Of a stretch of DNA of 58,585 nt, positions 1-58,585 are shown piece after piece. The notes under the pieces were generated by a model. The model made no database searches. It had not been told where the DNA came from and saw nothing but the letters and a program-made list of their open reading frames with translations. Each line of letters begins with the position of its first letter. Positions within the stretch are counted from its first letter, which is position 1. A program made the position numbers and the translations under genes. The stretch spans positions 1 through 58,585 of the forward strand of contig JAUXAJ010000002.1 of assembly GCA_030620005.1 (NCBI GenBank), read 5' to 3'. Origin of the DNA: Promethearchaeota archaeon. GTDB taxonomy: Archaea > Asgardarchaeota > Lokiarchaeia > Sigynarchaeales > SOKP01.

Positions 1-2
1 GG

Positions 3-134
3 ACGACGGGAAGTCACGCCTTTGGAGATAATGTAAGACCTAAAGAGATTCTCGCGAATATCTTTCGGCAGTTGTCGATGAATGAGGAAACGATCTCCGA
101 GAGGAAGGAATCTCCTTCCTTTAGGAAGGAGTAG
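3..134 (+). CDS. tnpB: C-terminal end of IS200/IS605-family TnpB (OrfB), cut by window edge
   Basis: This is the last 43 codons of a reading frame that enters from the left edge and stops at TAG 132-134. It contains GSHAFGDNVRP, the usual tail after the zinc-finger/RuvC part of IS605-type OrfB (TnpB) proteins. TnpB is an RNA-guided nuclease that sits inside these elements. The catalytic RuvC residues lie outside the window, so activity cannot be judged. A perfect hairpin overlaps the stop codon, as is typical of the right end of such elements. A truncated TnpB start lies at about 23.9-24.2 kb, but the two pieces are far apart and need not belong together. Confidence 0.75.
   Translation, partial: TTGSHAFGDNVRPKEILANIFRQLSMNEETISERKESPSFRKE
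112..131 (+). other. Hairpin at the TnpB 3' end (IS right-end / omega-RNA scaffold type)
   Basis: CTCCTTCC at 112-119 pairs perfectly with GGAAGGAG at 124-131 around a TTTA loop, directly before the TnpB stop. IS200/IS605 right ends carry such a hairpin; it is recognised during transposition and forms part of the guide RNA scaffold. The segment just downstream of it, from about 135, would be the guide region if the element ends here. Confidence 0.6.
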
Positions 135-231
135 TTCAAGAGAATTTCAATACTAAGTCATTAGAATATCAAGAAAGATTAATATCTCAACTAATAATGA
201 TCATCACAGACCACATGTTGACTTCTTTATT

Positions 232-681
232 TCAAATTTCTTTGGTCATTTCAAATGTTATACCATAATTTTCGTTATATACCTTACTTACTTTTTCATA
301 ATTTAATTTCTGATAAAATTTTATCGCGTCAATGCTCGCATTTAGAATTAGTTTCGTGATACCTCTTTCTCTTGCTAAACTTTCAATGGCATTCATTAAT
401 TTGGTACCCATTCCTTTTCCATGATGTTTCGGATCGACAAATACGTTCCCGACATGATCATTTTTAAGAGTTGCTGTACCCAAAATTACATCTTGTTCAG
501 TAGCAACTAAAAAATCTCTTTCTTTAGAAAGTTCAACCATTTTTTCAGGTGTGAAAACATCATACATGTATTTTATTACTGACTCAGGATAACTCTTACT
601 GTTTATTTCGATTAACGCCTTTCTAATTATAGAAGCTGCTTTTACCGCATCTGACTTTTTAAACCTTCTAATTGTTGCCAT
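232..681 (-). CDS. GNAT-family N-acetyltransferase (left copy)
   Basis: This 149-residue protein is a single GNAT fold. Such enzymes move an acetyl group from acetyl-CoA to an amine; the substrate is not visible here. The acetyl-CoA pyrophosphate loop HHGKGMG is at residues 86-92, after the strand GNVFVDP. The C-terminal part (FYQKLNYEKVS) is the usual last GNAT segment. It aligns without gaps over most of its length with the GNAT at 2599-3051, and both sit beside MFS sequence, so they are paralogues from a segmental duplication. Unlike the right copy, this one keeps the second glycine of the CoA loop. It ends at TGA. Confidence 0.85.
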   Translation of the reverse strand: MATIRRFKKSDAVKAASIIRKALIEINSKSYPESVIKYMYDVFTPEKMVELSKERDFLVATEQDVILGTATLKNDHVGNVFVDPKHHGKGMGTKLMNAIESLARERGITKLILNASIDAIKFYQKLNYEKVSKVYNENYGITFEMTKEI

Positions 682-734
682 TTTTTTACGTACTTAAAAG
701 TTTTATTTTTTTAATTTAAGAAAAAAAAGGAATT

Positions 735-902
735 TTATAAATATTTGCTCTTAACTCTCATGATTAGAGCTAAAATTACTATCGTCGTTCCGATCAATAT
801 GAACTCGAGGTTTAAGTTCAATGCTACCAGAATTCCTATGATTGGATGAAGAATGGCTTTCATCAGTTTTAATGGAAAGAATGTGGGAATAAGAGCTATA
901 TT
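735..902 (-). pseudogene. Relic: C-terminal tail of an MFS transporter
   Basis: The reverse strand stays open for about 55 codons and encodes two hydrophobic helices. The segment HPIIGILVALNLNLEFILIG matches the last two helices of the intact MFS protein at 3096-4349 (YPIVGLLVTWNLNYTFIILG). There is no start codon and the frame meets TAA at 903-905, so only the tail remains. Its place directly upstream of a GNAT gene mirrors the intact MFS-GNAT pair at 2599-4349, which marks it as part of a decayed duplicate. Confidence 0.7.
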
Positions 903-930
903 TTATGAACTAAATTAAAACATGTAAAAA

Positions 931-1060
931 ATTATTATTTAAATAAGCGATTTTAATGAATTTGAAATATATAATTAATTTTAATATGACTCAAAATTAT
1001 TGTTTATTAAGAGAAAAAATTTAAGTTCAAATTATTATTTAAAAAAGCGATTCGAATGGA
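931..1060 (+). promoter_or_regulatory. Direct repeat in the GTPase leader, copies exactly 100 bp apart
   Basis: ATTATTATTTAAATAAGCGA at 931-950 recurs as ATTATTATTTAAAAAAGCGA at 1031-1050, and both copies are followed by a similar segment with an ATG (956 and 1056). The second ATG starts the GTPase gene. The TTTAAATA core resembles an archaeal TATA box, so the repeat may be a duplicated promoter and start region. The upstream ATG opens only a 22-codon frame. Confidence 0.5.
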
Positions 1061-1574
1061 ATCAAAATTAAAAAAAATAGTCGTTGTTGGGGATGGTGGA
1101 GTGGGAAAAACAACCATGTTGCATCGATATATCAAGAATGAGTTTCTCGTTGATACTAAAATGACAATAGGCGTGGGATTTTTCCAAAAATATGTTTCTT
1201 TAGAAGATGGAAGAAAAGTTTACCTCCAGCTTTGGGATTTTGGTGGTGAGAAGCATTTTAGAGCTTTTTTGGATAGCTATGTTTTAGGCGCAAATGGCGC
1301 TTTATTATTATTTGATCTTACATTAATGAAAACACTTAATCAAATAGACAATTGGGTCAAAATCGTACGTAAATACAATTCCACCCTTCCAATAGTGTTT
1401 ATCGGTTCTAAATGTGATTTGAAGGAGAAAATCTCTGTATCAGATGATTATGCCCTACAATTTAAAGAAAAGTACAATTTTTTTGAATACATTAAAACAT
1501 CGTCAAAAACAGGAGAAAACATTGAAAAAGTTTTTGAACTCATAACAAAAAAGGTTATAACTACTAAAAGCTGA
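1056..1574 (+). CDS. Ras/Rab-like small GTPase, DFGG subgroup
   Basis: This 172-residue, single-domain GTPase has the P-loop GDGGVGKT at residues 12-19. Its G3 motif is DFGGEK at 61-66 where Ras proteins have DTAGQE, so Glu stands at the catalytic Gln position. G4 is SKCD at 118-121, a variant of NKxD, and G5 is SSK at 149-151. There is no C-terminal cysteine box for prenylation. The G3 motif is shared with the GTPase at 49238-49768, suggesting a subfamily. Altered catalytic residues may mean slow intrinsic hydrolysis or dependence on a partner. The gene lies inside the decayed left GNAT-MFS-ROK copy, between the MFS and ROK relics and on the opposite strand, so it probably inserted there. 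Confidence 0.9.
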   Translation: MESKLKKIVVVGDGGVGKTTMLHRYIKNEFLVDTKMTIGVGFFQKYVSLEDGRKVYLQLWDFGGEKHFRAFLDSYVLGANGALLLFDLTLMKTLNQIDNWVKIVRKYNSTLPIVFIGSKCDLKEKISVSDDYALQFKEKYNFFEYIKTSSKTGENIEKVFELITKKVITTKS

Positions 1575-1584
1575 AAATTTTATT

Positions 1585-1692
1585 TTATATCACAATTGAG
1601 TTATTTTCAAATTTATATTTAACTAAAGCTAACGCACCTCTAAGCCTAATATCATCCTTTAACCTGGTCAATTTTATTTTTGGAGGATAATT
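1585..1692 (-). pseudogene. Relic: C-terminal tail of a ROK sugar kinase
   Basis: The reverse strand encodes about 35 residues including LRGALALVKYKFENNSI, nearly identical to the end of the intact ROK kinase at 5209-6213 (LRGALALVKYKSENNSI). Only the tail is left, with no start. It lies between a GTPase gene and the methyltransferase gene. Its order relative to the GNAT and MFS copies on its left matches the right-hand cluster, which supports one segmental duplication followed by decay. Confidence 0.75.
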
Positions 1693-1702
1693 TAAATTGG
1701 AT

Positions 1703-2578
1703 TTAAATTGCTTTAAATTTCTTTAATGCTGTAATTAACAATCCACCGGCAACTCTCGATCCAACACCTAACATGTTTTTGTTTGAATCAAATTTTTCCT
1801 CGAAATCAAGAAATTCCTCATAATTTTTCCTGTTTTCTAATAACTTTTTCAATAGTTTATTCTCTATACCACTTGCTAAAGTGCCAGGAGCAGATATTTT
1901 TTCAATAACACAATCATATTTTTCTATTAGATTTCGAATTTCATCTGGAGTGAATGCGTGCCAATTAATGGGCATTACTTTAGAATCTGCATTTATCAAC
2001 TCCTCATTTTTCTCAAGAGTTCCTGTCTTGTATATTTCTTTAGAAACCGTTAATTTTCCAAAATGTTTTAATTCAAAACTTGTGCCCCCTCCAAAAATAA
2101 TTCCAGTTCTATTGGAAACACATAAAATTAATCGCTCTTTAGTGACCCTTAAAAGCTCACTTAAGGCAAATTCATAATTTTTATAACAATATGAAAGAGG
2201 AGAATCAAAACATATTACGAGATCAAAAGAGTTTGATTCAAATTCAAACCCTTTGCAAATATCCCCTCTTATAAAAGATATGTTGTTTATATTATTATTT
2301 TGAGAAAATTCCTTCGCAATTTCAATCATTTTATCGGAAATGTCTAAATGAACTACTTCATGTTCATCTTGCGCTAAATATATTGAAAATCTTCCTGGAC
2401 CTGCACCAGCATCCAAGATTTTTAATTTTGATCGGCCATTCAAGCATCTTTTTATTTCTCTCCATAATAAATCCGTGTGTATTTGCTTATGAGGATCGTT
2501 CTTTTCTCTCATTAATTCTTTTTTACCAACTTTATTCCAAAATTCTCTTAATAGTGATTTTAATTCACTTTTGCTCAT
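1703..2578 (-). CDS. SAM-dependent class I methyltransferase
   Basis: This 291-residue protein has a Rossmann-type methyltransferase core. The SAM-binding motif I is ILDAGAGPG (ending near residue 62), the ribose-binding acidic residue is in HLDIS (Asp79), and FDLVICFDSPLSY near residues 118-130 forms the motif IV strand. The C-terminal 100 residues are family-specific and give no clue to substrate. It belongs to the Methyltransf_11/25 type that modifies small molecules or lipids. It lies just downstream of a GNAT gene on the same strand (20-base gap) and may be cotranscribed with it. The gene separates the two copies of the duplicated GNAT/MFS/ROK region. Confidence 0.8.
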   Translation of the reverse strand: MSKSELKSLLREFWNKVGKKELMREKNDPHKQIHTDLLWREIKRCLNGRSKLKILDAGAGPGRFSIYLAQDEHEVVHLDISDKMIEIAKEFSQNNNINNISFIRGDICKGFEFESNSFDLVICFDSPLSYCYKNYEFALSELLRVTKERLILCVSNRTGIIFGGGTSFELKHFGKLTVSKEIYKTGTLEKNEELINADSKVMPINWHAFTPDEIRNLIEKYDCVIEKISAPGTLASGIENKLLKKLLENRKNYEEFLDFEEKFDSNKNMLGVGSRVAGGLLITALKKFKAI

Positions 2579-2598
2579 TCTTAATCATCTCATCTTGA

Positions 2599-3051
2599 TC
2601 ATTTTAATTTCTTGGTCATAATACATGTAATGCCATGTGGACCTGAATCTTGCTTCTTTTTTTTCTTATACTCTAATTTTTTGTAAAAATTTAAAGCAGT
2701 AATGCTTGCTGCTAACTTTACCTTCTTTATTTTCTTTTCTCTTGCTAAACATTCAATAGCATTCATCAATTTTGTATTTATTCCTTTATAATGATATTTT
2801 GGATCTATAAATACAGACCCAATATAATCATTAATTAAAGTGGCAGTTCCTATTACGATAAAATCTTTCTCAGCTACAAGAAATTCTCGCTCTTCAGATA
2901 ATTCAATCATTCTTTCTGGCGAATGATTATCATATAGGAATTGAATTACAGAATCAGGGTAATCCTTACTGTTTACTCCTACTAAAGCGTTTCTAATAAG
3001 GCACGATTCCTGTTCAGCATTATTTTCATTAAATTTTCTAATTATTATCAT
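2599..3051 (-). CDS. GNAT-family N-acetyltransferase (right copy)
   Basis: This 150-residue GNAT protein is a paralogue of the one at 232-681, colinear from the first residues through GTATL, the FIDP strand and FYKKLEY near the end. It differs at the acetyl-CoA loop: YHYKGIN at residues 86-92 replaces HHGKGMG, so the second glycine of the Q/RxxGxG/A signature is lost. This may weaken cofactor binding or reflect relaxed constraint. It is followed by the methyltransferase gene and preceded by the MFS gene with a 44-base gap, all on one strand, consistent with an efflux-plus-modification operon. Confidence 0.83.
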   Translation of the reverse strand: MIIIRKFNENNAEQESCLIRNALVGVNSKDYPDSVIQFLYDNHSPERMIELSEEREFLVAEKDFIVIGTATLINDYIGSVFIDPKYHYKGINTKLMNAIECLAREKKIKKVKLAASITALNFYKKLEYKKKKKQDSGPHGITCIMTKKLK

Positions 3052-3095
3052 AGTAAGCTAAATTTAATATGTTTTAATTAATTCAAAAAAAATTT

Positions 3096-4349
3096 TTAAT
3101 TTAGATCTTCATTTTTAACAAATGATATTAAGACTAATGAAATCATAGCGATACCGAGTATTATAAAAGTGTAATTTAAATTCCAAGTTACTAATAACCC
3201 AACTATGGGATAAGTTACGGAACGCACGATACACACCATCATGCTTATCGTACTGATGACTGTAGCTCTGTTTTCCGTCTCGATATTTTTATTTATTGCG
3301 CTAACAAATATGATATTTCTTGACATTCCAAATCCTATGACAATTAGTATTAAGACGATGCTAATTGGAGCAAAATGGATCAAAGCCATTAATATAAATC
3401 CCACGCCGGGTATCAATGTATATATCTGCAGAAATCGTTTCTTATTACTAAAACGCTTTTCTAATTTTGGAACAACAATCGTAAATAGAATTTGAGAAAG
3501 CGTCATTGAAGTCGCAATGAATCCAAAAAAGAATAATGGAACACTTAAATCATCAAGATAAAGTTGATACATCCAAATAAGATAAAATATCAAGATATCT
3601 GCTAAAAGCATATCCAGCGATAGTGTCTGGAGAACTCTATTATTCTTTAATAGTGTAAATCCTGATTTTATTACCTCAATGTATTTTTCTGATTTTCTTT
3701 CTAAATCGTGATTTGGTTCTTTAATGGTAATAGCAATGAATGTCGCAATAATAAAAGGTATGAATGTTAATTGCACTATTCTTGGTAATGGTAAAATTAA
3801 TGTTAATAATGATCCAACAGGTGCCGCAGTCGTTAATCCTATTAACATCATGCTCTGAATCCTTGCCATTATTTTCTTCATGTCTTCGGTTCGATCAAGT
3901 TTTCTCAATGTATCATAAACTATTGCTTGATCTGTTCCAGATATCAAGGCAACTCCAAATCCCCATAACGCTTCACCAATTGCAAATATAAATATATTTG
4001 GAGTGCTCCCATAAATCAACACGGCTAATGCTATAATGAGACCTGATAAGCAAAGTGAAAGTTTTCTACTCAAGTAATCAGAAACAGCACCGCAAGGTAT
4101 TTCGAAAACAAGTATCATGAATGTAAAGAAACCTTGCAACATCATGACTTCAAAGAATGTCAATCCTCCCCAATCGAGAAAAAAGGGCATTAATATACCT
4201 GTCATCATGTGGAATCCAATGAAAAATTGAAATAAATACAACTTCCAAATATTTGGCTGAAATATTTGTTTATTGACTTCCAAACCTATTTGAGATTGAT
4301 TTATTTCTTCTTCCTTTTTTTCTGCTTTTTTTTTTTTTAAAATGTGCAT
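3096..4349 (-). CDS. Major facilitator superfamily transporter
   Basis: This 417-residue polytopic protein has about twelve hydrophobic segments. The cytoplasmic loop between helices 2 and 3 carries the MFS signature GAVSDYLSRK near residues 87-96. The N-terminus before helix 1 is an unusual Lys/Glu-rich tail of about 30 residues. A Shine-Dalgarno-like AAGGTTG precedes the ATG. The substrate cannot be told; drug or sugar transport are both possible, and the linked ROK kinase slightly favours a sugar or a sugar-like compound. A relic of a second copy lies at 735-902. Confidence 0.88.
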   Translation of the reverse strand: MHILKKKKAEKKEEEINQSQIGLEVNKQIFQPNIWKLYLFQFFIGFHMMTGILMPFFLDWGGLTFFEVMMLQGFFTFMILVFEIPCGAVSDYLSRKLSLCLSGLIIALAVLIYGSTPNIFIFAIGEALWGFGVALISGTDQAIVYDTLRKLDRTEDMKKIMARIQSMMLIGLTTAAPVGSLLTLILPLPRIVQLTFIPFIIATFIAITIKEPNHDLERKSEKYIEVIKSGFTLLKNNRVLQTLSLDMLLADILIFYLIWMYQLYLDDLSVPLFFFGFIATSMTLSQILFTIVVPKLEKRFSNKKRFLQIYTLIPGVGFILMALIHFAPISIVLILIVIGFGMSRNIIFVSAINKNIETENRATVISTISMMVCIVRSVTYPIVGLLVTWNLNYTFIILGIAMISLVLISFVKNEDLN

Positions 4350-4400
4350 TTTTTCAACCTTTTTTGTATCGTTTAAATTTATTATAAAAAATGAAAAAAA

Positions 4401-4739
4401 TTAGCACGAAAGTAATTCGGCTTTCAATTGTGCAATATATTTTTTTCGGACTTTCTCAGATATTTGACTGACATCAACACCTCGAGAATTAAACACATCT
4501 GGAGGCTTGTTTTCAAATAAGGCGAGGATTATGATTAAGGCATTTTTCACTAAAGTTTTATTTTCAGAGAATTTCAGCTCATTCATCACGCTCCTTATAG
4601 AAAGACATTTCTTGATTTCTTTTTTTTCTTCATTACTCTTAATTTTTTGAGATAGAGAAATTAATTTCGTGTAGTAATCCAATTCAGGAATTTCTTCAAA
4701 GCTCGAATCCAATCTTTCTTTATTTTTTAATTCTGCCAT
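4401..4739 (-). CDS. Hypothetical protein, 112 residues, helical
   Basis: I do not recognise this protein. It is charged and mostly helical by composition, with a central hydrophobic stretch NALIIILALF near residues 66-75 and a terminal Cys. It sits upstream of the MFS gene on the same strand (51 bases) and downstream of the ROK gene after a long gap. No counterpart is visible in the decayed left copy of this region, where a GTPase gene and intergenic DNA occupy the equivalent place. Confidence 0.55.
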   Translation of the reverse strand: MAELKNKERLDSSFEEIPELDYYTKLISLSQKIKSNEEKKEIKKCLSIRSVMNELKFSENKTLVKNALIIILALFENKPPDVFNSRGVDVSQISEKVRKKYIAQLKAELLSC

Positions 4740-5208
4740 TTTTTTTTACCTAATTTTTTTCTTATTTTTAATTTTTGTGAAATATAAAAAATTTTATTAA
4801 TAATAGAAGATTTCAATGAATTTCTGGGAAACAAAGCGAAAAAATGAGATGCTAAAGGCATGACCCGTATTTAAGGATGATTAATCCTTTTTTTAGAGCA
4901 TTGTAGAGAAAATAAGTAGTGAAATCGTTGATATCAGATTAATAATATAGGAATTCTATTATAATGTAATAGGCATTCCAATCATGGTAAATGCACTAAC
5001 AATATAATTGAGATGGAATATTCTATACATGATTTTTTTCCCATTCCATTTCTTTATTTCATTTACCATGCGTATCAACAAAATTTTTATTATAATTAAT
5101 AGATTAAGATTCTTTATAAATTTAACGCACGAGAAAGTTAATCATGATGTATGAAGTGGGAAAATAGTGGGATCCCAAGAAAGATTTCTCAAAAATAATA
5201 TTTTCGTT
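4740..5208. other. Gene-free stretch with a spaced inverted repeat
   Basis: No convincing reading frame is seen on either strand. CATGGTAAATG at 4983-4993 is repeated in inverted orientation as CATTTACCATG at 5060-5070. The similarity extends weakly inward, because each arm also carries an ATGGAAT-type segment at a slightly different distance. This could form a long imperfect hairpin, a pair of regulator sites, or the remains of an inverted duplication. Confidence 0.35.
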
Positions 5209-6213
5209 CTATTTTAGAATCGAATTATTTTCTGATTTATATTTAACCAGAGCTAACGCCCCTCTAAGTCCTACTTCATCCCCCAACGATGTCACTTTTA
5301 TTGTAGGAGGATTATTGATTGTAAATCTAATGGGATTTTTTTCAAACTGTTCTATTAGGGGAGGAATTATTTGTCCTTTATCTTTCATCATTGCTCCACC
5401 AAAATATATGCTCTTGCAATCATAAAAATTATTGACGAGCCCTATTCCCACTTTAGAATAAAACACGCAATCATCCACGATTTTCTTGGATAGCTCGTCC
5501 CCTTCTCGTGCTGCTTGGAGCACTTCTTTTGCTGTAATTATAGATTTATCTCCCTCGACAATTTGCATCAGTTTTTCTGAATTTAATGTTCCTTCTGCCA
5601 GAGCATCCAATGTTCTATTTCTTACTCCCGTTCCTGAACTATATACTTCCCAACAACCATGGGCACCACAATTACACTCAAACGTGCTTCTTGGGTCGAC
5701 CAAACCATGTCCAACTTCTGCAGCGTTCCCACCTTTTCCAAGTAAAAGATGCCCCCCACTCACGACACCAGCACCTATACCAGTTGACATTGTAATATAA
5801 ACAAGATTATCTTTTTCAAGTTCATCTGCTTCAAAATAATGCACACCTAATACAGCGCCATTACAATCATTAATTAAATATATTGGAATATTTGGAAACT
5901 TTTTTTCAATGGGTTCTTTTAGGGGTATAACTTTAAAGCCTAAATTCGCGTTGTTGAAAACTTCGCCTTTAGTCATGTCAATAGGTCCTGCTGTGGCTAA
6001 ACCAATCCCTATAATCTGCTCAATTTCAATACTATTTTCTGATAATATTTTTGATAACAATTGACATACTGAATTGCTGATTGAATGCATGGTCTCTTTT
6101 AATGTTTCCATGCTTTCACTTATAATGTTCTTTTCTTTTAAATCTGCCGTGCAAATTGCCACACGTATCCACGTGCCACCAATGTCCAGTCCAACGATAA
6201 ATTTACCATTCAT
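5209..6213 (-). CDS. ROK-family sugar kinase (glucokinase-like)
   Basis: This 334-residue protein has the ATP phosphate-binding motif DIGGT at residues 10-14, the catalytic Asp in LINDCN (Asp116) and the ROK zinc site. The zinc ligands are His169 (in GHG) with Cys180, Cys182 and Cys187 in CNCGAHGCWE. The ROK family phosphorylates hexoses or N-acetylated hexoses with ATP; there is no N-terminal helix-turn-helix, so this is a kinase rather than a ROK repressor. The gene ends at TAG. A near-identical C-terminal tail survives at 1585-1692. Nearby MFS, methyltransferase and acetyltransferase genes suggest uptake and modification of a sugar-like compound, which is inference. Confidence 0.9.
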   Translation of the reverse strand: MNGKFIVGLDIGGTWIRVAICTADLKEKNIISESMETLKETMHSISNSVCQLLSKILSENSIEIEQIIGIGLATAGPIDMTKGEVFNNANLGFKVIPLKEPIEKKFPNIPIYLINDCNGAVLGVHYFEADELEKDNLVYITMSTGIGAGVVSGGHLLLGKGGNAAEVGHGLVDPRSTFECNCGAHGCWEVYSSGTGVRNRTLDALAEGTLNSEKLMQIVEGDKSIITAKEVLQAAREGDELSKKIVDDCVFYSKVGIGLVNNFYDCKSIYFGGAMMKDKGQIIPPLIEQFEKNPIRFTINNPPTIKVTSLGDEVGLRGALALVKYKSENNSILK

Positions 6214-6304
6214 TTTTGCTCAAACAATTTCTTTCATTGGATATTAATATAATAAATTTTATGTCTTTTAAAGCTTTAAAAATCATTGATATACAATTAA
6301 AAAA

Positions 6305-7108
6305 TTAATAATAATTGAAAATTATGGAATCCTCATCGACCAATTTTATAAATTTTTTCAAAATGAGTTGCTTTCTTTTATCGTCTATTGCGTAAACATA
6401 ATACTGTGAGGGAATTCTCGCTATAGAATAGAGCTGAACGATATTTGGTTTAATTCGCTTAAAGGCGCTTGCCAAACTCTTGATATTTTTTATATTGTCG
6501 TTAGATATGAAATCCTTTCGATAAGAGTTATAAATCAAGCATTGTATAGCCAACAAGTTATTTTTTGGCATTTCATTTTTTAATTTAATAAGTGAATCAA
6601 TTATTACTTCAAGATTGGGCACATCTTCGTGTGGAATATTTGTTCTTTTAAAGTCAGCTTCAGTTCCAGCGTCCAATTTGGCTAGTACGAAATCGAATTG
6701 CTTGACTCCATCTCTAATCTCATCCAAATAAAGAGTGCTAGAATTCGTGAATAAGGTTAATCTTGGTTTATCTTTTATCCATTTTATTTGGTCTCTCACA
6801 TCACATGCAATTTGATGATAATCTAGTAAATTTTCGTTTAATGTAGGCTCACCGTAATAGCCTGTAAAACTCATGCTATTTAAATGTGGAACATGTTTCA
6901 AGATTGATACTAATTCTTTTCTAAAACTCGTTGTTGGAGGAAGTTTAACTCTATATTCCGGAGAAACTAAATTTTCTCTCTTAGTTAACCCAATTTCACA
7001 ATATACGCAATTGTAAGTGCAAATTTTATGATTAGATAAAATATTTATCCCTAAAGAGAGGCCTAATCGCCTTGATTGAAAAGGGCCATATATATACTTT
7101 CTTGGCAT
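6305..7108 (-). CDS. Radical SAM protein, COG0731-like
   Basis: This 267-residue protein begins with YGPFQSRRLGLSLG and then CTYNCVYC, with the cluster cysteines at residues 30, 34 and 37 in the CxxxCxxC spacing that binds the SAM-cleaving 4Fe-4S cluster. The start matches a widespread radical SAM group labelled COG0731, named after wyosine synthetase but mostly uncharacterised. It lacks the N-terminal flavodoxin part of TYW1, so the wyosine assignment should not be carried over. It follows the alpha/beta hydrolase gene after 3 bases on the same strand, so the two are likely cotranscribed. Confidence 0.82.
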   Translation of the reverse strand: MPRKYIYGPFQSRRLGLSLGINILSNHKICTYNCVYCEIGLTKRENLVSPEYRVKLPPTTSFRKELVSILKHVPHLNSMSFTGYYGEPTLNENLLDYHQIACDVRDQIKWIKDKPRLTLFTNSSTLYLDEIRDGVKQFDFVLAKLDAGTEADFKRTNIPHEDVPNLEVIIDSLIKLKNEMPKNNLLAIQCLIYNSYRKDFISNDNIKNIKSLASAFKRIKPNIVQLYSIARIPSQYYVYAIDDKRKQLILKKFIKLVDEDSIIFNYY

Positions 7109-7111
7109 TAT

Positions 7112-7894
7112 TTAGTTTGTATCTTTAAGTTTTTTTAGAAAGTCTTGGATTGCTTTATTAATCTCGTCAGGTTTTTCGACCATTGCCATGTGTCCAGCGT
7201 TTTCGATTAAAATGAGCTCAGAATTCTGTATTTTATCGTGAGAGTATTTCGCGTATTTTGGAGGCGTTAGATTATCAGCTGTACCACAAACTATTAAGCA
7301 AGGAACGCTGATGGAATTCAATTTATTAAGGATATCAAACTTATCGCAAATACTGAAGTCTTGATAAGAAACTTCGGGCTTGATTTTTGAGGTTTCGTTT
7401 ATATAATTGTCAATAATTTCTTTAGAAGTTTTCCGATAAAAGGCACCCCTGGGCATGGATTTTAAAAACTCTTGAAAATTATTCTTAAGAGAATCGAGAA
7501 TTAATGGACTAACGCGTAGACGACCGCCTGTTCCACATAGAATTAGAGCCTTAACATCATTCGGATATTTAAAATAATATGATTGACCAATAGCTCCGCC
7601 TAAAGAGTGACCGCATAAAATGACACCTTCATAATTTAAAGAATCAACAAGCTTTTTAACCACGTCAACATATAATTCAAGCGAAAGTATTGAAAATTCA
7701 TCAGATCGAGCGTGGGAAGGTAGATCAATGGAAATAATGTCAAGATCAATATTCATGTCAAACTGGTTTTTCCAAATGTTTGAGCTTCCTCCAGAACCAT
7801 GTATAAAAAGTAAAGCTTCTTTGTTTTCTTCTGAGATTAAGTTTTCTTTTAATTCATAAAAAATATTTTTATCATTGTATCTTATATACGGCAT
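7112..7894 (-). CDS. Alpha/beta-hydrolase fold protein
   Basis: This 260-residue protein has all marks of an active alpha/beta hydrolase. The oxyanion-loop motif HGSGG is at 32-36, the nucleophile elbow GHSLGG at 95-100 gives Ser97, Asp207 lies in CGTADNLTPP and His235 in ENAGHM. The cap region between residues 120 and 190 is short. Such enzymes cleave esters, lactones or C-C bonds; the substrate is unknown. The gene is first in a two-gene unit with the radical SAM gene downstream. Confidence 0.87.
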   Translation of the reverse strand: MPYIRYNDKNIFYELKENLISEENKEALLFIHGSGGSSNIWKNQFDMNIDLDIISIDLPSHARSDEFSILSLELYVDVVKKLVDSLNYEGVILCGHSLGGAIGQSYYFKYPNDVKALILCGTGGRLRVSPLILDSLKNNFQEFLKSMPRGAFYRKTSKEIIDNYINETSKIKPEVSYQDFSICDKFDILNKLNSISVPCLIVCGTADNLTPPKYAKYSHDKIQNSELILIENAGHMAMVEKPDEINKAIQDFLKKLKDTN

Positions 7895-7937
7895 AATTTT
7901 TCACTAATATTTTAAAAAATTTGATTGCTAAAATAGT

Positions 7938-8057
7938 TCACGAATACGCGTTTGATTCCGTGTTAATTAGAGAAATTTGACTTGAAGCAACTGCTAACCA
8001 AAAGGACGCAATAATAATTATAATTATAATGAGGTTATTAACTCTTTGAATACTCAT
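7938..8057 (-). CDS. Possible small single-span membrane protein (39 aa)
   Basis: A short reverse frame starts at ATG 8057-8055 and ends at TGA 7940-7938. It reads MSIQRVNNL, then seven isoleucines and ASFWLAVASSQISL, one plausible membrane span. GGTAAA lies just before the start. It fills the otherwise gene-free gap between the hydrolase and the DUF362 gene. Its low complexity and short length make it uncertain. Confidence 0.3.
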   Translation of the reverse strand: MSIQRVNNLIIIIIIIASFWLAVASSQISLINTESNAYS

Positions 8058-8166
8058 TTTACCAGCGTCTTTGTAATTATATATGTTTTGTCTACAAATC
8101 TATTAAGTTATCTAATTTATTAAATTTTAGTCGTCTTTTTCGTAACCTACGATATATTGAAAAAAG

Positions 8167-8202
8167 TTTTAAATATTTTCAAAACAAATTAAACATAGGT
8201 GA
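8167..8202 (+). promoter_or_regulatory. Promoter and ribosome-binding site of the DUF362 gene
   Basis: A TATA-like TTTTAAATA is at 8167-8175, and AGGTGA at 8197-8202 lies six bases before the ATG at 8209. The spacing of TATA box to start codon leaves a short leader, as is common in archaea. Confidence 0.5.
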
Positions 8203-8208
8203 AAATTT

Positions 8209-9543
8209 ATGACAGATGTATATATTGTAGATACCAAGCAAGGAATAAAATCAGCAGTAAGTGAGCTGTTTTCTACGCTTGAAAAATCTGGAGGACCAAT
8301 TATAAAAAGCTCGAAAGAAATCTATGTTAAAGTGAACGGGATAGATTTCAAAAAGCACGCTTATACTTCTCCTGAAATGTTAGAGGCCGTCATAGAATCT
8401 CTTAAAAGTATTGGTGGAGATGTTCACGTGATGGAAAATTCTACTCAAGCTAATATGACTCGAATTGTTTTTGCAATTACTGGTTATAAAGAAATCTGCG
8501 AAAAAACAGGCGCAAAAATCATCTACTTAGACGAAGAAGATACAAAAACGTTCGAGTTCAAGGGAAAACCCTCCTCAAAAGACGACTCTAAAGGATATAA
8601 TTTAAAGACGTTTAGACTACCCGAAACGATCGTTAAAATAATGGAAAATAGGGAATCAATCACTTATATAAATCTACCAAAACTTAAGACCCATTCAATG
8701 GCGGGAGTAACGCTTGGCATTAAAAATCAATGGGGTTTTCCTCAACACGAAGACAGAGGTAAAGACCACAATTATAATTTACATTCAAAATTAGTAGATG
8801 TCTTCGAATACATCAAACCCGATATAACCATCATTGATGGGTATGGTGGAGCAACGATTCACGGGCACTATCCTCCTGAGGCTTTCGAGGATCGCCTTGT
8901 TAAACATTTCAATATCCTAATCGGAGGAAGAGATACTCTAGCAGTTGATGTTGTAGGAGCAAGAGTTTTTGGCTTAACAATTGATGATATTCCCCATTTA
9001 AAGATAGCTCATGAGCGAGGCTTGGGAGAGGGGGATTTAAGTAAAATAAATGTGATTGGAAAGGATTTAAACGATTATAAAGAAAAATACGAATGGGATT
9101 TACTCCAAGAATTTCCCGAAGATGTTAAAATTGTTAAGGGCAAGACAATGGTATGCAGGGAAGGTTGTCAGAACAATCCCTTAGCAACTTTGCAAGTATT
9201 TGCCTACGATTACCCCGATAGATTCAAAGGAGGTTGGTTCATAGTAATGGGTAAAGGACACGACGATAATTTAGTAGAACAGCTAAGAGAAGAAGGATAT
9301 ACTAAAGGTCTCGTAGCAGGTTACTGTGCAATTGATGAAGTTGGCGAAAAACTTAAGAAAGAATTTGGTAAGAGAAAAGTATTTTTTTCAGGGGATTGCA
9401 ACAATTTAGCGGAGACAGTAAAAGCGGAGCTAAAATTATGCGGGATGAACGTGTTTGATTTAATTCCAATTTCAACTGAAGAGTTAATGGCACTCATTGA
9501 TACCGCTAAAAAGCACGGTAGTAAAGCGTTAGTTGCAATTTAA
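8209..9543 (+). CDS. DUF362 domain-containing protein
   Basis: This 444-residue protein carries a DUF362 region over about the first 280 residues, recognisable from the KVNGIDF strand, the TITYINLPKLKTHSMAG-like segment and the IDGYGG and GRDTLAVDVVGARVFG motifs. The C-terminal third has CREGCQNNP near residue 313 and another Cys pair, which could bind metal, but it is not a canonical ferredoxin domain. DUF362 proteins are often found with iron-sulfur proteins and their reaction is not established. It stands alone with its own promoter and ends in TAA TAA TAG. Confidence 0.82.
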   Translation: MTDVYIVDTKQGIKSAVSELFSTLEKSGGPIIKSSKEIYVKVNGIDFKKHAYTSPEMLEAVIESLKSIGGDVHVMENSTQANMTRIVFAITGYKEICEKTGAKIIYLDEEDTKTFEFKGKPSSKDDSKGYNLKTFRLPETIVKIMENRESITYINLPKLKTHSMAGVTLGIKNQWGFPQHEDRGKDHNYNLHSKLVDVFEYIKPDITIIDGYGGATIHGHYPPEAFEDRLVKHFNILIGGRDTLAVDVVGARVFGLTIDDIPHLKIAHERGLGEGDLSKINVIGKDLNDYKEKYEWDLLQEFPEDVKIVKGKTMVCREGCQNNPLATLQVFAYDYPDRFKGGWFIVMGKGHDDNLVEQLREEGYTKGLVAGYCAIDEVGEKLKKEFGKRKVFFSGDCNNLAETVKAELKLCGMNVFDLIPISTEELMALIDTAKKHGSKALVAI

Positions 9544-9721
9544 TAATAGGAAAAGTTAATTGAATTAATTCAAACAGCCCAAGATCGTGGAAATATGTCA
9601 TGGATTCTTGTATTGTTTTAACAATTTTTATAATTTTTTTTATTTTTTTAACACAATATTTTAATTGATCAGATTTTACAAAAAAGAAGTTTAATATTCA
9701 CTTTAATCATTAAATTAATAG

Positions 9722-10462
9722 ATGGAACTAAAATCAAAATTCATCGAAATTAAACAATTCTTATCAATTTCGAACGATAATAAGGAATTAGAGCAATGCC
9801 TTAGCAAGTATCATTTTTCGGATTATACAACAGATCAAATATTAGATATAATTCTAAAGTTCGTAAACTATTTTTCCATGTTTAAAGAGCTAACACCCTT
9901 CATGAATTCTGTATATAATTGTATTAATAATACTCTTGATAGCTTTAACATAGACTCCCTTCATGACTTTGAAGACCTATTTATTAAGAACGCCCTATTG
10001 CATTTTATTCAAGAGTATCTCAATCATGCGAACATATCGCAGAAAGCCCAAGTTTTAAATGTATTGGCAGATTCATTGGAAAAGCTCCAAGCTCAACCTT
10101 TAATTATTAATCTTGGACTGATGCTTAAACCAATGTATCAAGATCAAGATTATTTGAACAAAAGACAATTACTTGAAGAAGTTGAGGTTGAATACATTCT
10201 CAATGCTAAAGACGAAATGGAAATAAAGCAGCAAATAGATCAATGGTTAAATGTTCAAAATTTTGATATTAACGATCAAATCGAATTGGAAAGAGGTTTA
10301 ATGGAAGAATTCGACAGAATAATTTCTGACTTTAAAGTTTCAAGAGAAAGTGAAAAATACAAAAATTTATTAAAGGAAGCAATGGAAATGTTAGCATTGA
10401 AACTCACGTTTTTAAGTCTAATGGAAGTAGATGATTCCGTTGATCCAATGCGTATAAAATGA
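9722..10462 (+). CDS. Hypothetical protein, 246 residues, all-helical
   Basis: I do not recognise a family. The protein is acidic and appears wholly helical, with no membrane span, signal peptide or metal motif. Segments such as ILNAKDEMEIKQQIDQWLNV suggest amphipathic helices. It has its own upstream AT-rich leader and starts at ATG. The next gene, encoding the coiled-coil repeat protein, follows after about 160 bases on the same strand; a shared function is possible but not shown. Confidence 0.6.
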   Translation: MELKSKFIEIKQFLSISNDNKELEQCLSKYHFSDYTTDQILDIILKFVNYFSMFKELTPFMNSVYNCINNTLDSFNIDSLHDFEDLFIKNALLHFIQEYLNHANISQKAQVLNVLADSLEKLQAQPLIINLGLMLKPMYQDQDYLNKRQLLEEVEVEYILNAKDEMEIKQQIDQWLNVQNFDINDQIELERGLMEEFDRIISDFKVSRESEKYKNLLKEAMEMLALKLTFLSLMEVDDSVDPMRIK

Positions 10463-10620
10463 ATGCAATCTTTGAAAAATGTAGTAAAATTTCAATTATT
10501 CAACTTCTAAATTAATCATAATTAATTTTTTATTATTCAGTCTATCTACTGATAAATAATTTATTATAGGTGGATATCGATAGTAGTATTAAGAATATTT
10601 TTTTTCTGAATGTGAGTAGA

Positions 10621-11469
10621 ATGAATGAAAAGGAAGAAAAATTAACTCCTGAAGATATAGAAAAACAAAAGAAAATAGTTGGCGATATATACGAGAAAGA
10701 AAAACTCGTGAGATTAGAATACTTAAAAAATTTCGAAGAAGAAAGAATAAGATCCATGGATGAAAGCAAGGATAAAATTTCAGATTTAATCTCTGAAAAA
10801 AGTTTCATAAGAGAAAAAATTAGAGATCACGATCTTAAAAGAATGGAAATTAAGCCCGAGAAGGAAAAGATTTCAGAAGTTATCAGCAAATCCGTTAAAG
10901 AAAAAGCCTTTTTTATCGAGCAAAAGAGACAGGAAAGTGAGAAAATTCAAGAAATTGGCGAAAACGTTGATGTGAAGAAGATTGGAGAAAAAATTAAAGA
11001 TAAAGTAGGAGAAAAAGCCTTTATGATTGCTCGGCAAAAGGACCAAGCTTCAAAAATGAAAGATATCCATCCTGATCTTATTTCTTCGAAAAAAAAAATT
11101 AGAGAAACAATTGAAGAAAAGAGTTTTTTAATTGAAAAGAAGAAAGAGCGAGACGCTCAATTGCGAGAGTTAAAACCCGATATCGAGAAGTCTGCTGGCG
11201 CAATCAGCCAATCCGTTGGAGAGAAAGCGTTCATGATGGACAAAAAGAAAGAGCAAGACGCTCAATTGCGAGAGTTGAAACCCGATATCGAGAAATCCGC
11301 TCAAGCCATAAATAAAGATATTGGAATGAAAGCATTTCATGTGGAGAAAATAAAGGAGCGCGATTCTCTACGAAGAGAAATTAAGCCTAACATAAAGGAA
11401 GTTGGTGAAAAACTAGAATCCGAAATTGAAAAAATTGAAAAAAAAAAAGCAAAGGGAAACCAAGACTGA
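10621..11469 (+). CDS. Protein built of six 35-residue helical repeats
   Basis: From about residue 60 the protein consists of six units of 35 residues (one of 37), each starting with [EM]K[AS]F. The units begin EKSFIREK, EKAFFIEQ, EKAFMIAR, EKSFLIEK, EKAFMMDK and MKAFHVEK. Thirty-five residues equal five heptads, which fits a long coiled coil or helical rod. Units four and five share RDAQLRELKPDIEKSA or a close variant, and their DNA is nearly identical at 105-bp spacing, so the array has expanded recently. I chose ATG 10621, preceded by GTGAG; an in-frame GTG at 10570 would add 17 residues. No membrane span is seen. A scaffold or filament role is possible but unproven. Confidence 0.75.
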   Translation: MNEKEEKLTPEDIEKQKKIVGDIYEKEKLVRLEYLKNFEEERIRSMDESKDKISDLISEKSFIREKIRDHDLKRMEIKPEKEKISEVISKSVKEKAFFIEQKRQESEKIQEIGENVDVKKIGEKIKDKVGEKAFMIARQKDQASKMKDIHPDLISSKKKIRETIEEKSFLIEKKKERDAQLRELKPDIEKSAGAISQSVGEKAFMMDKKKEQDAQLRELKPDIEKSAQAINKDIGMKAFHVEKIKERDSLRREIKPNIKEVGEKLESEIEKIEKKKAKGNQD

Positions 11470-11760
11470 TAATGTGTCGTGGTTATAGCTACTAAAAAGA
11501 AGAAATAATAAATCTTAAAATTCACAAAATTTCTTGAATTTATTGCTTTAAATCGCCTCTAAGAACATGTCAATAGGATTATAATTCAAGCAAGCAAATT
11601 ATAAATTAACATTAAAGAAAAACTTAAAATTTTTTTTAAAACAAAAAGTAAAAAAATATTAGTTAATATTAAAATTAAAAAACAAATACTAAATATTAAA
11701 AAAATTATTTACTAATATATTAAACAATAACTAATAATTAATCCAAATTAATTGATTATT

Positions 11761-12225
11761 ATGGAACCTGAGAACAACAACCAAAAGAAAAAAATTTCAG
11801 TAGGTATGATTATATCAAATGAAGTATTACACAATAATCCAGTTTTTCCTAAAGAAATTAAAGGAGAAATTTTAAACACTCCATATTATTTGTTAATCTT
11901 CATTTCTCGAGAAGATGTTGTAAAAATAAGTTGTTTTCCAACAAAAAAGAACAACATTAAGAAAATTCTGATTAAATTGAAAGAATTTTCTCCAGATCTT
12001 GTTAAAGGCATATCTAATGTATTGAACGAACTTAATTTAAGTAAAGATATCTTGCACACTACGGGTTTATGCTATGAAATGGAAAATTGCTTTTACGAGA
12101 CATATTTAACTGGGGACACGATAGAAAGTGGGGTCACTGATGTTGATAATATAAAAGAAAAATTTATGGCCGTGGAAAAAGTAGTAACTGTTTTAATTGA
12201 AGATATTCCAACTTTCACGAAATAG
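11761..12225 (+). CDS. Hypothetical protein, 154 residues
   Basis: I do not recognise this family. It looks like a soluble alpha/beta protein: a hydrophobic strand YYLLIFIS, a helical middle (KKILIKLKEFSPDLVKGI) and the segment ILHTTGLCYEMENCFYE with two cysteines. That layout slightly recalls ACT-like regulatory domains, but this is a guess. The start is taken at ATG 11761 rather than the in-frame TTG nine bases earlier. A long AT-rich gap lies upstream. It precedes a small zinc protein gene on the same strand. Confidence 0.6.
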   Translation: MEPENNNQKKKISVGMIISNEVLHNNPVFPKEIKGEILNTPYYLLIFISREDVVKISCFPTKKNNIKKILIKLKEFSPDLVKGISNVLNELNLSKDILHTTGLCYEMENCFYETYLTGDTIESGVTDVDNIKEKFMAVEKVVTVLIEDIPTFTK

Positions 12226-12285
12226 CTAATATTTAAGTTGCCTTGCTAAAAAAAATGAGTGCTTTCATAATACTTCAATAAAAAA

Positions 12286-12507
12286 ATGTGGTTGATTAAA
12301 ATAAGCGATGATAGAACCCCTCCTCCACCTGTAATGCCTCCTACATTAAAAAAAAAGGATAACTTTTGTTTATTTCATAAAGGCAAAATTAAAGGAAAAG
12401 TATACACTTGTCCTAGATGTAAAACTCAATATTGCATGAAATGTGCCGTAAAAGCTAGGGATGCTCAAAAGTATTGCGTAAAATGTAAACAATTAATTTT
12501 AATTTAA
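12286..12507 (+). CDS. Small two-zinc treble-clef/FYVE-spaced protein
   Basis: This 73-residue protein has a short Pro-rich start (PPPPVMPP) followed by eight candidate metal ligands. Their spacing is C-x2-H-x10-C-x2-C-x4-C-x2-C-x10-C-x2-C, from CLFH through CPRC and CMKC to CVKC. The x2-x4-x2 core spacing is that of FYVE-like double-zinc cross-brace folds and also resembles small RING-like proteins. The same spacing, with Cys in place of His, occurs in the membrane protein at 36879-37283. Asgard genomes encode small RING-type proteins linked to a ubiquitin system, so a ligase or membrane-adaptor role is conceivable; neither is shown. Confidence 0.7.
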   Translation: MWLIKISDDRTPPPPVMPPTLKKKDNFCLFHKGKIKGKVYTCPRCKTQYCMKCAVKARDAQKYCVKCKQLILI

Positions 12508-12532
12508 ATTCTTTCGGGATTATTATATTTTT

Positions 12533-12895
12533 TTACTGCTCTTTTACCTTTTTAATCGAACTTATTGCTCGCCAAGTTTTCCAGAATATCAGCCACAAAA
12601 TGATAAAGATAAACAATGTTGTCAAAAAAGTGTACCCTCCAATAAATAGATCAACCAACAACATGAATGGGATTCCTGCCATGGAAAATCCGATAATGTA
12701 ACCATAACCCCAAATTCTATTTTTTAAGGCGATGATTACTCCTGGAACTATAGTAGTGAAAATTATTGACAAATAAGATAAAACTGCCATTGAATCCAAG
12801 ATGCATGACATGTTAATCCATGATATGATTGAACCAGTTAACATCCAAAAAATTGTCCAAATATCAAATTTGAACTCACGCTCTTTATTTTCCAA
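12533..12895 (-). CDS. Small integral membrane protein, 120 residues
   Basis: The protein has three to four hydrophobic segments: one around residues 13-35, one around 37-57, one around 65-85 and a last one, TTLFIFIILWLIFWKTW, near 92-108. It has charged ends and no metal or catalytic motif. I do not recognise a family. It converges on the zinc protein gene with only 25 bases between the stops. Confidence 0.6.
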   Translation of the reverse strand: MENKEREFKFDIWTIFWMLTGSIISWINMSCILDSMAVLSYLSIIFTTIVPGVIIALKNRIWGYGYIIGFSMAGIPFMLLVDLFIGGYTFLTTLFIFIILWLIFWKTWRAISSIKKVKEQ

Positions 12896-13194
12896 TATTA
12901 CCTTCCTATTTCCCTTTTATTAACGAAATTTTACTAGTAAATCTTGTTGTTTTCTTTTGATAAGTAATGATTTTGAATACTTAAAGCATTTGATAATTTA
13001 TTTGGTGAAAAATAAGAACAGATTATTATTAAAAAAAAATGAATATAAACATGATTCATATATATCTTAAGATAAAGATTTAAATTGTTTCTCAAATATT
13101 TAATATCTGATATTTAATACAAAAACAAAAATTGATTATTAGATAGAATCTAATAAAAATTTAAAAAATAAAATAGGATAAATCTTCAAAAAAA

Positions 13195-13350
13195 TGACTC
13201 CTACCACGCCCTGGATGCGGGATTTGTTAAAATACCAATTCTCGCCAGAATTTTGTCTTTTGGTTAGTGTAAAATTTTTTACACTCTGATTTCGCCCTCC
13301 TCCTCCTATTTTATTTTGACCTTTTCTTTAGGTCTTGTTGGTAGGAGTCA
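13195..13350. other. 156-bp inverted-repeat-bounded structured element (MITE or RNA)
   Basis: TGACTCCTACCA at 13195-13206 is matched by its exact reverse complement TGGTAGGAGTCA at 13339-13350. Inside lie three further perfect inverted repeats: AATTCT/AGAATT at 13237-13252 with a CGCC loop, AGTGTAAAA/TTTTACACT at 13266-13285, and GACCT/AGGTC at 13318-13334. No reading frame fits. The arrangement could be a miniature inverted-repeat element or a structured RNA with a closing stem and three internal hairpins. No target-site duplication is seen at the ends. Confidence 0.55.
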
Positions 13351-13351
13351 C

Positions 13352-13426
13352 CCTTTTCGGAAATAGATTGAGTCATCTTTTTCGGAAACAGATTGAGTCA
13401 TCCTTTTCGGAAACAGATTGAGTCAT
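13352..13426. repeat. Three tandem 25-bp repeats
   Basis: Units lie at 13352-13376, 13377-13401 and 13402-13426. They share the core TTTTCGGAAACAGATTGAGT with one or two substitutions per unit. They begin one base after the inverted-repeat element. There are no spacers, so this is not a CRISPR array. The TTGAGTCA string recurs just before the start of the Tes-like gene at 13727-13734. Confidence 0.8.
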
Positions 13427-13735
13427 GGTAAATCTTTGAGTATATCGCTTACATCAAGGTTTTTACAGCAAATTTTTACGAAAGTCTAATCTTAAAAGTC
13501 TTTTCCAAATATCAAAATGTATTATTAAAATTATTCCCTTTTTTTAATAAATTTATGGAATTAATTATATTGACAGCAACATTAGATGTCCATGCTATAA
13601 AACACAAATTTGAGTTTATACTTAAAAATTATAATATTTCTAACAATATTTTATATTGGATTATTTTTATATTGGATTGAGATTTATTTGTTTAAATAAA
13701 AAAACATTAAACTAAAAACTTATAAATTGAGTCAC
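13427..13735. other. AT-rich gap before the Tes-like gene
   Basis: I see no gene here on either strand. The stretch is AT-rich, contains a duplicated TATATTGGATT near 13652-13679, and presumably holds the promoter of the radical SAM gene. Confidence 0.4.
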
Positions 13736-15436
13736 ATGACTGAAGAAATCATTCGAACAACTACCAGTCTTTGCCCAGAATGCTTGAAGCAAATCCCAGC
13801 AGAAATATATGTCGATCCTGAGAAAAACTGGGTAATGATGAGAAAAACGTGCGAAGAACACGAGACTTTCTACGATAAAATTTCTATCGACCCAGATGAT
13901 TATAAATGGTCTCAGACTTTCACGGACGAGATTGGTTCCACCGTAAACATTACGACTAAACCAGAATATTGCTCTTCGGGATTTAAACCAGTAAAAAATG
14001 GGTGTCCTTACGATTGTGGACTGTGCGAAAATCACCAAAGTTCTCCCTGTATCTGCGTGATAGATGTAACTAACAGGTGTAATCTTACTTGCCCAATCTG
14101 CTTTGCTAATGCTTCGGCTAAGGGTTATGTCGTAGAACCTACGTTCGACCAGATAGTTCAAATAATGGAATACTTCCGGTCCATGAAGCCTATATCCTCT
14201 GCATTGCTCCAACTCTCTGGTGGAGAACCAACCATGAGGCTTGATCTCCCCGCAATCATTTGCAAGGGAAAAGAACTTGGCTTTGTTGAAGTCATGCTCA
14301 CAACTAACGGCGTGAAATTGGGAAAATCCTTAGAATATTGCAAAGAATTAGTAGATGCAGGAATGGACGCGCTATATTTACAATTCGACGTGACAGACGA
14401 TCCTGGAGTGTGGAAAAAGATACGAGGCGTTAATCTTTGGCCTTTAAAGAAAAAGGTTATTGAAAATTGCCGAAAAATTGGATTTAAAGGTATCATGCTC
14501 GTCCCAGTGATCGCTAAAGGTGTGAACGACCACTAAGTTGGACCGATCATGGATTTTGCGAAAAATAACGCCGATATTGTTGCTGGCGTCGTTTTCCAAC
14601 CGGTAGCGCTAGTTGGTCGAATTAATTACGAAGAGTTAATGGACTTGAGATATACAACTTCTGATTTGAAACGCGATATTAATAAACACACAAATAACGC
14701 TATCACCAAGTTCTATCCAATAGCTACTACTGCGAAATTAACGAAATTACTCGCATGGTTTGACGACCAACCCGCCTTTGCGATGTTGAGTCATAAAGAC
14801 TGCGGCTTCGCTACTATCTTAATTGTCAACTCTAAGAACGAGTGGGAACCATTAGAGAACTTTTTTGACGGCGTAGGCTTAGTTAAATGGGCAAATAAAG
14901 TTTACGACATGGTTTCTAATAAAGAAGTACCAAAACCCACTGGTTTACTGGGAAGCATCAATTTAAAGGATTATGGAGTAATTGCTGAAACTGTCGGAAA
15001 ATTTATCGATGATATAACTAATCTAGGTTATCGACAAATGATGAAGGCTTATTTCTTCGCTGGCATGTTAAAGTACATTAAAAATCCGCAGAAAATCTTT
15101 ACCAGCAAGACTTATCAGTCGTTTGTTAAGTTAGTGTTCAGACCAAACTTCGCTTCTGCAGAAGGTTTCTTACAAACTAAGAATCTGCTGATATCAGCTA
15201 TGCATTTTCAAGATGCATATAACTTCGACTTAGAAAGAGTTTGTCAGTGTCTTGTACACTACGGTGTAATTGATCCAGATGACCCAAGTAAAGTGAGGGA
15301 GATACCTTTTTGCTCGTATAACACGATCCATAGGCCTATCATAGAAAAAGCACTTGCTCTCCAAGACGCTAAAGCAGAGAAACCGGAAGTCATTCAGGGC
15401 AAAATCGAAAGTTATCTCGAATCTATAAAAGAGTAG
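13736..15436 (+). CDS. tes: Tetraether synthase-like radical SAM protein, interrupted by one in-frame TAA
   Basis: The frame from ATG 13736 to TAG 15436 encodes 565 residues but has TAA at 14534-14536, after KGVNDH and before VGPIMDFAKN. The N-terminal part has a CPEC pair, a CPYDCGLC motif and the radical SAM cysteines in CNLTCPICFA. The C-terminal part ends with CLVHYGVIDP and IPFCSYNTIH. This whole layout is that of the MJ0619/Tes group (COG1964), which joins archaeol chains into membrane-spanning tetraethers. Related proteins continue through the interrupted site, where Gln (CAA) would need one C-to-T change. Both halves lack other defects, so the stop is recent, read through, or a consensus error. 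An upstream TTG (13727) is a less likely start. A T-rich terminator follows. Confidence 0.85.
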
Positions 15437-15441
15437 ATTGG

Positions 15442-15480
15442 TTTTTTTTTTTTTGTTCTTGTCTTTTTTTTATGTTTTTT
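15442..15480 (+). terminator. T-rich transcription terminator of the Tes-like gene
   Basis: Runs of 13 (15442-15454), 7 and 6 T residues follow the stop codon directly. Archaeal RNA polymerase terminates at such T-runs without needing a hairpin. The gene on the other strand starts its 3' end shortly after. Confidence 0.6.
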
Positions 15481-15505
15481 TCTTGTTAATCGTAATATTA
15501 AATCT

Positions 15506-15802
15506 TTATATTATACGGTATTTTTGAATGAATTTACGAAGTTCTTCCGTCCATTTATCGCCATGTTCTGATACAATGGAGTAATATTCATTAAAAACTT
15601 TACCTCTTTCTTCGTATAATTTCATTAATAAATCTGCATCTTCCTGTGAATCTCCTCTTGAAGCCTCAAGTTCCTTCAACCTTTCTTCCAAATTTCTCCC
15701 TTTTTCCCATAAATTATCAAGAAGACTCTTATTTTTTTTAAAAAAAGTCTCTTGAATGCTCTTTAAGCGTACTATATCTCTTTCTAACTTCGATACAGGC
15801 AA
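15506..15802 (-). CDS. Hypothetical coiled-coil protein, 98 residues
   Basis: The protein is almost wholly helical, with heptad-like spacing from LERDIVRLKSIQETF to LEERLKELEAS, and ends in a short basic tail. I do not recognise it. It starts at TTG, preceded by GAGG at a suitable distance, because no in-frame ATG is near. It lies downstream of the TraB-like gene on the same strand after about 185 bases. Confidence 0.5.
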   Translation of the reverse strand: MPVSKLERDIVRLKSIQETFFKKNKSLLDNLWEKGRNLEERLKELEASRGDSQEDADLLMKLYEERGKVFNEYYSIVSEHGDKWTEELRKFIQKYRII

Positions 15803-15987
15803 AGTTATGTCCTCTTTCTTTATTTGTTTTTCTCATGTCTATAATAAAAAAACTCACATAAAAATTATTTTATATTATCCTCAATGATATAATTTTCATA
15901 CATATAAGAGCCCAAGTAATTAGTACGATCATTTTTTTTAAAATTCTTATTTTAATTTTTGCAATTTCTTTTAATAATACTGCTCTA

Positions 15988-18000
15988 TTACCTGTTTAAA
16001 AATATATATTCGTGAGCTATTTTTCTTTTATTCTTTCCTGCAAGAATATGGATGTGTTTAATGGTTTTGAGAGATTCTTGGCTAAAATTGTCAATAGGAA
16101 TATACACGATTTCCCTATTTTTAACACCTGCTAGTGAATAAAAATACTTCCTTGGGGGTTCTTCTGCCAAATAAGCGATATAACGCTCACGGGAGAAAAT
16201 TATGCCTGCTTTTAGAAGTCTTTCGGCTTTATTCTTCACATCTCTATATTCGTAATCCATATATGAACTGAAAACTTCCCGCAACGATCGAGGTGGAAAA
16301 AGGGATAATACGCCTCCAATTTCCACGTGTGAGATTCCGGGTCCAATCAGATAATCTCCTGGATTAGTAGCATAAAACGCCATGTCGCTTTCTTTGTCGT
16401 GCTCTGCCCACCAAGTTAATTTATAAGGGTAAATTTCTTTTTTTCCATCGTCTTTATCAAAAATAACAACAAGCGTGTCAATTTTACCTCGTACTTGTTG
16501 TTCGTTTCGCACGTAGATTTTTTTCTTGAACGCCCAGTTCCTAATGGTCTCTTTTATGGCAATTCCGTCCATTAAACTGGATTTAAACTCTTCGATTTTG
16601 ATGCGTTGATTTTTTAAATTTTTTATTGCTTTTTTTCGAATATAAGCGAAGTAATCTTCTTCCACTATATCTTCTGGCGGATAAGATACAGTTTCCCACT
16701 TTCCTTGTTCCCATTCATTTCTCCAGTGTCCTTCGTACTCTTCTCGTGATCTCTTCTTTAATGGTACTTCCCTTTCTCTTCCATAATCGTAAGGATGGCG
16801 CCTTCTTAATTTTATATACCTTCCATCAGGATCGTAACCTCCTTCCCTGCTTAACTTCAAAGTTTCGTATTTATCGCTTTCATCGTCGTGAGGGTATTTA
16901 CACGCTCTTTCCATCACTTTCCACGCATAATCGTCGTCTACAATATTTTTTGAAGAGACTAATAGGGTGTATAAATTAGGTAACAATCGATTTTCGGTTA
17001 AAGATAAATTTCTTGCATATTAAAACAGAGCTTTTAACTTGTGTAGATCTAAAAACTCCTTAAACTCTTTTTCATATTCTCGCTTTGCTTTTATAACGAT
17101 TGTATTCACGTGATCAATTTTATCATACGAATCTAACGCTTTAAATAAGTCATCTGGCGCTTCAAACTCTTCCATGCGATCTTTTGAGTAATGATCTCTA
17201 AATTTTACCCATTTATACGCGTGATAAGGTAATTCCTTTAAGAGAAATCTCGCATTTGAACTCTTGATATTATATATTTTCGAATACTTGTGAGGAACGA
17301 GTTCTATTTCAACATCTTGAATCTTTTCCGGGCTTTCTAAGTAATATTTAATGCTTTCCCAGTGAGCCATTCCAACAACGAAGAGAATTCTATGGTATAT
17401 GGGCATCATCTTGAGCAAATGACTCGCCATGTATTTCTCTCGTAACACATCTTTCTCTAAGAACTCGTGCGCTTCTTCTGAATTATCTTCTTTCTGAGAT
17501 TCTAATAAATCTTCTAGTTTTATTTTATCCCGAATTTGTTGTTTTCTGGAGAAAAATTCATTTTTAAAGGTTCCAGAAACTTTTTCGTAAAACAGGGATA
17601 ATCCAATTTCATTTACAGCATAATCATCCGGAAGTCTAACGCTCGGTGGCTCGTAACCTTTTACGGACAAATCAATGAACTCTACTGGGACATTGTATTC
17701 CATTCCAAGTCTTATTCCTTCTATTATACTGTCGTCTGGCGAAATTGGAATAAAGTCTAATCTTTTTGGATTTAGAGAATCAGCATAGCCTATCAGAGAA
17801 AGAAAGGGTAACCGTTTAATTGCTTCCATTATCTCGTTTCTAATGTTATTAGGTAATTCTACCGCAATTACATCTGGAAATACTTTAAAAAAAGCAGTAC
17901 GAACCATTTTAGCAAATTCTATCCTCGAATGGAAAGTTGGAATGACATAAATGTTCTTGTATCTTATATAAGGGTTTTTTTCCATGGTAATCTTATTCAA
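15988..18000 (-). CDS. TraB/TIKI-superfamily-like protein with long C-terminal part, interrupted by one in-frame TAA
   Basis: Two open stretches (17020-18000, 326 aa, and 15988-16986, 332 aa) lie in the same frame, separated only by TAA 17020-17022 and ten open codons. The N-terminal part has TFHSR, PDVIAVELP and, after a helical insert, REKYMASHLL and LFVVGMAHW. These are the conserved spots of the TraB/EreA/ChaN-like (TIKI) superfamily of putative metal-dependent hydrolases. Sequence across the stop (KALF, stop, YARNLSLTENRLLPNLY) reads as one continuous protein of about 670 residues. The C-terminal part has VDDDYAW but no family I can name. An independent start for the second half would have to be TTG 16986. 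One C-to-T change from CAA would explain the stop. A MoxR ATPase gene lies about 1.5 kb upstream on the same strand. Confidence 0.65.
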
Positions 18001-18232
18001 AATCGTGTAAATGTGGTTAAATATAATTATTAGAAATGTATTTCATTATATTCGTCGAATTGACCTAATAAATATTTTTTCGTTTGGAATTTAGCTTGAA
18101 AAATCTATAGGTTTATTATTAATCTTAATAATTATTTTAATTATAAAAAAGATTTAAAATATGCATTAAAAATTGATGCTTAAAAATGATTATTAAAGAG
18201 AATTCTCAACAAAAAAAAATGGGGAAAATAAA

Positions 18233-19342
18233 GTGAATTTAAATATTGGAGTAATTGGAACGGGCGCGATTGGATCAATCCATTTAATTTCGTTAAAGAA
18301 AATAATAGAGAGCAAGTTGCTCTCTAAACCTGGTGTGAATCTAAATATTAAAGGTATCGCCGATGTTGACGAAAACAAAATAAAAAATCTAAAAAGAAAC
18401 AACCCTTATAATGCAGATTTATTAACTACTAATCCAGATGAGCTAATTAAAGACAAGACTATTGATGTGATATACATATCAAGCCCTACAAAATTTCACA
18501 AAGAATATTACCTTAAGGCTGCGGAAGAAGGTAAAAATATCTTCTGCGAAAAGCCACTTGCGTTCTCCTTGGCGGATATCAAGGAAATGTTGACTCACGA
18601 AAAAAGATACGGGATTTTCACGCAAGTAGGTTTAGTGTTACGTCACTGTCCCGTGTTTTGGAAATTAAAACAAGTTTTATCCGAAAAAAAAGACGATTTA
18701 GGTAAGGGTTTATCTTTTATATTTAGAGACGTCCAAGAATGGCCGATAGGAACGCGTTTTCACCCATCAGAATGGAGAAAAGACCCTTCTTTAGCGCATG
18801 CTGGGTGTCTATATGAACATAGCATCCACGATGTGGACATGCTTGAATATCTTTTCGGTGATGATTTAACGCTTTCGAGTCTATTTGCCAAAATTCGCTA
18901 CGTTTCTCCTTTATCCCAAAATAGGCTTGAAGATATTGCCACGTTAAAATTTGAATATAAAAACGGATTTGTAGGAGATTTAACAAGTATATGGAATCGC
19001 GCAAGATTAGACGAAAGAAGACTAGAAATATTCTTCGAAAATGCGTTTCTCCTCTTAGATGGATTCACTGGATATTCTTTTAATAAATGCGAACTTCTCG
19101 TCAAAAGGAAGAAAACTAGGTTTAAAATGAATGATATCGTTGCTGAATATGATAAAAAGATGAATTATCCTCAAATCACGCCGACCACGGGGCATTATTT
19201 ATTTGAAAGTTTAAGTTTTTTAGAATCTCTAATTGCTGAGAGGAAGCCTTATCCTGGGTTAGAAATAGGATTTAAAGCGCACGAAATTATCGAGCTCGCT
19301 TATCAATCTTCCAACGAGAATAAAAACATGGTTATTTCTTAA
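18233..19342 (+). CDS. Gfo/Idh/MocA-family oxidoreductase
   Basis: This 369-residue protein has the NAD(P)-binding GTGAIG motif at residues 9-14 and the family EKP motif in CEKPLAFSL. The C-terminal half carries HSIHDVDMLEYLFG, the usual His-containing segment of the alpha/beta substrate domain. These enzymes oxidise or reduce sugars, inositols or similar polyols. The start is GTG 18233; the upstream ATG at 18219 is out of frame. It lies alone on the plus strand between the minus-strand MoxR and TraB-like genes. A second family member is at 46938-47984. Confidence 0.85.
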   Translation: MNLNIGVIGTGAIGSIHLISLKKIIESKLLSKPGVNLNIKGIADVDENKIKNLKRNNPYNADLLTTNPDELIKDKTIDVIYISSPTKFHKEYYLKAAEEGKNIFCEKPLAFSLADIKEMLTHEKRYGIFTQVGLVLRHCPVFWKLKQVLSEKKDDLGKGLSFIFRDVQEWPIGTRFHPSEWRKDPSLAHAGCLYEHSIHDVDMLEYLFGDDLTLSSLFAKIRYVSPLSQNRLEDIATLKFEYKNGFVGDLTSIWNRARLDERRLEIFFENAFLLLDGFTGYSFNKCELLVKRKKTRFKMNDIVAEYDKKMNYPQITPTTGHYLFESLSFLESLIAERKPYPGLEIGFKAHEIIELAYQSSNENKNMVIS

Positions 19343-19473
19343 AGATCAAATTTATTTATTTTATCGGGTATCTAATAAAATCATTTTACTTCTCTTTTAA
19401 CTATTTTATCAATACCCTCTTCGAATCTTTCATATTCGAAGTATGGGATTTTACATGATAACGCTATAAATTT

Positions 19474-20385
19474 TTAAAGATTCTCTTCATTAGAGTTTAA
19501 AAAATCAAAGCGAATAGACTCTTTCTGTTGTTTTTTCAGAAATTGTTCGTATTCGTCAGGGCAATACCTTGTCGCTCCTTCTTCTAAAATGTGAAGAATT
19601 GCATCTTTGAATTCCCTTTTATTTAGTTTATTTGCGTCTTTTCCATTTAACACTTTTGTTTTCATGTAATACCTTACGATGTTAATTCCATCTCTAATGG
19701 TATGTTCGTCGTGTTCGTGGGAATTCTGGAGGAAATCCACGCAATAATTTAAAATTTCTTCCGATCCAAATGGTAAATTATATTTCAAGATTTTTAATTC
19801 ATCGATTCTATTAGGATATTCAACCATTATGCGCGGTTGCAAGCGAGACTGAATGTACTCTGGAACTTCGTATGTTGAAGAGTCAGAATTCATTGTAACG
19901 CATAATCGGAACTCTTGATGAGCATAGATTCTAATCCCTGCGATGATGCTATCAACATAGCGTCGTTTGTCCATTAACGATGCCAAGGAAGCCCAACTTT
20001 TTTCGCTCATTCTATTCCCTTCGTCGAGTAAACAAACACCACCTTTAATCATGGCGGATACTAAAGAACTCGCAACATAAGCAATTTTATTGTTTGAAGC
20101 AATTACAGGGCTTATTAATAAATCCTCTGGTCTTGTATCCATCGTGCACTGAAAAATGTACACATCTTTTGTAAGTCTCTTGCCAGCTGCATAGCCTAAA
20201 GTTGTTTTACCGATACCCGGTTTACCAAGTATTCTTGGATTTAGTGGAAGATCGTTCTCATCAATAATTAACCAGGCTGATTTTAGTTCATTTATCAAAT
20301 CATCATTTCCAACCCAATCCATCTCAATTTTGGCAGGTTCGGTTAATCTTAATTCGACACCAGAAATCACTACTTTTTCTGTCAT
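19474..20385 (-). CDS. MoxR-type AAA+ ATPase, with open frame continuing past its TAA
   Basis: This 303-residue AAA+ ATPase has Walker A GKPGIGKTT, Walker B GGVCLLDEGNR and a sensor 1 in LCVTMNSDS. The MoxR/RavA type remodels proteins, often with a VWA-domain partner; none is seen here. The frame remains open after the TAA at 19474-19476 for 30 codons. These read KFIALSC, KIPYFEYERFEEGID and KIVKREVK and end at TGA 19381-19383. That tail is protein-like, so the native C-terminus may be longer. Gln (CAA) to TAA by one C-to-T step would fit. The TraB-like gene is the next gene on this strand, so the two may form a functional pair. Confidence 0.85.
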   Translation of the reverse strand: MTEKVVISGVELRLTEPAKIEMDWVGNDDLINELKSAWLIIDENDLPLNPRILGKPGIGKTTLGYAAGKRLTKDVYIFQCTMDTRPEDLLISPVIASNNKIAYVASSLVSAMIKGGVCLLDEGNRMSEKSWASLASLMDKRRYVDSIIAGIRIYAHQEFRLCVTMNSDSSTYEVPEYIQSRLQPRIMVEYPNRIDELKILKYNLPFGSEEILNYCVDFLQNSHEHDEHTIRDGINIVRYYMKTKVLNGKDANKLNKREFKDAILHILEEGATRYCPDEYEQFLKKQQKESIRFDFLNSNEENL

Positions 20386-20440
20386 ATTAAATTAATATTT
20401 TAAAAGAATAAAATAATTTTTCTTGTTATTATTGAAAATT

Positions 20441-21024
20441 TTATGCTTCAAAAAATTGCTTCTTAAAGGTCAAACCATTAGTTTTTAGATTTTTCTTCCA
20501 AAAGTTTTTTCTATTTGGAATTTGATATACTAATTTTAAAAAAGTAAGTTCAATTATTTCTCCAGATTTAGCGGAAGTCTCAGTTAAATCATCGGCATTT
20601 TTTTCATTAACAAATTTAAATCCATCTTTCGTTGAAATCATCTTATTGCCTATTAAATCAAATTAATTTCCAATCAATACGAAAACCCCTTCTCCCTTTG
20701 TAAGTTCTTTAAACTTTCTCAACTATGGTGATTCTATGCTTCCAAAAGTGGAAGATTTTGTAACATTATGGACTAATAATGCGCCTACAACATTTTTATA
20801 GCATAAAATTCGAAGTTTCTTGTACTTTTCTTGGCCAACAAAATCCCAAATTATCAATCACAGGTGCCCGTTTATTTCATCGACAATTCTTTCTTTTCTA
20901 ACAATATCCACACCTAAAGTCGGAGAACAATCTTTTTTAAATTTTTTTTCAATATATTGATTAACTAAGGAAGTCTTTCCTACTTTTTCATTTATGAAGT
21001 TAATGAATGATTTATCTTTAAAAA
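20441..21024 (-). pseudogene. Decayed Rab-like small GTPase
   Basis: A single reverse frame aligns with the intact GTPase at 25341-25880: VGKTSLVNQYIEKKF, PTLGVDIVRKE, IIWDFVGQEKY, then ETSAKSGEI. It contains three internal stops: TGA where the paralogue has Arg, TAG where it has Trp, and TAA in the G4 motif at the Lys of GNKKDL. The P-loop start is also lost, because FINEKVGKT replaces LGDSAVGKT and no start codon is in frame. The 66-residue open piece at its 3' end is only the tail of this relic, not a gene. Confidence 0.88.
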
Positions 21025-21213
21025 ATCATAGATATTTGAAAAATAATTATTGATAATTTTGTTTAAACGAACCTTTAGTTAAGATGGTTAATGGAGAAGA
21101 GTTTTAAAACCATCTTGTTTAACGGCAATTTCAAAAAATCTAATGGGAAGAATTATTTTTGAGTTAAAAAAATATTAATTTGAAGAATTATTAAAACAAT
21201 AATCTAATGAGTA

Positions 21214-22857
21214 GTGATTAAAATTCGTTCAGATCAGATTAAAAAAGGATTGGAAACAACACCACATCGTTCACTTCTTCGTGCAACGGGCTTGAAAGAC
21301 GACGATTTTGGGGATAAACCATGGATAGGTGTTGCAAATTCATATAACAATATCATCCCAGGACATATTACGTTAAACGATGCAACTGAACGCATAATGC
21401 AAGGAATTAGAGATGCCAGAGGGGTACCTTTTGTATGGGGTGTGCCAGGAATTTGCGATGGAATTGCAATGGGTAAAGGAAATAGAATGAATTACTCTTT
21501 ACCTTCTCGCGATCACATAGCTGATAATATTGAATTAATGATGGGTGCACACTCATTTGATGCTTTAATTTGCATAACAAATTGCGATAAAATCACGCCC
21601 GGAATGTTAATGGCCACAGGAAGGGTTAATTTACCCGCAATTGTTTTTACGGGAGGTCCAATGAAACCCGGATATCTTGACGGGAAAAAAATAGATCTTA
21701 AGGACTGTTTTGAAGCCATTGGTGCTTATAAAGCCGGAAATATGTCCGAAGAAGATGTCGTTAAAATAGAAAAAAGTTGCTGCCCGGGAGCAGGATCGTG
21801 TGCGGGTTTATTTACTGCCAATTCCATGTCTTGCATGACAGAAATCTTAGGACTTTCCTTAACTAGTTGCGCAACCATGCTCGCTGAAGATCCTAAGAAG
21901 TTGGAACTTGCTTACGAAACTGGTAGGCAAATCGTTAAATTAGTTAAAGAAGACATCAGGCCTCGGGATATTATCACGAAAAAATCCCTTGAAAATGCCA
22001 TAATTATCGACATGTGCATTGGAGGTTCCACTAACACGGCTCTACACTTACTTGATATTGCGAAAGAATTTGGTATTGACATTGATCTGGAGATGTTCGA
22101 TGAAATTGGGGAAAAAACACCCAATTTAGTCAAAATTAGTCCCTCAAGCGTATACACAATGGACGATTTAGATCGAGCAGGGGGTATTCCTGCTGTGATT
22201 AAACGATTAAAAAGTATGCTGAATTTAGACGAAAGAACAGTTAATTTTAAGACGATTGGTGAAATCGCAAGCGAAGCGAAAATAAAAGACGAAGCTGTGA
22301 TACGTTCAATTGATAACGCTTATTCAAAAACGGGAGGTCTTGCCGTCATGAGAGGTAATATTTGTCCCAAGGGGGCTGTTGTAAAAATAGCTGCTGTTGA
22401 CGAAAAAATGCTAAGGCATATAGGTCCAGCGCGAGTTTTTAACTCTGAAAATGATGCAATGGATGCGATTTTAAATAAAACGATCAAGCCGGGGGATGTA
22501 GTAGTCATTCGATTCATGGGAAAAAAGGGAGCTCCTGGAATGCCTGAAATGTTGTCTCCTACAAGCGCAATTGCAGGCATGGGATTGATTAATACAGTTG
22601 TGTTAATAACGGATGGGAGATTCTCTGGCGTAACTCGTGGTCCTTGTATCGGTCATATTGAACCTGAAGCGTGGGATAAGGGTCTAATTGCCATAATTGA
22701 AGAAGGTGACACTATTAAAATTGATCTCCCAAATCGAAAATTAGATCTTGATCTTTCTAAGGAAGAAATCGATAGACGGCTCGCAAACTTAAAAATACCA
22801 AGCAGAAAATTGAGTGGATTTTTAGCAAATTATGTAAATCATCAAAATGACAATTAA
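21214..22857 (+). CDS. ilvD: Dihydroxy-acid dehydratase
   Basis: This 547-residue protein is full length for IlvD, which removes water from dihydroxy-acids in valine, leucine and isoleucine synthesis using an iron-sulfur cluster. Visible signatures are NCDKITPGMLM, SCCPGAGSCAGLFTANSMSC with the cluster-binding cysteines, and the C-terminal PEMLSPTSAIAGMG and LITDGRFSG motifs. The start is GTG 21214. No other branched-chain synthesis gene is nearby. The hydroxyacyl-CoA dehydrogenase gene follows after 52 bases with its own ribosome-binding site; cotranscription is possible. Confidence 0.95.
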   Translation: MIKIRSDQIKKGLETTPHRSLLRATGLKDDDFGDKPWIGVANSYNNIIPGHITLNDATERIMQGIRDARGVPFVWGVPGICDGIAMGKGNRMNYSLPSRDHIADNIELMMGAHSFDALICITNCDKITPGMLMATGRVNLPAIVFTGGPMKPGYLDGKKIDLKDCFEAIGAYKAGNMSEEDVVKIEKSCCPGAGSCAGLFTANSMSCMTEILGLSLTSCATMLAEDPKKLELAYETGRQIVKLVKEDIRPRDIITKKSLENAIIIDMCIGGSTNTALHLLDIAKEFGIDIDLEMFDEIGEKTPNLVKISPSSVYTMDDLDRAGGIPAVIKRLKSMLNLDERTVNFKTIGEIASEAKIKDEAVIRSIDNAYSKTGGLAVMRGNICPKGAVVKIAAVDEKMLRHIGPARVFNSENDAMDAILNKTIKPGDVVVIRFMGKKGAPGMPEMLSPTSAIAGMGLINTVVLITDGRFSGVTRGPCIGHIEPEAWDKGLIAIIEEGDTIKIDLPNRKLDLDLSKEEIDRRLANLKIPSRKLSGFLANYVNHQNDN

Positions 22858-22909
22858 ATTCTTAAATTTAAATAAAAAATAAATTTATTGGTTATTAAAG
22901 GAGAAAAAA

Positions 22910-23875
22910 ATGGAAGCAAAAGATATTGGAAAGATTGCAGTTTTAGGGGCCGGGACAATTGGGCATGGATGGGCTACTTTTTTTGCGATGAAAGGCTATC
23001 CCGTGAATCTTTATAATCTCAGAAGACCCAGGCTTGAAGAAAGCAAAATTCACATTAAAAAAAATCTTGAAATATTGGCCGAGAATGGAGTATTTTCAGA
23101 AAAAAATATCAACGAAACCATGAATTTAATTAATTACACGACAGATTTTAAAGAAGCAGTAGCTGATGTTCAGTTTATTCAAGAAGCAGTTCCTGAAAAT
23201 TACGAGGTAAAGCAAAAAATCTTAAAAAAAGTTGACGCTCACGCAGATCCCGAAATTATTTTTGCGTCAAGTACATCGGGTTTATTAATTAGTGAAATTG
23301 CTAAATATTCTGAACATCCAGAGCGAGTAATATGTGGACACCCTTGGAACCCTCCACATCTGCTTCCTCTCGTAGAAATGGCTAAAGGTGAAAAATCGTC
23401 CGAAGATATATTTCAAATTGCTTACGAATTTTATAAGTTGATTGGAAAAGAACCCGTTATTCTAAATAAAGAAATGCTTGGAAGTATTTCTAATAGACTA
23501 CAAGCTGCTATTTATCGAGAAGTGATCAATCTTGTTTTAGAAGGTGTTTGTTCCGTTGAAGATGTAGATAAAGCCTTAACATTTGGACCTGGCTTAAGAT
23601 GGGGTATATTTGGACAATCCTTGATTTTTCATTTAGGTGGAGGAAAGAATGGAACAAAGGAATTCATGGAAAAAATCGGACCATCAATGAATTTATGGAT
23701 TGCTGACCTAACAGATTGGAAAAGTGTCCCAAATGAATGGGCAGAAATAGGTCATGATGGTGTCGAAAAGGAAATAGCCAAGCGACCCGCCGAAATCGGT
23801 AATACAATCGAAACCGTGGCCCGATATAGGGATAAAATGCTCATAGAATTATTAAAATTGCATAAAAAGTTGTAA
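22910..23875 (+). CDS. 3-hydroxyacyl-CoA dehydrogenase family protein (carnitine/gulonate dehydrogenase-like)
   Basis: This 321-residue protein has the NAD-binding GAGTIG at residues 13-18 followed by the 3HCDH substrate domain. It has SSTSGLLISEIA and GHPWNPPHLLPLVE, with the catalytic His in that second motif. The segment GPGLRWGIFGQ and a single C-terminal domain resemble the L-carnitine dehydrogenase, L-gulonate dehydrogenase and lambda-crystallin group rather than a fatty-acid oxidation fusion enzyme. The exact substrate is open. AAGGAG precedes the ATG. Its 3' end abuts the truncated TnpB relic on the other strand. Confidence 0.88.
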   Translation: MEAKDIGKIAVLGAGTIGHGWATFFAMKGYPVNLYNLRRPRLEESKIHIKKNLEILAENGVFSEKNINETMNLINYTTDFKEAVADVQFIQEAVPENYEVKQKILKKVDAHADPEIIFASSTSGLLISEIAKYSEHPERVICGHPWNPPHLLPLVEMAKGEKSSEDIFQIAYEFYKLIGKEPVILNKEMLGSISNRLQAAIYREVINLVLEGVCSVEDVDKALTFGPGLRWGIFGQSLIFHLGGGKNGTKEFMEKIGPSMNLWIADLTDWKSVPNEWAEIGHDGVEKEIAKRPAEIGNTIETVARYRDKMLIELLKLHKKL

Positions 23876-23899
23876 TCTTACACTTATTCGATTTACTTT

Positions 23900-24187
23900 T
23901 TTTGTTTTTTTTTCGTTTTCAAGTTTTTTTAAGGTCATTTGAAGCACTTTTGAATGGACCCACATGTATTCTGGATATTTCTCCTTGATGTTCGGCAATT
24001 GATCTTGTTGATCCTTGTAGTTAATGTATTTTCGGTCTTTCTTCGGCTTATTCTTGTTTTCTTTCCAATTTTCAATCCGTTCAGCTAGCGCAAAATTATA
24101 AATGAGGCGGTTTTTTTCCGACAAGATCCACATCGGTTCAAGTTGCGAATCGGTTGGAAACATGTGAATTTTTTGCGCTAGGTTCAT
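23900..24187 (-). pseudogene. Relic: N-terminal part of an IS605-family TnpB
   Basis: The reverse frame from ATG 24187 reads KIHMFPTDSQLEPMW, then RLIYNFALAERIENWK and YPEYMWVHSKVLQMTLKKLE. This is the N-terminal helix-turn-helix region of OrfB/TnpB proteins. The homology stops after about 95 residues, and the frame then runs antisense into the dehydrogenase gene, so the RuvC catalytic part is missing. The 3' boundary is approximate. A hairpin lies upstream at 24258-24278. Confidence 0.75.
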
Positions 24188-24257
24188 GTAATACGATAAG
24201 GTTTCAATAGATATTAAGACATTTGAGTGCGATGATTTAATGATTTCTCGTTCTTAA

Positions 24258-24278
24258 CCACTTCCTAAAGAGAAGTGG
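24258..24278 (-). other. IS200/IS605-type end hairpin
   Basis: CCACTTC at 24258-24264 pairs with GAAGTGG at 24272-24278 around a seven-base loop. Read on the minus strand, the loop and flank (CTTTAGGAAGTGG) resemble the right-end hairpin at 112-131. It lies 5' rather than 3' of the TnpB relic, so it may be a left end or the right end of another lost element. Confidence 0.45.
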
Positions 24279-24373
24279 ATTTCTTTTCCATTTTAAATTT
24301 TGCTAATCGTGTTAATTTTTAAATAAAAATATATACTTTTGATTCATGATCTTCAAATAAAGATTATAACAAG

Positions 24374-24580
24374 ATGTATCCCGAATTAATAAAATTAAGA
24401 AAAATTAAATACACAAGATTTCATGGTATTATTGCAGAACACGTACATGGCAGGTTTAAACAAGATTTTTTACCAATTTTAGGCGTGAATATCGTTCTGA
24501 AAACAACTAAAGTAAAAGAATTAAATGCGTTTTCAGAAATAGTACGTCAAATATTAAGAAATCAAGGTGAAAGGCTGTGA
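24374..24580 (+). pseudogene. Relic: small GTPase with an internal deletion
   Basis: This 68-codon frame joins two GTPase pieces. GRFKQDFLPILGVNIVLK matches the switch I region of the neighbouring GTPases (FKEDYKPTLGANIIRK). AFSEIVRQILRNQGERL matches their C-terminal helix (KAFISLVHQILWSHGE). P-loop, G3, G4 and G5 are all absent, so it cannot bind GTP. The deletion joint lies around KVKELNAF. It is open but should be treated as a relic. Confidence 0.65.
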
Positions 24581-24643
24581 AAAGAGTCATAAAAATAAGA
24601 AAAAAATTCAATCTAAAAAACAAATGATAAGCGTATAATATTA

Positions 24644-25213
24644 ATGATCGGCGATTATAAAGGAGAAGTAAAAAATAAGGTAGTTACTGCTTTGTTGCAG
24701 TCGTATCAAGATGTTCTTGATTACGATGGTCTTAAATCAATTTTAAGAGAAGCAGAAATGCTTTATTTGAAAGATCTTAAAGATCTTGATCCTAATAAAA
24801 TTCTCGATTTCTTTTCTTTTAAAAAAATCATAGCGGCTCAAAATATATTGTTATACGATTCGAATGACCTTTTATTTCAAATAGGAAGGAAATTCGCCTT
24901 TTACTTATTCCCCTTTGGAAAAAATTTTGAGGACGTTATAAAAGATATCAATGAGTATATTAAAACCGATTGGAAAGTCGAAATCTTTGAAATATCTGAA
25001 AGAAATGTAGCAATTAAAGTTCAGAATTGTATATTTTGTTCTAGTACAGGAGTTTCATGTAATCTTTTTAAGGGATTTCTTTTTAATTCTTTAGAGAAGT
25101 CTTTACCAGCAAATAGGCGAATTGTTATGGTTAACCAAGTAGAAAATGTTCGAGATCCTAATCATAATAATTTTATTTTAAGGTTAAAAATAAAAAAAAA
25201 CAATTATATATAA
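24644..25213 (+). CDS. V4R-like domain protein
   Basis: The C-terminal half of this 189-residue protein resembles V4R (4-vinyl reductase) domains: NCIFCSSTGVSCNLFKGFLF, then a helix and a final strand ILRLKIKK. The cysteine positions resemble those of metal-binding V4R proteins. The N-terminal half is helical and probably contains the first part of the domain. V4R domains share their fold with TRAPP Bet3-type subunits and with heme-NO-binding domains. It lies 127 bases upstream of a Rab-like GTPase gene on the same strand, which makes a GTPase-related role tempting, but this is inference. A second V4R gene, broken, is at 37387-37918. Confidence 0.62.
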   Translation: MIGDYKGEVKNKVVTALLQSYQDVLDYDGLKSILREAEMLYLKDLKDLDPNKILDFFSFKKIIAAQNILLYDSNDLLFQIGRKFAFYLFPFGKNFEDVIKDINEYIKTDWKVEIFEISERNVAIKVQNCIFCSSTGVSCNLFKGFLFNSLEKSLPANRRIVMVNQVENVRDPNHNNFILRLKIKKNNYI

Positions 25214-25340
25214 CGTCATCCAATTTTTGTTTATATTATATATTATAAAAAAAAAAACCCAAACATTAATTAAAGATTCGAATTTAAGATGTTAAATATA
25301 ACTATTATCAGATTATTCGAAAAGAGGGTATCGTAAAATT

Positions 25341-25880
25341 ATGGCACGTGAATATGTGTTCAAAATCGTGATTTTGGGAGACAGTGCAGTGGGTAAGACA
25401 TCGTTAATTAACCAATATATCGAAGAAAGTTTTAAAGAGGATTATAAACCTACTCTTGGAGCAAATATAATTAGGAAAGACATCATAATTGAAGAAGTTA
25501 ACGCAAGAGTGCGGTTAATAATGTGGGATTTAGCTGGTCAGGAGAAATACAATGTAATTCGCTCGATGTACTTTCAGGGGTGCGTTGGTTGCTTACTCGT
25601 TTATGATATTACGAGGAACGACACTTTTGAGAATATAGAATCAAAATGGTTAAGAGACTTTAAAAAGTACGTAAAAAAAAAAGGTGCTTACATATTAATT
25701 GGAAATAAAAAAGATTTAGAAGCTCAAAGAATGGTTTCCGAAGCTAAAGGAAAAAACTTCAGCGAAGAAATAAATGCGAGTGCATACATCGAAACATCAG
25801 CAAAAAGTGGTGAAAATGTAGAAAAGGCTTTTATTAGTTTAGTACATCAAATTTTATGGAGTCATGGAGAATCTATTTAA
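25341..25880 (+). CDS. Rab-like small GTPase
   Basis: This 179-residue GTPase has all canonical motifs: P-loop GDSAVGKT at 13-20, switch I threonine in KPTLG, G3 DLAGQE at 63-68 with the catalytic Gln, G4 NKKD at 122-125 and G5 TSAK at 152-155. It lacks a C-terminal prenylation motif. It is the closest intact relative of the relic at 20441-21024 and also resembles the one at 24374, so this locus has produced several copies. ATG is preceded by GAGGGTATC. Confidence 0.92.
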   Translation: MAREYVFKIVILGDSAVGKTSLINQYIEESFKEDYKPTLGANIIRKDIIIEEVNARVRLIMWDLAGQEKYNVIRSMYFQGCVGCLLVYDITRNDTFENIESKWLRDFKKYVKKKGAYILIGNKKDLEAQRMVSEAKGKNFSEEINASAYIETSAKSGENVEKAFISLVHQILWSHGESI

Positions 25881-25964
25881 TCTTTTTTAAACTACTAATC
25901 CTATTTTTCGTTATAATTGACCAAAATCGAATTTTTTAAATAACTTGTTATAATAGCATAAATA

Positions 25965-27116
25965 ATGAAAGAATTATCGAATAAAGTGAAATCTGCACCT
26001 AAATCGAAAATACGCGAGTTATTCGATTTAGCATTTGGAAGATCAGATGTGATTAGTCTTGGAATTGGACAACCTGATTTTGCCACGCCTGAACCCGTTA
26101 TTCAAGGAAATGTTGAAGCCTTGAAAAAAGGGATTACCATGTACGCACCAACACGCGGGGTTCCGCAATTATTAAAACTACTTGAAAATAAAGTAAATAA
26201 AGTTAATAATATCAATGCTTATTGGGAAGACAATATTATATTGTGTAATGGAGGTTCAAACGCTATTTCCTTAGCTTTTGCATCAATATTCAATTCTGAA
26301 GATGAACTAATTCTTTCCTCTCCAAATTTTGTCTCTTATTTTTATTGCAGTTCATTTTTTAGGATAAAAGTTGTTGAAGTCGAGCGCAATCTTGATTTAA
26401 GTCCAAATATCGAAAAGATAAAAGCAGCAATTACCGATAAAACGAAAGCTATTATTATCAATTCTCCAAACAATCCTACTGGACATGCGTTAAGTAAGGA
26501 AGAGTTAGATGAAATCGTCGATATAGTTATAGAAAACGATTTATATTTAATAAGCGACGAAGTTTACGAGAATTACATTTACGATGGATTAAAACAAATC
26601 AGCCCTGCTTCAATGGATGGCATGTTTGAACGAACAATTACGTTGAACGCGATGAGCAAGCTTTATTCTGCAACGGGGTTTAGATTAGGTTATGTAGTTG
26701 CGAGTAAAGAAATTATTGATCTAATGGAGAAATATCTTCAATACACAATTGCTGGAACAAATCATGCTGCCCAATATGGGTTTATTGAAGCGTTAAAAAT
26801 GGATACAAGTTTTTTTAACGAGATTCACGAAAGTTTTAACGAAAGACGACTTTTTGTTCATGAAAAACTAAAAAACATGGGATTTGGAGTTGTCAAGCCC
26901 AAGGGTGCCTTTTACATAATGCCTTCCGTTAAAGAATTCAGCATGACTGGCGCAGAATTTTCAGCAAAAATTATTGAAGAAAAAGGAGTAGCAATCGTGC
27001 CTGGAAATATTTTTGGCTCCTTTTCCAACGATAGGTTAAGAATTTCTTACGCAACGGGAATGGATAAATTAAAGGAAGCAATGAATAGAATTGAACAATT
27101 CGTGAAAAAGTTATAA
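25965..27116 (+). CDS. Class I/II PLP-dependent aminotransferase
   Basis: This 383-residue protein belongs to the aspartate aminotransferase fold. Visible are the cofactor-contacting INSPNNPTGH, SDEVYENYIYDG with the PLP-binding Asp, NAMSKLYSATGFRLGY with the Schiff-base Lys, and the C-terminal RLRISYA with the carboxylate-binding Arg. The size fits the archaeal AspB-like or aromatic aminotransferases. Substrate choice cannot be read from sequence alone. It converges with the CDC48 gene, with 23 bases between stops. Confidence 0.9.
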   Translation: MKELSNKVKSAPKSKIRELFDLAFGRSDVISLGIGQPDFATPEPVIQGNVEALKKGITMYAPTRGVPQLLKLLENKVNKVNNINAYWEDNIILCNGGSNAISLAFASIFNSEDELILSSPNFVSYFYCSSFFRIKVVEVERNLDLSPNIEKIKAAITDKTKAIIINSPNNPTGHALSKEELDEIVDIVIENDLYLISDEVYENYIYDGLKQISPASMDGMFERTITLNAMSKLYSATGFRLGYVVASKEIIDLMEKYLQYTIAGTNHAAQYGFIEALKMDTSFFNEIHESFNERRLFVHEKLKNMGFGVVKPKGAFYIMPSVKEFSMTGAEFSAKIIEEKGVAIVPGNIFGSFSNDRLRISYATGMDKLKEAMNRIEQFVKKL

Positions 27117-27139
27117 TCCTTTTTAGGTTATAACCATTT

Positions 27140-29431
27140 CTATTTATAGAAATCGGCATTAGATTCTTTAATGTTTCGTGTTTCTGTTATCTGCTTTGCC
27201 ATTTGTTCGTATTGATCAACGATCGCTTTTGGTAACGATGATTTAATTTTAGATATGGCAAATTCGAAGTGTTTATTTTCTATTTTATCTAAATCCTCCA
27301 TTTTCTCTCTTATAGCCTGCATTCCTGCTTCTCGGCATACGTTCTCTAAATCTGCGCCGCTATATCCTTCAGTCTCGCGAGCAATTTTTTTCAATGAAAC
27401 GTCATTGTCCAAAGGCATGCTTTTTGCGTGCACATTTAAAATCTGTAGCCTAGCTTCGAAATCTGGAGCGTGCACGTATAATAATCTATCAAATCTTCCA
27501 GGCCTTAAAAATGCCGGATCAACAATATCAGGTCTATTTGTGCTTGCCATTACTACAACGCCCTTTCTGTTCTCCACTCCATCGATCTCAACTAGCATCT
27601 GGTTTACTATTGAAGCAAATGTGTGAGTTCCCGAAGAATCCCCCCTACCCGAAGTGATTGCATCTATCTCGTCGAAGTAAACGATGGATGGCGCAGCCTG
27701 ACGTGCTTTTCTAAAAATCTCTCTCATGGCCCTTTCGCTTTCTCCAACCCATTTAGAAAAAATCTCTGGTCCTTTGATTGAAATAAAGTTCGATTGGCTT
27801 TCGGTCGCAACTGCTTTTGCTAGAAGAGTTTTTCCGCATCCTGGAGGTCCAAAAAGAAGAATTCCATTTAACGGGCGGATACCTGCTCTTTCGAATAATT
27901 TCATGTATTTTAAAGGCCATTCAACAGCCTCTTTTAATTCCTCTTTAACGCTTTCTAGTCCTCCTATATCGTCCCAAAACACGTTTGGTATTTCAACCAT
28001 GACTTCTCGCATTGCAGAAGGCTCAATCATGTTTAATGCTTGTACGAAATCATCGCCTTTTATTACTAACTCTTGGATAATATCACTTGGAATTGGTTCA
28101 TCTAAATTGATTTTTGGGAGAATCCGCCTTAAAGAAAACATTGCTGCTTCTCTGCACACTGCCATCATGTCTGCTCCAACGAACCCGTGGCTTATTTCGG
28201 CATATTTACCAAGGTCTACATCTTCATCAAGAGGCATCCCTCTGGTATGAATTTGTAAGATTTCTTTACGACCTTTTACATTAGGAACTCCAAATTCAAT
28301 TTCTCGATCGAATCGTCCTGGTCTTCTCAGCGCTTCGTCGAGTGAGTTGATTCTATTCGTAGCACCAATGCAAATGACCTCTCCCCTTGCCTGTAATCCA
28401 TCTAACAACGAGAGTAACTGAGAAACTACGCGTCTTTCGACTTCTCCAGATGTATCCATTCTTTTTGGGGCGATTGAATCTATCTCGTCTATAAAGATTA
28501 TTGACGGGGCGTTTCTTTCTGCTTCACTAAAAATTTCTCGAAGTCGTCCTTCGCTCGCACCGTAAAATTTGCTCATGATCTCTGGACCGTTTATGGTAAT
28601 AAAGTACGCACTAGATTCTTGAGAGACCGCTTTCGCCATTAGAGTCTTTCCAGTTCCTGAAGGACCGTATAACAATACTCCTTTTGGAGGGTCTATATTC
28701 AATCTATGAAACAGTTCTGGATGTTTAAGTGGTAACTCAACCATTTCTCTAATTTTCTGAATCTCCTCGGTTAAACCTCCAACGTCGTCATATGTGACGA
28801 TTCCACCAGACACATTCAAGACAGCAACTCTTTTGTTTATTCTTATTCTCGTGTTTCGAGTAATTTTAACTATTTTATTTGACGGTCTTGTATTCTCTAC
28901 TATCAATCTTAGATTACCTAAGGTTGGTCGTTTTGTTTTCGACATTTTAAACATCTTCATGAATTCATTCATTGGATTGTCAGGATCGGTCTTTTGCACG
29001 AAAGCTCCCAAAACATCTATTATATCTCCAATAACCACGGGTTTGTCTATTAATTTTCCTTTAATCGCTTCTGCCTGTCTTTTTAAATCCACATTGGGTC
29101 TAGTTGGCGTTAAAATGACCTCTTGAGCTGAAAAGACTTCGCCCAATTTCAAGGTAATGAATTCTCCTATGGTAGCTCCAGCATTAAGGCGCATTAGGCC
29201 GTCTAAAAGAGCAATTCTCCTCCCTTTATCGGCTATACTTGATACCACAATACCCGTTGTTTTTTTTTTACCTTTAATTTCGACTATATTGCCAGTAGCT
29301 AAGCCTAACTCAGATAAAACATCTGAATCAATGTAGCATAAGCCTCGCCCGCTTCGATTCTTTTCTAGTTTTTCTACTCTTAATTTAACAATCCCAATTT
29401 CTTGTTTTTCTCGCGACATGTTCAAACTCAA
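27140..29431 (-). CDS. cdc48: CDC48/VCP-type AAA ATPase
   Basis: This 763-residue protein is full length for archaeal VAT/CDC48. It has an N-terminal double-psi beta-barrel substrate domain (residues 1 to about 190) followed by two AAA modules. Module D1 has [13 protein letters not shown] and [12 protein letters not shown]. Module D2 has [13 protein letters not shown] and [13 protein letters not shown]. Each has its arginine-finger region ([14 protein letters not shown]). CDC48 unfolds proteins and feeds them to the proteasome. The C-terminus ends shortly after D2 with no HbYX-type tail that I can see. The gene ends at TAG and lies in the same direction as the PSTK gene upstream. Confidence 0.96.
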
Positions 29432-29517
29432 AGAAATAAAAAATTTAAAAAAAAAATTAACTTTAACTACTAAAATATTTTATGGTTTATTTTTTTTTCC
29501 ATTATTTTTTAAAAGTT

Positions 29518-30336
29518 CTATTCGTGAAATTTTGTAGCGATTTTTATCTTTAATGCGCGTTCTAAATGTTTAATGAAAGTATTTTTCATTTCTAATTCGT
29601 TTAGAGAACTATTCAAGTTATTTTTAATGAAAATCTTTCTGTTTTTAATAAGTCTATTTTTTATCGAATGAAATCGGGGCTCTTGTAGTAATATTCCAAT
29701 GATCCTCCGAGTAACACGATCTAATTTCTGGTTATTGGACATTAATTCCCGATTTTCGATTACTTTTTCTTTTAAGTTGTTTTTAGACCTTTTCATTGTC
29801 AAATATATTCGATCTATTAATTGCTCTATAATTTCGTTTAAATCTATCTTTTTTGAGAAGTCGAATTTATCAAAAGCGAAATCCCAGCTATATCTATCGA
29901 AATTATCAAACTTTTCGTGAATATTTTGAATTAAATCGTTTGGAATAGGTGTTCCTCTAAATTCATTCCATTCTAAACAGGTCTTAAGGGGTGTTGAAAT
30001 ATGAACGATAAAAAATTTTACCTTAAAGTTATCAGCCATCTCCTTTAAATCGTGTCTCATGCTGGTGTAGTAATTTAAATCGTCGCTAATAACTATTTTT
30101 CCTTTTTCTAAAGCAGATTTTACTGCTTTTAAAGTTCTCTCCCTTACGATCTTCTCCTTTTCGTGATCAAATTCATCAGGTGATATTGAGTATCGTATTT
30201 TATCGGGATCTATGATTTCAACTTTAGGATTGATTTGATTCCTTTCAAGAATGTTTTTAAACCTACGGGCAAAAGTCGTCTTCCCCGAAGAGGGCAGTCC
30301 TGCCAAGCAAATTAAAAAATTAGCGGATAAATTCAT
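29518..30336 (-). CDS. pstK: O-phosphoseryl-tRNA(Sec) kinase (PSTK)
   Basis: This 272-residue protein has the P-loop GLPSSGKTTF near residues 13-22 and ISDDLNYYTSMRHDL, the hallmark motif of PSTK, plus RGTPIPNDLI. The C-terminal tRNA-binding domain includes DRVTRRIIGILL as in archaeal PSTK. The enzyme phosphorylates Ser-tRNA(Sec), the first archaeal/eukaryotic step of selenocysteine formation. Its presence implies that this organism uses selenocysteine, so TGA codons may be coding in some of its genes. Its ATG overlaps the stop of the GIY-YIG gene (ATGA). KTI12 is a relative with the same P-loop domain, but the NYYxSMR motif and tail favour PSTK. Confidence 0.82.
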   Translation of the reverse strand: MNLSANFLICLAGLPSSGKTTFARRFKNILERNQINPKVEIIDPDKIRYSISPDEFDHEKEKIVRERTLKAVKSALEKGKIVISDDLNYYTSMRHDLKEMADNFKVKFFIVHISTPLKTCLEWNEFRGTPIPNDLIQNIHEKFDNFDRYSWDFAFDKFDFSKKIDLNEIIEQLIDRIYLTMKRSKNNLKEKVIENRELMSNNQKLDRVTRRIIGILLQEPRFHSIKNRLIKNRKIFIKNNLNSSLNELEMKNTFIKHLERALKIKIATKFHE

Positions 30337-30602
30337 TTGGAATTAAAATTTAATATTAATTGGTTTTTTTCTTGCCTTGAATATTTTTTTATTTCGAATT
30401 CCCTGTTAATTGCTCGCTTTCTTTGCGTGTATGTCTCAAAATATTTTAATTCAATTTTTTTTTTTCCACGACAATATTTTGACCCGTTCCCATTTTTATG
30501 TTCCGATAATCTTCTATATAGATCTTTGGTGTATCCCGTATAGAAAGTTTTTCTTCCGTTTTTTGCCACAGTTTCGAGCACATACACGTAATAAACAGGC
30601 AT
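30333..30602 (-). CDS. GIY-YIG nuclease domain protein
   Basis: This 89-residue single-domain protein has YYVYVLET for the GIY strand, FYTGYTKDL for the YIG strand, and the following RRLSEHKNG with the catalytic Arg/His region. It matches the UPF0213/SLX1-like small GIY-YIG group. Such proteins cut DNA or are nuclease-like with unknown targets. Its stop TGA overlaps the ATG of the PSTK gene, so translation is probably coupled. The functional link between the two is unknown and may be only positional. Confidence 0.88.
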   Translation of the reverse strand: MPVYYVYVLETVAKNGRKTFYTGYTKDLYRRLSEHKNGNGSKYCRGKKKIELKYFETYTQRKRAINREFEIKKYSRQEKNQLILNFNSK

Positions 30603-30754
30603 GAAGATTACCTCTAATTTAAGAATAGATTTTTAATATATATATGTTTTATGTTAAATATATTATTCATTATTAAATCCTTAGGGAAAAAGGTTAAAAC
30701 TAATATATGGATGGTATTTTTTTTTAATTAGTATCTACAGTTTAAATTTATTAG

Positions 30755-31405
30755 GTGATTGAAATTTATAAGTTAGGGCTTCCCGGGATTTTCCTTATCA
30801 AATGGGACGAAGTAGAAGGAGGTGTGGTCTATTTAAAATGTCCCGATGATTTAGATATTCCTGAAAATGTTGTCCAACAGATCCAAATTTCACACGATTT
30901 TGTAGAATCAAAAATTACACTTAAAGAAAAAGATTGGAATTCAATTTCTTATTATAATACAAACAAGCAATTGATTACGGTTTTAATATTAGATAAATAC
31001 GCTGATTCTTCCGATTATACCGAATTAATCGAGGATTTTAATAGAGAACTCGATAAAAATGTATCAGAACAAGCTATTTTGAAAAAAATGAACCTTATTT
31101 TAAATGCAAATGTTTTTCGAACTAAAGACGAAGTCATTTTAAAAATTTCTAATGAACTTGCTCAAATGAAAATGAAAAATTTCGATTTGGAATCTAGGTT
31201 TGAAAAAGTCATGAATTCTGACCATTTAAACGTCAAGAACAAGATACTAGTTCTGTTAACAAAAAACGACGGATTAAATTTTAATGAAATTAAAAAAGCA
31301 ATAAATACAAGCAAGAGAAGGTTAGAAAAAGAAATTAAAATGCTTGTAAAAGATGAAACAATAGGCTATGATGAGAATCATGATAATTATTATTTAATAT
31401 TTTGA
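30755..31405 (+). CDS. Longin/roadblock-like sensor with C-terminal winged helix
   Basis: The first 100 residues of this 216-residue protein look like a small alpha/beta sensor: IYKLGLPGIFLIKW, then strands SISYYNTN and QLITVLILDKYA, then a helix. The last 60 residues (NKILVLLTKNDGLNFNEIKKAI, then RRLEKEIKMLVKD) form a winged helix-turn-helix. The N-terminus recalls longin/roadblock-type domains common in Asgard archaea but is not certain. The same two-part layout is seen at 55413-56174. Start is GTG. A role in transcription or GTPase regulation are both possible. Confidence 0.55.
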   Translation: MIEIYKLGLPGIFLIKWDEVEGGVVYLKCPDDLDIPENVVQQIQISHDFVESKITLKEKDWNSISYYNTNKQLITVLILDKYADSSDYTELIEDFNRELDKNVSEQAILKKMNLILNANVFRTKDEVILKISNELAQMKMKNFDLESRFEKVMNSDHLNVKNKILVLLTKNDGLNFNEIKKAINTSKRRLEKEIKMLVKDETIGYDENHDNYYLIF

Positions 31406-31486
31406 ACTGATCTATTTAAAAAAATGAACTCTTGAGTTGTTATTTTTTGTTTTAATAAAGAAGAATTAATAGATTGCGTTATCAAT

Positions 31487-32647
31487 ATGAATATTACTGA
31501 AGACGAAAAAAATGAAGTGTTAAAAGTAATGGAATCCCAAATGTTAACTTTATTGATGGGAAATGTTGTAAAAAAATTTGAAAAAGAATTCGCCAATTAC
31601 ATCGGAGTAAAACACGCGGTTGGAGTCAATTCTGGAACGGCTGCTCTACACGCTGCCATTGCCTCGTTAGATATAGGTCCCGGTGACGAAGTTATCATTC
31701 CTCCATTTACTTTTATAGCAACTGCTAGTTCCATTTTGCACAATAACGCCATACCCGTATTTGCTGATATAGACGATAAGACTTATACGTTAAACCCTGA
31801 GTCGGTAAAAAAAATGATTACAGAAAGAACGAAGGCCATAATTCCAGTTCATTTAGCTGGTGTAACAGCTGATATAGATCCACTTTTAGAAATTGCAAGA
31901 GAAAACAATCTTTTTATCGTTGAAGACGCGTGCCAGTCTCACGGAGCCAAATATAAAGGTAAAAAAGTTGGCTCAATTGGAGATTTAGGAGCGTTTAGTT
32001 TCTATCCTTCAAAAAACATTACAACTGGAGAAGGTGGAATGATTACAACAAATGACGATAGATTAGCTGAACAATGCAGGTTATTGCGTCACCACGGAGA
32101 ACCTTCATGGTACGTCTACAACCGTTTAGGCTGGAACTATCGGATGACTGAAATTCAAGGCGCTATCGGACGAGTTCAATTAAAAAAAATTGAAGATTAT
32201 GTAAGAATAAGGAATGAAAACGCTCAATATCTCAATGATGCTATAGAAAATATTGATGGAGTAGACCCTCAATTCGTGCCAGAATATTGTCAACCCGCAT
32301 TCAATTATTGGATTGGTCGCATTCGTCCCAAAATACTTGGTTTAAACAAAGAACAATTCATTGAAAAGTTTCCGAGAAGTAAGATTCTTTATCCTAAACC
32401 TCTTTACGAAACTAAATTATTTCAAGAAAAAACGGCTTATCCTAAAGGTTGTCCCTGGTCGTGTTCTTTTTACGGTAAAGAGATTGACTATTCTAAAATA
32501 AAATTACCGGTTGTTGAAAAAGTCACTAAAGAAATATTTGCCTTAGATATTTTTCCCGGAATAAGTAAAAAAGTATTAGATGAAAATATTAACGTAATGA
32601 AAAGATTACACGATAGATATCATCTACATAATATTTCTATTTTATAA
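31487..32647 (+). CDS. DegT/DnrJ/EryC1-family aminotransferase
   Basis: This 386-residue PLP enzyme transfers an amino group to a keto-sugar nucleotide in most known relatives. It has VGVNSGTAALHAA, IIPPFTFIATAS, IVEDACQSHGAKY and the PLP Lys in FYPSKNITTGEGG. The family usually modifies UDP- or dTDP-linked sugars for glycans. The segment near residues 205-215 (WYVYNRLGWNYRMTEIQGA) is typical. A second member lies at 45049-46257 beside a Gfo/Idh gene. Here it is followed after 22 bases by an unknown gene. Confidence 0.9.
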   Translation: MNITEDEKNEVLKVMESQMLTLLMGNVVKKFEKEFANYIGVKHAVGVNSGTAALHAAIASLDIGPGDEVIIPPFTFIATASSILHNNAIPVFADIDDKTYTLNPESVKKMITERTKAIIPVHLAGVTADIDPLLEIARENNLFIVEDACQSHGAKYKGKKVGSIGDLGAFSFYPSKNITTGEGGMITTNDDRLAEQCRLLRHHGEPSWYVYNRLGWNYRMTEIQGAIGRVQLKKIEDYVRIRNENAQYLNDAIENIDGVDPQFVPEYCQPAFNYWIGRIRPKILGLNKEQFIEKFPRSKILYPKPLYETKLFQEKTAYPKGCPWSCSFYGKEIDYSKIKLPVVEKVTKEIFALDIFPGISKKVLDENINVMKRLHDRYHLHNISIL

Positions 32648-32669
32648 GTATCTTTAAAATTAATTAATT

Positions 32670-33008
32670 ATGTCCATTTCCTTAAAGGATAATAAGATAC
32701 TCCAAAATTTTCAGTCTTTAAATCTGTCTAAAATTAAGTATCAAACACCTTTAATTTTAAAAATGTTCGAAGTTCTAAACAAGTTAAACTTGAATAACGA
32801 AAGTAGGTATATTTTATGTAATTTCATTGATCAATATAGCGATCTTTTAGGAATTAAAGAAGATATCTATACGACTAACAATAATATAAATCTAAATCAA
32901 TTACTTTTATTGGCAATTAACAAGGCAAGGAAATCTAAACTACTAAACGCCTTATTCGAAGAATATTTTAATTCGATAAATGCAATTATAAAAAAAAAAG
33001 AAATTTAG
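32670..33008 (+). CDS. Hypothetical helical protein, 112 residues
   Basis: I do not recognise this protein. It is Asn/Leu/Lys-rich and helical, with no membrane span or motif; the end is a poly-Lys stretch KKKE. It follows the DegT gene closely on the same strand and may share its transcript. Confidence 0.5.
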   Translation: MSISLKDNKILQNFQSLNLSKIKYQTPLILKMFEVLNKLNLNNESRYILCNFIDQYSDLLGIKEDIYTTNNNINLNQLLLLAINKARKSKLLNALFEEYFNSINAIIKKKEI

Positions 33009-33171
33009 AGCAAATATTTACTATTTCTAAGACCAGTTAGTCGTTAAGACCCTTTACTACCATGAGTTAGGAGTATTATTCCTTTACTTGAGAAGAGTTT
33101 TAGGTTTCGTGATTTGAAAAGTTACATGCTTTTAAATTTAATAGTTTAAGGCGAAAATCTTTTTAAAACTA

Positions 33172-33363
33172 ATGATATATCTTCAATTCTCTCACGAAAA
33201 AGTAAAAAATACAGAAGAAATTACCGATGGAATTATAATTGATTATGGAGAGAATGATAACATCATTAAAATTGAAATTTTAAATTATATTGAACGAAAC
33301 CTAAACCTTTACGAAATTATTCAAATGGGTGCTGAGGAAATAATACCCGTGATAGCAGAATAG
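33172..33363 (+). CDS. DUF2283-family protein
   Basis: This 63-residue protein matches the DUF2283 pattern: FSHEKVKNTEEITDGIIIDY, then a short turn and IIKIEILNYIER. Members often lie next to DUF4258 proteins in toxin-antitoxin-like pairs, but no partner is visible in the flanking 150 bases on either side. The start ATG follows an AT-rich leader. Confidence 0.75.
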   Translation: MIYLQFSHEKVKNTEEITDGIIIDYGENDNIIKIEILNYIERNLNLYEIIQMGAEEIIPVIAE

Positions 33364-33522
33364 GAATAAAACTCACAAAATACGCCTTTCAACAGATTAA
33401 CCTCAGCGAAATAGAAAAAATAGAAATCTTTACTACTTTAAACGCTCCTGTCGAATAAGATCAGGATCATAAAGGTGTTTCCAAGTTAATGTTCTATTTA
33501 ACGCTTCTATTGCGGCTTAAAC

Positions 33523-34185
33523 TTATATTAAATCACAATAATAGAATCTATTTTCTCTTAAGACAATATCTCCTCGTGAAAAGGTCACTTTTTCCTTGAA
33601 GATTGGTCCATTATATACAAAAGAGTGAAATTCTCCATTTTCACCACAAGGGTCAACATTAAGTGGGAGTTCGGATAAGAATTGTTTATCAAATTTTCTT
33701 CCAACAAATTTTTTATCAAGAAATTGTGTGTTTACACAAGTTATAATTGCCTTAAATCCGAGATTTATAAACGCATTTGCGACCTCTAAGGTGTCTTTCA
33801 GCCATAATGGAAAAATTCCCTTTATTTCTAAAATAGATAATTTATCTTCTCGATATTTTCGTACATCCTCTAAGAAAATATCACCAAAAGCGACGGAAAA
33901 AGGCCCATCCCGTAAATATTTCTTTAGAACGGTAAACATCTTAGTGTCATATTCCTTATTTGAAGAATTTTTGGATAATAATACCTTTTCAAGAGGGAGA
34001 CCTAAGGATTCAGCTTGGCGTTCAAGTAGAATTTTCCGTACTCCATGCATGCTAATTCTATCATAATCCTCTGTAATTGTTGTGAGTAATGAAATTATAT
34101 CATAATTCTCAGATTTTAAGAGCTCGTGCAGGGTTAGAGCACAGTCTTTTCCACCGCTCCACGAAAGAAGCACTTTCTCTTTCAT
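33523..34185 (-). CDS. dph6: Dph6-type diphthine-ammonia ligase (ATP pyrophosphatase)
   Basis: This 220-residue protein begins LLSWSGGKDC, the PP-loop that binds ATP in N-type ATP pyrophosphatases. It also has AFGDIFLEDVRKYRED and DPCGENGEFHSFVYNGPIF, both typical of the Dph6/COG2102 family. Dph6 performs the last step of diphthamide formation on the elongation factor 2 histidine. It is a stand-alone domain, as in archaea. The deoxyhypusine synthase at 41.3 kb modifies another translation factor. The gene is alone on its strand here. Confidence 0.88.
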   Translation of the reverse strand: MKEKVLLSWSGGKDCALTLHELLKSENYDIISLLTTITEDYDRISMHGVRKILLERQAESLGLPLEKVLLSKNSSNKEYDTKMFTVLKKYLRDGPFSVAFGDIFLEDVRKYREDKLSILEIKGIFPLWLKDTLEVANAFINLGFKAIITCVNTQFLDKKFVGRKFDKQFLSELPLNVDPCGENGEFHSFVYNGPIFKEKVTFSRGDIVLRENRFYYCDLI

Positions 34186-34302
34186 AATAAATCAAAATAA
34201 CGATTATTCATTTGAGATTTTAATTTCCTAATAAAGGAAAAAAGTAATTTCTTAAATATTAAGGGTACATTATCATCCAATATAAAAAATTCATTTTTTT
34301 AA

Positions 34303-34616
34303 TTATTTAAAATACTTTTTAGAATCCTCAATTTCAGCAATTATTTCTTCCTTGGCTTGGTCTGGAGGGCGTATATTTTCTTTTTGAACATATTCCATTA
34401 TTTATTAAGAGATACATTTGCTTGCGAAGCCTCTTCTTGCAGGCTGACGATGCCTTTTTAAAATAATTCCGTCATCTGTTCTGTTTCATGCTCTTTTAAC
34501 TCTTGTAATATGAATTTCCTTACAAGAGCTGAACGATCGATACTTTCTTTTTCTGCGATTTTATCCAATTTTTTTGCCATTTCATCATCTATTCTTGTGC
34601 TTATTGTTTTATTCAT
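34303..34616 (-). pseudogene. Broken ribbon-helix-helix/UPF0175-type antitoxin gene
   Basis: From ATG 34616 the frame reads KTISTRIDDEMAKKLDKIA and SALVRKFILQEL, a ribbon-helix-helix start, and meets TAA at 34458-34460. The frame continues with KGIVSLQEEASQANVSL, then a one-base shift is needed to reach YVQKENIRPPDQAKEEI and the final KKYFK. Together these give the usual UPF0175-like antitoxin layout. With a stop and a frameshift it is not functional as a whole, though a 51-residue RHH peptide could still be made. No toxin gene is seen. Confidence 0.72.
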
Positions 34617-34733
34617 ATCTTTCTCCCTCATCTGATATTAATTCCACATTAAATTATATAAATGTAATGTAATGCTTTAATAAACACCATCGCTCAAATA
34701 AACGTAATGTTGGTTTAGGTCCGGCTTTTTTCG

Positions 34734-35369
34734 CTAAATAAATGTGATGTCTTGATAGTCACCATCGCTTAATTTATCCTTGGCAACGCTATATTCACGC
34801 ACATCTATATTAAGTTGAAGAACGGCCTGTCTAACTATTTCCTTGTTCTTGGCGCCCGTGCACACGATGCGACCCGTTGAAAAGATCAAGAACACAGTTT
34901 TTGGGTCTTTCATGCGATAGATAAGACCGGGAAAAACTTCGGGCTCGTACATCGCAGACTCCATTACTATTGCCGCCTTGTTCAAGTCAATATTCGTGTG
35001 TAAATCGCCCGACGCTACGATATTTTGAATAGTGATAACGGGTTTGCTCACATTGATCCCAGCCTTCTTTATGTTTTTTAAGACCTTGGCTACTACCGCA
35101 TCCGCTTGGTCTGCCCTCCTCATGCCAGTTACGACCATTTTCCCCGTTGAAAATACGAGAACTGTCGCTCTTGGCTTTTGAATTCTCATCACTAGACCAG
35201 GGAAGCGTTCGGGATTGTATTCCACTTCAGCGTAATAACGGGCTAGTTTAAGTAAATCTATCTTTTCAGTTATCTCGACTACTACTGTGGCAACAACATT
35301 TTCAATTTTATAGTCAAGATTTTCTTCGAAGTTGTATTCTTCTTCGTCTTCTATTTCTTTTTTAGACAT
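34734..35369 (-). CDS. tbp: TATA-box-binding protein
   Basis: This 211-residue protein is the general transcription factor TBP. It has two saddle repeats of about 90 residues. Repeat one includes NPERFPGLVMRIQKPRATVL and FSTGKMVVTG; repeat two includes PEVFPGLIYRMKDPKTVFLI and FSTGRIVCTGA. It has an acidic N-terminal tail (residues 1-18) and a C-terminal tail of about 20 residues. The gene is monocistronic, followed by the broken antitoxin gene. Confidence 0.96.
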   Translation of the reverse strand: MSKKEIEDEEEYNFEENLDYKIENVVATVVVEITEKIDLLKLARYYAEVEYNPERFPGLVMRIQKPRATVLVFSTGKMVVTGMRRADQADAVVAKVLKNIKKAGINVSKPVITIQNIVASGDLHTNIDLNKAAIVMESAMYEPEVFPGLIYRMKDPKTVFLIFSTGRIVCTGAKNKEIVRQAVLQLNIDVREYSVAKDKLSDGDYQDITFI

Positions 35370-35550
35370 GTAAACTCATTTAAAATTATCTTATTAAAAA
35401 TTAAGGTAGTTATCATTTATAAAGGTTGATTTATAAAGAGACCATTGAATTTAATTGAAAAAAATTTGGAAAAACTTGGACATTTTAATGTAAAACTCAA
35501 TATTTTGAAAATGAAGAATTTTGAAGTTTTAATAATAATTAGAAAATTTG

Positions 35551-36078
35551 TTAACTATTAATTTTATCTAAAATCACTTTTATTAAATCCTTAAAAGCTG
35601 ATTCAACAAAATCACCAGTTTTAGCCGATGTAATGATAAGTTCCATTCCAAGACTTTTCGCAAACTCTTGGGCTTCTTCCTTAGAGACTTTTATTTGTTT
35701 TACTAAATCAGACTTATTACCTATTAGAATTATTGGTTCATTTCCCCTAGCCTTTTTAAAGGACGATATCCAATCGTTGAGTTTTTCAAACGACGTTCTG
35801 TTTGTCATGTCAAAAATTATTAATCCCCCATTTGCGCCTTCTAAATACAATCTCCGCAAACTCCTGAAGCTTTCTTGACCTCCAAGGTCCCATATTTGCG
35901 CCGTAGCTCCACCATATCCTTCAATGGTCGTGTCTTTTTTCAAAAGGTTTACTCCTAAAGTTGCTTTATAATTGTCTCGAAATTTATTTTCGATAAATCG
36001 GTATACTAAGCTGGTCTTGCCCACATTTGCTTCGCCCAGTAAACAAATTTTTACAATATAATTCCTCTCTGACATCAT
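35551..36078 (-). CDS. Ras/Rab-like small GTPase (tandem paralogue 1)
   Basis: This 175-residue GTPase has P-loop GEANVGKT at 15-22, switch I TLGVN, G3 DLGGQE at 64-69, G4 NKSD at 121-124 and G5 TSAK at 150-153. It shares RFIENKF, TLGVNLLKKD, IWDLGGQ and LYLEG with the next gene, 164 bases upstream on the same strand, so the pair arose by tandem duplication. No lipidation cysteine is present. Confidence 0.92.
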   Translation of the reverse strand: MMSERNYIVKICLLGEANVGKTSLVYRFIENKFRDNYKATLGVNLLKKDTTIEGYGGATAQIWDLGGQESFRSLRRLYLEGANGGLIIFDMTNRTSFEKLNDWISSFKKARGNEPIILIGNKSDLVKQIKVSKEEAQEFAKSLGMELIITSAKTGDFVESAFKDLIKVILDKINS

Positions 36079-36242
36079 TTATCAATTCGATTAATAATTC
36101 TTGATGTTAATTCCTTCATTATAACATGATTTAATATTATTTATAGTTTTCCTCTTAACCATTAATTGAATTGATGAAAAAACCTATATTTCAAAATACA
36201 ATAGAAATAAAAAAGAAACAAAAAACAGGTTAAATATTTGAT

Positions 36243-36764
36243 TTAAGATTTAGCATCTTTTAAGATTGATTTTATTAAATCAATGAACGCAGCTTCAACG
36301 TTTTCGCCCGTTTTAGCGGAAGTTAATAAGAAATCCATGTTATTTTCTTTTGCGAAATCGCTCCCTTCTTGATCTGAGACTTGCATTTGGTCCTTTAAAT
36401 CTATTTTATTCCCTATTAAACACAAGAATTCGTTGTTGGCATGGGTCTTATAATCCGCTATCCAACTGTTAAGATTTTCAAACGACTCCTTATTTGTCAC
36501 GTCAAAAAGGACTAGTGCTCCTTTGGAACCTTCCAAATATAATTTACGCAAACTCTTAAAAGAATCTTGTCCTCCTAAATCCCAGATCTGGATTGAAACT
36601 CGCAATCCTTCAATATCTACATCTTTTTTCAAAAGATTTACGCCTAAAGTTGTTTTGTAATCTTCTGAAAACTTATTCTCAATAAATCTATAAACGCACG
36701 AAGTCTTGCCAACGTTTGGATCGCCAAGCAAACAAATTTTGAATTTAAAATCTGGTTCAGACAT
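36243..36764 (-). CDS. Ras/Rab-like small GTPase (tandem paralogue 2)
   Basis: The protein has P-loop GDPNVGKT, switch I TTLGVN, G3 DLGGQD, G4 NKID and G5 TSAK, a complete set. Glu after the catalytic Gln is replaced by Asp. I take ATG 36764 as the start; an in-frame GTG four codons upstream is possible. It is closest to the GTPase at 35551-36078. It has no C-terminal cysteine for prenylation. Confidence 0.92.
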   Translation of the reverse strand: MSEPDFKFKICLLGDPNVGKTSCVYRFIENKFSEDYKTTLGVNLLKKDVDIEGLRVSIQIWDLGGQDSFKSLRKLYLEGSKGALVLFDVTNKESFENLNSWIADYKTHANNEFLCLIGNKIDLKDQMQVSDQEGSDFAKENNMDFLLTSAKTGENVEAAFIDLIKSILKDAKS

Positions 36765-36878
36765 TAATAATTTCACTAAAGTATAATTAATTAATCCTAA
36801 TATAGAAATATCATCAATTAAACTATATAATAGTATTTATTTTTTCAAGATTAAAACAATTGAAGTAATCAAAACTTC

Positions 36879-37283
36879 TTATCTAGTTTGAGAGAGATAT
36901 TTAAATAGTAATCCCCCATAAAGGATATCAGCGATAATGACTAACGCTCCTAGAAATAGGAACCCACTATTGAAGATCATTAAACTAAGCGTTATAACTC
37001 CGAGAATTAGAAAAATCAAAAAAAAATAATAACCAAATTTCGCCCAAAACCGTAATTTACTAGTCATCTTGCTAATTTTAACTTTTTCGTCGTTTTCAAG
37101 TTTTTTAAAGCAATTTATACAATATTTTCCAAGTTTCCCTGCCATGATAGTGCAACCCAAGCAATTTACTGTATTGCAATTATCGCATTGTTTAAGGTCA
37201 AAAATTAAATAGCTCTTTCTACAGATCTGACATTTTTTAAGATTTTGTTTGAAGATCTCCTTATCGTCAATATAAGAAATTAT
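36879..37283 (-). CDS. Membrane protein with N-terminal double-zinc module; canonical start missing
   Basis: From ATG 37160 the frame gives 93 residues with one CINC pair and two membrane spans (YYFFLIFLILGVITL and LFLGALVIIADILYGG). The same frame stays open upstream to 37298 and encodes three more cysteine pairs, CQIC, CDNC and CLGC. The spacing C-x2-C-x11-C-x2-C-x4-C-x2-C-x10-C-x2-C matches the small zinc protein at 12286-12507. So the real protein almost certainly begins further upstream, but no ATG, GTG or TTG is available. An ATA at 37283 could be a mutated ATG. Function unknown; a membrane-anchored adaptor is one idea. Confidence 0.6.
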   Translation of the reverse strand: MISYIDDKEIFKQNLKKCQICRKSYLIFDLKQCDNCNTVNCLGCTIMAGKLGKYCINCFKKLENDEKVKISKMTSKLRFWAKFGYYFFLIFLILGVITLSLMIFNSGFLFLGALVIIADILYGGLLFKYLSQTR

Positions 37284-37386
37284 ATATCACTTAAAATATT
37301 TCAATTTTCAATATAGAATAAATTCTTTACTTAATTCTTAATTTCTCGTTAGAATTAATAATTCTTAAAAAATTCAAAAAATAAAA

Positions 37387-37918
37387 TTAATCCTTCTGAA
37401 AAACGATCATGAACTGGCAATAAGTGTTTCCAGATTGTAAACTGCAGTTTAATTCTTGGGCAAAACAATGAAAGTTGCTTGTGCTTGTTTTTATCATGTT
37501 TTCAACAAGTCCCGCTAATAATCCTGCTTCAAATGAACAAAAATTTCCTTTAGTTCGCAAGTCTTTATTAACAAGGTCTTTACTTGAAGAATGTCCCTTT
37601 AATTTTAATTCTACAATTTCTTCCGAACTATTTGTAATTTCAATTTCTCCGATATGATATTTTTCAATCGAACTTATCAACGCTTCAGGAATTCTAGATA
37701 GTGTATCAACTTGTTTTACTTTTAAAAAAGTCCCTAGTTCATGACCTAGGTAATAAAAGATAGCTTCAAGTTGGTGTCCTAATTTTAGGGTTCCAGTAAT
37801 TCTAGAATTCTATTTACCTCGCTAATAAGGCGCCAACTTTCATATCTCCAATTTCTTTACCTTCTAACAATCTAGTTTTCATGATAGCTAATATTTTTGA
37901 AAGCAGTTGTCGATCCAT
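37387..37918 (-). pseudogene. Broken V4R-domain protein gene
   Basis: The open 3' part (97 codons) has NFCSFEAGLLAGLVENMI and a final CQFMIVFQK, the metal-binding C-terminal part of a V4R domain. Upstream in the same frame lies KLGHQLEAIFYYLGHELGTF. From ATG 37918 another frame gives MDRQLLSKILAIMK up to DMKVGALLAR and TAA. A third frame bridges the two with EVNRILELLEP. At least two frameshifts are therefore needed to rebuild one protein of about 170 residues. Confidence 0.7.
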
Positions 37919-37949
37919 TTCTATTTTTCACTTTTTTATTTGTTTTTTA

Positions 37950-37984
37950 TTTTATTTATTTAATTTATTTATTTATTTATTTTG
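37950..37984. repeat. TTTA/ATTT tetranucleotide microsatellite
   Basis: About eight units of the tetranucleotide ATTT, with one interruption (TTAATT), lie between the V4R relic and the thioredoxin gene. It overlaps the end of the thioredoxin transcript, where T-runs on the plus strand read as A-runs on the transcript. It may vary in length between strains. Confidence 0.7.
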
Positions 37985-37986
37985 TT

Positions 37987-38274
37987 TTAAATTTTAACTG
38001 AAGCTATAAAACCATATAGTATGGCGTCAATTATATCCTCTTCTTGAATGCTTACAGTAAGTCGTTTATCTGCTACAATTATCGTGGGAACCGCCGTAAT
38101 CTGGTAATCTTTTGTAAGTTGAGCTGACTTTTCGATATCAATTTTTTCTATGAAAAGTTTTTTTCCAAACATCGAAATATTTACTCGCTTTAGCATCTCT
38201 TCAACAGGTTTGCATGGACCGCAATGTGAACTGGAAAAGAAGAGTATTCTTGGGTAGTTTTGATTCTCGTGCAT
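37987..38274 (-). CDS. Thioredoxin-like protein
   Basis: This 95-residue protein has the redox motif CGPC in FSSSHCGPCKPVEEML near residues 18-21 and the cis-proline segment AVPTIIV near 61-67. It has no signal peptide, so it should act in the cytoplasm. It is a short thioredoxin/glutaredoxin-like disulfide reductase. It lies 21 bases downstream of a GTPase gene and is probably cotranscribed with it. Confidence 0.85.
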   Translation of the reverse strand: MHENQNYPRILFFSSSHCGPCKPVEEMLKRVNISMFGKKLFIEKIDIEKSAQLTKDYQITAVPTIIVADKRLTVSIQEEDIIDAILYGFIASVKI

Positions 38275-38295
38275 TGCAAGTGTTACTTTTTATGA

Positions 38296-38838
38296 TCATT
38301 TATATTTGTCATGTAATTCTTTTATAATCGCTTGAAAGGCCTTATAAACGCCGCTTCCTGTTTTTGCGCTGGTCTTATAATATCCAAGAAAATTTCTCTC
38401 TTTAACAGTCTTTATAACTTCATCGTTATTTAAATCTTTTTCGTCAACCAAATCAGTTTTATTGCCAAATAACACAATTGGGAGGTCTCCGCAATATTTT
38501 TTGATATCATCGTGCCAGTTTTGTATGCTTTTAAAGCTGTCTTCGTCTGTATGAGAAAAAACTATGATTGCAGCTTTTGAACCCTTATAAAAGGTCGGGC
38601 GCATGAACTGAAACTCTGCTTGGCCTGCGATATCCCAGAAAAATAGTTTACAATTATCACCATCTATTTCTTCGTCGTATTTTGAGAATTGTGCGCCTAG
38701 AGTTTTTATGTAATCCTTTTGAAAGCTACCTTTCGTATATTTCTTGATTAAGGAAGTCTTACCCACTGCTCCATCCCCGATCACGGTTATTTTGAACACG
38801 AACCCAGCAGCTTCATTGCGTTTTTCAATTTTACTCAT
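38296..38838 (-). CDS. Rab-like small GTPase
   Basis: This 180-residue GTPase has P-loop GDGAVGKT at residues 21-28, switch I TLGAQF, G3 DIAGQA with the catalytic Gln, G4 NKTD and G5 TSAK. The G3 motif is closer to eukaryotic Rab/Ras (D-x-AGQ) than those of the DLGGQ pair. An extra ten residues precede the first strand. The thioredoxin-like gene follows after 21 bases. Confidence 0.92.
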   Translation of the reverse strand: MSKIEKRNEAAGFVFKITVIGDGAVGKTSLIKKYTKGSFQKDYIKTLGAQFSKYDEEIDGDNCKLFFWDIAGQAEFQFMRPTFYKGSKAAIIVFSHTDEDSFKSIQNWHDDIKKYCGDLPIVLFGNKTDLVDEKDLNNDEVIKTVKERNFLGYYKTSAKTGSGVYKAFQAIIKELHDKYK

Positions 38839-38978
38839 TAGATAACATCACTTTTTATGTTACTTTATTTTGTTTTAATTATACTAATAAAATTCAATTA
38901 ATAAAATATTATTTTATTTTTTTGTGAATGGTTTTTAATGATAATAATTTTTATAATAGAATACTTTGAATATATATT

Positions 38979-39455
38979 GTGAGGTTCGTGCCACAAGACT
39001 TCAACGAAATGATGTTTTGTCAAGACTGCCAAATGAATGCGTTTCCCTCTCGACCGAAATTTAATGCTAAATCTTTCGGAATTTGTGCGCTGGTTCTGCT
39101 CCCTATTATTATTGCTAATATTCTTCTTTTCCAGGCGTTTGCGTGGTTATTTACTTTTCTTTTTTTCATGTGGGGTTTCATGATCTTGAATCCTCATGCG
39201 ATCGTTTACGGCCTAAAAAAGAAGCAGTATTGTCCAAGGTGTCATCAAAAACTTATAGAAAAGAACCAAAACTATCGGCCATTTGGAGAAATTGATCCAG
39301 AAGTATTCAGGTCATTAGCACCTTCTAATAAACCAGAAACTCATGTTAGTAATAAAGTCAGAGTAAAATGGTAATGTCCTTTTTGTGGTGATGCTATGAA
39401 TAGGGACGGTAAGTTCTATACAGCTCGTGGAAGAAGATTTGAAATCAACAGGTAG
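38979..39455 (+). CDS. Zinc-ribbon membrane protein, interrupted by one in-frame TAA
   Basis: The first 131 codons encode an N-terminal CQDC pair, two membrane spans (ALVLLPIIIANILLFQAF and WLFTFLFFMWGFMIL) and a CPRC pair, then TAA at 39372-39374. The same frame continues CPFCGDAMNRDGKFY and ends with RRFEINR and TAG 39455. CPFCG is a typical zinc-knuckle half, so the stop splits a zinc site. A single change from Gln (CAA) or Tyr (TAT/TAC) would create it. Start is GTG 38979. PncC follows ten bases after the final stop, so the full-length frame also fits operon spacing. Function unknown. Confidence 0.65.
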
Positions 39456-39465
39456 TTGATAATAA

Positions 39466-39948
39466 ATGGATGTCTTAGAAAGAATTAAGAAGATTTTAAA
39501 AATTTTCACTGAAAGAAAAATTAAGATTGCTGTAGCTGAATCTTGTACTGGTGGATATATATCTCACATGATGACGAATATTTCGGGAGCTTCTAAGGTT
39601 TTTGAAAGAGGGATTGTAGTTTATTCCAACGAAGCCAAAATTCATTTATTAAGTGTAGATCCCGAAACAATCGCAGAACATGGTGCAGTTTCCGAAATTG
39701 TAGCAAGGCAATTGGCAAAAAATGTAAAAGAGCAATCAAATGTCGATATTGGGATTGGAGTAACGGGGATTGCTGGACCTAAAGGTGCTACTCCAGGAAA
39801 ACCCCTAGGTCTCGTGTATATTGGGTTTTCCACGGAAAAAGAAACTATAGTTAAGAAACACGTTTTTAAAACTGATAGGCTCTCTTTTAAAAAGATGGTT
39901 TTAGAAGAGATAATCCTTTTTTTGGAATCAATCTCTTTTTGTTCTTAA
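39466..39948 (+). CDS. pncC: CinA C-terminal domain protein (nicotinamide-nucleotide amidase)
   Basis: This 160-residue protein matches the CinA C-terminal (PncC) family: AVAESCTGGYISHMMTN, VVYSNEAKIHLL, EHGAVSEIVARQLA and GVTGIAGPKG. PncC deamidates nicotinamide mononucleotide to recycle NAD breakdown products. The Ser in AESCTGG is the proposed nucleophile. It is a stand-alone domain. The gene starts ten bases after the membrane zinc protein frame. Confidence 0.92.
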   Translation: MDVLERIKKILKIFTERKIKIAVAESCTGGYISHMMTNISGASKVFERGIVVYSNEAKIHLLSVDPETIAEHGAVSEIVARQLAKNVKEQSNVDIGIGVTGIAGPKGATPGKPLGLVYIGFSTEKETIVKKHVFKTDRLSFKKMVLEEIILFLESISFCS

Positions 39949-40033
39949 AAGATAAATAAAATTGAACGTGATTACTATTAAAAGAAAATCTTTTACTTTT
40001 TTACTAGATTAATTAACGTTTATTAATTAATAC

Positions 40034-40714
40034 CTAGTATTTTGAAATATCTTTACAGAAATTCAGCTGATAAACAAACCAATTTCCGAACTCTTCGAAC
40101 AATTCCAATCCTGCTTCTCTTGCCCATTTCTTTTCCGTTTTTCTCCATGGATAATCAGGATCCATTGCTAATTCACAAAGTGATATTATTCCATCAGGTT
40201 TTAAAATTCGCTTGCATTCTTTAAGAACTTTTATTGGATCTGGAATCTCTGGAATACAAGCAATCGCAAGAACTCTATCTATACTTTCATCTTCAAACGA
40301 AAAATTATAAGCGTCGTCAATCTTGGGAATAATGTTAGAAATTCTTTCTTTTAATACTTTTTTCCTAAGTTTTTCAACTACACGTTCTTGAATATCAACG
40401 GCGAATAATTTTCCACCGGGCAAAATCTTTCGCGCAACCGCTTTAGTATAATTCCCTTTACCGGGACCTATTTCGACAACAATCATGTTAGGTGCTAAGT
40501 GCATGCGTTCTACTATTCGGGGAGGTTTTTGAATGAATTTTCGGCGGATTGGATTGTCGATAATTTGTGTTAAAAACGCTGGAATTGGGAAGTGATAATA
40601 CTTTCGAAGAATTCGTACAATTAATTGTGAGAATACTAATAAAAACAAAAAAGTAGCAAAAAACCCCAATAAAATCCATTTAATCAGCGTCCACCAATCA
40701 ACTATGTTAAACAA
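40034..40714 (-). CDS. Membrane-anchored SAM-dependent methyltransferase
   Basis: The 226-residue protein begins with one membrane span (WILLGFFATFLFLLVFSQLI, residues 13-32). A methyltransferase core follows, with motif I VVEIGPGKGNYT, the acidic residue in FAVDIQE and motif IV VLAIACIPEIPD. The anchor suggests a lipid or membrane-bound substrate such as a phospholipid headgroup or quinone. It resembles UbiE/PmtA-like enzymes but is not assigned to either. Confidence 0.82.
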   Translation of the reverse strand: MFNIVDWWTLIKWILLGFFATFLFLLVFSQLIVRILRKYYHFPIPAFLTQIIDNPIRRKFIQKPPRIVERMHLAPNMIVVEIGPGKGNYTKAVARKILPGGKLFAVDIQERVVEKLRKKVLKERISNIIPKIDDAYNFSFEDESIDRVLAIACIPEIPDPIKVLKECKRILKPDGIISLCELAMDPDYPWRKTEKKWAREAGLELFEEFGNWFVYQLNFCKDISKY

Positions 40715-40817
40715 TTCCTAAAATATAATTAAAATTTAGGTGAATGGAATAAATTTATTAACATAAACTTTTTTGTTTTTTTCAAGGTAATAATAATATA
40801 TTTTTTTAAAAGATCTC

Positions 40818-41282
40818 ATGGTTATCTTAGAAGCTGGAATTTTGTACAGAGGTTTTACTATTGTAAGTGCTAATTACCACCAACACGAAGGAAATGAGAT
40901 TGACACGGATTTAAGGAGCGGTTTACTTACCGCTATCTTGAGCTATGGTCAAATCGCATTTTCAAGAGATAAGGTAGAATATCTTGAGGGCGATAAATTT
41001 GTAATTGCGTTTACTCAGGATAAAATTCTTGGCGATGAAGCATACGGGCTTGAAACATTGATTGCGTATGCCATATTAGATAAGGAAAAAAAAATTGATA
41101 GAGTTGTAAAAAAACTCATTACACCACTATTGAAACAGGTAATGGTTCAATTTAAAGAAAAAGTTAAGGGAAAAAACTTGTCAGAAATCTCGCAATTTAG
41201 GCCATTTAAAAAGGAAATTGACAAAATATTTGGAAGCGTCACGCAAACGCTCGACCAGAGTATTAATGGAACTTTTTTTTGA
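40818..41282 (+). CDS. Longin-like domain protein
   Basis: This 154-residue protein starts with strands VILEAGILYRGFTIVSANY, then helix DLRSGLLTAILSYGQIAF and strands VEYLEGDKFVIAFTQ. A helical tail with HVVKK-like charge follows. This order (strands, LRSGLLTAI helix, strands) matches Asgard longin-type proteins, which share their fold with the SNARE-type longin and roadblock regulators of small GTPases. No membrane span is present. It lies alone between divergently and convergently oriented genes. A GTPase partner is plausible but unknown. Confidence 0.65.
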   Translation: MVILEAGILYRGFTIVSANYHQHEGNEIDTDLRSGLLTAILSYGQIAFSRDKVEYLEGDKFVIAFTQDKILGDEAYGLETLIAYAILDKEKKIDRVVKKLITPLLKQVMVQFKEKVKGKNLSEISQFRPFKKEIDKIFGSVTQTLDQSINGTFF

Positions 41283-41316
41283 TAAATCTTACTTGTTTTA
41301 AGTGAATTGATTAAGT

Positions 41317-42276
41317 TCATTTTGCCTTTTTAGATTGCTTCAAAAACCAATAAATTATTGGGAGTGCGATGGTCGCATCAGAAATAACTGTTGAATACTT
41401 CGCATTTTCATTTATCTTTCCCCAAGACATTGCTTCGTTCAATGTGGCGCCACTAAGACCGCCGGGTTCTGGACGATCTATGGTTATTTGAATGGCATAA
41501 GTGGCTGAATTAGGGCAAAACTGTAACGATTGAAAAATAAAATTTTTTGGTGTTCCGCCCCCAATAATACAAACGCCTGCGATTTTCGCGTCCCAGGCTA
41601 GATTTACCATTTCAAGCATATCTTTGAAGTGATTAAGATTTAGATCTTGGTGATGGAATCCTAATTGTAAAGCCAAACCAGAGTCGGTAAAGGCAGGACA
41701 AAAGATAGGCACATTTTTTTTAGCACAGATCCTTAAGATGGAGTTCGAATCGTCTGGTAATTGTTCACCAAGAAATTTCAAAAAACTACTGACTGGCATT
41801 TCGTAGTTTGGGATTTTTAATTGCGATACAAAGTCTTCTATACCCTCGTAAACTTCATTTGGTAAGAACACGTCGTAAATTCTATTCATTTTTTCTTCGT
41901 GTAACTCTGCGTCATCAATTTTATTAACATTTATTTTACCTTGAAGATGATGGTAACCTAAAGTTTCAGCAATGTCGTGAGTCAGATTTGCTCCGGTTGT
42001 AACTAAAACATCTATGAACCCCTCTTCAATACAATCGTGAACAATTCCTTGCATTCCAACTGGAACCATGGCCCCTGCTAATCCAAAAAATTTAACACAT
42101 TCTTTATCTTCAATCATTTCTTTATAGATATTACAAGCCATGGCGAGTCTTTTGGCATTAAAACCTGTATCTTGCAAAGAATTGATAAGATCAAGAATAT
42201 TTGTATCCTCTTTAATTTTGAATTGATTTACATTTTTTAATTTTTCTTTAAAACTTTTACGTGTCATTCTCATCAC
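41317..42276 (-). CDS. dys: Deoxyhypusine synthase
   Basis: This protein of about 319 residues has FFGLAGAMVPVGMQGIVHDC, VTTGANLTHD and the C-terminal NEAMSWGKIN, which holds the catalytic Lys. Then SDATIALPII follows as in archaeal and human enzymes. The enzyme transfers the butylamine part of spermidine to a lysine of aIF5A. Several start codons are close together (GTG, ATG, ATG near 42276-42267). It is third in an argS-speB-dys operon with an 8-base gap to the ureohydrolase, so polyamine supply and its use are linked. The eIF5A gene itself is not in the window. Confidence 0.94.
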   Translation of the reverse strand: MMRMTRKSFKEKLKNVNQFKIKEDTNILDLINSLQDTGFNAKRLAMACNIYKEMIEDKECVKFFGLAGAMVPVGMQGIVHDCIEEGFIDVLVTTGANLTHDIAETLGYHHLQGKINVNKIDDAELHEEKMNRIYDVFLPNEVYEGIEDFVSQLKIPNYEMPVSSFLKFLGEQLPDDSNSILRICAKKNVPIFCPAFTDSGLALQLGFHHQDLNLNHFKDMLEMVNLAWDAKIAGVCIIGGGTPKNFIFQSLQFCPNSATYAIQITIDRPEPGGLSGATLNEAMSWGKINENAKYSTVISDATIALPIIYWFLKQSKKAK

Positions 42277-42284
42277 TTTAATTT

Positions 42285-43187
42285 TTATTTTTTCTCTGTT
42301 ATAAAAGACATGAATTCTACGATTAGTTTAGCTGCTGTATTACAGGTAATATTGTTAAGGAGGTCTAAATTTGGCGCAACTTCGACTAAGTCAAACCCGA
42401 TTATGTTAAAATGGGAAGCAACCTCGTTTAAAATCCACCATATTTCCCTATAACTAAATCCTCCTGGTATTGCAAAGCCTGTACCGGGCGCTATTGATGG
42501 ATCTAATGCATCAATATCAATCGATACGTATAGGCTTGTTATGGATGAATTCATAAAAAACTCAATAATACAATCCATATAGTGCCTCATTCCAAGTTCC
42601 ATTAGTTTATAAGCTTCGAGATATTCAATATTTTCCTTAATAGCAATTTCTAACTCAGGAATATCAATATCTCTTGCGCCTACTACAAATAAGTTCTTGT
42701 TATTTATATATTGTAAATCATAAACTCTATGGGTAATCGTAGCATGAGAAAAAGAGCTATTATCCCACTTATCGTAAAAATCTAAATGAGCATCGAAAAT
42801 TAAGACGCCTAAATCGTCTTTCTTTCCAAAATGATTACCAACAGCCTTGATGACATTTAAAGAACAAAAATGGTCGCCACCTATCATGATGGGTATAACA
42901 TCCAACTTTTGTTGGTATATTGAATCCATGAAAGTTTTTATCTCCTTGAGATTTTTTTCCACATTAGAAGGTTCAATTTTTACATCTCCTAAATCAACAG
43001 CTTTAAGTTTGGGAATGTTAAAACCCTTTTCGGTGGTTAGGCCCAAGTCCTCAGTGATTTCGCGTATTTTTTTAGGAGCCATGGAAGATTTAGGGGCGTC
43101 GATTGAAGTTAAGTAATCCCAAGGAATGCCAAAAATAACAAATTTGGTATTATCGTTAATTACTTCGCCATAATCAAAAAAATTCAT
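42285..43187 (-). CDS. speB: Agmatinase-like ureohydrolase
   Basis: The protein has the binuclear-metal motifs of the arginase family: GGDHFCSLN, DAHLDFYDKW with the Asp-x-His-x-Asp ligands and SIDIDALDPSIAPGTG. Agmatinases split agmatine into putrescine and urea, a precursor step for spermidine. I choose ATG 43187 with GATGTGA upstream; a GTG nine bases earlier overlaps the argS stop. It lies between argS and the deoxyhypusine synthase gene on one strand, fitting a polyamine/hypusine unit. Whether the substrate is agmatine or a related guanidine is not provable here. Confidence 0.92.
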   Translation of the reverse strand: MNFFDYGEVINDNTKFVIFGIPWDYLTSIDAPKSSMAPKKIREITEDLGLTTEKGFNIPKLKAVDLGDVKIEPSNVEKNLKEIKTFMDSIYQQKLDVIPIMIGGDHFCSLNVIKAVGNHFGKKDDLGVLIFDAHLDFYDKWDNSSFSHATITHRVYDLQYINNKNLFVVGARDIDIPELEIAIKENIEYLEAYKLMELGMRHYMDCIIEFFMNSSITSLYVSIDIDALDPSIAPGTGFAIPGGFSYREIWWILNEVASHFNIIGFDLVEVAPNLDLLNNITCNTAAKLIVEFMSFITEKK

Positions 43188-43192
43188 GATTT

Positions 43193-44907
43193 TCACATCT
43201 CTTCCAATGTTTCTATTCCTAAAATGTATAAACCTGTTTTAATAACGATTTGAACGCATTTGATGAGCAATAATCTTGCTTTTTCTAATTCCTTGTCGTC
43301 AGAAATGACGGGGCATGAACTATAGAATGAATTAAACGCTTGTGTAAGATTTAAGAGATATTGAGGAATTAAATGAATCCCATAAGTGTTCATTGATGTC
43401 TCTATAATTTCTGGAAAATAATTTAATTGTTTAATTAAACTTAGCTCTTTTTCGTGTTTTAAGAGTTGGTAATCAATATTTTCAGAAATTTTTTCGTCTG
43501 CCTTATTAATTATAGATTGTATCCTGGCGTAGCTGTACTGTACATAAGGTCCCGTCTCACCTTCAAAAGAGATGTTTTCTTTTGGTTTAAATACAAATTC
43601 AGTTTTAGGATTAAACTTAAGAATGAAAAACTTTAATGCTGCCAATCCAATAATCTCAGACCTTTTAATTTTAACCTTTTTTCTAGTGAGGGGTATCTTT
43701 TATTAACTTCTTTATAAGCAAGGTTTTGCATTTTTTCTAAAATATTGTCCGCGTCTACAACTGTTCCCTCTCGACTCTTCATTTTTCCTTCTGGTAAACT
43801 AATCATTCCGTAAGAGAGATGGAATTTATCTTCTTTAAAACCAATCATATCTAATATGGCGAAGAGTTGCTTGAAGTAGAGGTCTTGTTCGTTTCCGACA
43901 ACATATATGGACTTATCGTAATCATAATCTCTCTTTTTAATATACGCTAAATAGATGTCTTGAGTAATATAGATGGATGTTCCATCACTTCGAAGTAATA
44001 TTTTATCAGGAATGTTGTATTTTTCTTTTAACTTCGCAATCACAGCCCCATCTTTTGTTTTTTTTAAAATCCCCTTTTTAAAATTATCTAAAATTATATC
44101 CTTGCCTTCTTTATACAATTTAGATTCAAAATATTCTTTATTAAAAGAAATATTAAATTTTCTATAAGTCTCCCTAAATCCTTTTAAGGCCCATTTATTC
44201 ATTTTTTCCCATAACAATAATGTCTCGGGATCCCTCAATTCCCATAAATTCAATAAATTTTTAGCTTCCTCAATTAACTTTTCGTCTTTTTCTTCCATTT
44301 TACTATATTTAATATAAAAATCGCCAACAAAATGATCAGATTTAATATTTTTAGGTTCTTGATCGTTGCCCCATTTTTTATACGCTAACATGCTCTTGCA
44401 AATATGAATCCCTCGATCATTGTTCAAATTGACCTTATACACTTCATGGCCTTTATACTTTAATAATGAAGAAATCATGTTTCCTATTAGCATGTTCCGC
44501 ACATGTCCTAGATGTAATGGTTTATTAGTGTTCGGTGAGGGAAATTCTACCACAACCTTAAGAGAATTAAGTTTTTTATTTCCAATAATATCTCTTAATT
44601 TACCATAGTCTTTTTCGTGTCTAAAAACATTTTCCAAAATGCCTGATGTTTTGACTCTAAAATTAATATATGGGCCAATTGCTTCAATTTTTTCTAAAAA
44701 TTCAGGTAAAGATAAATTTTTAACTAATTCTACAGCTATTTGTTTTGGAGCCTTCTTTTCGAACTTGGCCAGTCGAAAGCAGGGGAATGCATAAGTAAAA
44801 CTAAGCTCTGAAGGAGGGATTTCTATTAAATTTTCAATTTCATCTATAGTAAAATGTTTTATATGATCACTTAAATAGCGTGCTATTGTTTTTTTATTAA
44901 CTAACAC
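43193..44907 (-). CDS. argS: Arginyl-tRNA synthetase, split by one frameshift
   Basis: From ATG 44907 the frame has the N-terminal tRNA-binding domain, the catalytic HxGH motif in PLHLGHVRN, and the KMSK-like MKSREGTVV, then stops at 43633 after DWQH. The C-terminal part continues in another frame as IIGLAALKFF, ENISFEGETGPYVQYSY and the anticodon-binding DALR-like end IETLEEM with TGA. One extra A in the six-A run near 43672-43677 (GAAAAAAGG) would join them as EKKVKIKRSEII. ArgS is essential and no other copy is visible, so this is either a homopolymer error in the assembly or a slippage site. The operon continues into speB with overlapping codons. Confidence 0.92.
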
Positions 44908-45048
44908 CGTGAAACATCAGCCATTTATTTAATTTAATCGCAATATTAGCAGACAACAATAATTTTATCTGATTTGATTAAATATATTTAATATAACTCA
45001 AAAAATTTTTTAATTTTTTAAAATACTATTTAAAGAAGCGTGTATTCA

Positions 45049-46257
45049 ATGTCGTTTGAACAAGAAGCTAAGAAAAATTTCCCTCAATGGCCCATTCATG
45101 ATAATGAAGAGATTAAGGCCTTAGAAAACGTTATTAAGTCTGGAAAATGGTGGATTGGTTCACCGGAAGTACATCAAGGCGAAAACGTGTGGAAGTTTCA
45201 AGAAGAATTCTCTCAATTCCAAGAATCAAAACATTGCGTAGCGACATTTAACGGAACTGTTTCTTTAGAACTTGCGTTATTATCCTTTGGAGTGGGTTTA
45301 GGCGACGAGGTAATTGTTTCTGATTATACATTTGTAGCTTCAGCATCTTCAGTAATCGCAACAAACGCAGTTTCTATATTTTGCGACATTAATCCCGAAA
45401 CATTTGTAATGGATGTCGATAAAGTTGGAGGATTAATCACGGAAAGAACTAAAGCCATCATGCCGGTTTATTTAGGAGGTAATCCCGTTGAAATGGATCG
45501 GCTCATGGAAATTGCCGAAAAAAATGATTTAATGGTTATTGAAGATTGTGCTCACGCACACGGATCTCGTTATAAAGGAAAAAGGGTTGGAAACTGGGGC
45601 GATGCGGGGTCTTTCAGTTTTCAAGCATCAAAAATATTAACTGGAGGTGAAGGAGGCGCAGTTATTACTAACAATGACGATCTTGCTGACTTATTGTATT
45701 CCATTGGTGATTGTGGGCGTGAAAAAGGGAAGTATTTCTATAACCATTTTAGGTACGGTTCCAATTTTCGAATGAGTGAATATCAGGGGGCAGTTTTGAG
45801 GCCTCAGTTGAGAAAACTTCCAAAACAACATGTGTTGAGAAATGAAAATGGTAAATATTTCATGGGTGAATTAAATGAAATTGACGGAATTAGCGTCATG
45901 AAACTTACTCTTGGAACTGAAGAATGTGGCTATTATGTGTATCCTATTATATTTAAACCTGAAAAATTTAACGGGATGACTAAAGCAGACTTTTATTCGA
46001 AATTAAATTCGTTCGATATTCCCACGGACGATTGCTATCCTCCATTACACAGTTTAAATTGTTTTAAATCCGTGGATTTAAGAAAAGCTATTGATTATTC
46101 TAACGCAAACTGGGGTGGAGATAAATCAGATGATAAAAACTTTCCTGTGGTTTCTGATATATTTTCAAGATGCGTTGAGTTTCCACACGAATTGCTTTTA
46201 GCTTCAAGAGATAAGCTCGATTCGGTCGTAGAATTTATTAAATCTTTACAAAATTAA
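45049..46257 (+). CDS. DegT/DnrJ/EryC1-family aminotransferase
   Basis: The protein, about 402 residues from ATG 45049, has VATFNGTVSLELALLS, IVSDYTFVASASSV, IEDCAHAHGSRYKGK and the PLP Lys in FSFQASKILTGGEGG. It belongs to the sugar aminotransferases. The C-terminal DCYPPLHSLNCFK and FPVVSDIFSRCVEFP are family-typical. A GTG nine bases upstream is an alternative start. It lies near a Gfo/Idh/MocA gene at 46938-47984, the usual partner that oxidises the sugar before transamination, but on the opposite strand. Confidence 0.9.
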   Translation: MSFEQEAKKNFPQWPIHDNEEIKALENVIKSGKWWIGSPEVHQGENVWKFQEEFSQFQESKHCVATFNGTVSLELALLSFGVGLGDEVIVSDYTFVASASSVIATNAVSIFCDINPETFVMDVDKVGGLITERTKAIMPVYLGGNPVEMDRLMEIAEKNDLMVIEDCAHAHGSRYKGKRVGNWGDAGSFSFQASKILTGGEGGAVITNNDDLADLLYSIGDCGREKGKYFYNHFRYGSNFRMSEYQGAVLRPQLRKLPKQHVLRNENGKYFMGELNEIDGISVMKLTLGTEECGYYVYPIIFKPEKFNGMTKADFYSKLNSFDIPTDDCYPPLHSLNCFKSVDLRKAIDYSNANWGGDKSDDKNFPVVSDIFSRCVEFPHELLLASRDKLDSVVEFIKSLQN

Positions 46258-46543
46258 TTCTTTTATTTTTTAATCAAGGATTTAAAATACATTTTAATCA
46301 AACTTTTCGTAAGTATAATTTATTCTTTGAAATTGGCAAACCTATTTATATAGAACGACTCGTTAGTCTAAATATCATATATTTCCTAAACCCAACATAA
46401 GAATCTCTGAGATTATGAAATAAATAGAAATTCACTCTTTTTTACATCCGTCTAACACGAATTTAAAAATTTCTCAATAAATTTAAATCTCTTGAGGTTA
46501 CTTTTAATTTATAAAATTGTAAAAATCAAAATCATTTGAAAAA

Positions 46544-46885
46544 ATGACTGACGAAAAAATTTTATAGAAATGGGATGAAACTGAGGGAGATTTTGTTCCT
46601 ATTAAATCAAATGGGGATATGGGCGAAGGAGTCTTTTTAGAACTCAACGAAGTGGAGAAGCAATGGAGATATTTTTATATTGATGGAGCATCGCTAATCA
46701 CTCGGCGAATTGCACTAAGAAATGCGAATGGAATCGCTAAAACTGGCTATATTCCTCCCAAAAATAACATCCGCTATGGTAAAGAATGTAAGCTCGTAGA
46801 AGAGAAATCACCTTACGAAGACATGCCCGATGTTCTCAAACAATCTCAAAGAAAATGGTATAAAGGAGATTACACAGAATTTTAA
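46544..46885 (+). CDS. Unknown protein, interrupted by one in-frame TAG
   Basis: From ATG 46544 the frame reads MTDEKIL, TAG at 46565-46567, then KWDETEGDFVPIKSNGD and runs to TAA 46885, 113 codons in total. Downstream open sequence (WRYFYIDGASLITRRIALR, KTGYIPPKNNIRYGKECK) looks like a compact beta-rich protein. A start within it (ATG 46619) would drop the first 25 residues. Reading Gln (CAG) at the stop restores the frame. I do not recognise the family. It follows the DegT gene on the same strand after about 290 bases. Confidence 0.5.
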
Positions 46886-46937
46886 ACCATATCTTATTTC
46901 TTTTTTCCTATTTTTTACTTTTCGAATTTAAACTCTT

Positions 46938-47984
46938 TTAAAACGAAACTTCCTCAATCTTACCAGATTCCGCGCTATTATACATCGCTTCAACTATTTG
47001 CAATATTTTTAGCCCAAACTTACCGGTGGTCAAGGGTTCTTTGTTATTTTGAATGCAATCAACAAAATGTTTCATTTCCTGAGGATAACCAAAATTCCAA
47101 GCTTCAGATGGAACGGGAAAAGTCCATCCTGCAGTAGTGCTGGCTTTTTCCACGGCGTAACCGTATCCTTTTTCGCTATATACGCTTATTAAATTGCTAA
47201 AAGTTGGCGCGACCTTAATTTGTCCTTCAGTACCAAATAATTCGAAGCGCATGTCGTAACCGCCAGGAGCCGTCCAAGACTCTTCAATAACAACTTGAGC
47301 GTCGTTTTCAAAATACATTATCCCCACGGCGTTATCTTCAACTTCACACTTGCCAAACTCTCCTCTATCGGGAACGATTGTTTTCGTTTGACAAAATACT
47401 TCCTTGACATCGCATCCAAGATACCACACCAAGCACGCAATATCGTGAATTCCGAGATCTAAGAGCGCTCCACCACCACTAGAACGGCTTTTATAGAACC
47501 ACGCAGAATGAGGGCCCGAATGTTGTTCCTTTCCTCGTCCCATATATATTTTTCCGAGACAGCCCTCGTCAACAATTTCTTTTACTTTGCTGAATGTTGG
47601 GGCGTACATGTTATTTTCGCAGTAAAAAATTTTCCGATTTGATGATTTTTCCGCATCTAGCATCTCTTTTCCTTCAGATACATATCTTGCTAAAGGTTTT
47701 TCTACAAGGGCATGTTTACCAGAATTCAATACATCGATAGCAACATCTTTATGTAAAAAATTTGGAAGGCAAACTGAGACTGCATCGCAATCGAGTTTAA
47801 GTAAATCTTTATAATCTTTAAGCGGCTCTCCAGGTATGACGAAGTTCTCCATTAATTCCTTGGCTTGTTCCTCAAAAATTGAAGACATTCCTACAATTTC
47901 CACGTTAGGAAGCAAGTTGTAAGAATAACAATGGTGTTTGGCTATGAAACCTGAGCCAATTATTCCTACTTTAATTTTTTCCAT
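46938..47984 (-). CDS. Gfo/Idh/MocA-family oxidoreductase
   Basis: This protein of about 348 residues has the NAD(P)-binding GIIGSGFIAKHH and the EKP motif in LVEKPLARYV. GGALLDLGIHDIACLVWYLG holds the substrate-binding Asp/His. It is probably a nucleotide-sugar dehydrogenase or inositol-type enzyme. ATG 47984 is preferred; GTG 47993 is in frame. It converges with the unknown gene at 46544-46885. Linkage with the DegT gene suggests amino-sugar synthesis for surface glycans, which is inference. Confidence 0.9.
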   Translation of the reverse strand: MEKIKVGIIGSGFIAKHHCYSYNLLPNVEIVGMSSIFEEQAKELMENFVIPGEPLKDYKDLLKLDCDAVSVCLPNFLHKDVAIDVLNSGKHALVEKPLARYVSEGKEMLDAEKSSNRKIFYCENNMYAPTFSKVKEIVDEGCLGKIYMGRGKEQHSGPHSAWFYKSRSSGGGALLDLGIHDIACLVWYLGCDVKEVFCQTKTIVPDRGEFGKCEVEDNAVGIMYFENDAQVVIEESWTAPGGYDMRFELFGTEGQIKVAPTFSNLISVYSEKGYGYAVEKASTTAGWTFPVPSEAWNFGYPQEMKHFVDCIQNNKEPLTTGKFGLKILQIVEAMYNSAESGKIEEVSF

Positions 47985-48036
47985 AAATTTCACATTCTTA
48001 AAATTACTTTTATAATTATCATATTTAATTCTATTA

Positions 48037-48300
48037 TTAATTACTTTCCTTTTTCTCCCAAAATTCGTTTGCAGTTAAAATTTTCGCAATTTTTGAGAAC
48101 GGACGAGCAAAAATGCATTTACCACAATCGCTGCTATTCTCGACCCAAAATTCAAAACATTTTTCGACATCTACATGATATTTTCTAACGCCAGGATTAT
48201 TTGATATCGATTTGCCTTTAATGTCTGATTCCTTTTACGTGGAAATTGCTTCATTTTCGCACGCTTCTGCATACATGAAACAATTTTTGCTACAATTTTT
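48037..48300 (-). pseudogene. Relic: reductive-dehalogenase-like 4Fe-4S C-terminal part
   Basis: The reverse frame ending at TAA 48037 reads KYHVDVEKCFEFWVENSSDC, then GKCIFARPF. In RdhA and related double-cluster proteins this position reads VDAEKCFxFWxENGxDCGxCIRVCPF, so the last cluster Cys is replaced by Arg here. Upstream in frame are NCFMYAEACENEAIS and an internal TAA. The first cluster cysteines are mostly lost and no start is present. The open 65-codon frame overlapping it is in another frame and is not a gene. Confidence 0.65.
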
Positions 48301-48457
48301 GCTACTAATAAAATGGAAGAATTCTCTTGTGATTTCTTATAGATTGATTTCTCGGATATTTTCTTCAAGTTAATTATTAATTAACTTTAGAAGCCATATT
48401 TTATTATTTATTTTTAAAATTAAAAATTAACAATAAAATTTTAACACTTATAAAAAA

Positions 48458-48838
48458 ATGTCTGAAAAAAGGTTTATTGTACAGATAGGAATCGGAGTAG
48501 ACCAGCATTCTCACGGAGGAGAATGCACAAAAGCAGCTCAGAAAGCGATAAAGGACGCTATTTCTAATAATTGCTTGCCGGGATTAGTAGAGATTTGTAA
48601 TTTAAACGGTCCAAAAGATTTGCTTGGGATGCTAGTTCATGTAAAGATCGGAGCACCGTATCCAGAAAATATAGATGAAAAAAAGGTATTAAAAGCTATA
48701 CCATTTGGCGAAAAGACAATCGAAGTCGTAAAGGGGGGTTTAATCGCTCGGGGAATCATGATTAAAGAATTAGGCGATACATCAGACGATATTATTGTAT
48801 GTAATGCTGCGGTAACGGTATCAGTAAAATCTAAATAG
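48458..48838 (+). CDS. Lin0512-family protein
   Basis: This 126-residue protein matches the Lin0512 family: FIVQIGIGVDQHSHGGECTK, KAIKDAISNNCLPGL, MLVHVKIGAPYPE, and the final DDIIVCNAAVTV. The family occurs in bacteria and archaea as a small ring-like alpha/beta protein of unknown function; conserved His and Cys residues suggest a binding or catalytic site. Full length and intact. It stands alone between two relics. Confidence 0.85.
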   Translation: MSEKRFIVQIGIGVDQHSHGGECTKAAQKAIKDAISNNCLPGLVEICNLNGPKDLLGMLVHVKIGAPYPENIDEKKVLKAIPFGEKTIEVVKGGLIARGIMIKELGDTSDDIIVCNAAVTVSVKSK

Positions 48839-48888
48839 GAAGATTAAGGTGATTTTAAAAAGAAATTGTTTTCATTTCAACCGTTCTA

Positions 48889-49092
48889 TCAAGATTTTTT
48901 TTCCACGAATTTAACTAAATCTGGTACGCGAACGGATTTAGTGCACAACCTCAAGCTTTTTCCACTTTTTTTGAGATATTTTCCAACTTTTTCTTAATTT
49001 TGATTAAACGCGTCGAGATCGCATATAACCAATGGAAATTTTTTATCTTTCACAAGGGTTTTTAATTCTTCGTAAGAGGTAGAAATTAACAT
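48889..49092 (-). pseudogene. Relic: N-terminal part of a D-threonine-aldolase-like PLP protein
   Basis: From ATG 49092 the reverse frame reads YEELKTLVKDKKFPLVICDL, then DAFNQN, TAA, EKVGKYLKKSGKSLRL and TKSVRVPDLVKFV, and stops at TGA 48889. PLVxxDLDAFxxN followed by GKxLRxxxKSxxxPxL is the start of the alanine racemase/D-threonine aldolase type barrel, with the PLP Lys in the TKS motif. Only about 67 codons remain of a normal 370. Confidence 0.65.
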
Positions 49093-49237
49093 TGATAATG
49101 CTTGATTTAATATATTAATTTAATTTTAAATAATAATACATTTATTAATTAAAACCTTTAAATATACATTATTTAAACATTATTTTTATAGCCTAAAAAA
49201 TCCATTAAAACAGCATTTATATCAAGTGTTATTAATA

Positions 49238-49768
49238 ATGTACGACGGAGTTTATAAAATTATAATTATTGGTGATGCAGGTTGCGGTAAGACTTCACTT
49301 ACCCAAAGATTTTTAACAAGTTTATTCAAACCTGACAGCTCAATGACTATTGGTGTTGATTTTGAAGTAAAAAGTCTTAATATCAAAAATCTGAAGATAA
49401 AACTTCAAATCTGGGATTTTGGAGGCGAAGAACGCTTCCGTTTTTTACTTCCTACATATGTAAAAGGAGCTAACGGCGGGTTGTTCATGTACGATATTAC
49501 GAACTATTCTTCCTTGGCACATATGGATGATTGGCTATCCATTATTAAAGAGGCGGTTGGTAACGATCAAGTGTTCCCCATACTTGCTGTTGGTGGAAAG
49601 GCAGACCTTGTTGACGATCGTGAAATATCTAGTGAAGAAGGCATAAATGCAGCGAAATTAAGAGGCGTAGAGGGATTCATAGAGTGCAGTTCCAAAACAG
49701 GAGAGAATGTAGATCTTACCTTTGAAACATTAACAAGAATGATGCTACAAAATAGCAATTTATTATAG
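49238..49768 (+). CDS. Ras/Rab-like small GTPase, DFGG subgroup
   Basis: This GTPase of about 176 residues from ATG 49238 has P-loop GDAGCGKT at residues 12-19. G3 is DFGGEE with Glu at the catalytic Gln position. G4 is GGKADL, where NKxD is expected, so the guanine-specifying Asn is replaced by Gly. G5 is SSKTGEN. It shares G3 and the SSK G5 with the GTPase at 1056-1574. An in-frame GTG 12 bases upstream is an alternative start. Unusual G3 and G4 residues make it a candidate for altered hydrolysis or nucleotide affinity. No prenylation motif. Confidence 0.9.
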   Translation: MYDGVYKIIIIGDAGCGKTSLTQRFLTSLFKPDSSMTIGVDFEVKSLNIKNLKIKLQIWDFGGEERFRFLLPTYVKGANGGLFMYDITNYSSLAHMDDWLSIIKEAVGNDQVFPILAVGGKADLVDDREISSEEGINAAKLRGVEGFIECSSKTGENVDLTFETLTRMMLQNSNLL

Positions 49769-49933
49769 ATCAAGATAATAAATATTAAGAATCAGGTTTT
49801 TCTAATCCATTTTTTTATTTATTTTATTGAATTTTCATCGTGTTAAAAATTTTAGAGATTTTCGCCGTAAAACATGATGTAAAAAAAAATGGCGAATGCC
49901 TTTAAATTATTATTAAATCACGTCGTGATTTAT

Positions 49934-50953
49934 CTATAGCTCTGATTCCTCTAATTTTAGAAAGGTATAAATAAATGCTATAGCGAACAAAAAGCCAGAC
50001 GAAATCAAGCTCAAGATTCCAAGGGTTTCAAAAAATTCAATCTCAAAATACGAAAAAATTAAACTGGAACCAATGAAAATAACTGCTAAAATATATCCCA
50101 AGAAGTATGAGCGAAATGAACGATCTCTTCGTTTTCCGTTCACGAAATTCACGATAAATACGAGAACTACTATACCAAATCCAATGTAATAGAATAAATC
50201 CACTATTTCAAACCCATACCAAGCTAATAGGAATAAGAAGACGAATAATATTAATTCAAATAACTTAATTCCTAGCAAGGTCTTAGATTCTGTGTTATCT
50301 TCAAATATTTGTTCGTATTCAGCAACTCCCTGATTTGTAATCAAAACTATGAAAGATCCGATTCCTAAAGCAGTACATAGAGTATAGGAAAGTATGTATA
50401 TGAAATTAACCATGGGGGTCCATATTTGTTCAAACAAGAATTGAGCTAAAATCATGTAATCCGGCAAAATGGATATAAAACAAAAGATTGGGATTATTGA
50501 AAACAGAACCATCGTGAACTTGGTTAAATTTGAAACTTTCGGATCGTCCCAGCTTTCTTTACCATGTGTCGTTAAACGCCACGCCATAGAAGAAAAACTA
50601 AGGATTGAAACAATAGGCGTGGCTAAAGGGATAAACCAAATAAGGGCCAAGAATCCTGCAATTATTCCATAAAAAATCTTTAACCTTAATGGAATTACTC
50701 CCGTAAGATTATCCATGTTATCAATGGAAGCAGCTACGCGTTTTGCAAATAGAATTAGAAAGAATAACCAAGATACGGAAAATACAATTGGACAAAGTAT
50801 TTTTATTACTAAAAAGTTCAAAGTAGCGTTGCTTGTATACCATAAACCAAAATCAACTAAGTAAAAGATAAAGAAAGTAATTATTGGAATCAAAATTATT
50901 GAAATTACGACGATTAACCGACTTAAAACAATTCCTTTTACCTCTTTCGGCAC
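49934..50953 (-). CDS. Polytopic membrane protein, 339 residues
   Basis: About nine hydrophobic segments cover the protein, from IVVISIILIPIITFFIFYLV at the start to GFLFAIAFIYTFL at the end. Only short loops are charged; there is no recognisable transporter or enzyme motif. I do not recognise the family. It lies between a GTPase gene and the ABC transporter unit and has an AT-rich gap on both sides. Confidence 0.7.
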   Translation of the reverse strand: MPKEVKGIVLSRLIVVISIILIPIITFFIFYLVDFGLWYTSNATLNFLVIKILCPIVFSVSWLFFLILFAKRVAASIDNMDNLTGVIPLRLKIFYGIIAGFLALIWFIPLATPIVSILSFSSMAWRLTTHGKESWDDPKVSNLTKFTMVLFSIIPIFCFISILPDYMILAQFLFEQIWTPMVNFIYILSYTLCTALGIGSFIVLITNQGVAEYEQIFEDNTESKTLLGIKLFELILFVFLFLLAWYGFEIVDLFYYIGFGIVVLVFIVNFVNGKRRDRSFRSYFLGYILAVIFIGSSLIFSYFEIEFFETLGILSLISSGFLFAIAFIYTFLKLEESEL

Positions 50954-51122
50954 GTTTCCATTAAACTCCTTTATTTGTAAAATTATTGATATTAATAATT
51001 AATAATAAATCTTATACAAATAATTATTTTTAACCTTTAAAAATTTAATAAAAAAACCATAATGAATTTCAAATCGAAAAAAATAAATACAACAAAAATA
51101 AAAAAAGGAATTTAATAAGTAA

Positions 51123-51806
51123 TTAAACAATGTGTCCCTTGTCCATTCTTATTATTCTATCAGCCGCTTTAGCCACTGTGTCTCTGTGAGTAATAAGCAA
51201 AACCGTCGTCTCATAGTCGCTATTAATTTGCTTTAATAGCTCAATTATCTTTTTTTCGGAATCCGGATCTAAATTTCCAGAAATTTCATCACCAAAAATA
51301 ACCCGTGGTTTACCTACAAGAGCTCTAGCTAGAGCAACTCTTTGTTTTTCTCCACCGCTCAATTCGGAGGGAAAATGATCCTTTCTCTCGAGCATGTTCA
51401 CATCTCTTAAAGCAGCAATTGCTCTATCTTCAATTTCTCTCGATCTAAGGACGGTAGGCCATAATAAAGCTTCTATATTTTCGATTGCGGTGAGAGATTT
51501 TATGAGATTAAAGTCTTGAAATACAAAACCAATTTTTTGACGTCTTATCCTGCTTAATCTCGCCTCAGGAGCGCGAGCAATGTTTTCACCGTCGAAAATT
51601 ATTCGCCCCTTATCAGATAAATCTAACCCGCTCATTACATTGAGGAGAGTTGATTTACCACATCCGGTAGGACCTTGTATGCTTACAAACTCCCCCGCCT
51701 TGATGGTAATATTTACATCCACTAAAGCCCTTATAATAGCTCCTGCTCTCCTGTATTCTTTATTAACATCAATACATTCTATAATTGTATCTTTATCTAC
51801 TGGCAT
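51123..51806 (-). CDS. ABC transporter ATPase, LolD/MacB type
   Basis: This 227-residue ATPase has Walker A GPTGCGKST at 45-53, the Q-loop in FVFQDFNL, signature LSGGEKQRVALARAL and Walker B VIFGDEISGNLD, with H-loop LITHRDTV. The sequence type is that of LolD/MacB/FtsE-like ATPases that work with FtsX-fold permeases on lipids, peptides or mechanotransmission. GGAGGTC lies before its start. The FtsX-like permease gene ends 20 bases upstream, so the two form a transporter. Confidence 0.93.
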   Translation of the reverse strand: MPVDKDTIIECIDVNKEYRRAGAIIRALVDVNITIKAGEFVSIQGPTGCGKSTLLNVMSGLDLSDKGRIIFDGENIARAPEARLSRIRRQKIGFVFQDFNLIKSLTAIENIEALLWPTVLRSREIEDRAIAALRDVNMLERKDHFPSELSGGEKQRVALARALVGKPRVIFGDEISGNLDPDSEKKIIELLKQINSDYETTVLLITHRDTVAKAADRIIRMDKGHIV

Positions 51807-51826
51807 ATTTTTTGACCTCCTTTTAA

Positions 51827-52375
51827 TTATTCACCTGGTTTCTTTAATGCTATAATTGGGCGCACCTTGAGAATCTTTCTATTTGCCAAAATGATTGCAA
51901 GCACCTGAACTATTAGGAATAATAAAAATGTCAATACTACTGGTACCAATGTTATTAAGATAGAAGGTAGTGTTAATAATAATTGTTCGTTCTGCAAGTA
52001 TGCCATGACTGCCGCATAATGAAATAGAGCTTCAACAACTATTATAAAGCCGATAAAAGTAGTGAACAATATTATCCCGGTTACAATACTATTGATGTTT
52101 CTGCTCGTATATCCAATACATTTAAAGATAGCCCAAGTCCTCTTATTTCGACTCACAATTATCCAAGCGTATAACAATGAAAGACCAATACTAACAACGA
52201 AAAATATAATTATGAAATAGCTAGAAAATCCACCACCATCATCCGCATATAAAGTGGTCTCAATGAAAAAACTCGTTAAAAAGATCAGTGACGTGTAAAT
52301 AAGTGTGAATATCACGAATGTCTTTTTCTCGCGAAGAGTCATTAACACCGCCTTTCTCCATAACCTAAACGCCAT
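51827..52375 (-). CDS. Minimal FtsX-like permease, 182 residues
   Basis: The protein starts RLWRKAVLMTLREKKTFVIF, the typical cytoplasmic segment and first helix of MacB/FtsX permeases. It then has the three-helix FtsX domain with WAIFKCIGYTSRNINSIV and ends KVRPIIALKK, also typical. The large extracytoplasmic domain that normally lies between helix 1 and the rest is absent: only about ten residues (YADDGGGFSS) are present. So it is about half the usual length but keeps intact ends. It is paired with the ATPase gene downstream. Confidence 0.75.
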   Translation of the reverse strand: MAFRLWRKAVLMTLREKKTFVIFTLIYTSLIFLTSFFIETTLYADDGGGFSSYFIIIFFVVSIGLSLLYAWIIVSRNKRTWAIFKCIGYTSRNINSIVTGIILFTTFIGFIIVVEALFHYAAVMAYLQNEQLLLTLPSILITLVPVVLTFLLFLIVQVLAIILANRKILKVRPIIALKKPGE

Positions 52376-52513
52376 TTGAATTCACTTCAATATTTTTTGT
52401 TTTTTAATTCGATTTATTTTTGATTTTTAATAATTTTTTGTGTTACTAATATAAAATTCTAACAATAAAATCTTTTTGTTTGGGCGTCACTCTGTTTTTT
52501 TTTTATTTTAAAT

Positions 52514-52587
52514 TTTTCGTAAGAATTTTTATAATAATAATTTGATTAGTAATATAAAAGTATTATAAATTTTCGTAAGAATTTTTA
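52514..52587 (+). promoter_or_regulatory. Direct repeat before the profilin-like gene
   Basis: TTTTCGTAAGAATTTTTA occurs at 52514-52531 and again at 52570-52587, the second copy ending two bases before the ATG. TTC-GTAA-GAA inside each copy is a small inverted repeat. Either a regulator-binding site pair or a duplicated leader is possible. Confidence 0.45.
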
Positions 52588-52589
52588 AA

Positions 52590-52991
52590 ATGTCTGATGT
52601 AGAATCTATTATCGACGAGCTCTTGAATCAAGAACAAAATATATTTGGAATTGCTATTATAGGAAAAGACGGAACATTAATTACACAAACTAGTAACTGG
52701 GATGTTAGTGGCGATATCGCAACAATAAACGAATTGATTCAAAATAATCCCGAACTCGGTGAAAAGGGTATTACAAGTTTATCCGTTCAAGGATTAAAAT
52801 ACATGATTGTTGAAAACACAAAAGAAAGAAAAATAGGCACGAATATATCCGGGAAGGGGCACTTGATAGTTGCACCTGTACCCGTTGGTGGTGCCGGCGC
52901 GTTAATTTGTTACATTAGCGCTCAAGCTGGTCCAAGGGATTCATTATTCGCTATTCAAGAATTTGCAAAGAAGCTTGTGGATCTTATATGA
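52590..52991 (+). CDS. Profilin-like protein (roadblock fold is the alternative)
   Basis: This 133-residue protein begins with an acidic helix and strand FGIAIIGKDGTLITQTSNWD. It then has GDIATINELI, SLSVQGLKYMIVENTKERK, the loop ISGKGHLIVAPV, strand GALICYISA and a final helix FAIQEFAKKLVDLI. This order, with the conserved Trp in SNWDVSG and the GKGHL segment, resembles Asgard profilins, which bind actin-like proteins. Roadblock/LC7 domains share parts of this fold and cannot be excluded. It has its own promoter region with a direct repeat. Confidence 0.6.
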   Translation: MSDVESIIDELLNQEQNIFGIAIIGKDGTLITQTSNWDVSGDIATINELIQNNPELGEKGITSLSVQGLKYMIVENTKERKIGTNISGKGHLIVAPVPVGGAGALICYISAQAGPRDSLFAIQEFAKKLVDLI

Positions 52992-53028
52992 AATTTTCTA
53001 TTTTTTTTATTTAATATTTCTATTTTTT

Positions 53029-54120
53029 TTAAAGGAATTTCCAAAACACACTTAAAATATTTGTTAAGGCCGATTTAATCTTTAAGATTTCGACCTTTTT
53101 AGATTTACTTGAGAAATCTATAAATTCAAATGCCGGTCGTTCATATTTTTCATTCAATAATGCTCTTAAAACAGAATGCACGCAATATGGTAACCCTATT
53201 AAACTATAACCTCCTTCCAAAATGAAGGTTAACCTTCCTTCGCACGTTTTTTCCGCTAAATTTAACATTTTTTCCGCAAATTTAAAGTAAGAATAGCTCG
53301 TTAAATTGCAGTTTCCAATCGGATCGGCGAAGTACATGTCAAAACCCATTGCTATTATTATTAAGTCGGGATTATATTCTTTTAAAATTGGTTCAACCAA
53401 GTCCACAACCTCTAAAAAGTCGTCGTCACCAATGCCTGCGGGGATCGGAAAATTAATGTTTGTACCTAACCCCTCTTCTACACCTAGTTCATTTAAATTG
53501 CCTAAATCGCCTTCTAAAAAGTCAAATTCGTGGATAGAGAAATAAAGCACGTCGGGATCCTCGTAAAAATAATGAACCAAACCGTCCCCGAAATGGTCGT
53601 CAATATCTATTATTGTGATTTTTTTATCGTATTGTTTTTCTTTTCGAAGGTATAAAATGGCATTAGCGATATTATTAAAAATGCATAATCCTGAGGCTCG
53701 TTCCGGTAGAGCGTGATGTCCGGGAGGTCTTACAATCGCAAACGACTGATTTACTTTTTTTGTTAAAATATTTTCAATTGCTTCTATTGTTCCACTTACC
53801 GCTTTTTTAGCCAGGTAAAAAGTATCTTCTGTCACGAATACTTCATCGCTCAACAATCCGCTTCCAAAAATTGACAAGTTCTTTATTGAATCAACGTGGT
53901 AGTTTGTGTGTGCAAGTTTAATTACTGACTCGTCGATTTCTTTAGGGATTATTCTCACGATTCTTTCGTCTTCAAGCATTTTAATCTTATCAAAATATTC
54001 TAAAATCGCTTTAATTCTTAGTGGGCTTTCAAACGATTGAAATGCGGGATTTGGATAGGGAGGAACGTGTTTTGAAGCGAAATCATCGTCAATAACGATT
54101 CCAATTTTATTTTTCGTCAT
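53029..54120 (-). CDS. HDAC-like deacetylase (class II / acetylpolyamine amidohydrolase type)
   Basis: This 363-residue protein has the arginase-like deacetylase fold. The His pair is in RPPGHHALPE (His135-His136). Zinc ligands are Asp174 and His176 in DIDDHFGDG, and Asp261 in GFDMYFADP. The catalytic Tyr is in EGGYSL. Substrate may be an acetylated lysine or an acetylated polyamine. The second His after His176, present in many HDACs, is Phe here. An N-terminal DDDFASKHVPPYPNP segment is typical of class II relatives. It is monocistronic by spacing. Confidence 0.9.
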   Translation of the reverse strand: MTKNKIGIVIDDDFASKHVPPYPNPAFQSFESPLRIKAILEYFDKIKMLEDERIVRIIPKEIDESVIKLAHTNYHVDSIKNLSIFGSGLLSDEVFVTEDTFYLAKKAVSGTIEAIENILTKKVNQSFAIVRPPGHHALPERASGLCIFNNIANAILYLRKEKQYDKKITIIDIDDHFGDGLVHYFYEDPDVLYFSIHEFDFLEGDLGNLNELGVEEGLGTNINFPIPAGIGDDDFLEVVDLVEPILKEYNPDLIIIAMGFDMYFADPIGNCNLTSYSYFKFAEKMLNLAEKTCEGRLTFILEGGYSLIGLPYCVHSVLRALLNEKYERPAFEFIDFSSKSKKVEILKIKSALTNILSVFWKFL

Positions 54121-54434
54121 GATAAAAAATTTAATTTCTTCGTGTTTATTTTGTAATAGATCAAATGAATTTATTTTAACGTGTAAACAAGTCTTATTAC
54201 AGAATTCTTCAAATATATTATTTCAGTTTTATTAAGTTGAAAAGGAAAGATAAAAAATTAAAATAAAAAGAAAGGTTTTAGAGTTTAAGTTCTTTAATTT
54301 TCATTTGAATTTCTCTCATTTTAAAAATACCTTAATAATTAACAATTTTCATTATTTGATTATCTAATTATCTCTCACGAAGAAATAAGCATTCCTTTAT
54401 AATTAAAATTCATTACTTATTATTTTTCAATTCG
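54121..54434. other. Gene-free AT-rich gap
   Basis: No gene is visible. A 13-codon reverse frame (MREIQMKIKELKL) ending near 54286 is too short to support. The promoter of the HDAC-like gene presumably lies at 54121-54180. Confidence 0.35.
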
Positions 54435-55238
54435 TTAATCTGGAATTGTAGCAACCGCTCGAACCCATCCCGCGCTGCCCCTCGCAATCTTTACTGGAAA
54501 ACAATAAATTGTTGCCCCGACTGGTGGTACCTTGTCTAAATTCGTCATTTTTTCCATCTGAAAGTATCCCAACTCTCTTCCGGCAAAATGCCCTTCCCAA
54601 ATTATTGATGTATCAGGATTTTTTTCTCTTACCGATTTTTTCCACTTTTTTGCCGTGATGGAAAAGGGCGCGTCCCACGACCAAGCGTCAATACCAATGA
54701 CGTGAACCCCTTGTCTTACTATGTGTAGTGTTGCTTCCTTTCCCACGCCTACTCCGTGGTCAATGTATTTCTTGGTTCCATGATGTTTTGGAGCGTTAGT
54801 ATGAACGCATAAAATATCTCCTTTTTTTAATTTGTGACCAATGTCTTCAAGTTTTTTATCAATATCGTTAGGAGTCATTATATATCCTTCTTCGTAATCC
54901 GTGCAATCCAATACTATTAAAGGTCCAATGCCCCATTCTAGTGGAAAATCGTCTATTGTCATGGCTTTTTTCTCTCCAATTTCTTTATCTTGGATTGGAG
55001 CGAAATGCCAAGGAGCGTCCATGTGGGTTCCACTGTGAGTCCCTAAAGTGATTGATTCTACGGCCCATCCTTTACCGTCGGGTAAGTGCTTGTCTGGTTT
55101 TAACCTTGGGAATACAAAGCCCATCTGATCTGCCCCTTCATCGTGAAGGGTATATGTAATGGAAGGACGCGTCAAGGGGGGATCAAAGACGGCTTCATCT
55201 GGATTTATAATAGGAATGGATAAATCTATAAATTTCAT
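54435..55238 (-). CDS. Cyclase / kynurenine-formamidase-like metal hydrolase
   Basis: The protein, about 267 residues, matches the cyclase family (PF04199). The metal motif THSGTHMDAPWHF gives ligands His, Asp and His near residues 71-81, counted from the upstream in-frame TTG. DLSIPI near the N-terminus and CVHTNAPKHH follow. Family members hydrolyse N-formylkynurenine or isatin-type amides. The size and extra PRLKPDKHLPDGKGW segment fit the longer bacterial/archaeal branch. ATG 55238 is taken as start; TTG 55247 is in frame. No tryptophan-degradation genes are nearby, so the substrate is open. Confidence 0.87.
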   Translation of the reverse strand: MKFIDLSIPIINPDEAVFDPPLTRPSITYTLHDEGADQMGFVFPRLKPDKHLPDGKGWAVESITLGTHSGTHMDAPWHFAPIQDKEIGEKKAMTIDDFPLEWGIGPLIVLDCTDYEEGYIMTPNDIDKKLEDIGHKLKKGDILCVHTNAPKHHGTKKYIDHGVGVGKEATLHIVRQGVHVIGIDAWSWDAPFSITAKKWKKSVREKNPDTSIIWEGHFAGRELGYFQMEKMTNLDKVPPVGATIYCFPVKIARGSAGWVRAVATIPD

Positions 55239-55412
55239 AAGATCCAATCTGATAGTATCTTATTAAAATTTTATTTTTTCGCTTGAAAATAAATTTAAAT
55301 TAAAATTTCTATATCTAAATTAGAAAAATAAGTCTTGGTGTTTGGATTTAGTCTTTCCTAATGAATAGTAGTATTAGTTTATTTTTTGGTATATATATAT
55401 TAATTAATAACC

Positions 55413-56174
55413 TTAAACAACATCAAGATCTATAAATTTTAGTAGTCCTAATGAATTTAAATGATATAAAATTTTCTGCACTTCCCTTGCAGGCATTCCT
55501 AATTCTTCGGCAATCTGCTCAACTGTTCTAAAACCATTCATCATGTGAGCTATCTCATATTCTTTCGCGTTTAAAAAACCTTGAGTAATGACTTGTTTGG
55601 GCAGTCTCTTCGAAAACCAATCAAAATTTTTCTCTCGATTTGTCATCAAATCGTTTTTAGAGATGATAAGGTCTTTTTTGGACAATAAATTAAATGTTCT
55701 TTTAAATTGTCTTCTAAAAACTTTTAGGAGAGGAATTCTTAATGTAATTTCCGCAATAGCACCATTCTTTAAGATTTTATCGATAGTTTCTTTAAAATCT
55801 AAAAAAATATTAATGTTAGTATTCCAATTTTCAAGGACCTTGCCATATCTTACATTAAATCTGTTAATAAGATTGCCAAGAGCTTCGTGAACGATTTTAT
55901 TATCATCGATATTATCAAAAGCAGAAGCAATAAAAACGTCCCCCTCAGTTAATAACATTAAAGAATAACGTTTCATATTTTTACTAATGGGTAGGATCTA
56001 ACCATTAATTATAATTTTAAGTTCTCTACTACCTTTGGAAAACCCAACAGAAACGTCTTTAATGATTTGTATGTATCCTGAAACTATATCTTGATTAAGA
56101 TCAAGGGTGCCATATATTCTATAAACTAAACAAATTCCAGATTCATTATGGATAACATAAATACTATGAATAAT
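55413..56174 (-). CDS. Longin-like domain with C-terminal winged helix; in-frame TAG and non-canonical start
   Basis: From ATG 55976 the frame gives 187 residues ending in a helix-turn-helix (GFRTVEQIAEELGMPAREVQ). Upstream in the same frame, past TAG 55998-56000, lie about 58 codons reading IYVIHNESGICLVYRIYG, DLNQDIVSGYIQIIKDVSVG and GSRELKIIING. Those are the first strands and helix of an Asgard longin-type domain, whose remaining strands (RYSLMLLTEGDVFIASAF) lie in the open part. The full protein would be about 253 residues. CAG (Gln) to TAG explains the stop. No ATG starts the frame; ATT 56174 takes its place. Confidence 0.65.
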
Positions 56175-56417
56175 CTTTCATCATCACCATGTTTTTTTAA
56201 AATTTTTTTTAAAAAAGTCAACTATTATATCCATGAAATGCGAGATTATATAGTTAATGAAAATATTTCCGTAGCGATGAATTTTTATTTAATGAATCTA
56301 ATTAATGAAAATTCTTCTAATTTCTCAATTCCATTCACAAAAAATGGCGTGAATGTTTCAATAATATGCATATAATAAAAAAAATTTGAAAATAAAAAAA
56401 TAATAGTTTTTTAAAGT

Positions 56418-58112
56418 TTACATCATTCCCGGAGGCATTCCACCCATTCCGCCCATTCCCGGAGGCATTCCACCCATTCCACCCATTCCTCCCATTCCAC
56501 CTGGGGGCATTGGGGGCATTGCAGACTTACTGCCAGCGATTATGTCGTCAATTCGTAATATCATTGAAGTTGCTTCAGTAGAACTTTTAATGGCTTGAAT
56601 TTTTACTATAGTAGGCTCTATTACTCCAATTTCCATCATATTAGGGATAACATCTCCAGTATCTAAATCGTGTCCAGCAAATTTATTTCCTTGTTGATGT
56701 GAAGCTCTTAACTTCATCAACACGTCAATTTGGTCTAGGCCGGCATTTTCTGCCAGTGTTTTTGGAACTATATCTAAACTATCAGCAAAAACTTCGACTG
56801 CTAATTGCTCGCGTCCTCCTAAGGTTTGGGCAAACTCTCTAAGTTGAATCGCTGTCTCTATTTCTGGTGCTCCGCCACCGCCAACAATTTTCTCGTCTTC
56901 AACAATATCTCTTATCACGCAAAGCGCATCGTGTATCGCTCTTTCAGCTTCATCAACGATGAGTTCGGTTCCACCACGGATTAAAATTACTACTGCTTTT
57001 GGATCCTTGCATTTTTCAATGAAAATCCAAGAGTCGTTCATGATCTTGCGTTCTTCAACTAAGCCTGCCCAGCCAAGTTGATCTTCCGTGATATCGTCAA
57101 AATTAGTAAAGATTTGTCCTCCAGTCGCTTTAGAAAGTTTTTCTATGTCAGATTTTTTAACTCTCCTAATTGCCATTATGCCAGCTTTTGAGATAAAGTG
57201 CTGTGCCATGTCATCAATTCCCTTTTGGCATATGACTACATTTGCCTTTGAATTGACTATTTTTTCGACCATTGCTCGAAGCATCCTTTCTTCCTCGTCT
57301 AAGAATTGCTGGATTTGTTCAGGCGATGTTATTTGCAATTTGGAGTCAAATTCTGTTTTTTCAATTTCAACAGCGGATTGAATTAGTAGAATTTTCGCAT
57401 CCTTTATCGATTTAGGCATGCCTGGACTAACGACTTCCTTATCTAAAATGATGCCTTTAATTAAACTCGTATCACTAATCATATCGCCTTCTTTTTTCTG
57501 AATTTGAACTTTTTCAATATCAGCTACCCATTTTCCGTTGCTATCTTTTTCAGCAATAGCCTTTATAGCATTCATGCATATTTCTGCAAGCTTTTCTCTT
57601 GATTCTGAAATGATTTTTGAGGACATGCAGGTCATTGCAGCGTTTTTTAGCCCATTATCGTCGTCAATACCGCTCTTTACAGACATTGCGTTTAAAATTT
57701 CAATAGCCTTATCAGCGGCTTTCCTAAAACCTTCTGCGATGACTGTTGGATGAATTTTTTGCTGTAATAACTTTTCAGCTCGCTTTAACAGCTCACCAGC
57801 AAGAATCACGCTAGTCGTGGTTCCGTCTCCAACTTCAGAATCTTGAGTCTTTGCGACTTCAACCATCATTTTGGCAGCGGGGTGTTGAACATCAATTTCT
57901 TTCAGAATTGTTGCTCCATCGTTGGTAATCACGACATCTCCGAATTGATCAACTAGCATTTTATCCATTCCACGAGGTCCTAATGAAGTTCGAATCGATT
58001 CAGCGATAATTTTTGCAGCAGCAATGTTATTAGTCATGGCGTCCCTTCCGCGAGTTCTCTCAGTGCCTTCCTTTAAAATTAACACTGGAGTTCCCCCAAG
58101 TTGCGCACACAT
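56418..58112 (-). CDS. thsA: Thermosome (group II chaperonin) subunit
   Basis: This 564-residue protein is full length for an archaeal CCT/thermosome subunit, which folds proteins in a double ring with ATP. Motifs include TSLGPRGMDKMLVD, ITNDGATILKEIDVQHPAAK, GDGTTTSVILAGELL and the Asp-containing VGGGGAPE. The C-terminus is a string of Gly-Gly-Met and Pro-Pro-Gly-Met units, as in many group II chaperonins. The first residues MCAQLGGTPVLILKEGTERT give a sound start after GAGG. It ends with TAA directly after the repeat. Transcribed alone. Confidence 0.96.
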   Translation of the reverse strand: MCAQLGGTPVLILKEGTERTRGRDAMTNNIAAAKIIAESIRTSLGPRGMDKMLVDQFGDVVITNDGATILKEIDVQHPAAKMMVEVAKTQDSEVGDGTTTSVILAGELLKRAEKLLQQKIHPTVIAEGFRKAADKAIEILNAMSVKSGIDDDNGLKNAAMTCMSSKIISESREKLAEICMNAIKAIAEKDSNGKWVADIEKVQIQKKEGDMISDTSLIKGIILDKEVVSPGMPKSIKDAKILLIQSAVEIEKTEFDSKLQITSPEQIQQFLDEEERMLRAMVEKIVNSKANVVICQKGIDDMAQHFISKAGIMAIRRVKKSDIEKLSKATGGQIFTNFDDITEDQLGWAGLVEERKIMNDSWIFIEKCKDPKAVVILIRGGTELIVDEAERAIHDALCVIRDIVEDEKIVGGGGAPEIETAIQLREFAQTLGGREQLAVEVFADSLDIVPKTLAENAGLDQIDVLMKLRASHQQGNKFAGHDLDTGDVIPNMMEIGVIEPTIVKIQAIKSSTEATSMILRIDDIIAGSKSAMPPMPPGGMGGMGGMGGMPPGMGGMGGMPPGMM

Positions 58113-58171
58113 TTGATTTTCCTCTTATCTAATTGTTATTTATTTTTTTTCTTTTTTAATACTTATATAAA
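58113..58171 (-). promoter_or_regulatory. Thermosome promoter and ribosome-binding site
   Basis: On the minus strand a TATA-like TTATATAAGT lies at 58162-58171, about 50 bases before the ATG (58112), and GAGG lies eight bases before the start. The remaining upstream stretch to 58439 shows no gene. Confidence 0.5.
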
Positions 58172-58439
58172 GATCTCTATATCATAAGATTAAAAAAGTT
58201 TACTAATCGATGGATCGCGTTATTTTTTCATCGTTTATAACATTTCGAATGAAAGGGAATTTATCATTTAAGAAGTTATTTTTCTAAAAACGGTTGGAAA
58301 TGCCACTCATACCGACTTAGGGAAAGAAAGTAGGGGGAATGAAAAATTTAGTGATATAACAAGTATGATTTAAAATGCTACAAGTATTCTTCGCAACAAT
58401 AGTAGTTATTTGGCATGATATGAAACATGATTTTTTACC

Positions 58440-58585
58440 TTATGACCCAATAAACATTGATATTGATTTGGTTCTAGCGTTATAATTAATTCTCTCGATA
58501 TAAAGCTCGTCCATGTAATGCCCCCATATGCCATATCTTCCTCCACTTCTTGCCCTATTTAAAAGGTTAGGAGCATTACCAGGAT
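58440..58585 (-). CDS. C-terminal end of an unknown protein, cut by window edge
   Basis: The reverse frame is open from the window edge to TAA 58440-58442, about 48 codons: NAPNLLNRARSGGRYGIWGH, then YMDELYIERINYNART and SISMFIGS. The composition looks coding, with Tyr/Trp/Gly-rich stretches and beta-type alternation, but I do not recognise the family. Its start lies outside the window. Confidence 0.4.
   Translation of the reverse strand, partial: PGNAPNLLNRARSGGRYGIWGHYMDELYIERINYNARTKSISMFIGS

Follow-up and report, generated by a model that had tools for sequence, protein, structure and literature searches.

Why do several otherwise intact genes in a single Lokiarchaeal locus carry an internal stop codon? 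The locus is a 58,585-nt stretch of contig JAUXAJ010000002.1 (hereafter, the window). The first-pass annotation described single stops in at least five of its genes, proposed glutamine as a plausible ancestral residue at the five sites it named, and offered AT-directed mutation with gene loss, systematic base errors or leaky readthrough as the cause. Interrupting codons do exist in four of the genes: a TAA at 14534-14536 (+) in Tes, a TAA at 17020-17022 (-) in the TraB-like gene, a TAG at 46565-46567 (+) in a small gene at 46544 and a TAG at 55998-56000 (-) in longin-wHTH. The fifth, the TAA of the MoxR-like gene (19474..20385, -), is an ordinary gene end: seven relatives align up to or near this codon and then have short, unalignable tails, so no lesion is seen. 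Comparison of residues showed glutamine to be usual at two of the five sites (TraB-like and Tes); the 46544 site is a leucine site, and the longin-wHTH TAG is insert-borne and has no orthologous residue. The stops are not one phenomenon: the set mixes probable introns and sequence errors with ordinary gene ends and recent mutations. For two or more of the interruptions, a short archaeal intron of the BHB type in a protein-coding gene is very probable.

The longin-wHTH gene (55413..56174, -; ATT start at 56172-56174, TAA stop at 55413-55415) has orthologues in Lokiarchaeia, one of which has a longin-like fold and a weak Pfam match for wHTH. Its TAG lies in a 30-nt insert at 55979..56008 (-), excision of which gives RELKIINMK. 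Inserts at the same codon are 30 nt long in the window, G010, G006, G040 and G072, and 29 nt, a length that is not a multiple of three, in G035. None of the three proposed causes accounts for this TAG, since it sits in an intron-like insert common to five other genomes. All six inserts have a core of 3-nt bulge, 4-bp helix and 3-nt bulge, and a cut between bulge nucleotides 2 and 3 recovers the conserved frame in each. Across the aligned introns 92.8% of 83 cells are paired, and 5 of 14 pairs have changed on both sides (changes of this type were counted for the longin intron only, not for those of the other two genes described below). The pairing score was 0.390, versus at most 0.195 when slid, and was reached in 0 of 500 shuffles. 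Equally good shuffled inserts numbered 5, 0, 0, 1, 0 and 0 of 1000 in a first run and 1, 0, 0, 0, 0 and 0 of 1000 in a second, controls that are not fully fair because the six sequences are related. The exon helix beside these introns is weak (2/4 pairs), and the intron label is scattered on the longin tree, with six changes for six rows. A covariance model of the intron recovered the five known copies in 83 genomes at E ≤ 2.5e-9, with the next best match at 0.04. Phylum-wide, 110 of 227 genomes have a longin match, and internal stops were found only in the five known genomes.

This gene had also been listed as having lost its ATG. A non-AUG start is in fact common to many orthologues (G072, whose row is misaligned at the start and whose sequence starts ATG CTT CAT, is excluded from the counts of start codons), and a Shine-Dalgarno-like GGTGAT can be read upstream of the ATT at 56183..56188 (-). 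The second supposed loss is in a gene near 12300, which has an in-frame ATG five codons upstream.

A second insert divides a V4R-like gene (37387..37918, -) into two exons in different frames; Pfam V4R, tested on the G011 homologue, scored below cut-off. The insert is 37 nt long (37783..37819, -), with exon helix CTTA/TAGG, central helix TTAG/CTAA and bulges CGA and AAT (divided CG/A and AA/T), and its excision yields VGALLALGHQLEA. Four relatives have inserts of 39, 39, 30 and 38 nt at the same site. The same protein is restored from all five, and the exon helix is 4/4 in each; the central helix is 4/4 in the window and 3/4 in the other four, two of which are identical. Shuffles as good as the real insert numbered, per 1000, 24-25 for the window, 115-127 for G065, 1-6 for G010 and 16-26 for G054; taken alone, these fold statistics are weak. 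An indel with CATGA repeats in the V4R-like gene of G064 (L269) is in a different place in the gene and was not read as BHB.

The gene rtcB, encoding the RNA-splicing ligase, adjoins longin-wHTH in 26 genomes, with longin-wHTH just upstream. Strict 29-nt BHB introns were identified in rtcB of two other Lokiarchaea, G035 and G065 (0 of 1000 shuffles each), and the insert falls at the active-site motif in some species. A 30-nt insert with a TGA in the rtcB of G081 (L303) is at another site, with 3/4 central pairs and a relaxed fold, and was not counted as an intron. The intron set comprises 13 sequences in the three genes, 12 of them distinct. The central helix is 4/4 in 6/6 longin and 2/2 rtcB inserts, as it is in the V4R-like insert of the window.

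Judged by sequence and predicted fold, the inserts look like introns of the tRNA-endonuclease type in Asgard mRNAs. In the transcript, a stem-loop would lie beside a helix of 4 bp in which the last bases of the exon pair with the end of the insert, and a 3-nt bulge would flank this helix at either end. Cleavage by the tRNA-splicing endonuclease EndA would fall between the second and third nucleotides of each bulge, and the exons would then be joined by the ligase RtcB. Excision would take out the stop, and also the frameshift caused by those inserts whose length is not divisible by three. EndA and RtcB are encoded in most of the intron-bearing relatives tested; these tests concern relatives only. 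EndA genes were found in 8/8 genomes (a set that leaves out G065, G076 and G054), with two copies in seven, and each of the five longin-intron genomes has two. RtcB was found in 9/10 genomes, G006 being the one in which it was not.

The inserts could instead be hairpin insertions that broke their genes, the interrupted copies being pseudogenes. In all 12 distinct cases the unspliced frame does meet a stop inside the insert. True gene remnants occur in the window, and the long end branch of the window's longin copy (4.19 versus a median of 0.074) marks this copy as very divergent, which makes its function less certain than the function of the orthologues. We nevertheless consider this improbable. 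The inserts recur at one codon per gene with precise restoration of frame, and conservation persists in the downstream exon (66-75% identity to the query among the search rows), even with inserts of 29, 37 and 38 nt. The window longin copy has no further stop and no gap across 239 residues relative to the query ortholog. The stem-loops occur nowhere else in 304 fetched loci, and the covariance search of 83 genomes gave no other convincing copy under strict filters, which would miss BHB introns of different sequence.

Programmed bypassing or readthrough, by which the ribosome would hop over or read through the hairpin, seems still less likely. The bypassing element of T4 gene 60 similarly consists of a short hairpin that is inserted in a reading frame and contains a stop. 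In bypassing, however, take-off and landing codons match, whereas here the codon at take-off does not match the triplet that precedes resumption at any of 12 junctions, under one definition of landing. Readthrough cannot account for the frame-changing inserts, and the two-bulge geometry fits EndA. We infer that splicing is the better reading of the longin-wHTH, V4R-like and rtcB inserts.

The stops in Tes, the TraB-like gene and the 46544 gene, and a frameshift in ArgS, are separate from the introns; sequence error or very recent mutation is the probable cause. The three stops are not introns, as no bases are added relative to relatives; in ArgS nothing is inserted and one base is missing. The Tes-like radical SAM gene (13736-15436, +) and the TraB-like gene (15988-17997, -) each have a substitution only, at a Gln site (Q 82, E 33, C 5 and Q 119, R 1, respectively, each among 120 homologous proteins), and the CAA to TAA change suggested earlier fits both. 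Since the searches used full-length proteins, homologues of half length were beyond their reach, and a sister strain sharing these stops would go unnoticed. In the small conserved gene (46544-46885, +) the TAG is at a site that is Leu in 7/7 relative genomes (8 loci, as one genome contributes two). The ArgS gene (43193-44907, -) loses its frame in an A run at 43655-43686, where the window copy is one A shorter than the frame of its relatives needs; 11/12 relatives have a single match each. Only 4/187 invariant residues have changed in Tes and 1/121 in TraB, and an error or very recent mutation fits these two best because nearly all are kept.

On balance, we lean towards sequence or assembly errors for these four lesions, rather than biology. 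The window yielded four single lesions over 40,263 covered nt, a density that exceeds chance: 19 other Lokiarchaeal loci, with 195,566 covered nt between them, showed none that was read by eye as clear. The count set aside stops in 5' extensions and opposite-strand shadow ORFs, including ORF 12699/12774 of the window, and leaves out two events that rest on one subject, the three stops of L003 and the frameshift of a repetitive gene in L004. The missing A in ArgS, with its one match per genome, and the invariant residues kept by Tes and TraB also favor errors. Set against this, a recent null allele would look identical, Tes ranks 7th of 119 in changes at invariant sites, which is inside the range of other long branches, and the true remnants imply that gene loss occurs in the window.

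These remnants, one of a small GTPase with three stops and one C-terminal at 48052-48300, bear out part of the gene decay suggested by the first-pass annotation. The TAA at 39372-39374 in a zinc-ribbon gene (His 8, Phe 8, Tyr 4 and one gap among the 21 orthologues reaching the site) is probably an ordinary loss of the C-terminal part, since the match likewise stops early in G010, G036 and G035 and the window ribbon has lost cysteines. Both remnants and the V4R-like, ArgS and zinc-ribbon genes were absent from the earlier list.

Least credible is a reading in which a suppressor tRNA or leaky decoding inserts Gln at the Tes and TraB stops. In its favor, each is a TAA where most homologues have Gln, and both genes appear constrained. 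Against it, no sense codon other than CAA lies a single transition away from TAA, which makes Gln the expected residue without recoding; other substitution stops fall on Leu and His/Phe/Tyr sites; the window has no tRNA gene; and its 48 apparently intact genes end normally (TAA 28, TGA 11, TAG 9). Because the site residues differ and these genes terminate normally, reassignment or suppression as a shared cause is rejected, and the original argument against full reassignment holds. The window has no Rfam match at gathering score.

A BHB intron in crenarchaeal cbf5 pre-mRNA was reportedly described by Watanabe in 2002. A later paper also places one in this transcript (Yokobori 2009, PMC2738675). 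The candidate introns described here, of 29-39 nt, are in other genes (longin-wHTH, V4R-like, rtcB) and in Asgard archaea; cbf5 had no internal stop in 80/80 Lokiarchaeia with a match (83 searched), and with host genes that differ the inserts do not belong to the cbf5 intron family. The BHB introns known from archaeal tRNA and rRNA genes share this fold and presumably the enzymes too, but the host transcripts here are mRNAs. According to a 2020 paper (PMC7714728), Haloferax HVO_1309 mRNA has a BHB in its 5' UTR that is processed by EndA, and only one further BHB intron, that of crenarchaeal cbf5 mRNA, had been reported. The likeness is an mRNA as substrate of the splicing endonuclease; the Haloferax element sits in the leader, whereas the inserts here are in the reading frame. 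A comparable case was not found in the titles, abstract openings and partial texts covered, a body of literature outside which subscription papers and preprints fall.

If the intron reading is true, it adds three new BHB host genes, in Asgard archaea, with the splicing ligase itself among them. Gene callers would cut such genes short or enter them as pseudogenes. We tentatively raise the possibility of a control circuit in Lokiarchaeia that acts via tRNA-type splicing of mRNA, in which longin-wHTH, and sometimes rtcB, would be fully translated only after removal of the intron by EndA and RtcB, and the non-AUG start of longin-wHTH would be a second, translational control. In such a circuit the splicing machinery may license or tune its own synthesis.

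Single in-frame stops in five otherwise intact genes had been read in the first-pass annotation as plausible replacements of ancestral glutamine codons. This stands for the TraB-like gene, where glutamine occupies the site of the TAA (17020-17022) in 13/13 contigs and 119/120 proteins, and largely for Tes (TAA at 14534-14536; Q 7, E 3 and C 1 among 11 contigs; Q 82, E 33 and C 5 among 120 proteins). CAA is the sole sense codon one transition from TAA, so at a transition-made TAA glutamine is forced by the code itself. It fails for the 46544 gene, where the TAG aligns with leucine in 7/7 relative genomes, and for the longin-wHTH gene (55413-56174, minus strand), where the TAG falls within an insert. 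The MoxR tail was rejected as a lesion: this is an ordinary gene end, which seven relatives extend slightly with unalignable tails. The earlier observation is half right, and it missed the cause at the most interesting site.

The single stops in Tes, TraB and the 46544 gene are accompanied by a frameshift in ArgS (43193-44907, minus strand), where a run of A (43655-43686) is one A short of the frame of relatives and the frame is lost; of 12 relatives, 11 have a single ArgS match. These four single lesions, in 40,263 covered nt, fit best as errors or recent null alleles. No clear single lesions were found in 19 other loci (195,566 covered nt, read by eye, with two weak cases set aside). The window has changed 1 of 121 invariant positions in TraB and 4 of 187 in Tes, ranking 23rd among 100 rows for TraB and 7th among 119 for Tes, with other long branches spanning both values (99/120 TraB and 118/120 Tes homologues, chosen by length). 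Judging from their residues, both were functional until very recently, or still are. Full reassignment, against which the annotation had rightly argued, is excluded by the 48 apparently intact genes that end in TAA (28), TGA (11) or TAG (9).

More advanced decay was seen in a small GTPase remnant with three in-frame stops (20430-21100, minus strand) and a C-terminal remnant with one stop (48052-48300, minus strand), which is a whole, presumably reductive-dehalogenase-like gene of 365 residues in the complete chromosome G011. Comparison with relatives places a TAA (39372-39374, plus strand) ahead of a decaying C-terminal zinc ribbon, a part that close relatives also seem to lack.

Recurrence of the TraB-Tes-MoxR neighbourhood in Lokiarchaeal contigs, and an order kept for many genes in G011, identify the window (32.6% GC over 58,585 bases) as Lokiarchaeon DNA. 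No tRNA genes were found in these 58,585 bases. ARAGORN reported six in about 1.14 Mb of G011 (L054-L110, roughly half of the chromosome); many further tRNA genes there may contain introns outside the setting used.

Compared with intronless orthologues, the longin-wHTH genes of the window (55979-56008, minus strand) and of two relative loci (L016, L017) have 30 extra nt at one shared codon. Across 83 genomes of the class, 70 have a match at E 1e-20 or better and 59 a near-full match (rows counted by hand), five of these with the insert (G010, G006, G040, G072, G035); absence was read from DNA in 33 intronless tree rows and elsewhere only from a search row without a stop. The G035 insert is 29 nt, and thus the reading frame is lost unless it is excised. 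All six inserts show TTAT, a bulge of 3, a stem-loop, RTAR and a second bulge of 3, and a predicted cut between bulge nucleotides 2 and 3 would restore RELKIINMK in the window and GELKVIDMQ in the other five. Pairing holds in 92.8% of 83 cells, with both sides changed in 5 of 14 pairs. The covariation score is 0.390, against at most 0.195 for slid alignments and 0/500 shuffles as high, relatedness being only partly controlled. Dinucleotide shuffles as good numbered 5, 0, 0, 1, 0, 0 and, in a second run, 1, 0, 0, 0, 0, 0 per 1000, and the flanking exon helix is weak (2/4 pairs). An 858-base contig encodes a 187-residue protein 93% identical to the 187 residues after the window's intron, which is compatible with, though short of proof of, an identical break in the gene of a sister strain.

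The supposed loss of ATG from this gene is instead a shared non-AUG start, given the aligned codons and the in-frame stops directly upstream in G010, G036 and the window. The window uses ATT with an SD-like site upstream (56172-56188, minus strand), and 21 of 38 aligned rows (orthologues in L174-L210; the misaligned G072 row excluded) have ATC (9), ATT (5), ATA (3), ACG (3) or GTT (1), the remainder being TTG (10), ATG (6) and CTG (1). A structure model of an orthologue, of modest quality (mean pLDDT 66), matches chains from GATOR1 complexes as well as longin domains (Sec22b, Ykt6); the top match has low whole-chain TM-scores (0.31 and 0.22), which leaves only the longin part of the predicted fold credible.

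Placing the intron, carried by six rows, on a tree of 39 longin proteins takes six changes, four forced by starred branches. Shuffled labels came out as low in 500/500 cases and thus cluster just as much, implying frequent loss, frequent gain or intron mobility. rtcB adjoins longin-wHTH in 31 of 47 loci examined (26 genomes; several of the remaining loci do not extend far enough to judge). It follows on the same strand in 30 of these and is divergent in L025. As the end branch of the window's gene measures 4.19, against a median of 0.074, and no rtcB was found beside it within the window, this gene may be a copy that has diverged or moved.

A second gene (37387-37918, minus strand), whose G011 homologue matches Pfam V4R and DUF2507 below cut-off, is split by 37 nt (37783-37819) between GALLA and LGHQ. 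Matches occur in 68/83 genomes, 67 covering the site (rows counted by hand), and four genomes have inserts there (G065 and G076, 39 nt; G010, 30 nt; G054, 38 nt). All five have a 4/4 exon helix and bulges of 3 nt, the central helix is 4/4 in the window and 3/4 in the others, and excision would give GALLALGHQLEA in every case. Shuffles as good per 1000 (window 24-25, G065 115-127, G010 1-6, G054 16-26) make these putative introns weaker on fold statistics alone; their case is built on site, frame and recurrence. The V4R-like gene of G064 (L269) has an unexplained indel of CATGA repeats.

Outside the window, rtcB, present in 75/83 genomes, is itself cut by 29 nt between GGVGY and DINCG in G035 (L301) and G065 (L302), within the catalytic motif, GYDINCG. 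Both are strict BHB introns (TTGG/CCAA, two 3-nt bulges, 9-bp stem; 0/1000 shuffles as good in each) whose excision regains the frame. The only other rtcB row with a stop, G081 (L303), has a different 30-nt insert with TGA between LPD and AHQGYG, with a strong but relaxed BHB-like fold; it was left out of the intron count.

An RtcB gene is present in 9/10 genomes examined and was not found among these in G006. EndA genes number two each in G010, G006, G040, G072, G035, G036 and G011, and one in G004. Such pairs of unlike copies recall the hetero-oligomeric EndA of crenarchaea, which one study links to unconventional BHB motifs (PMC2738675). Taken together, the comparisons give good support to the view that several protein-coding genes of Lokiarchaeia contain BHB introns, with splicing as the predicted outcome.
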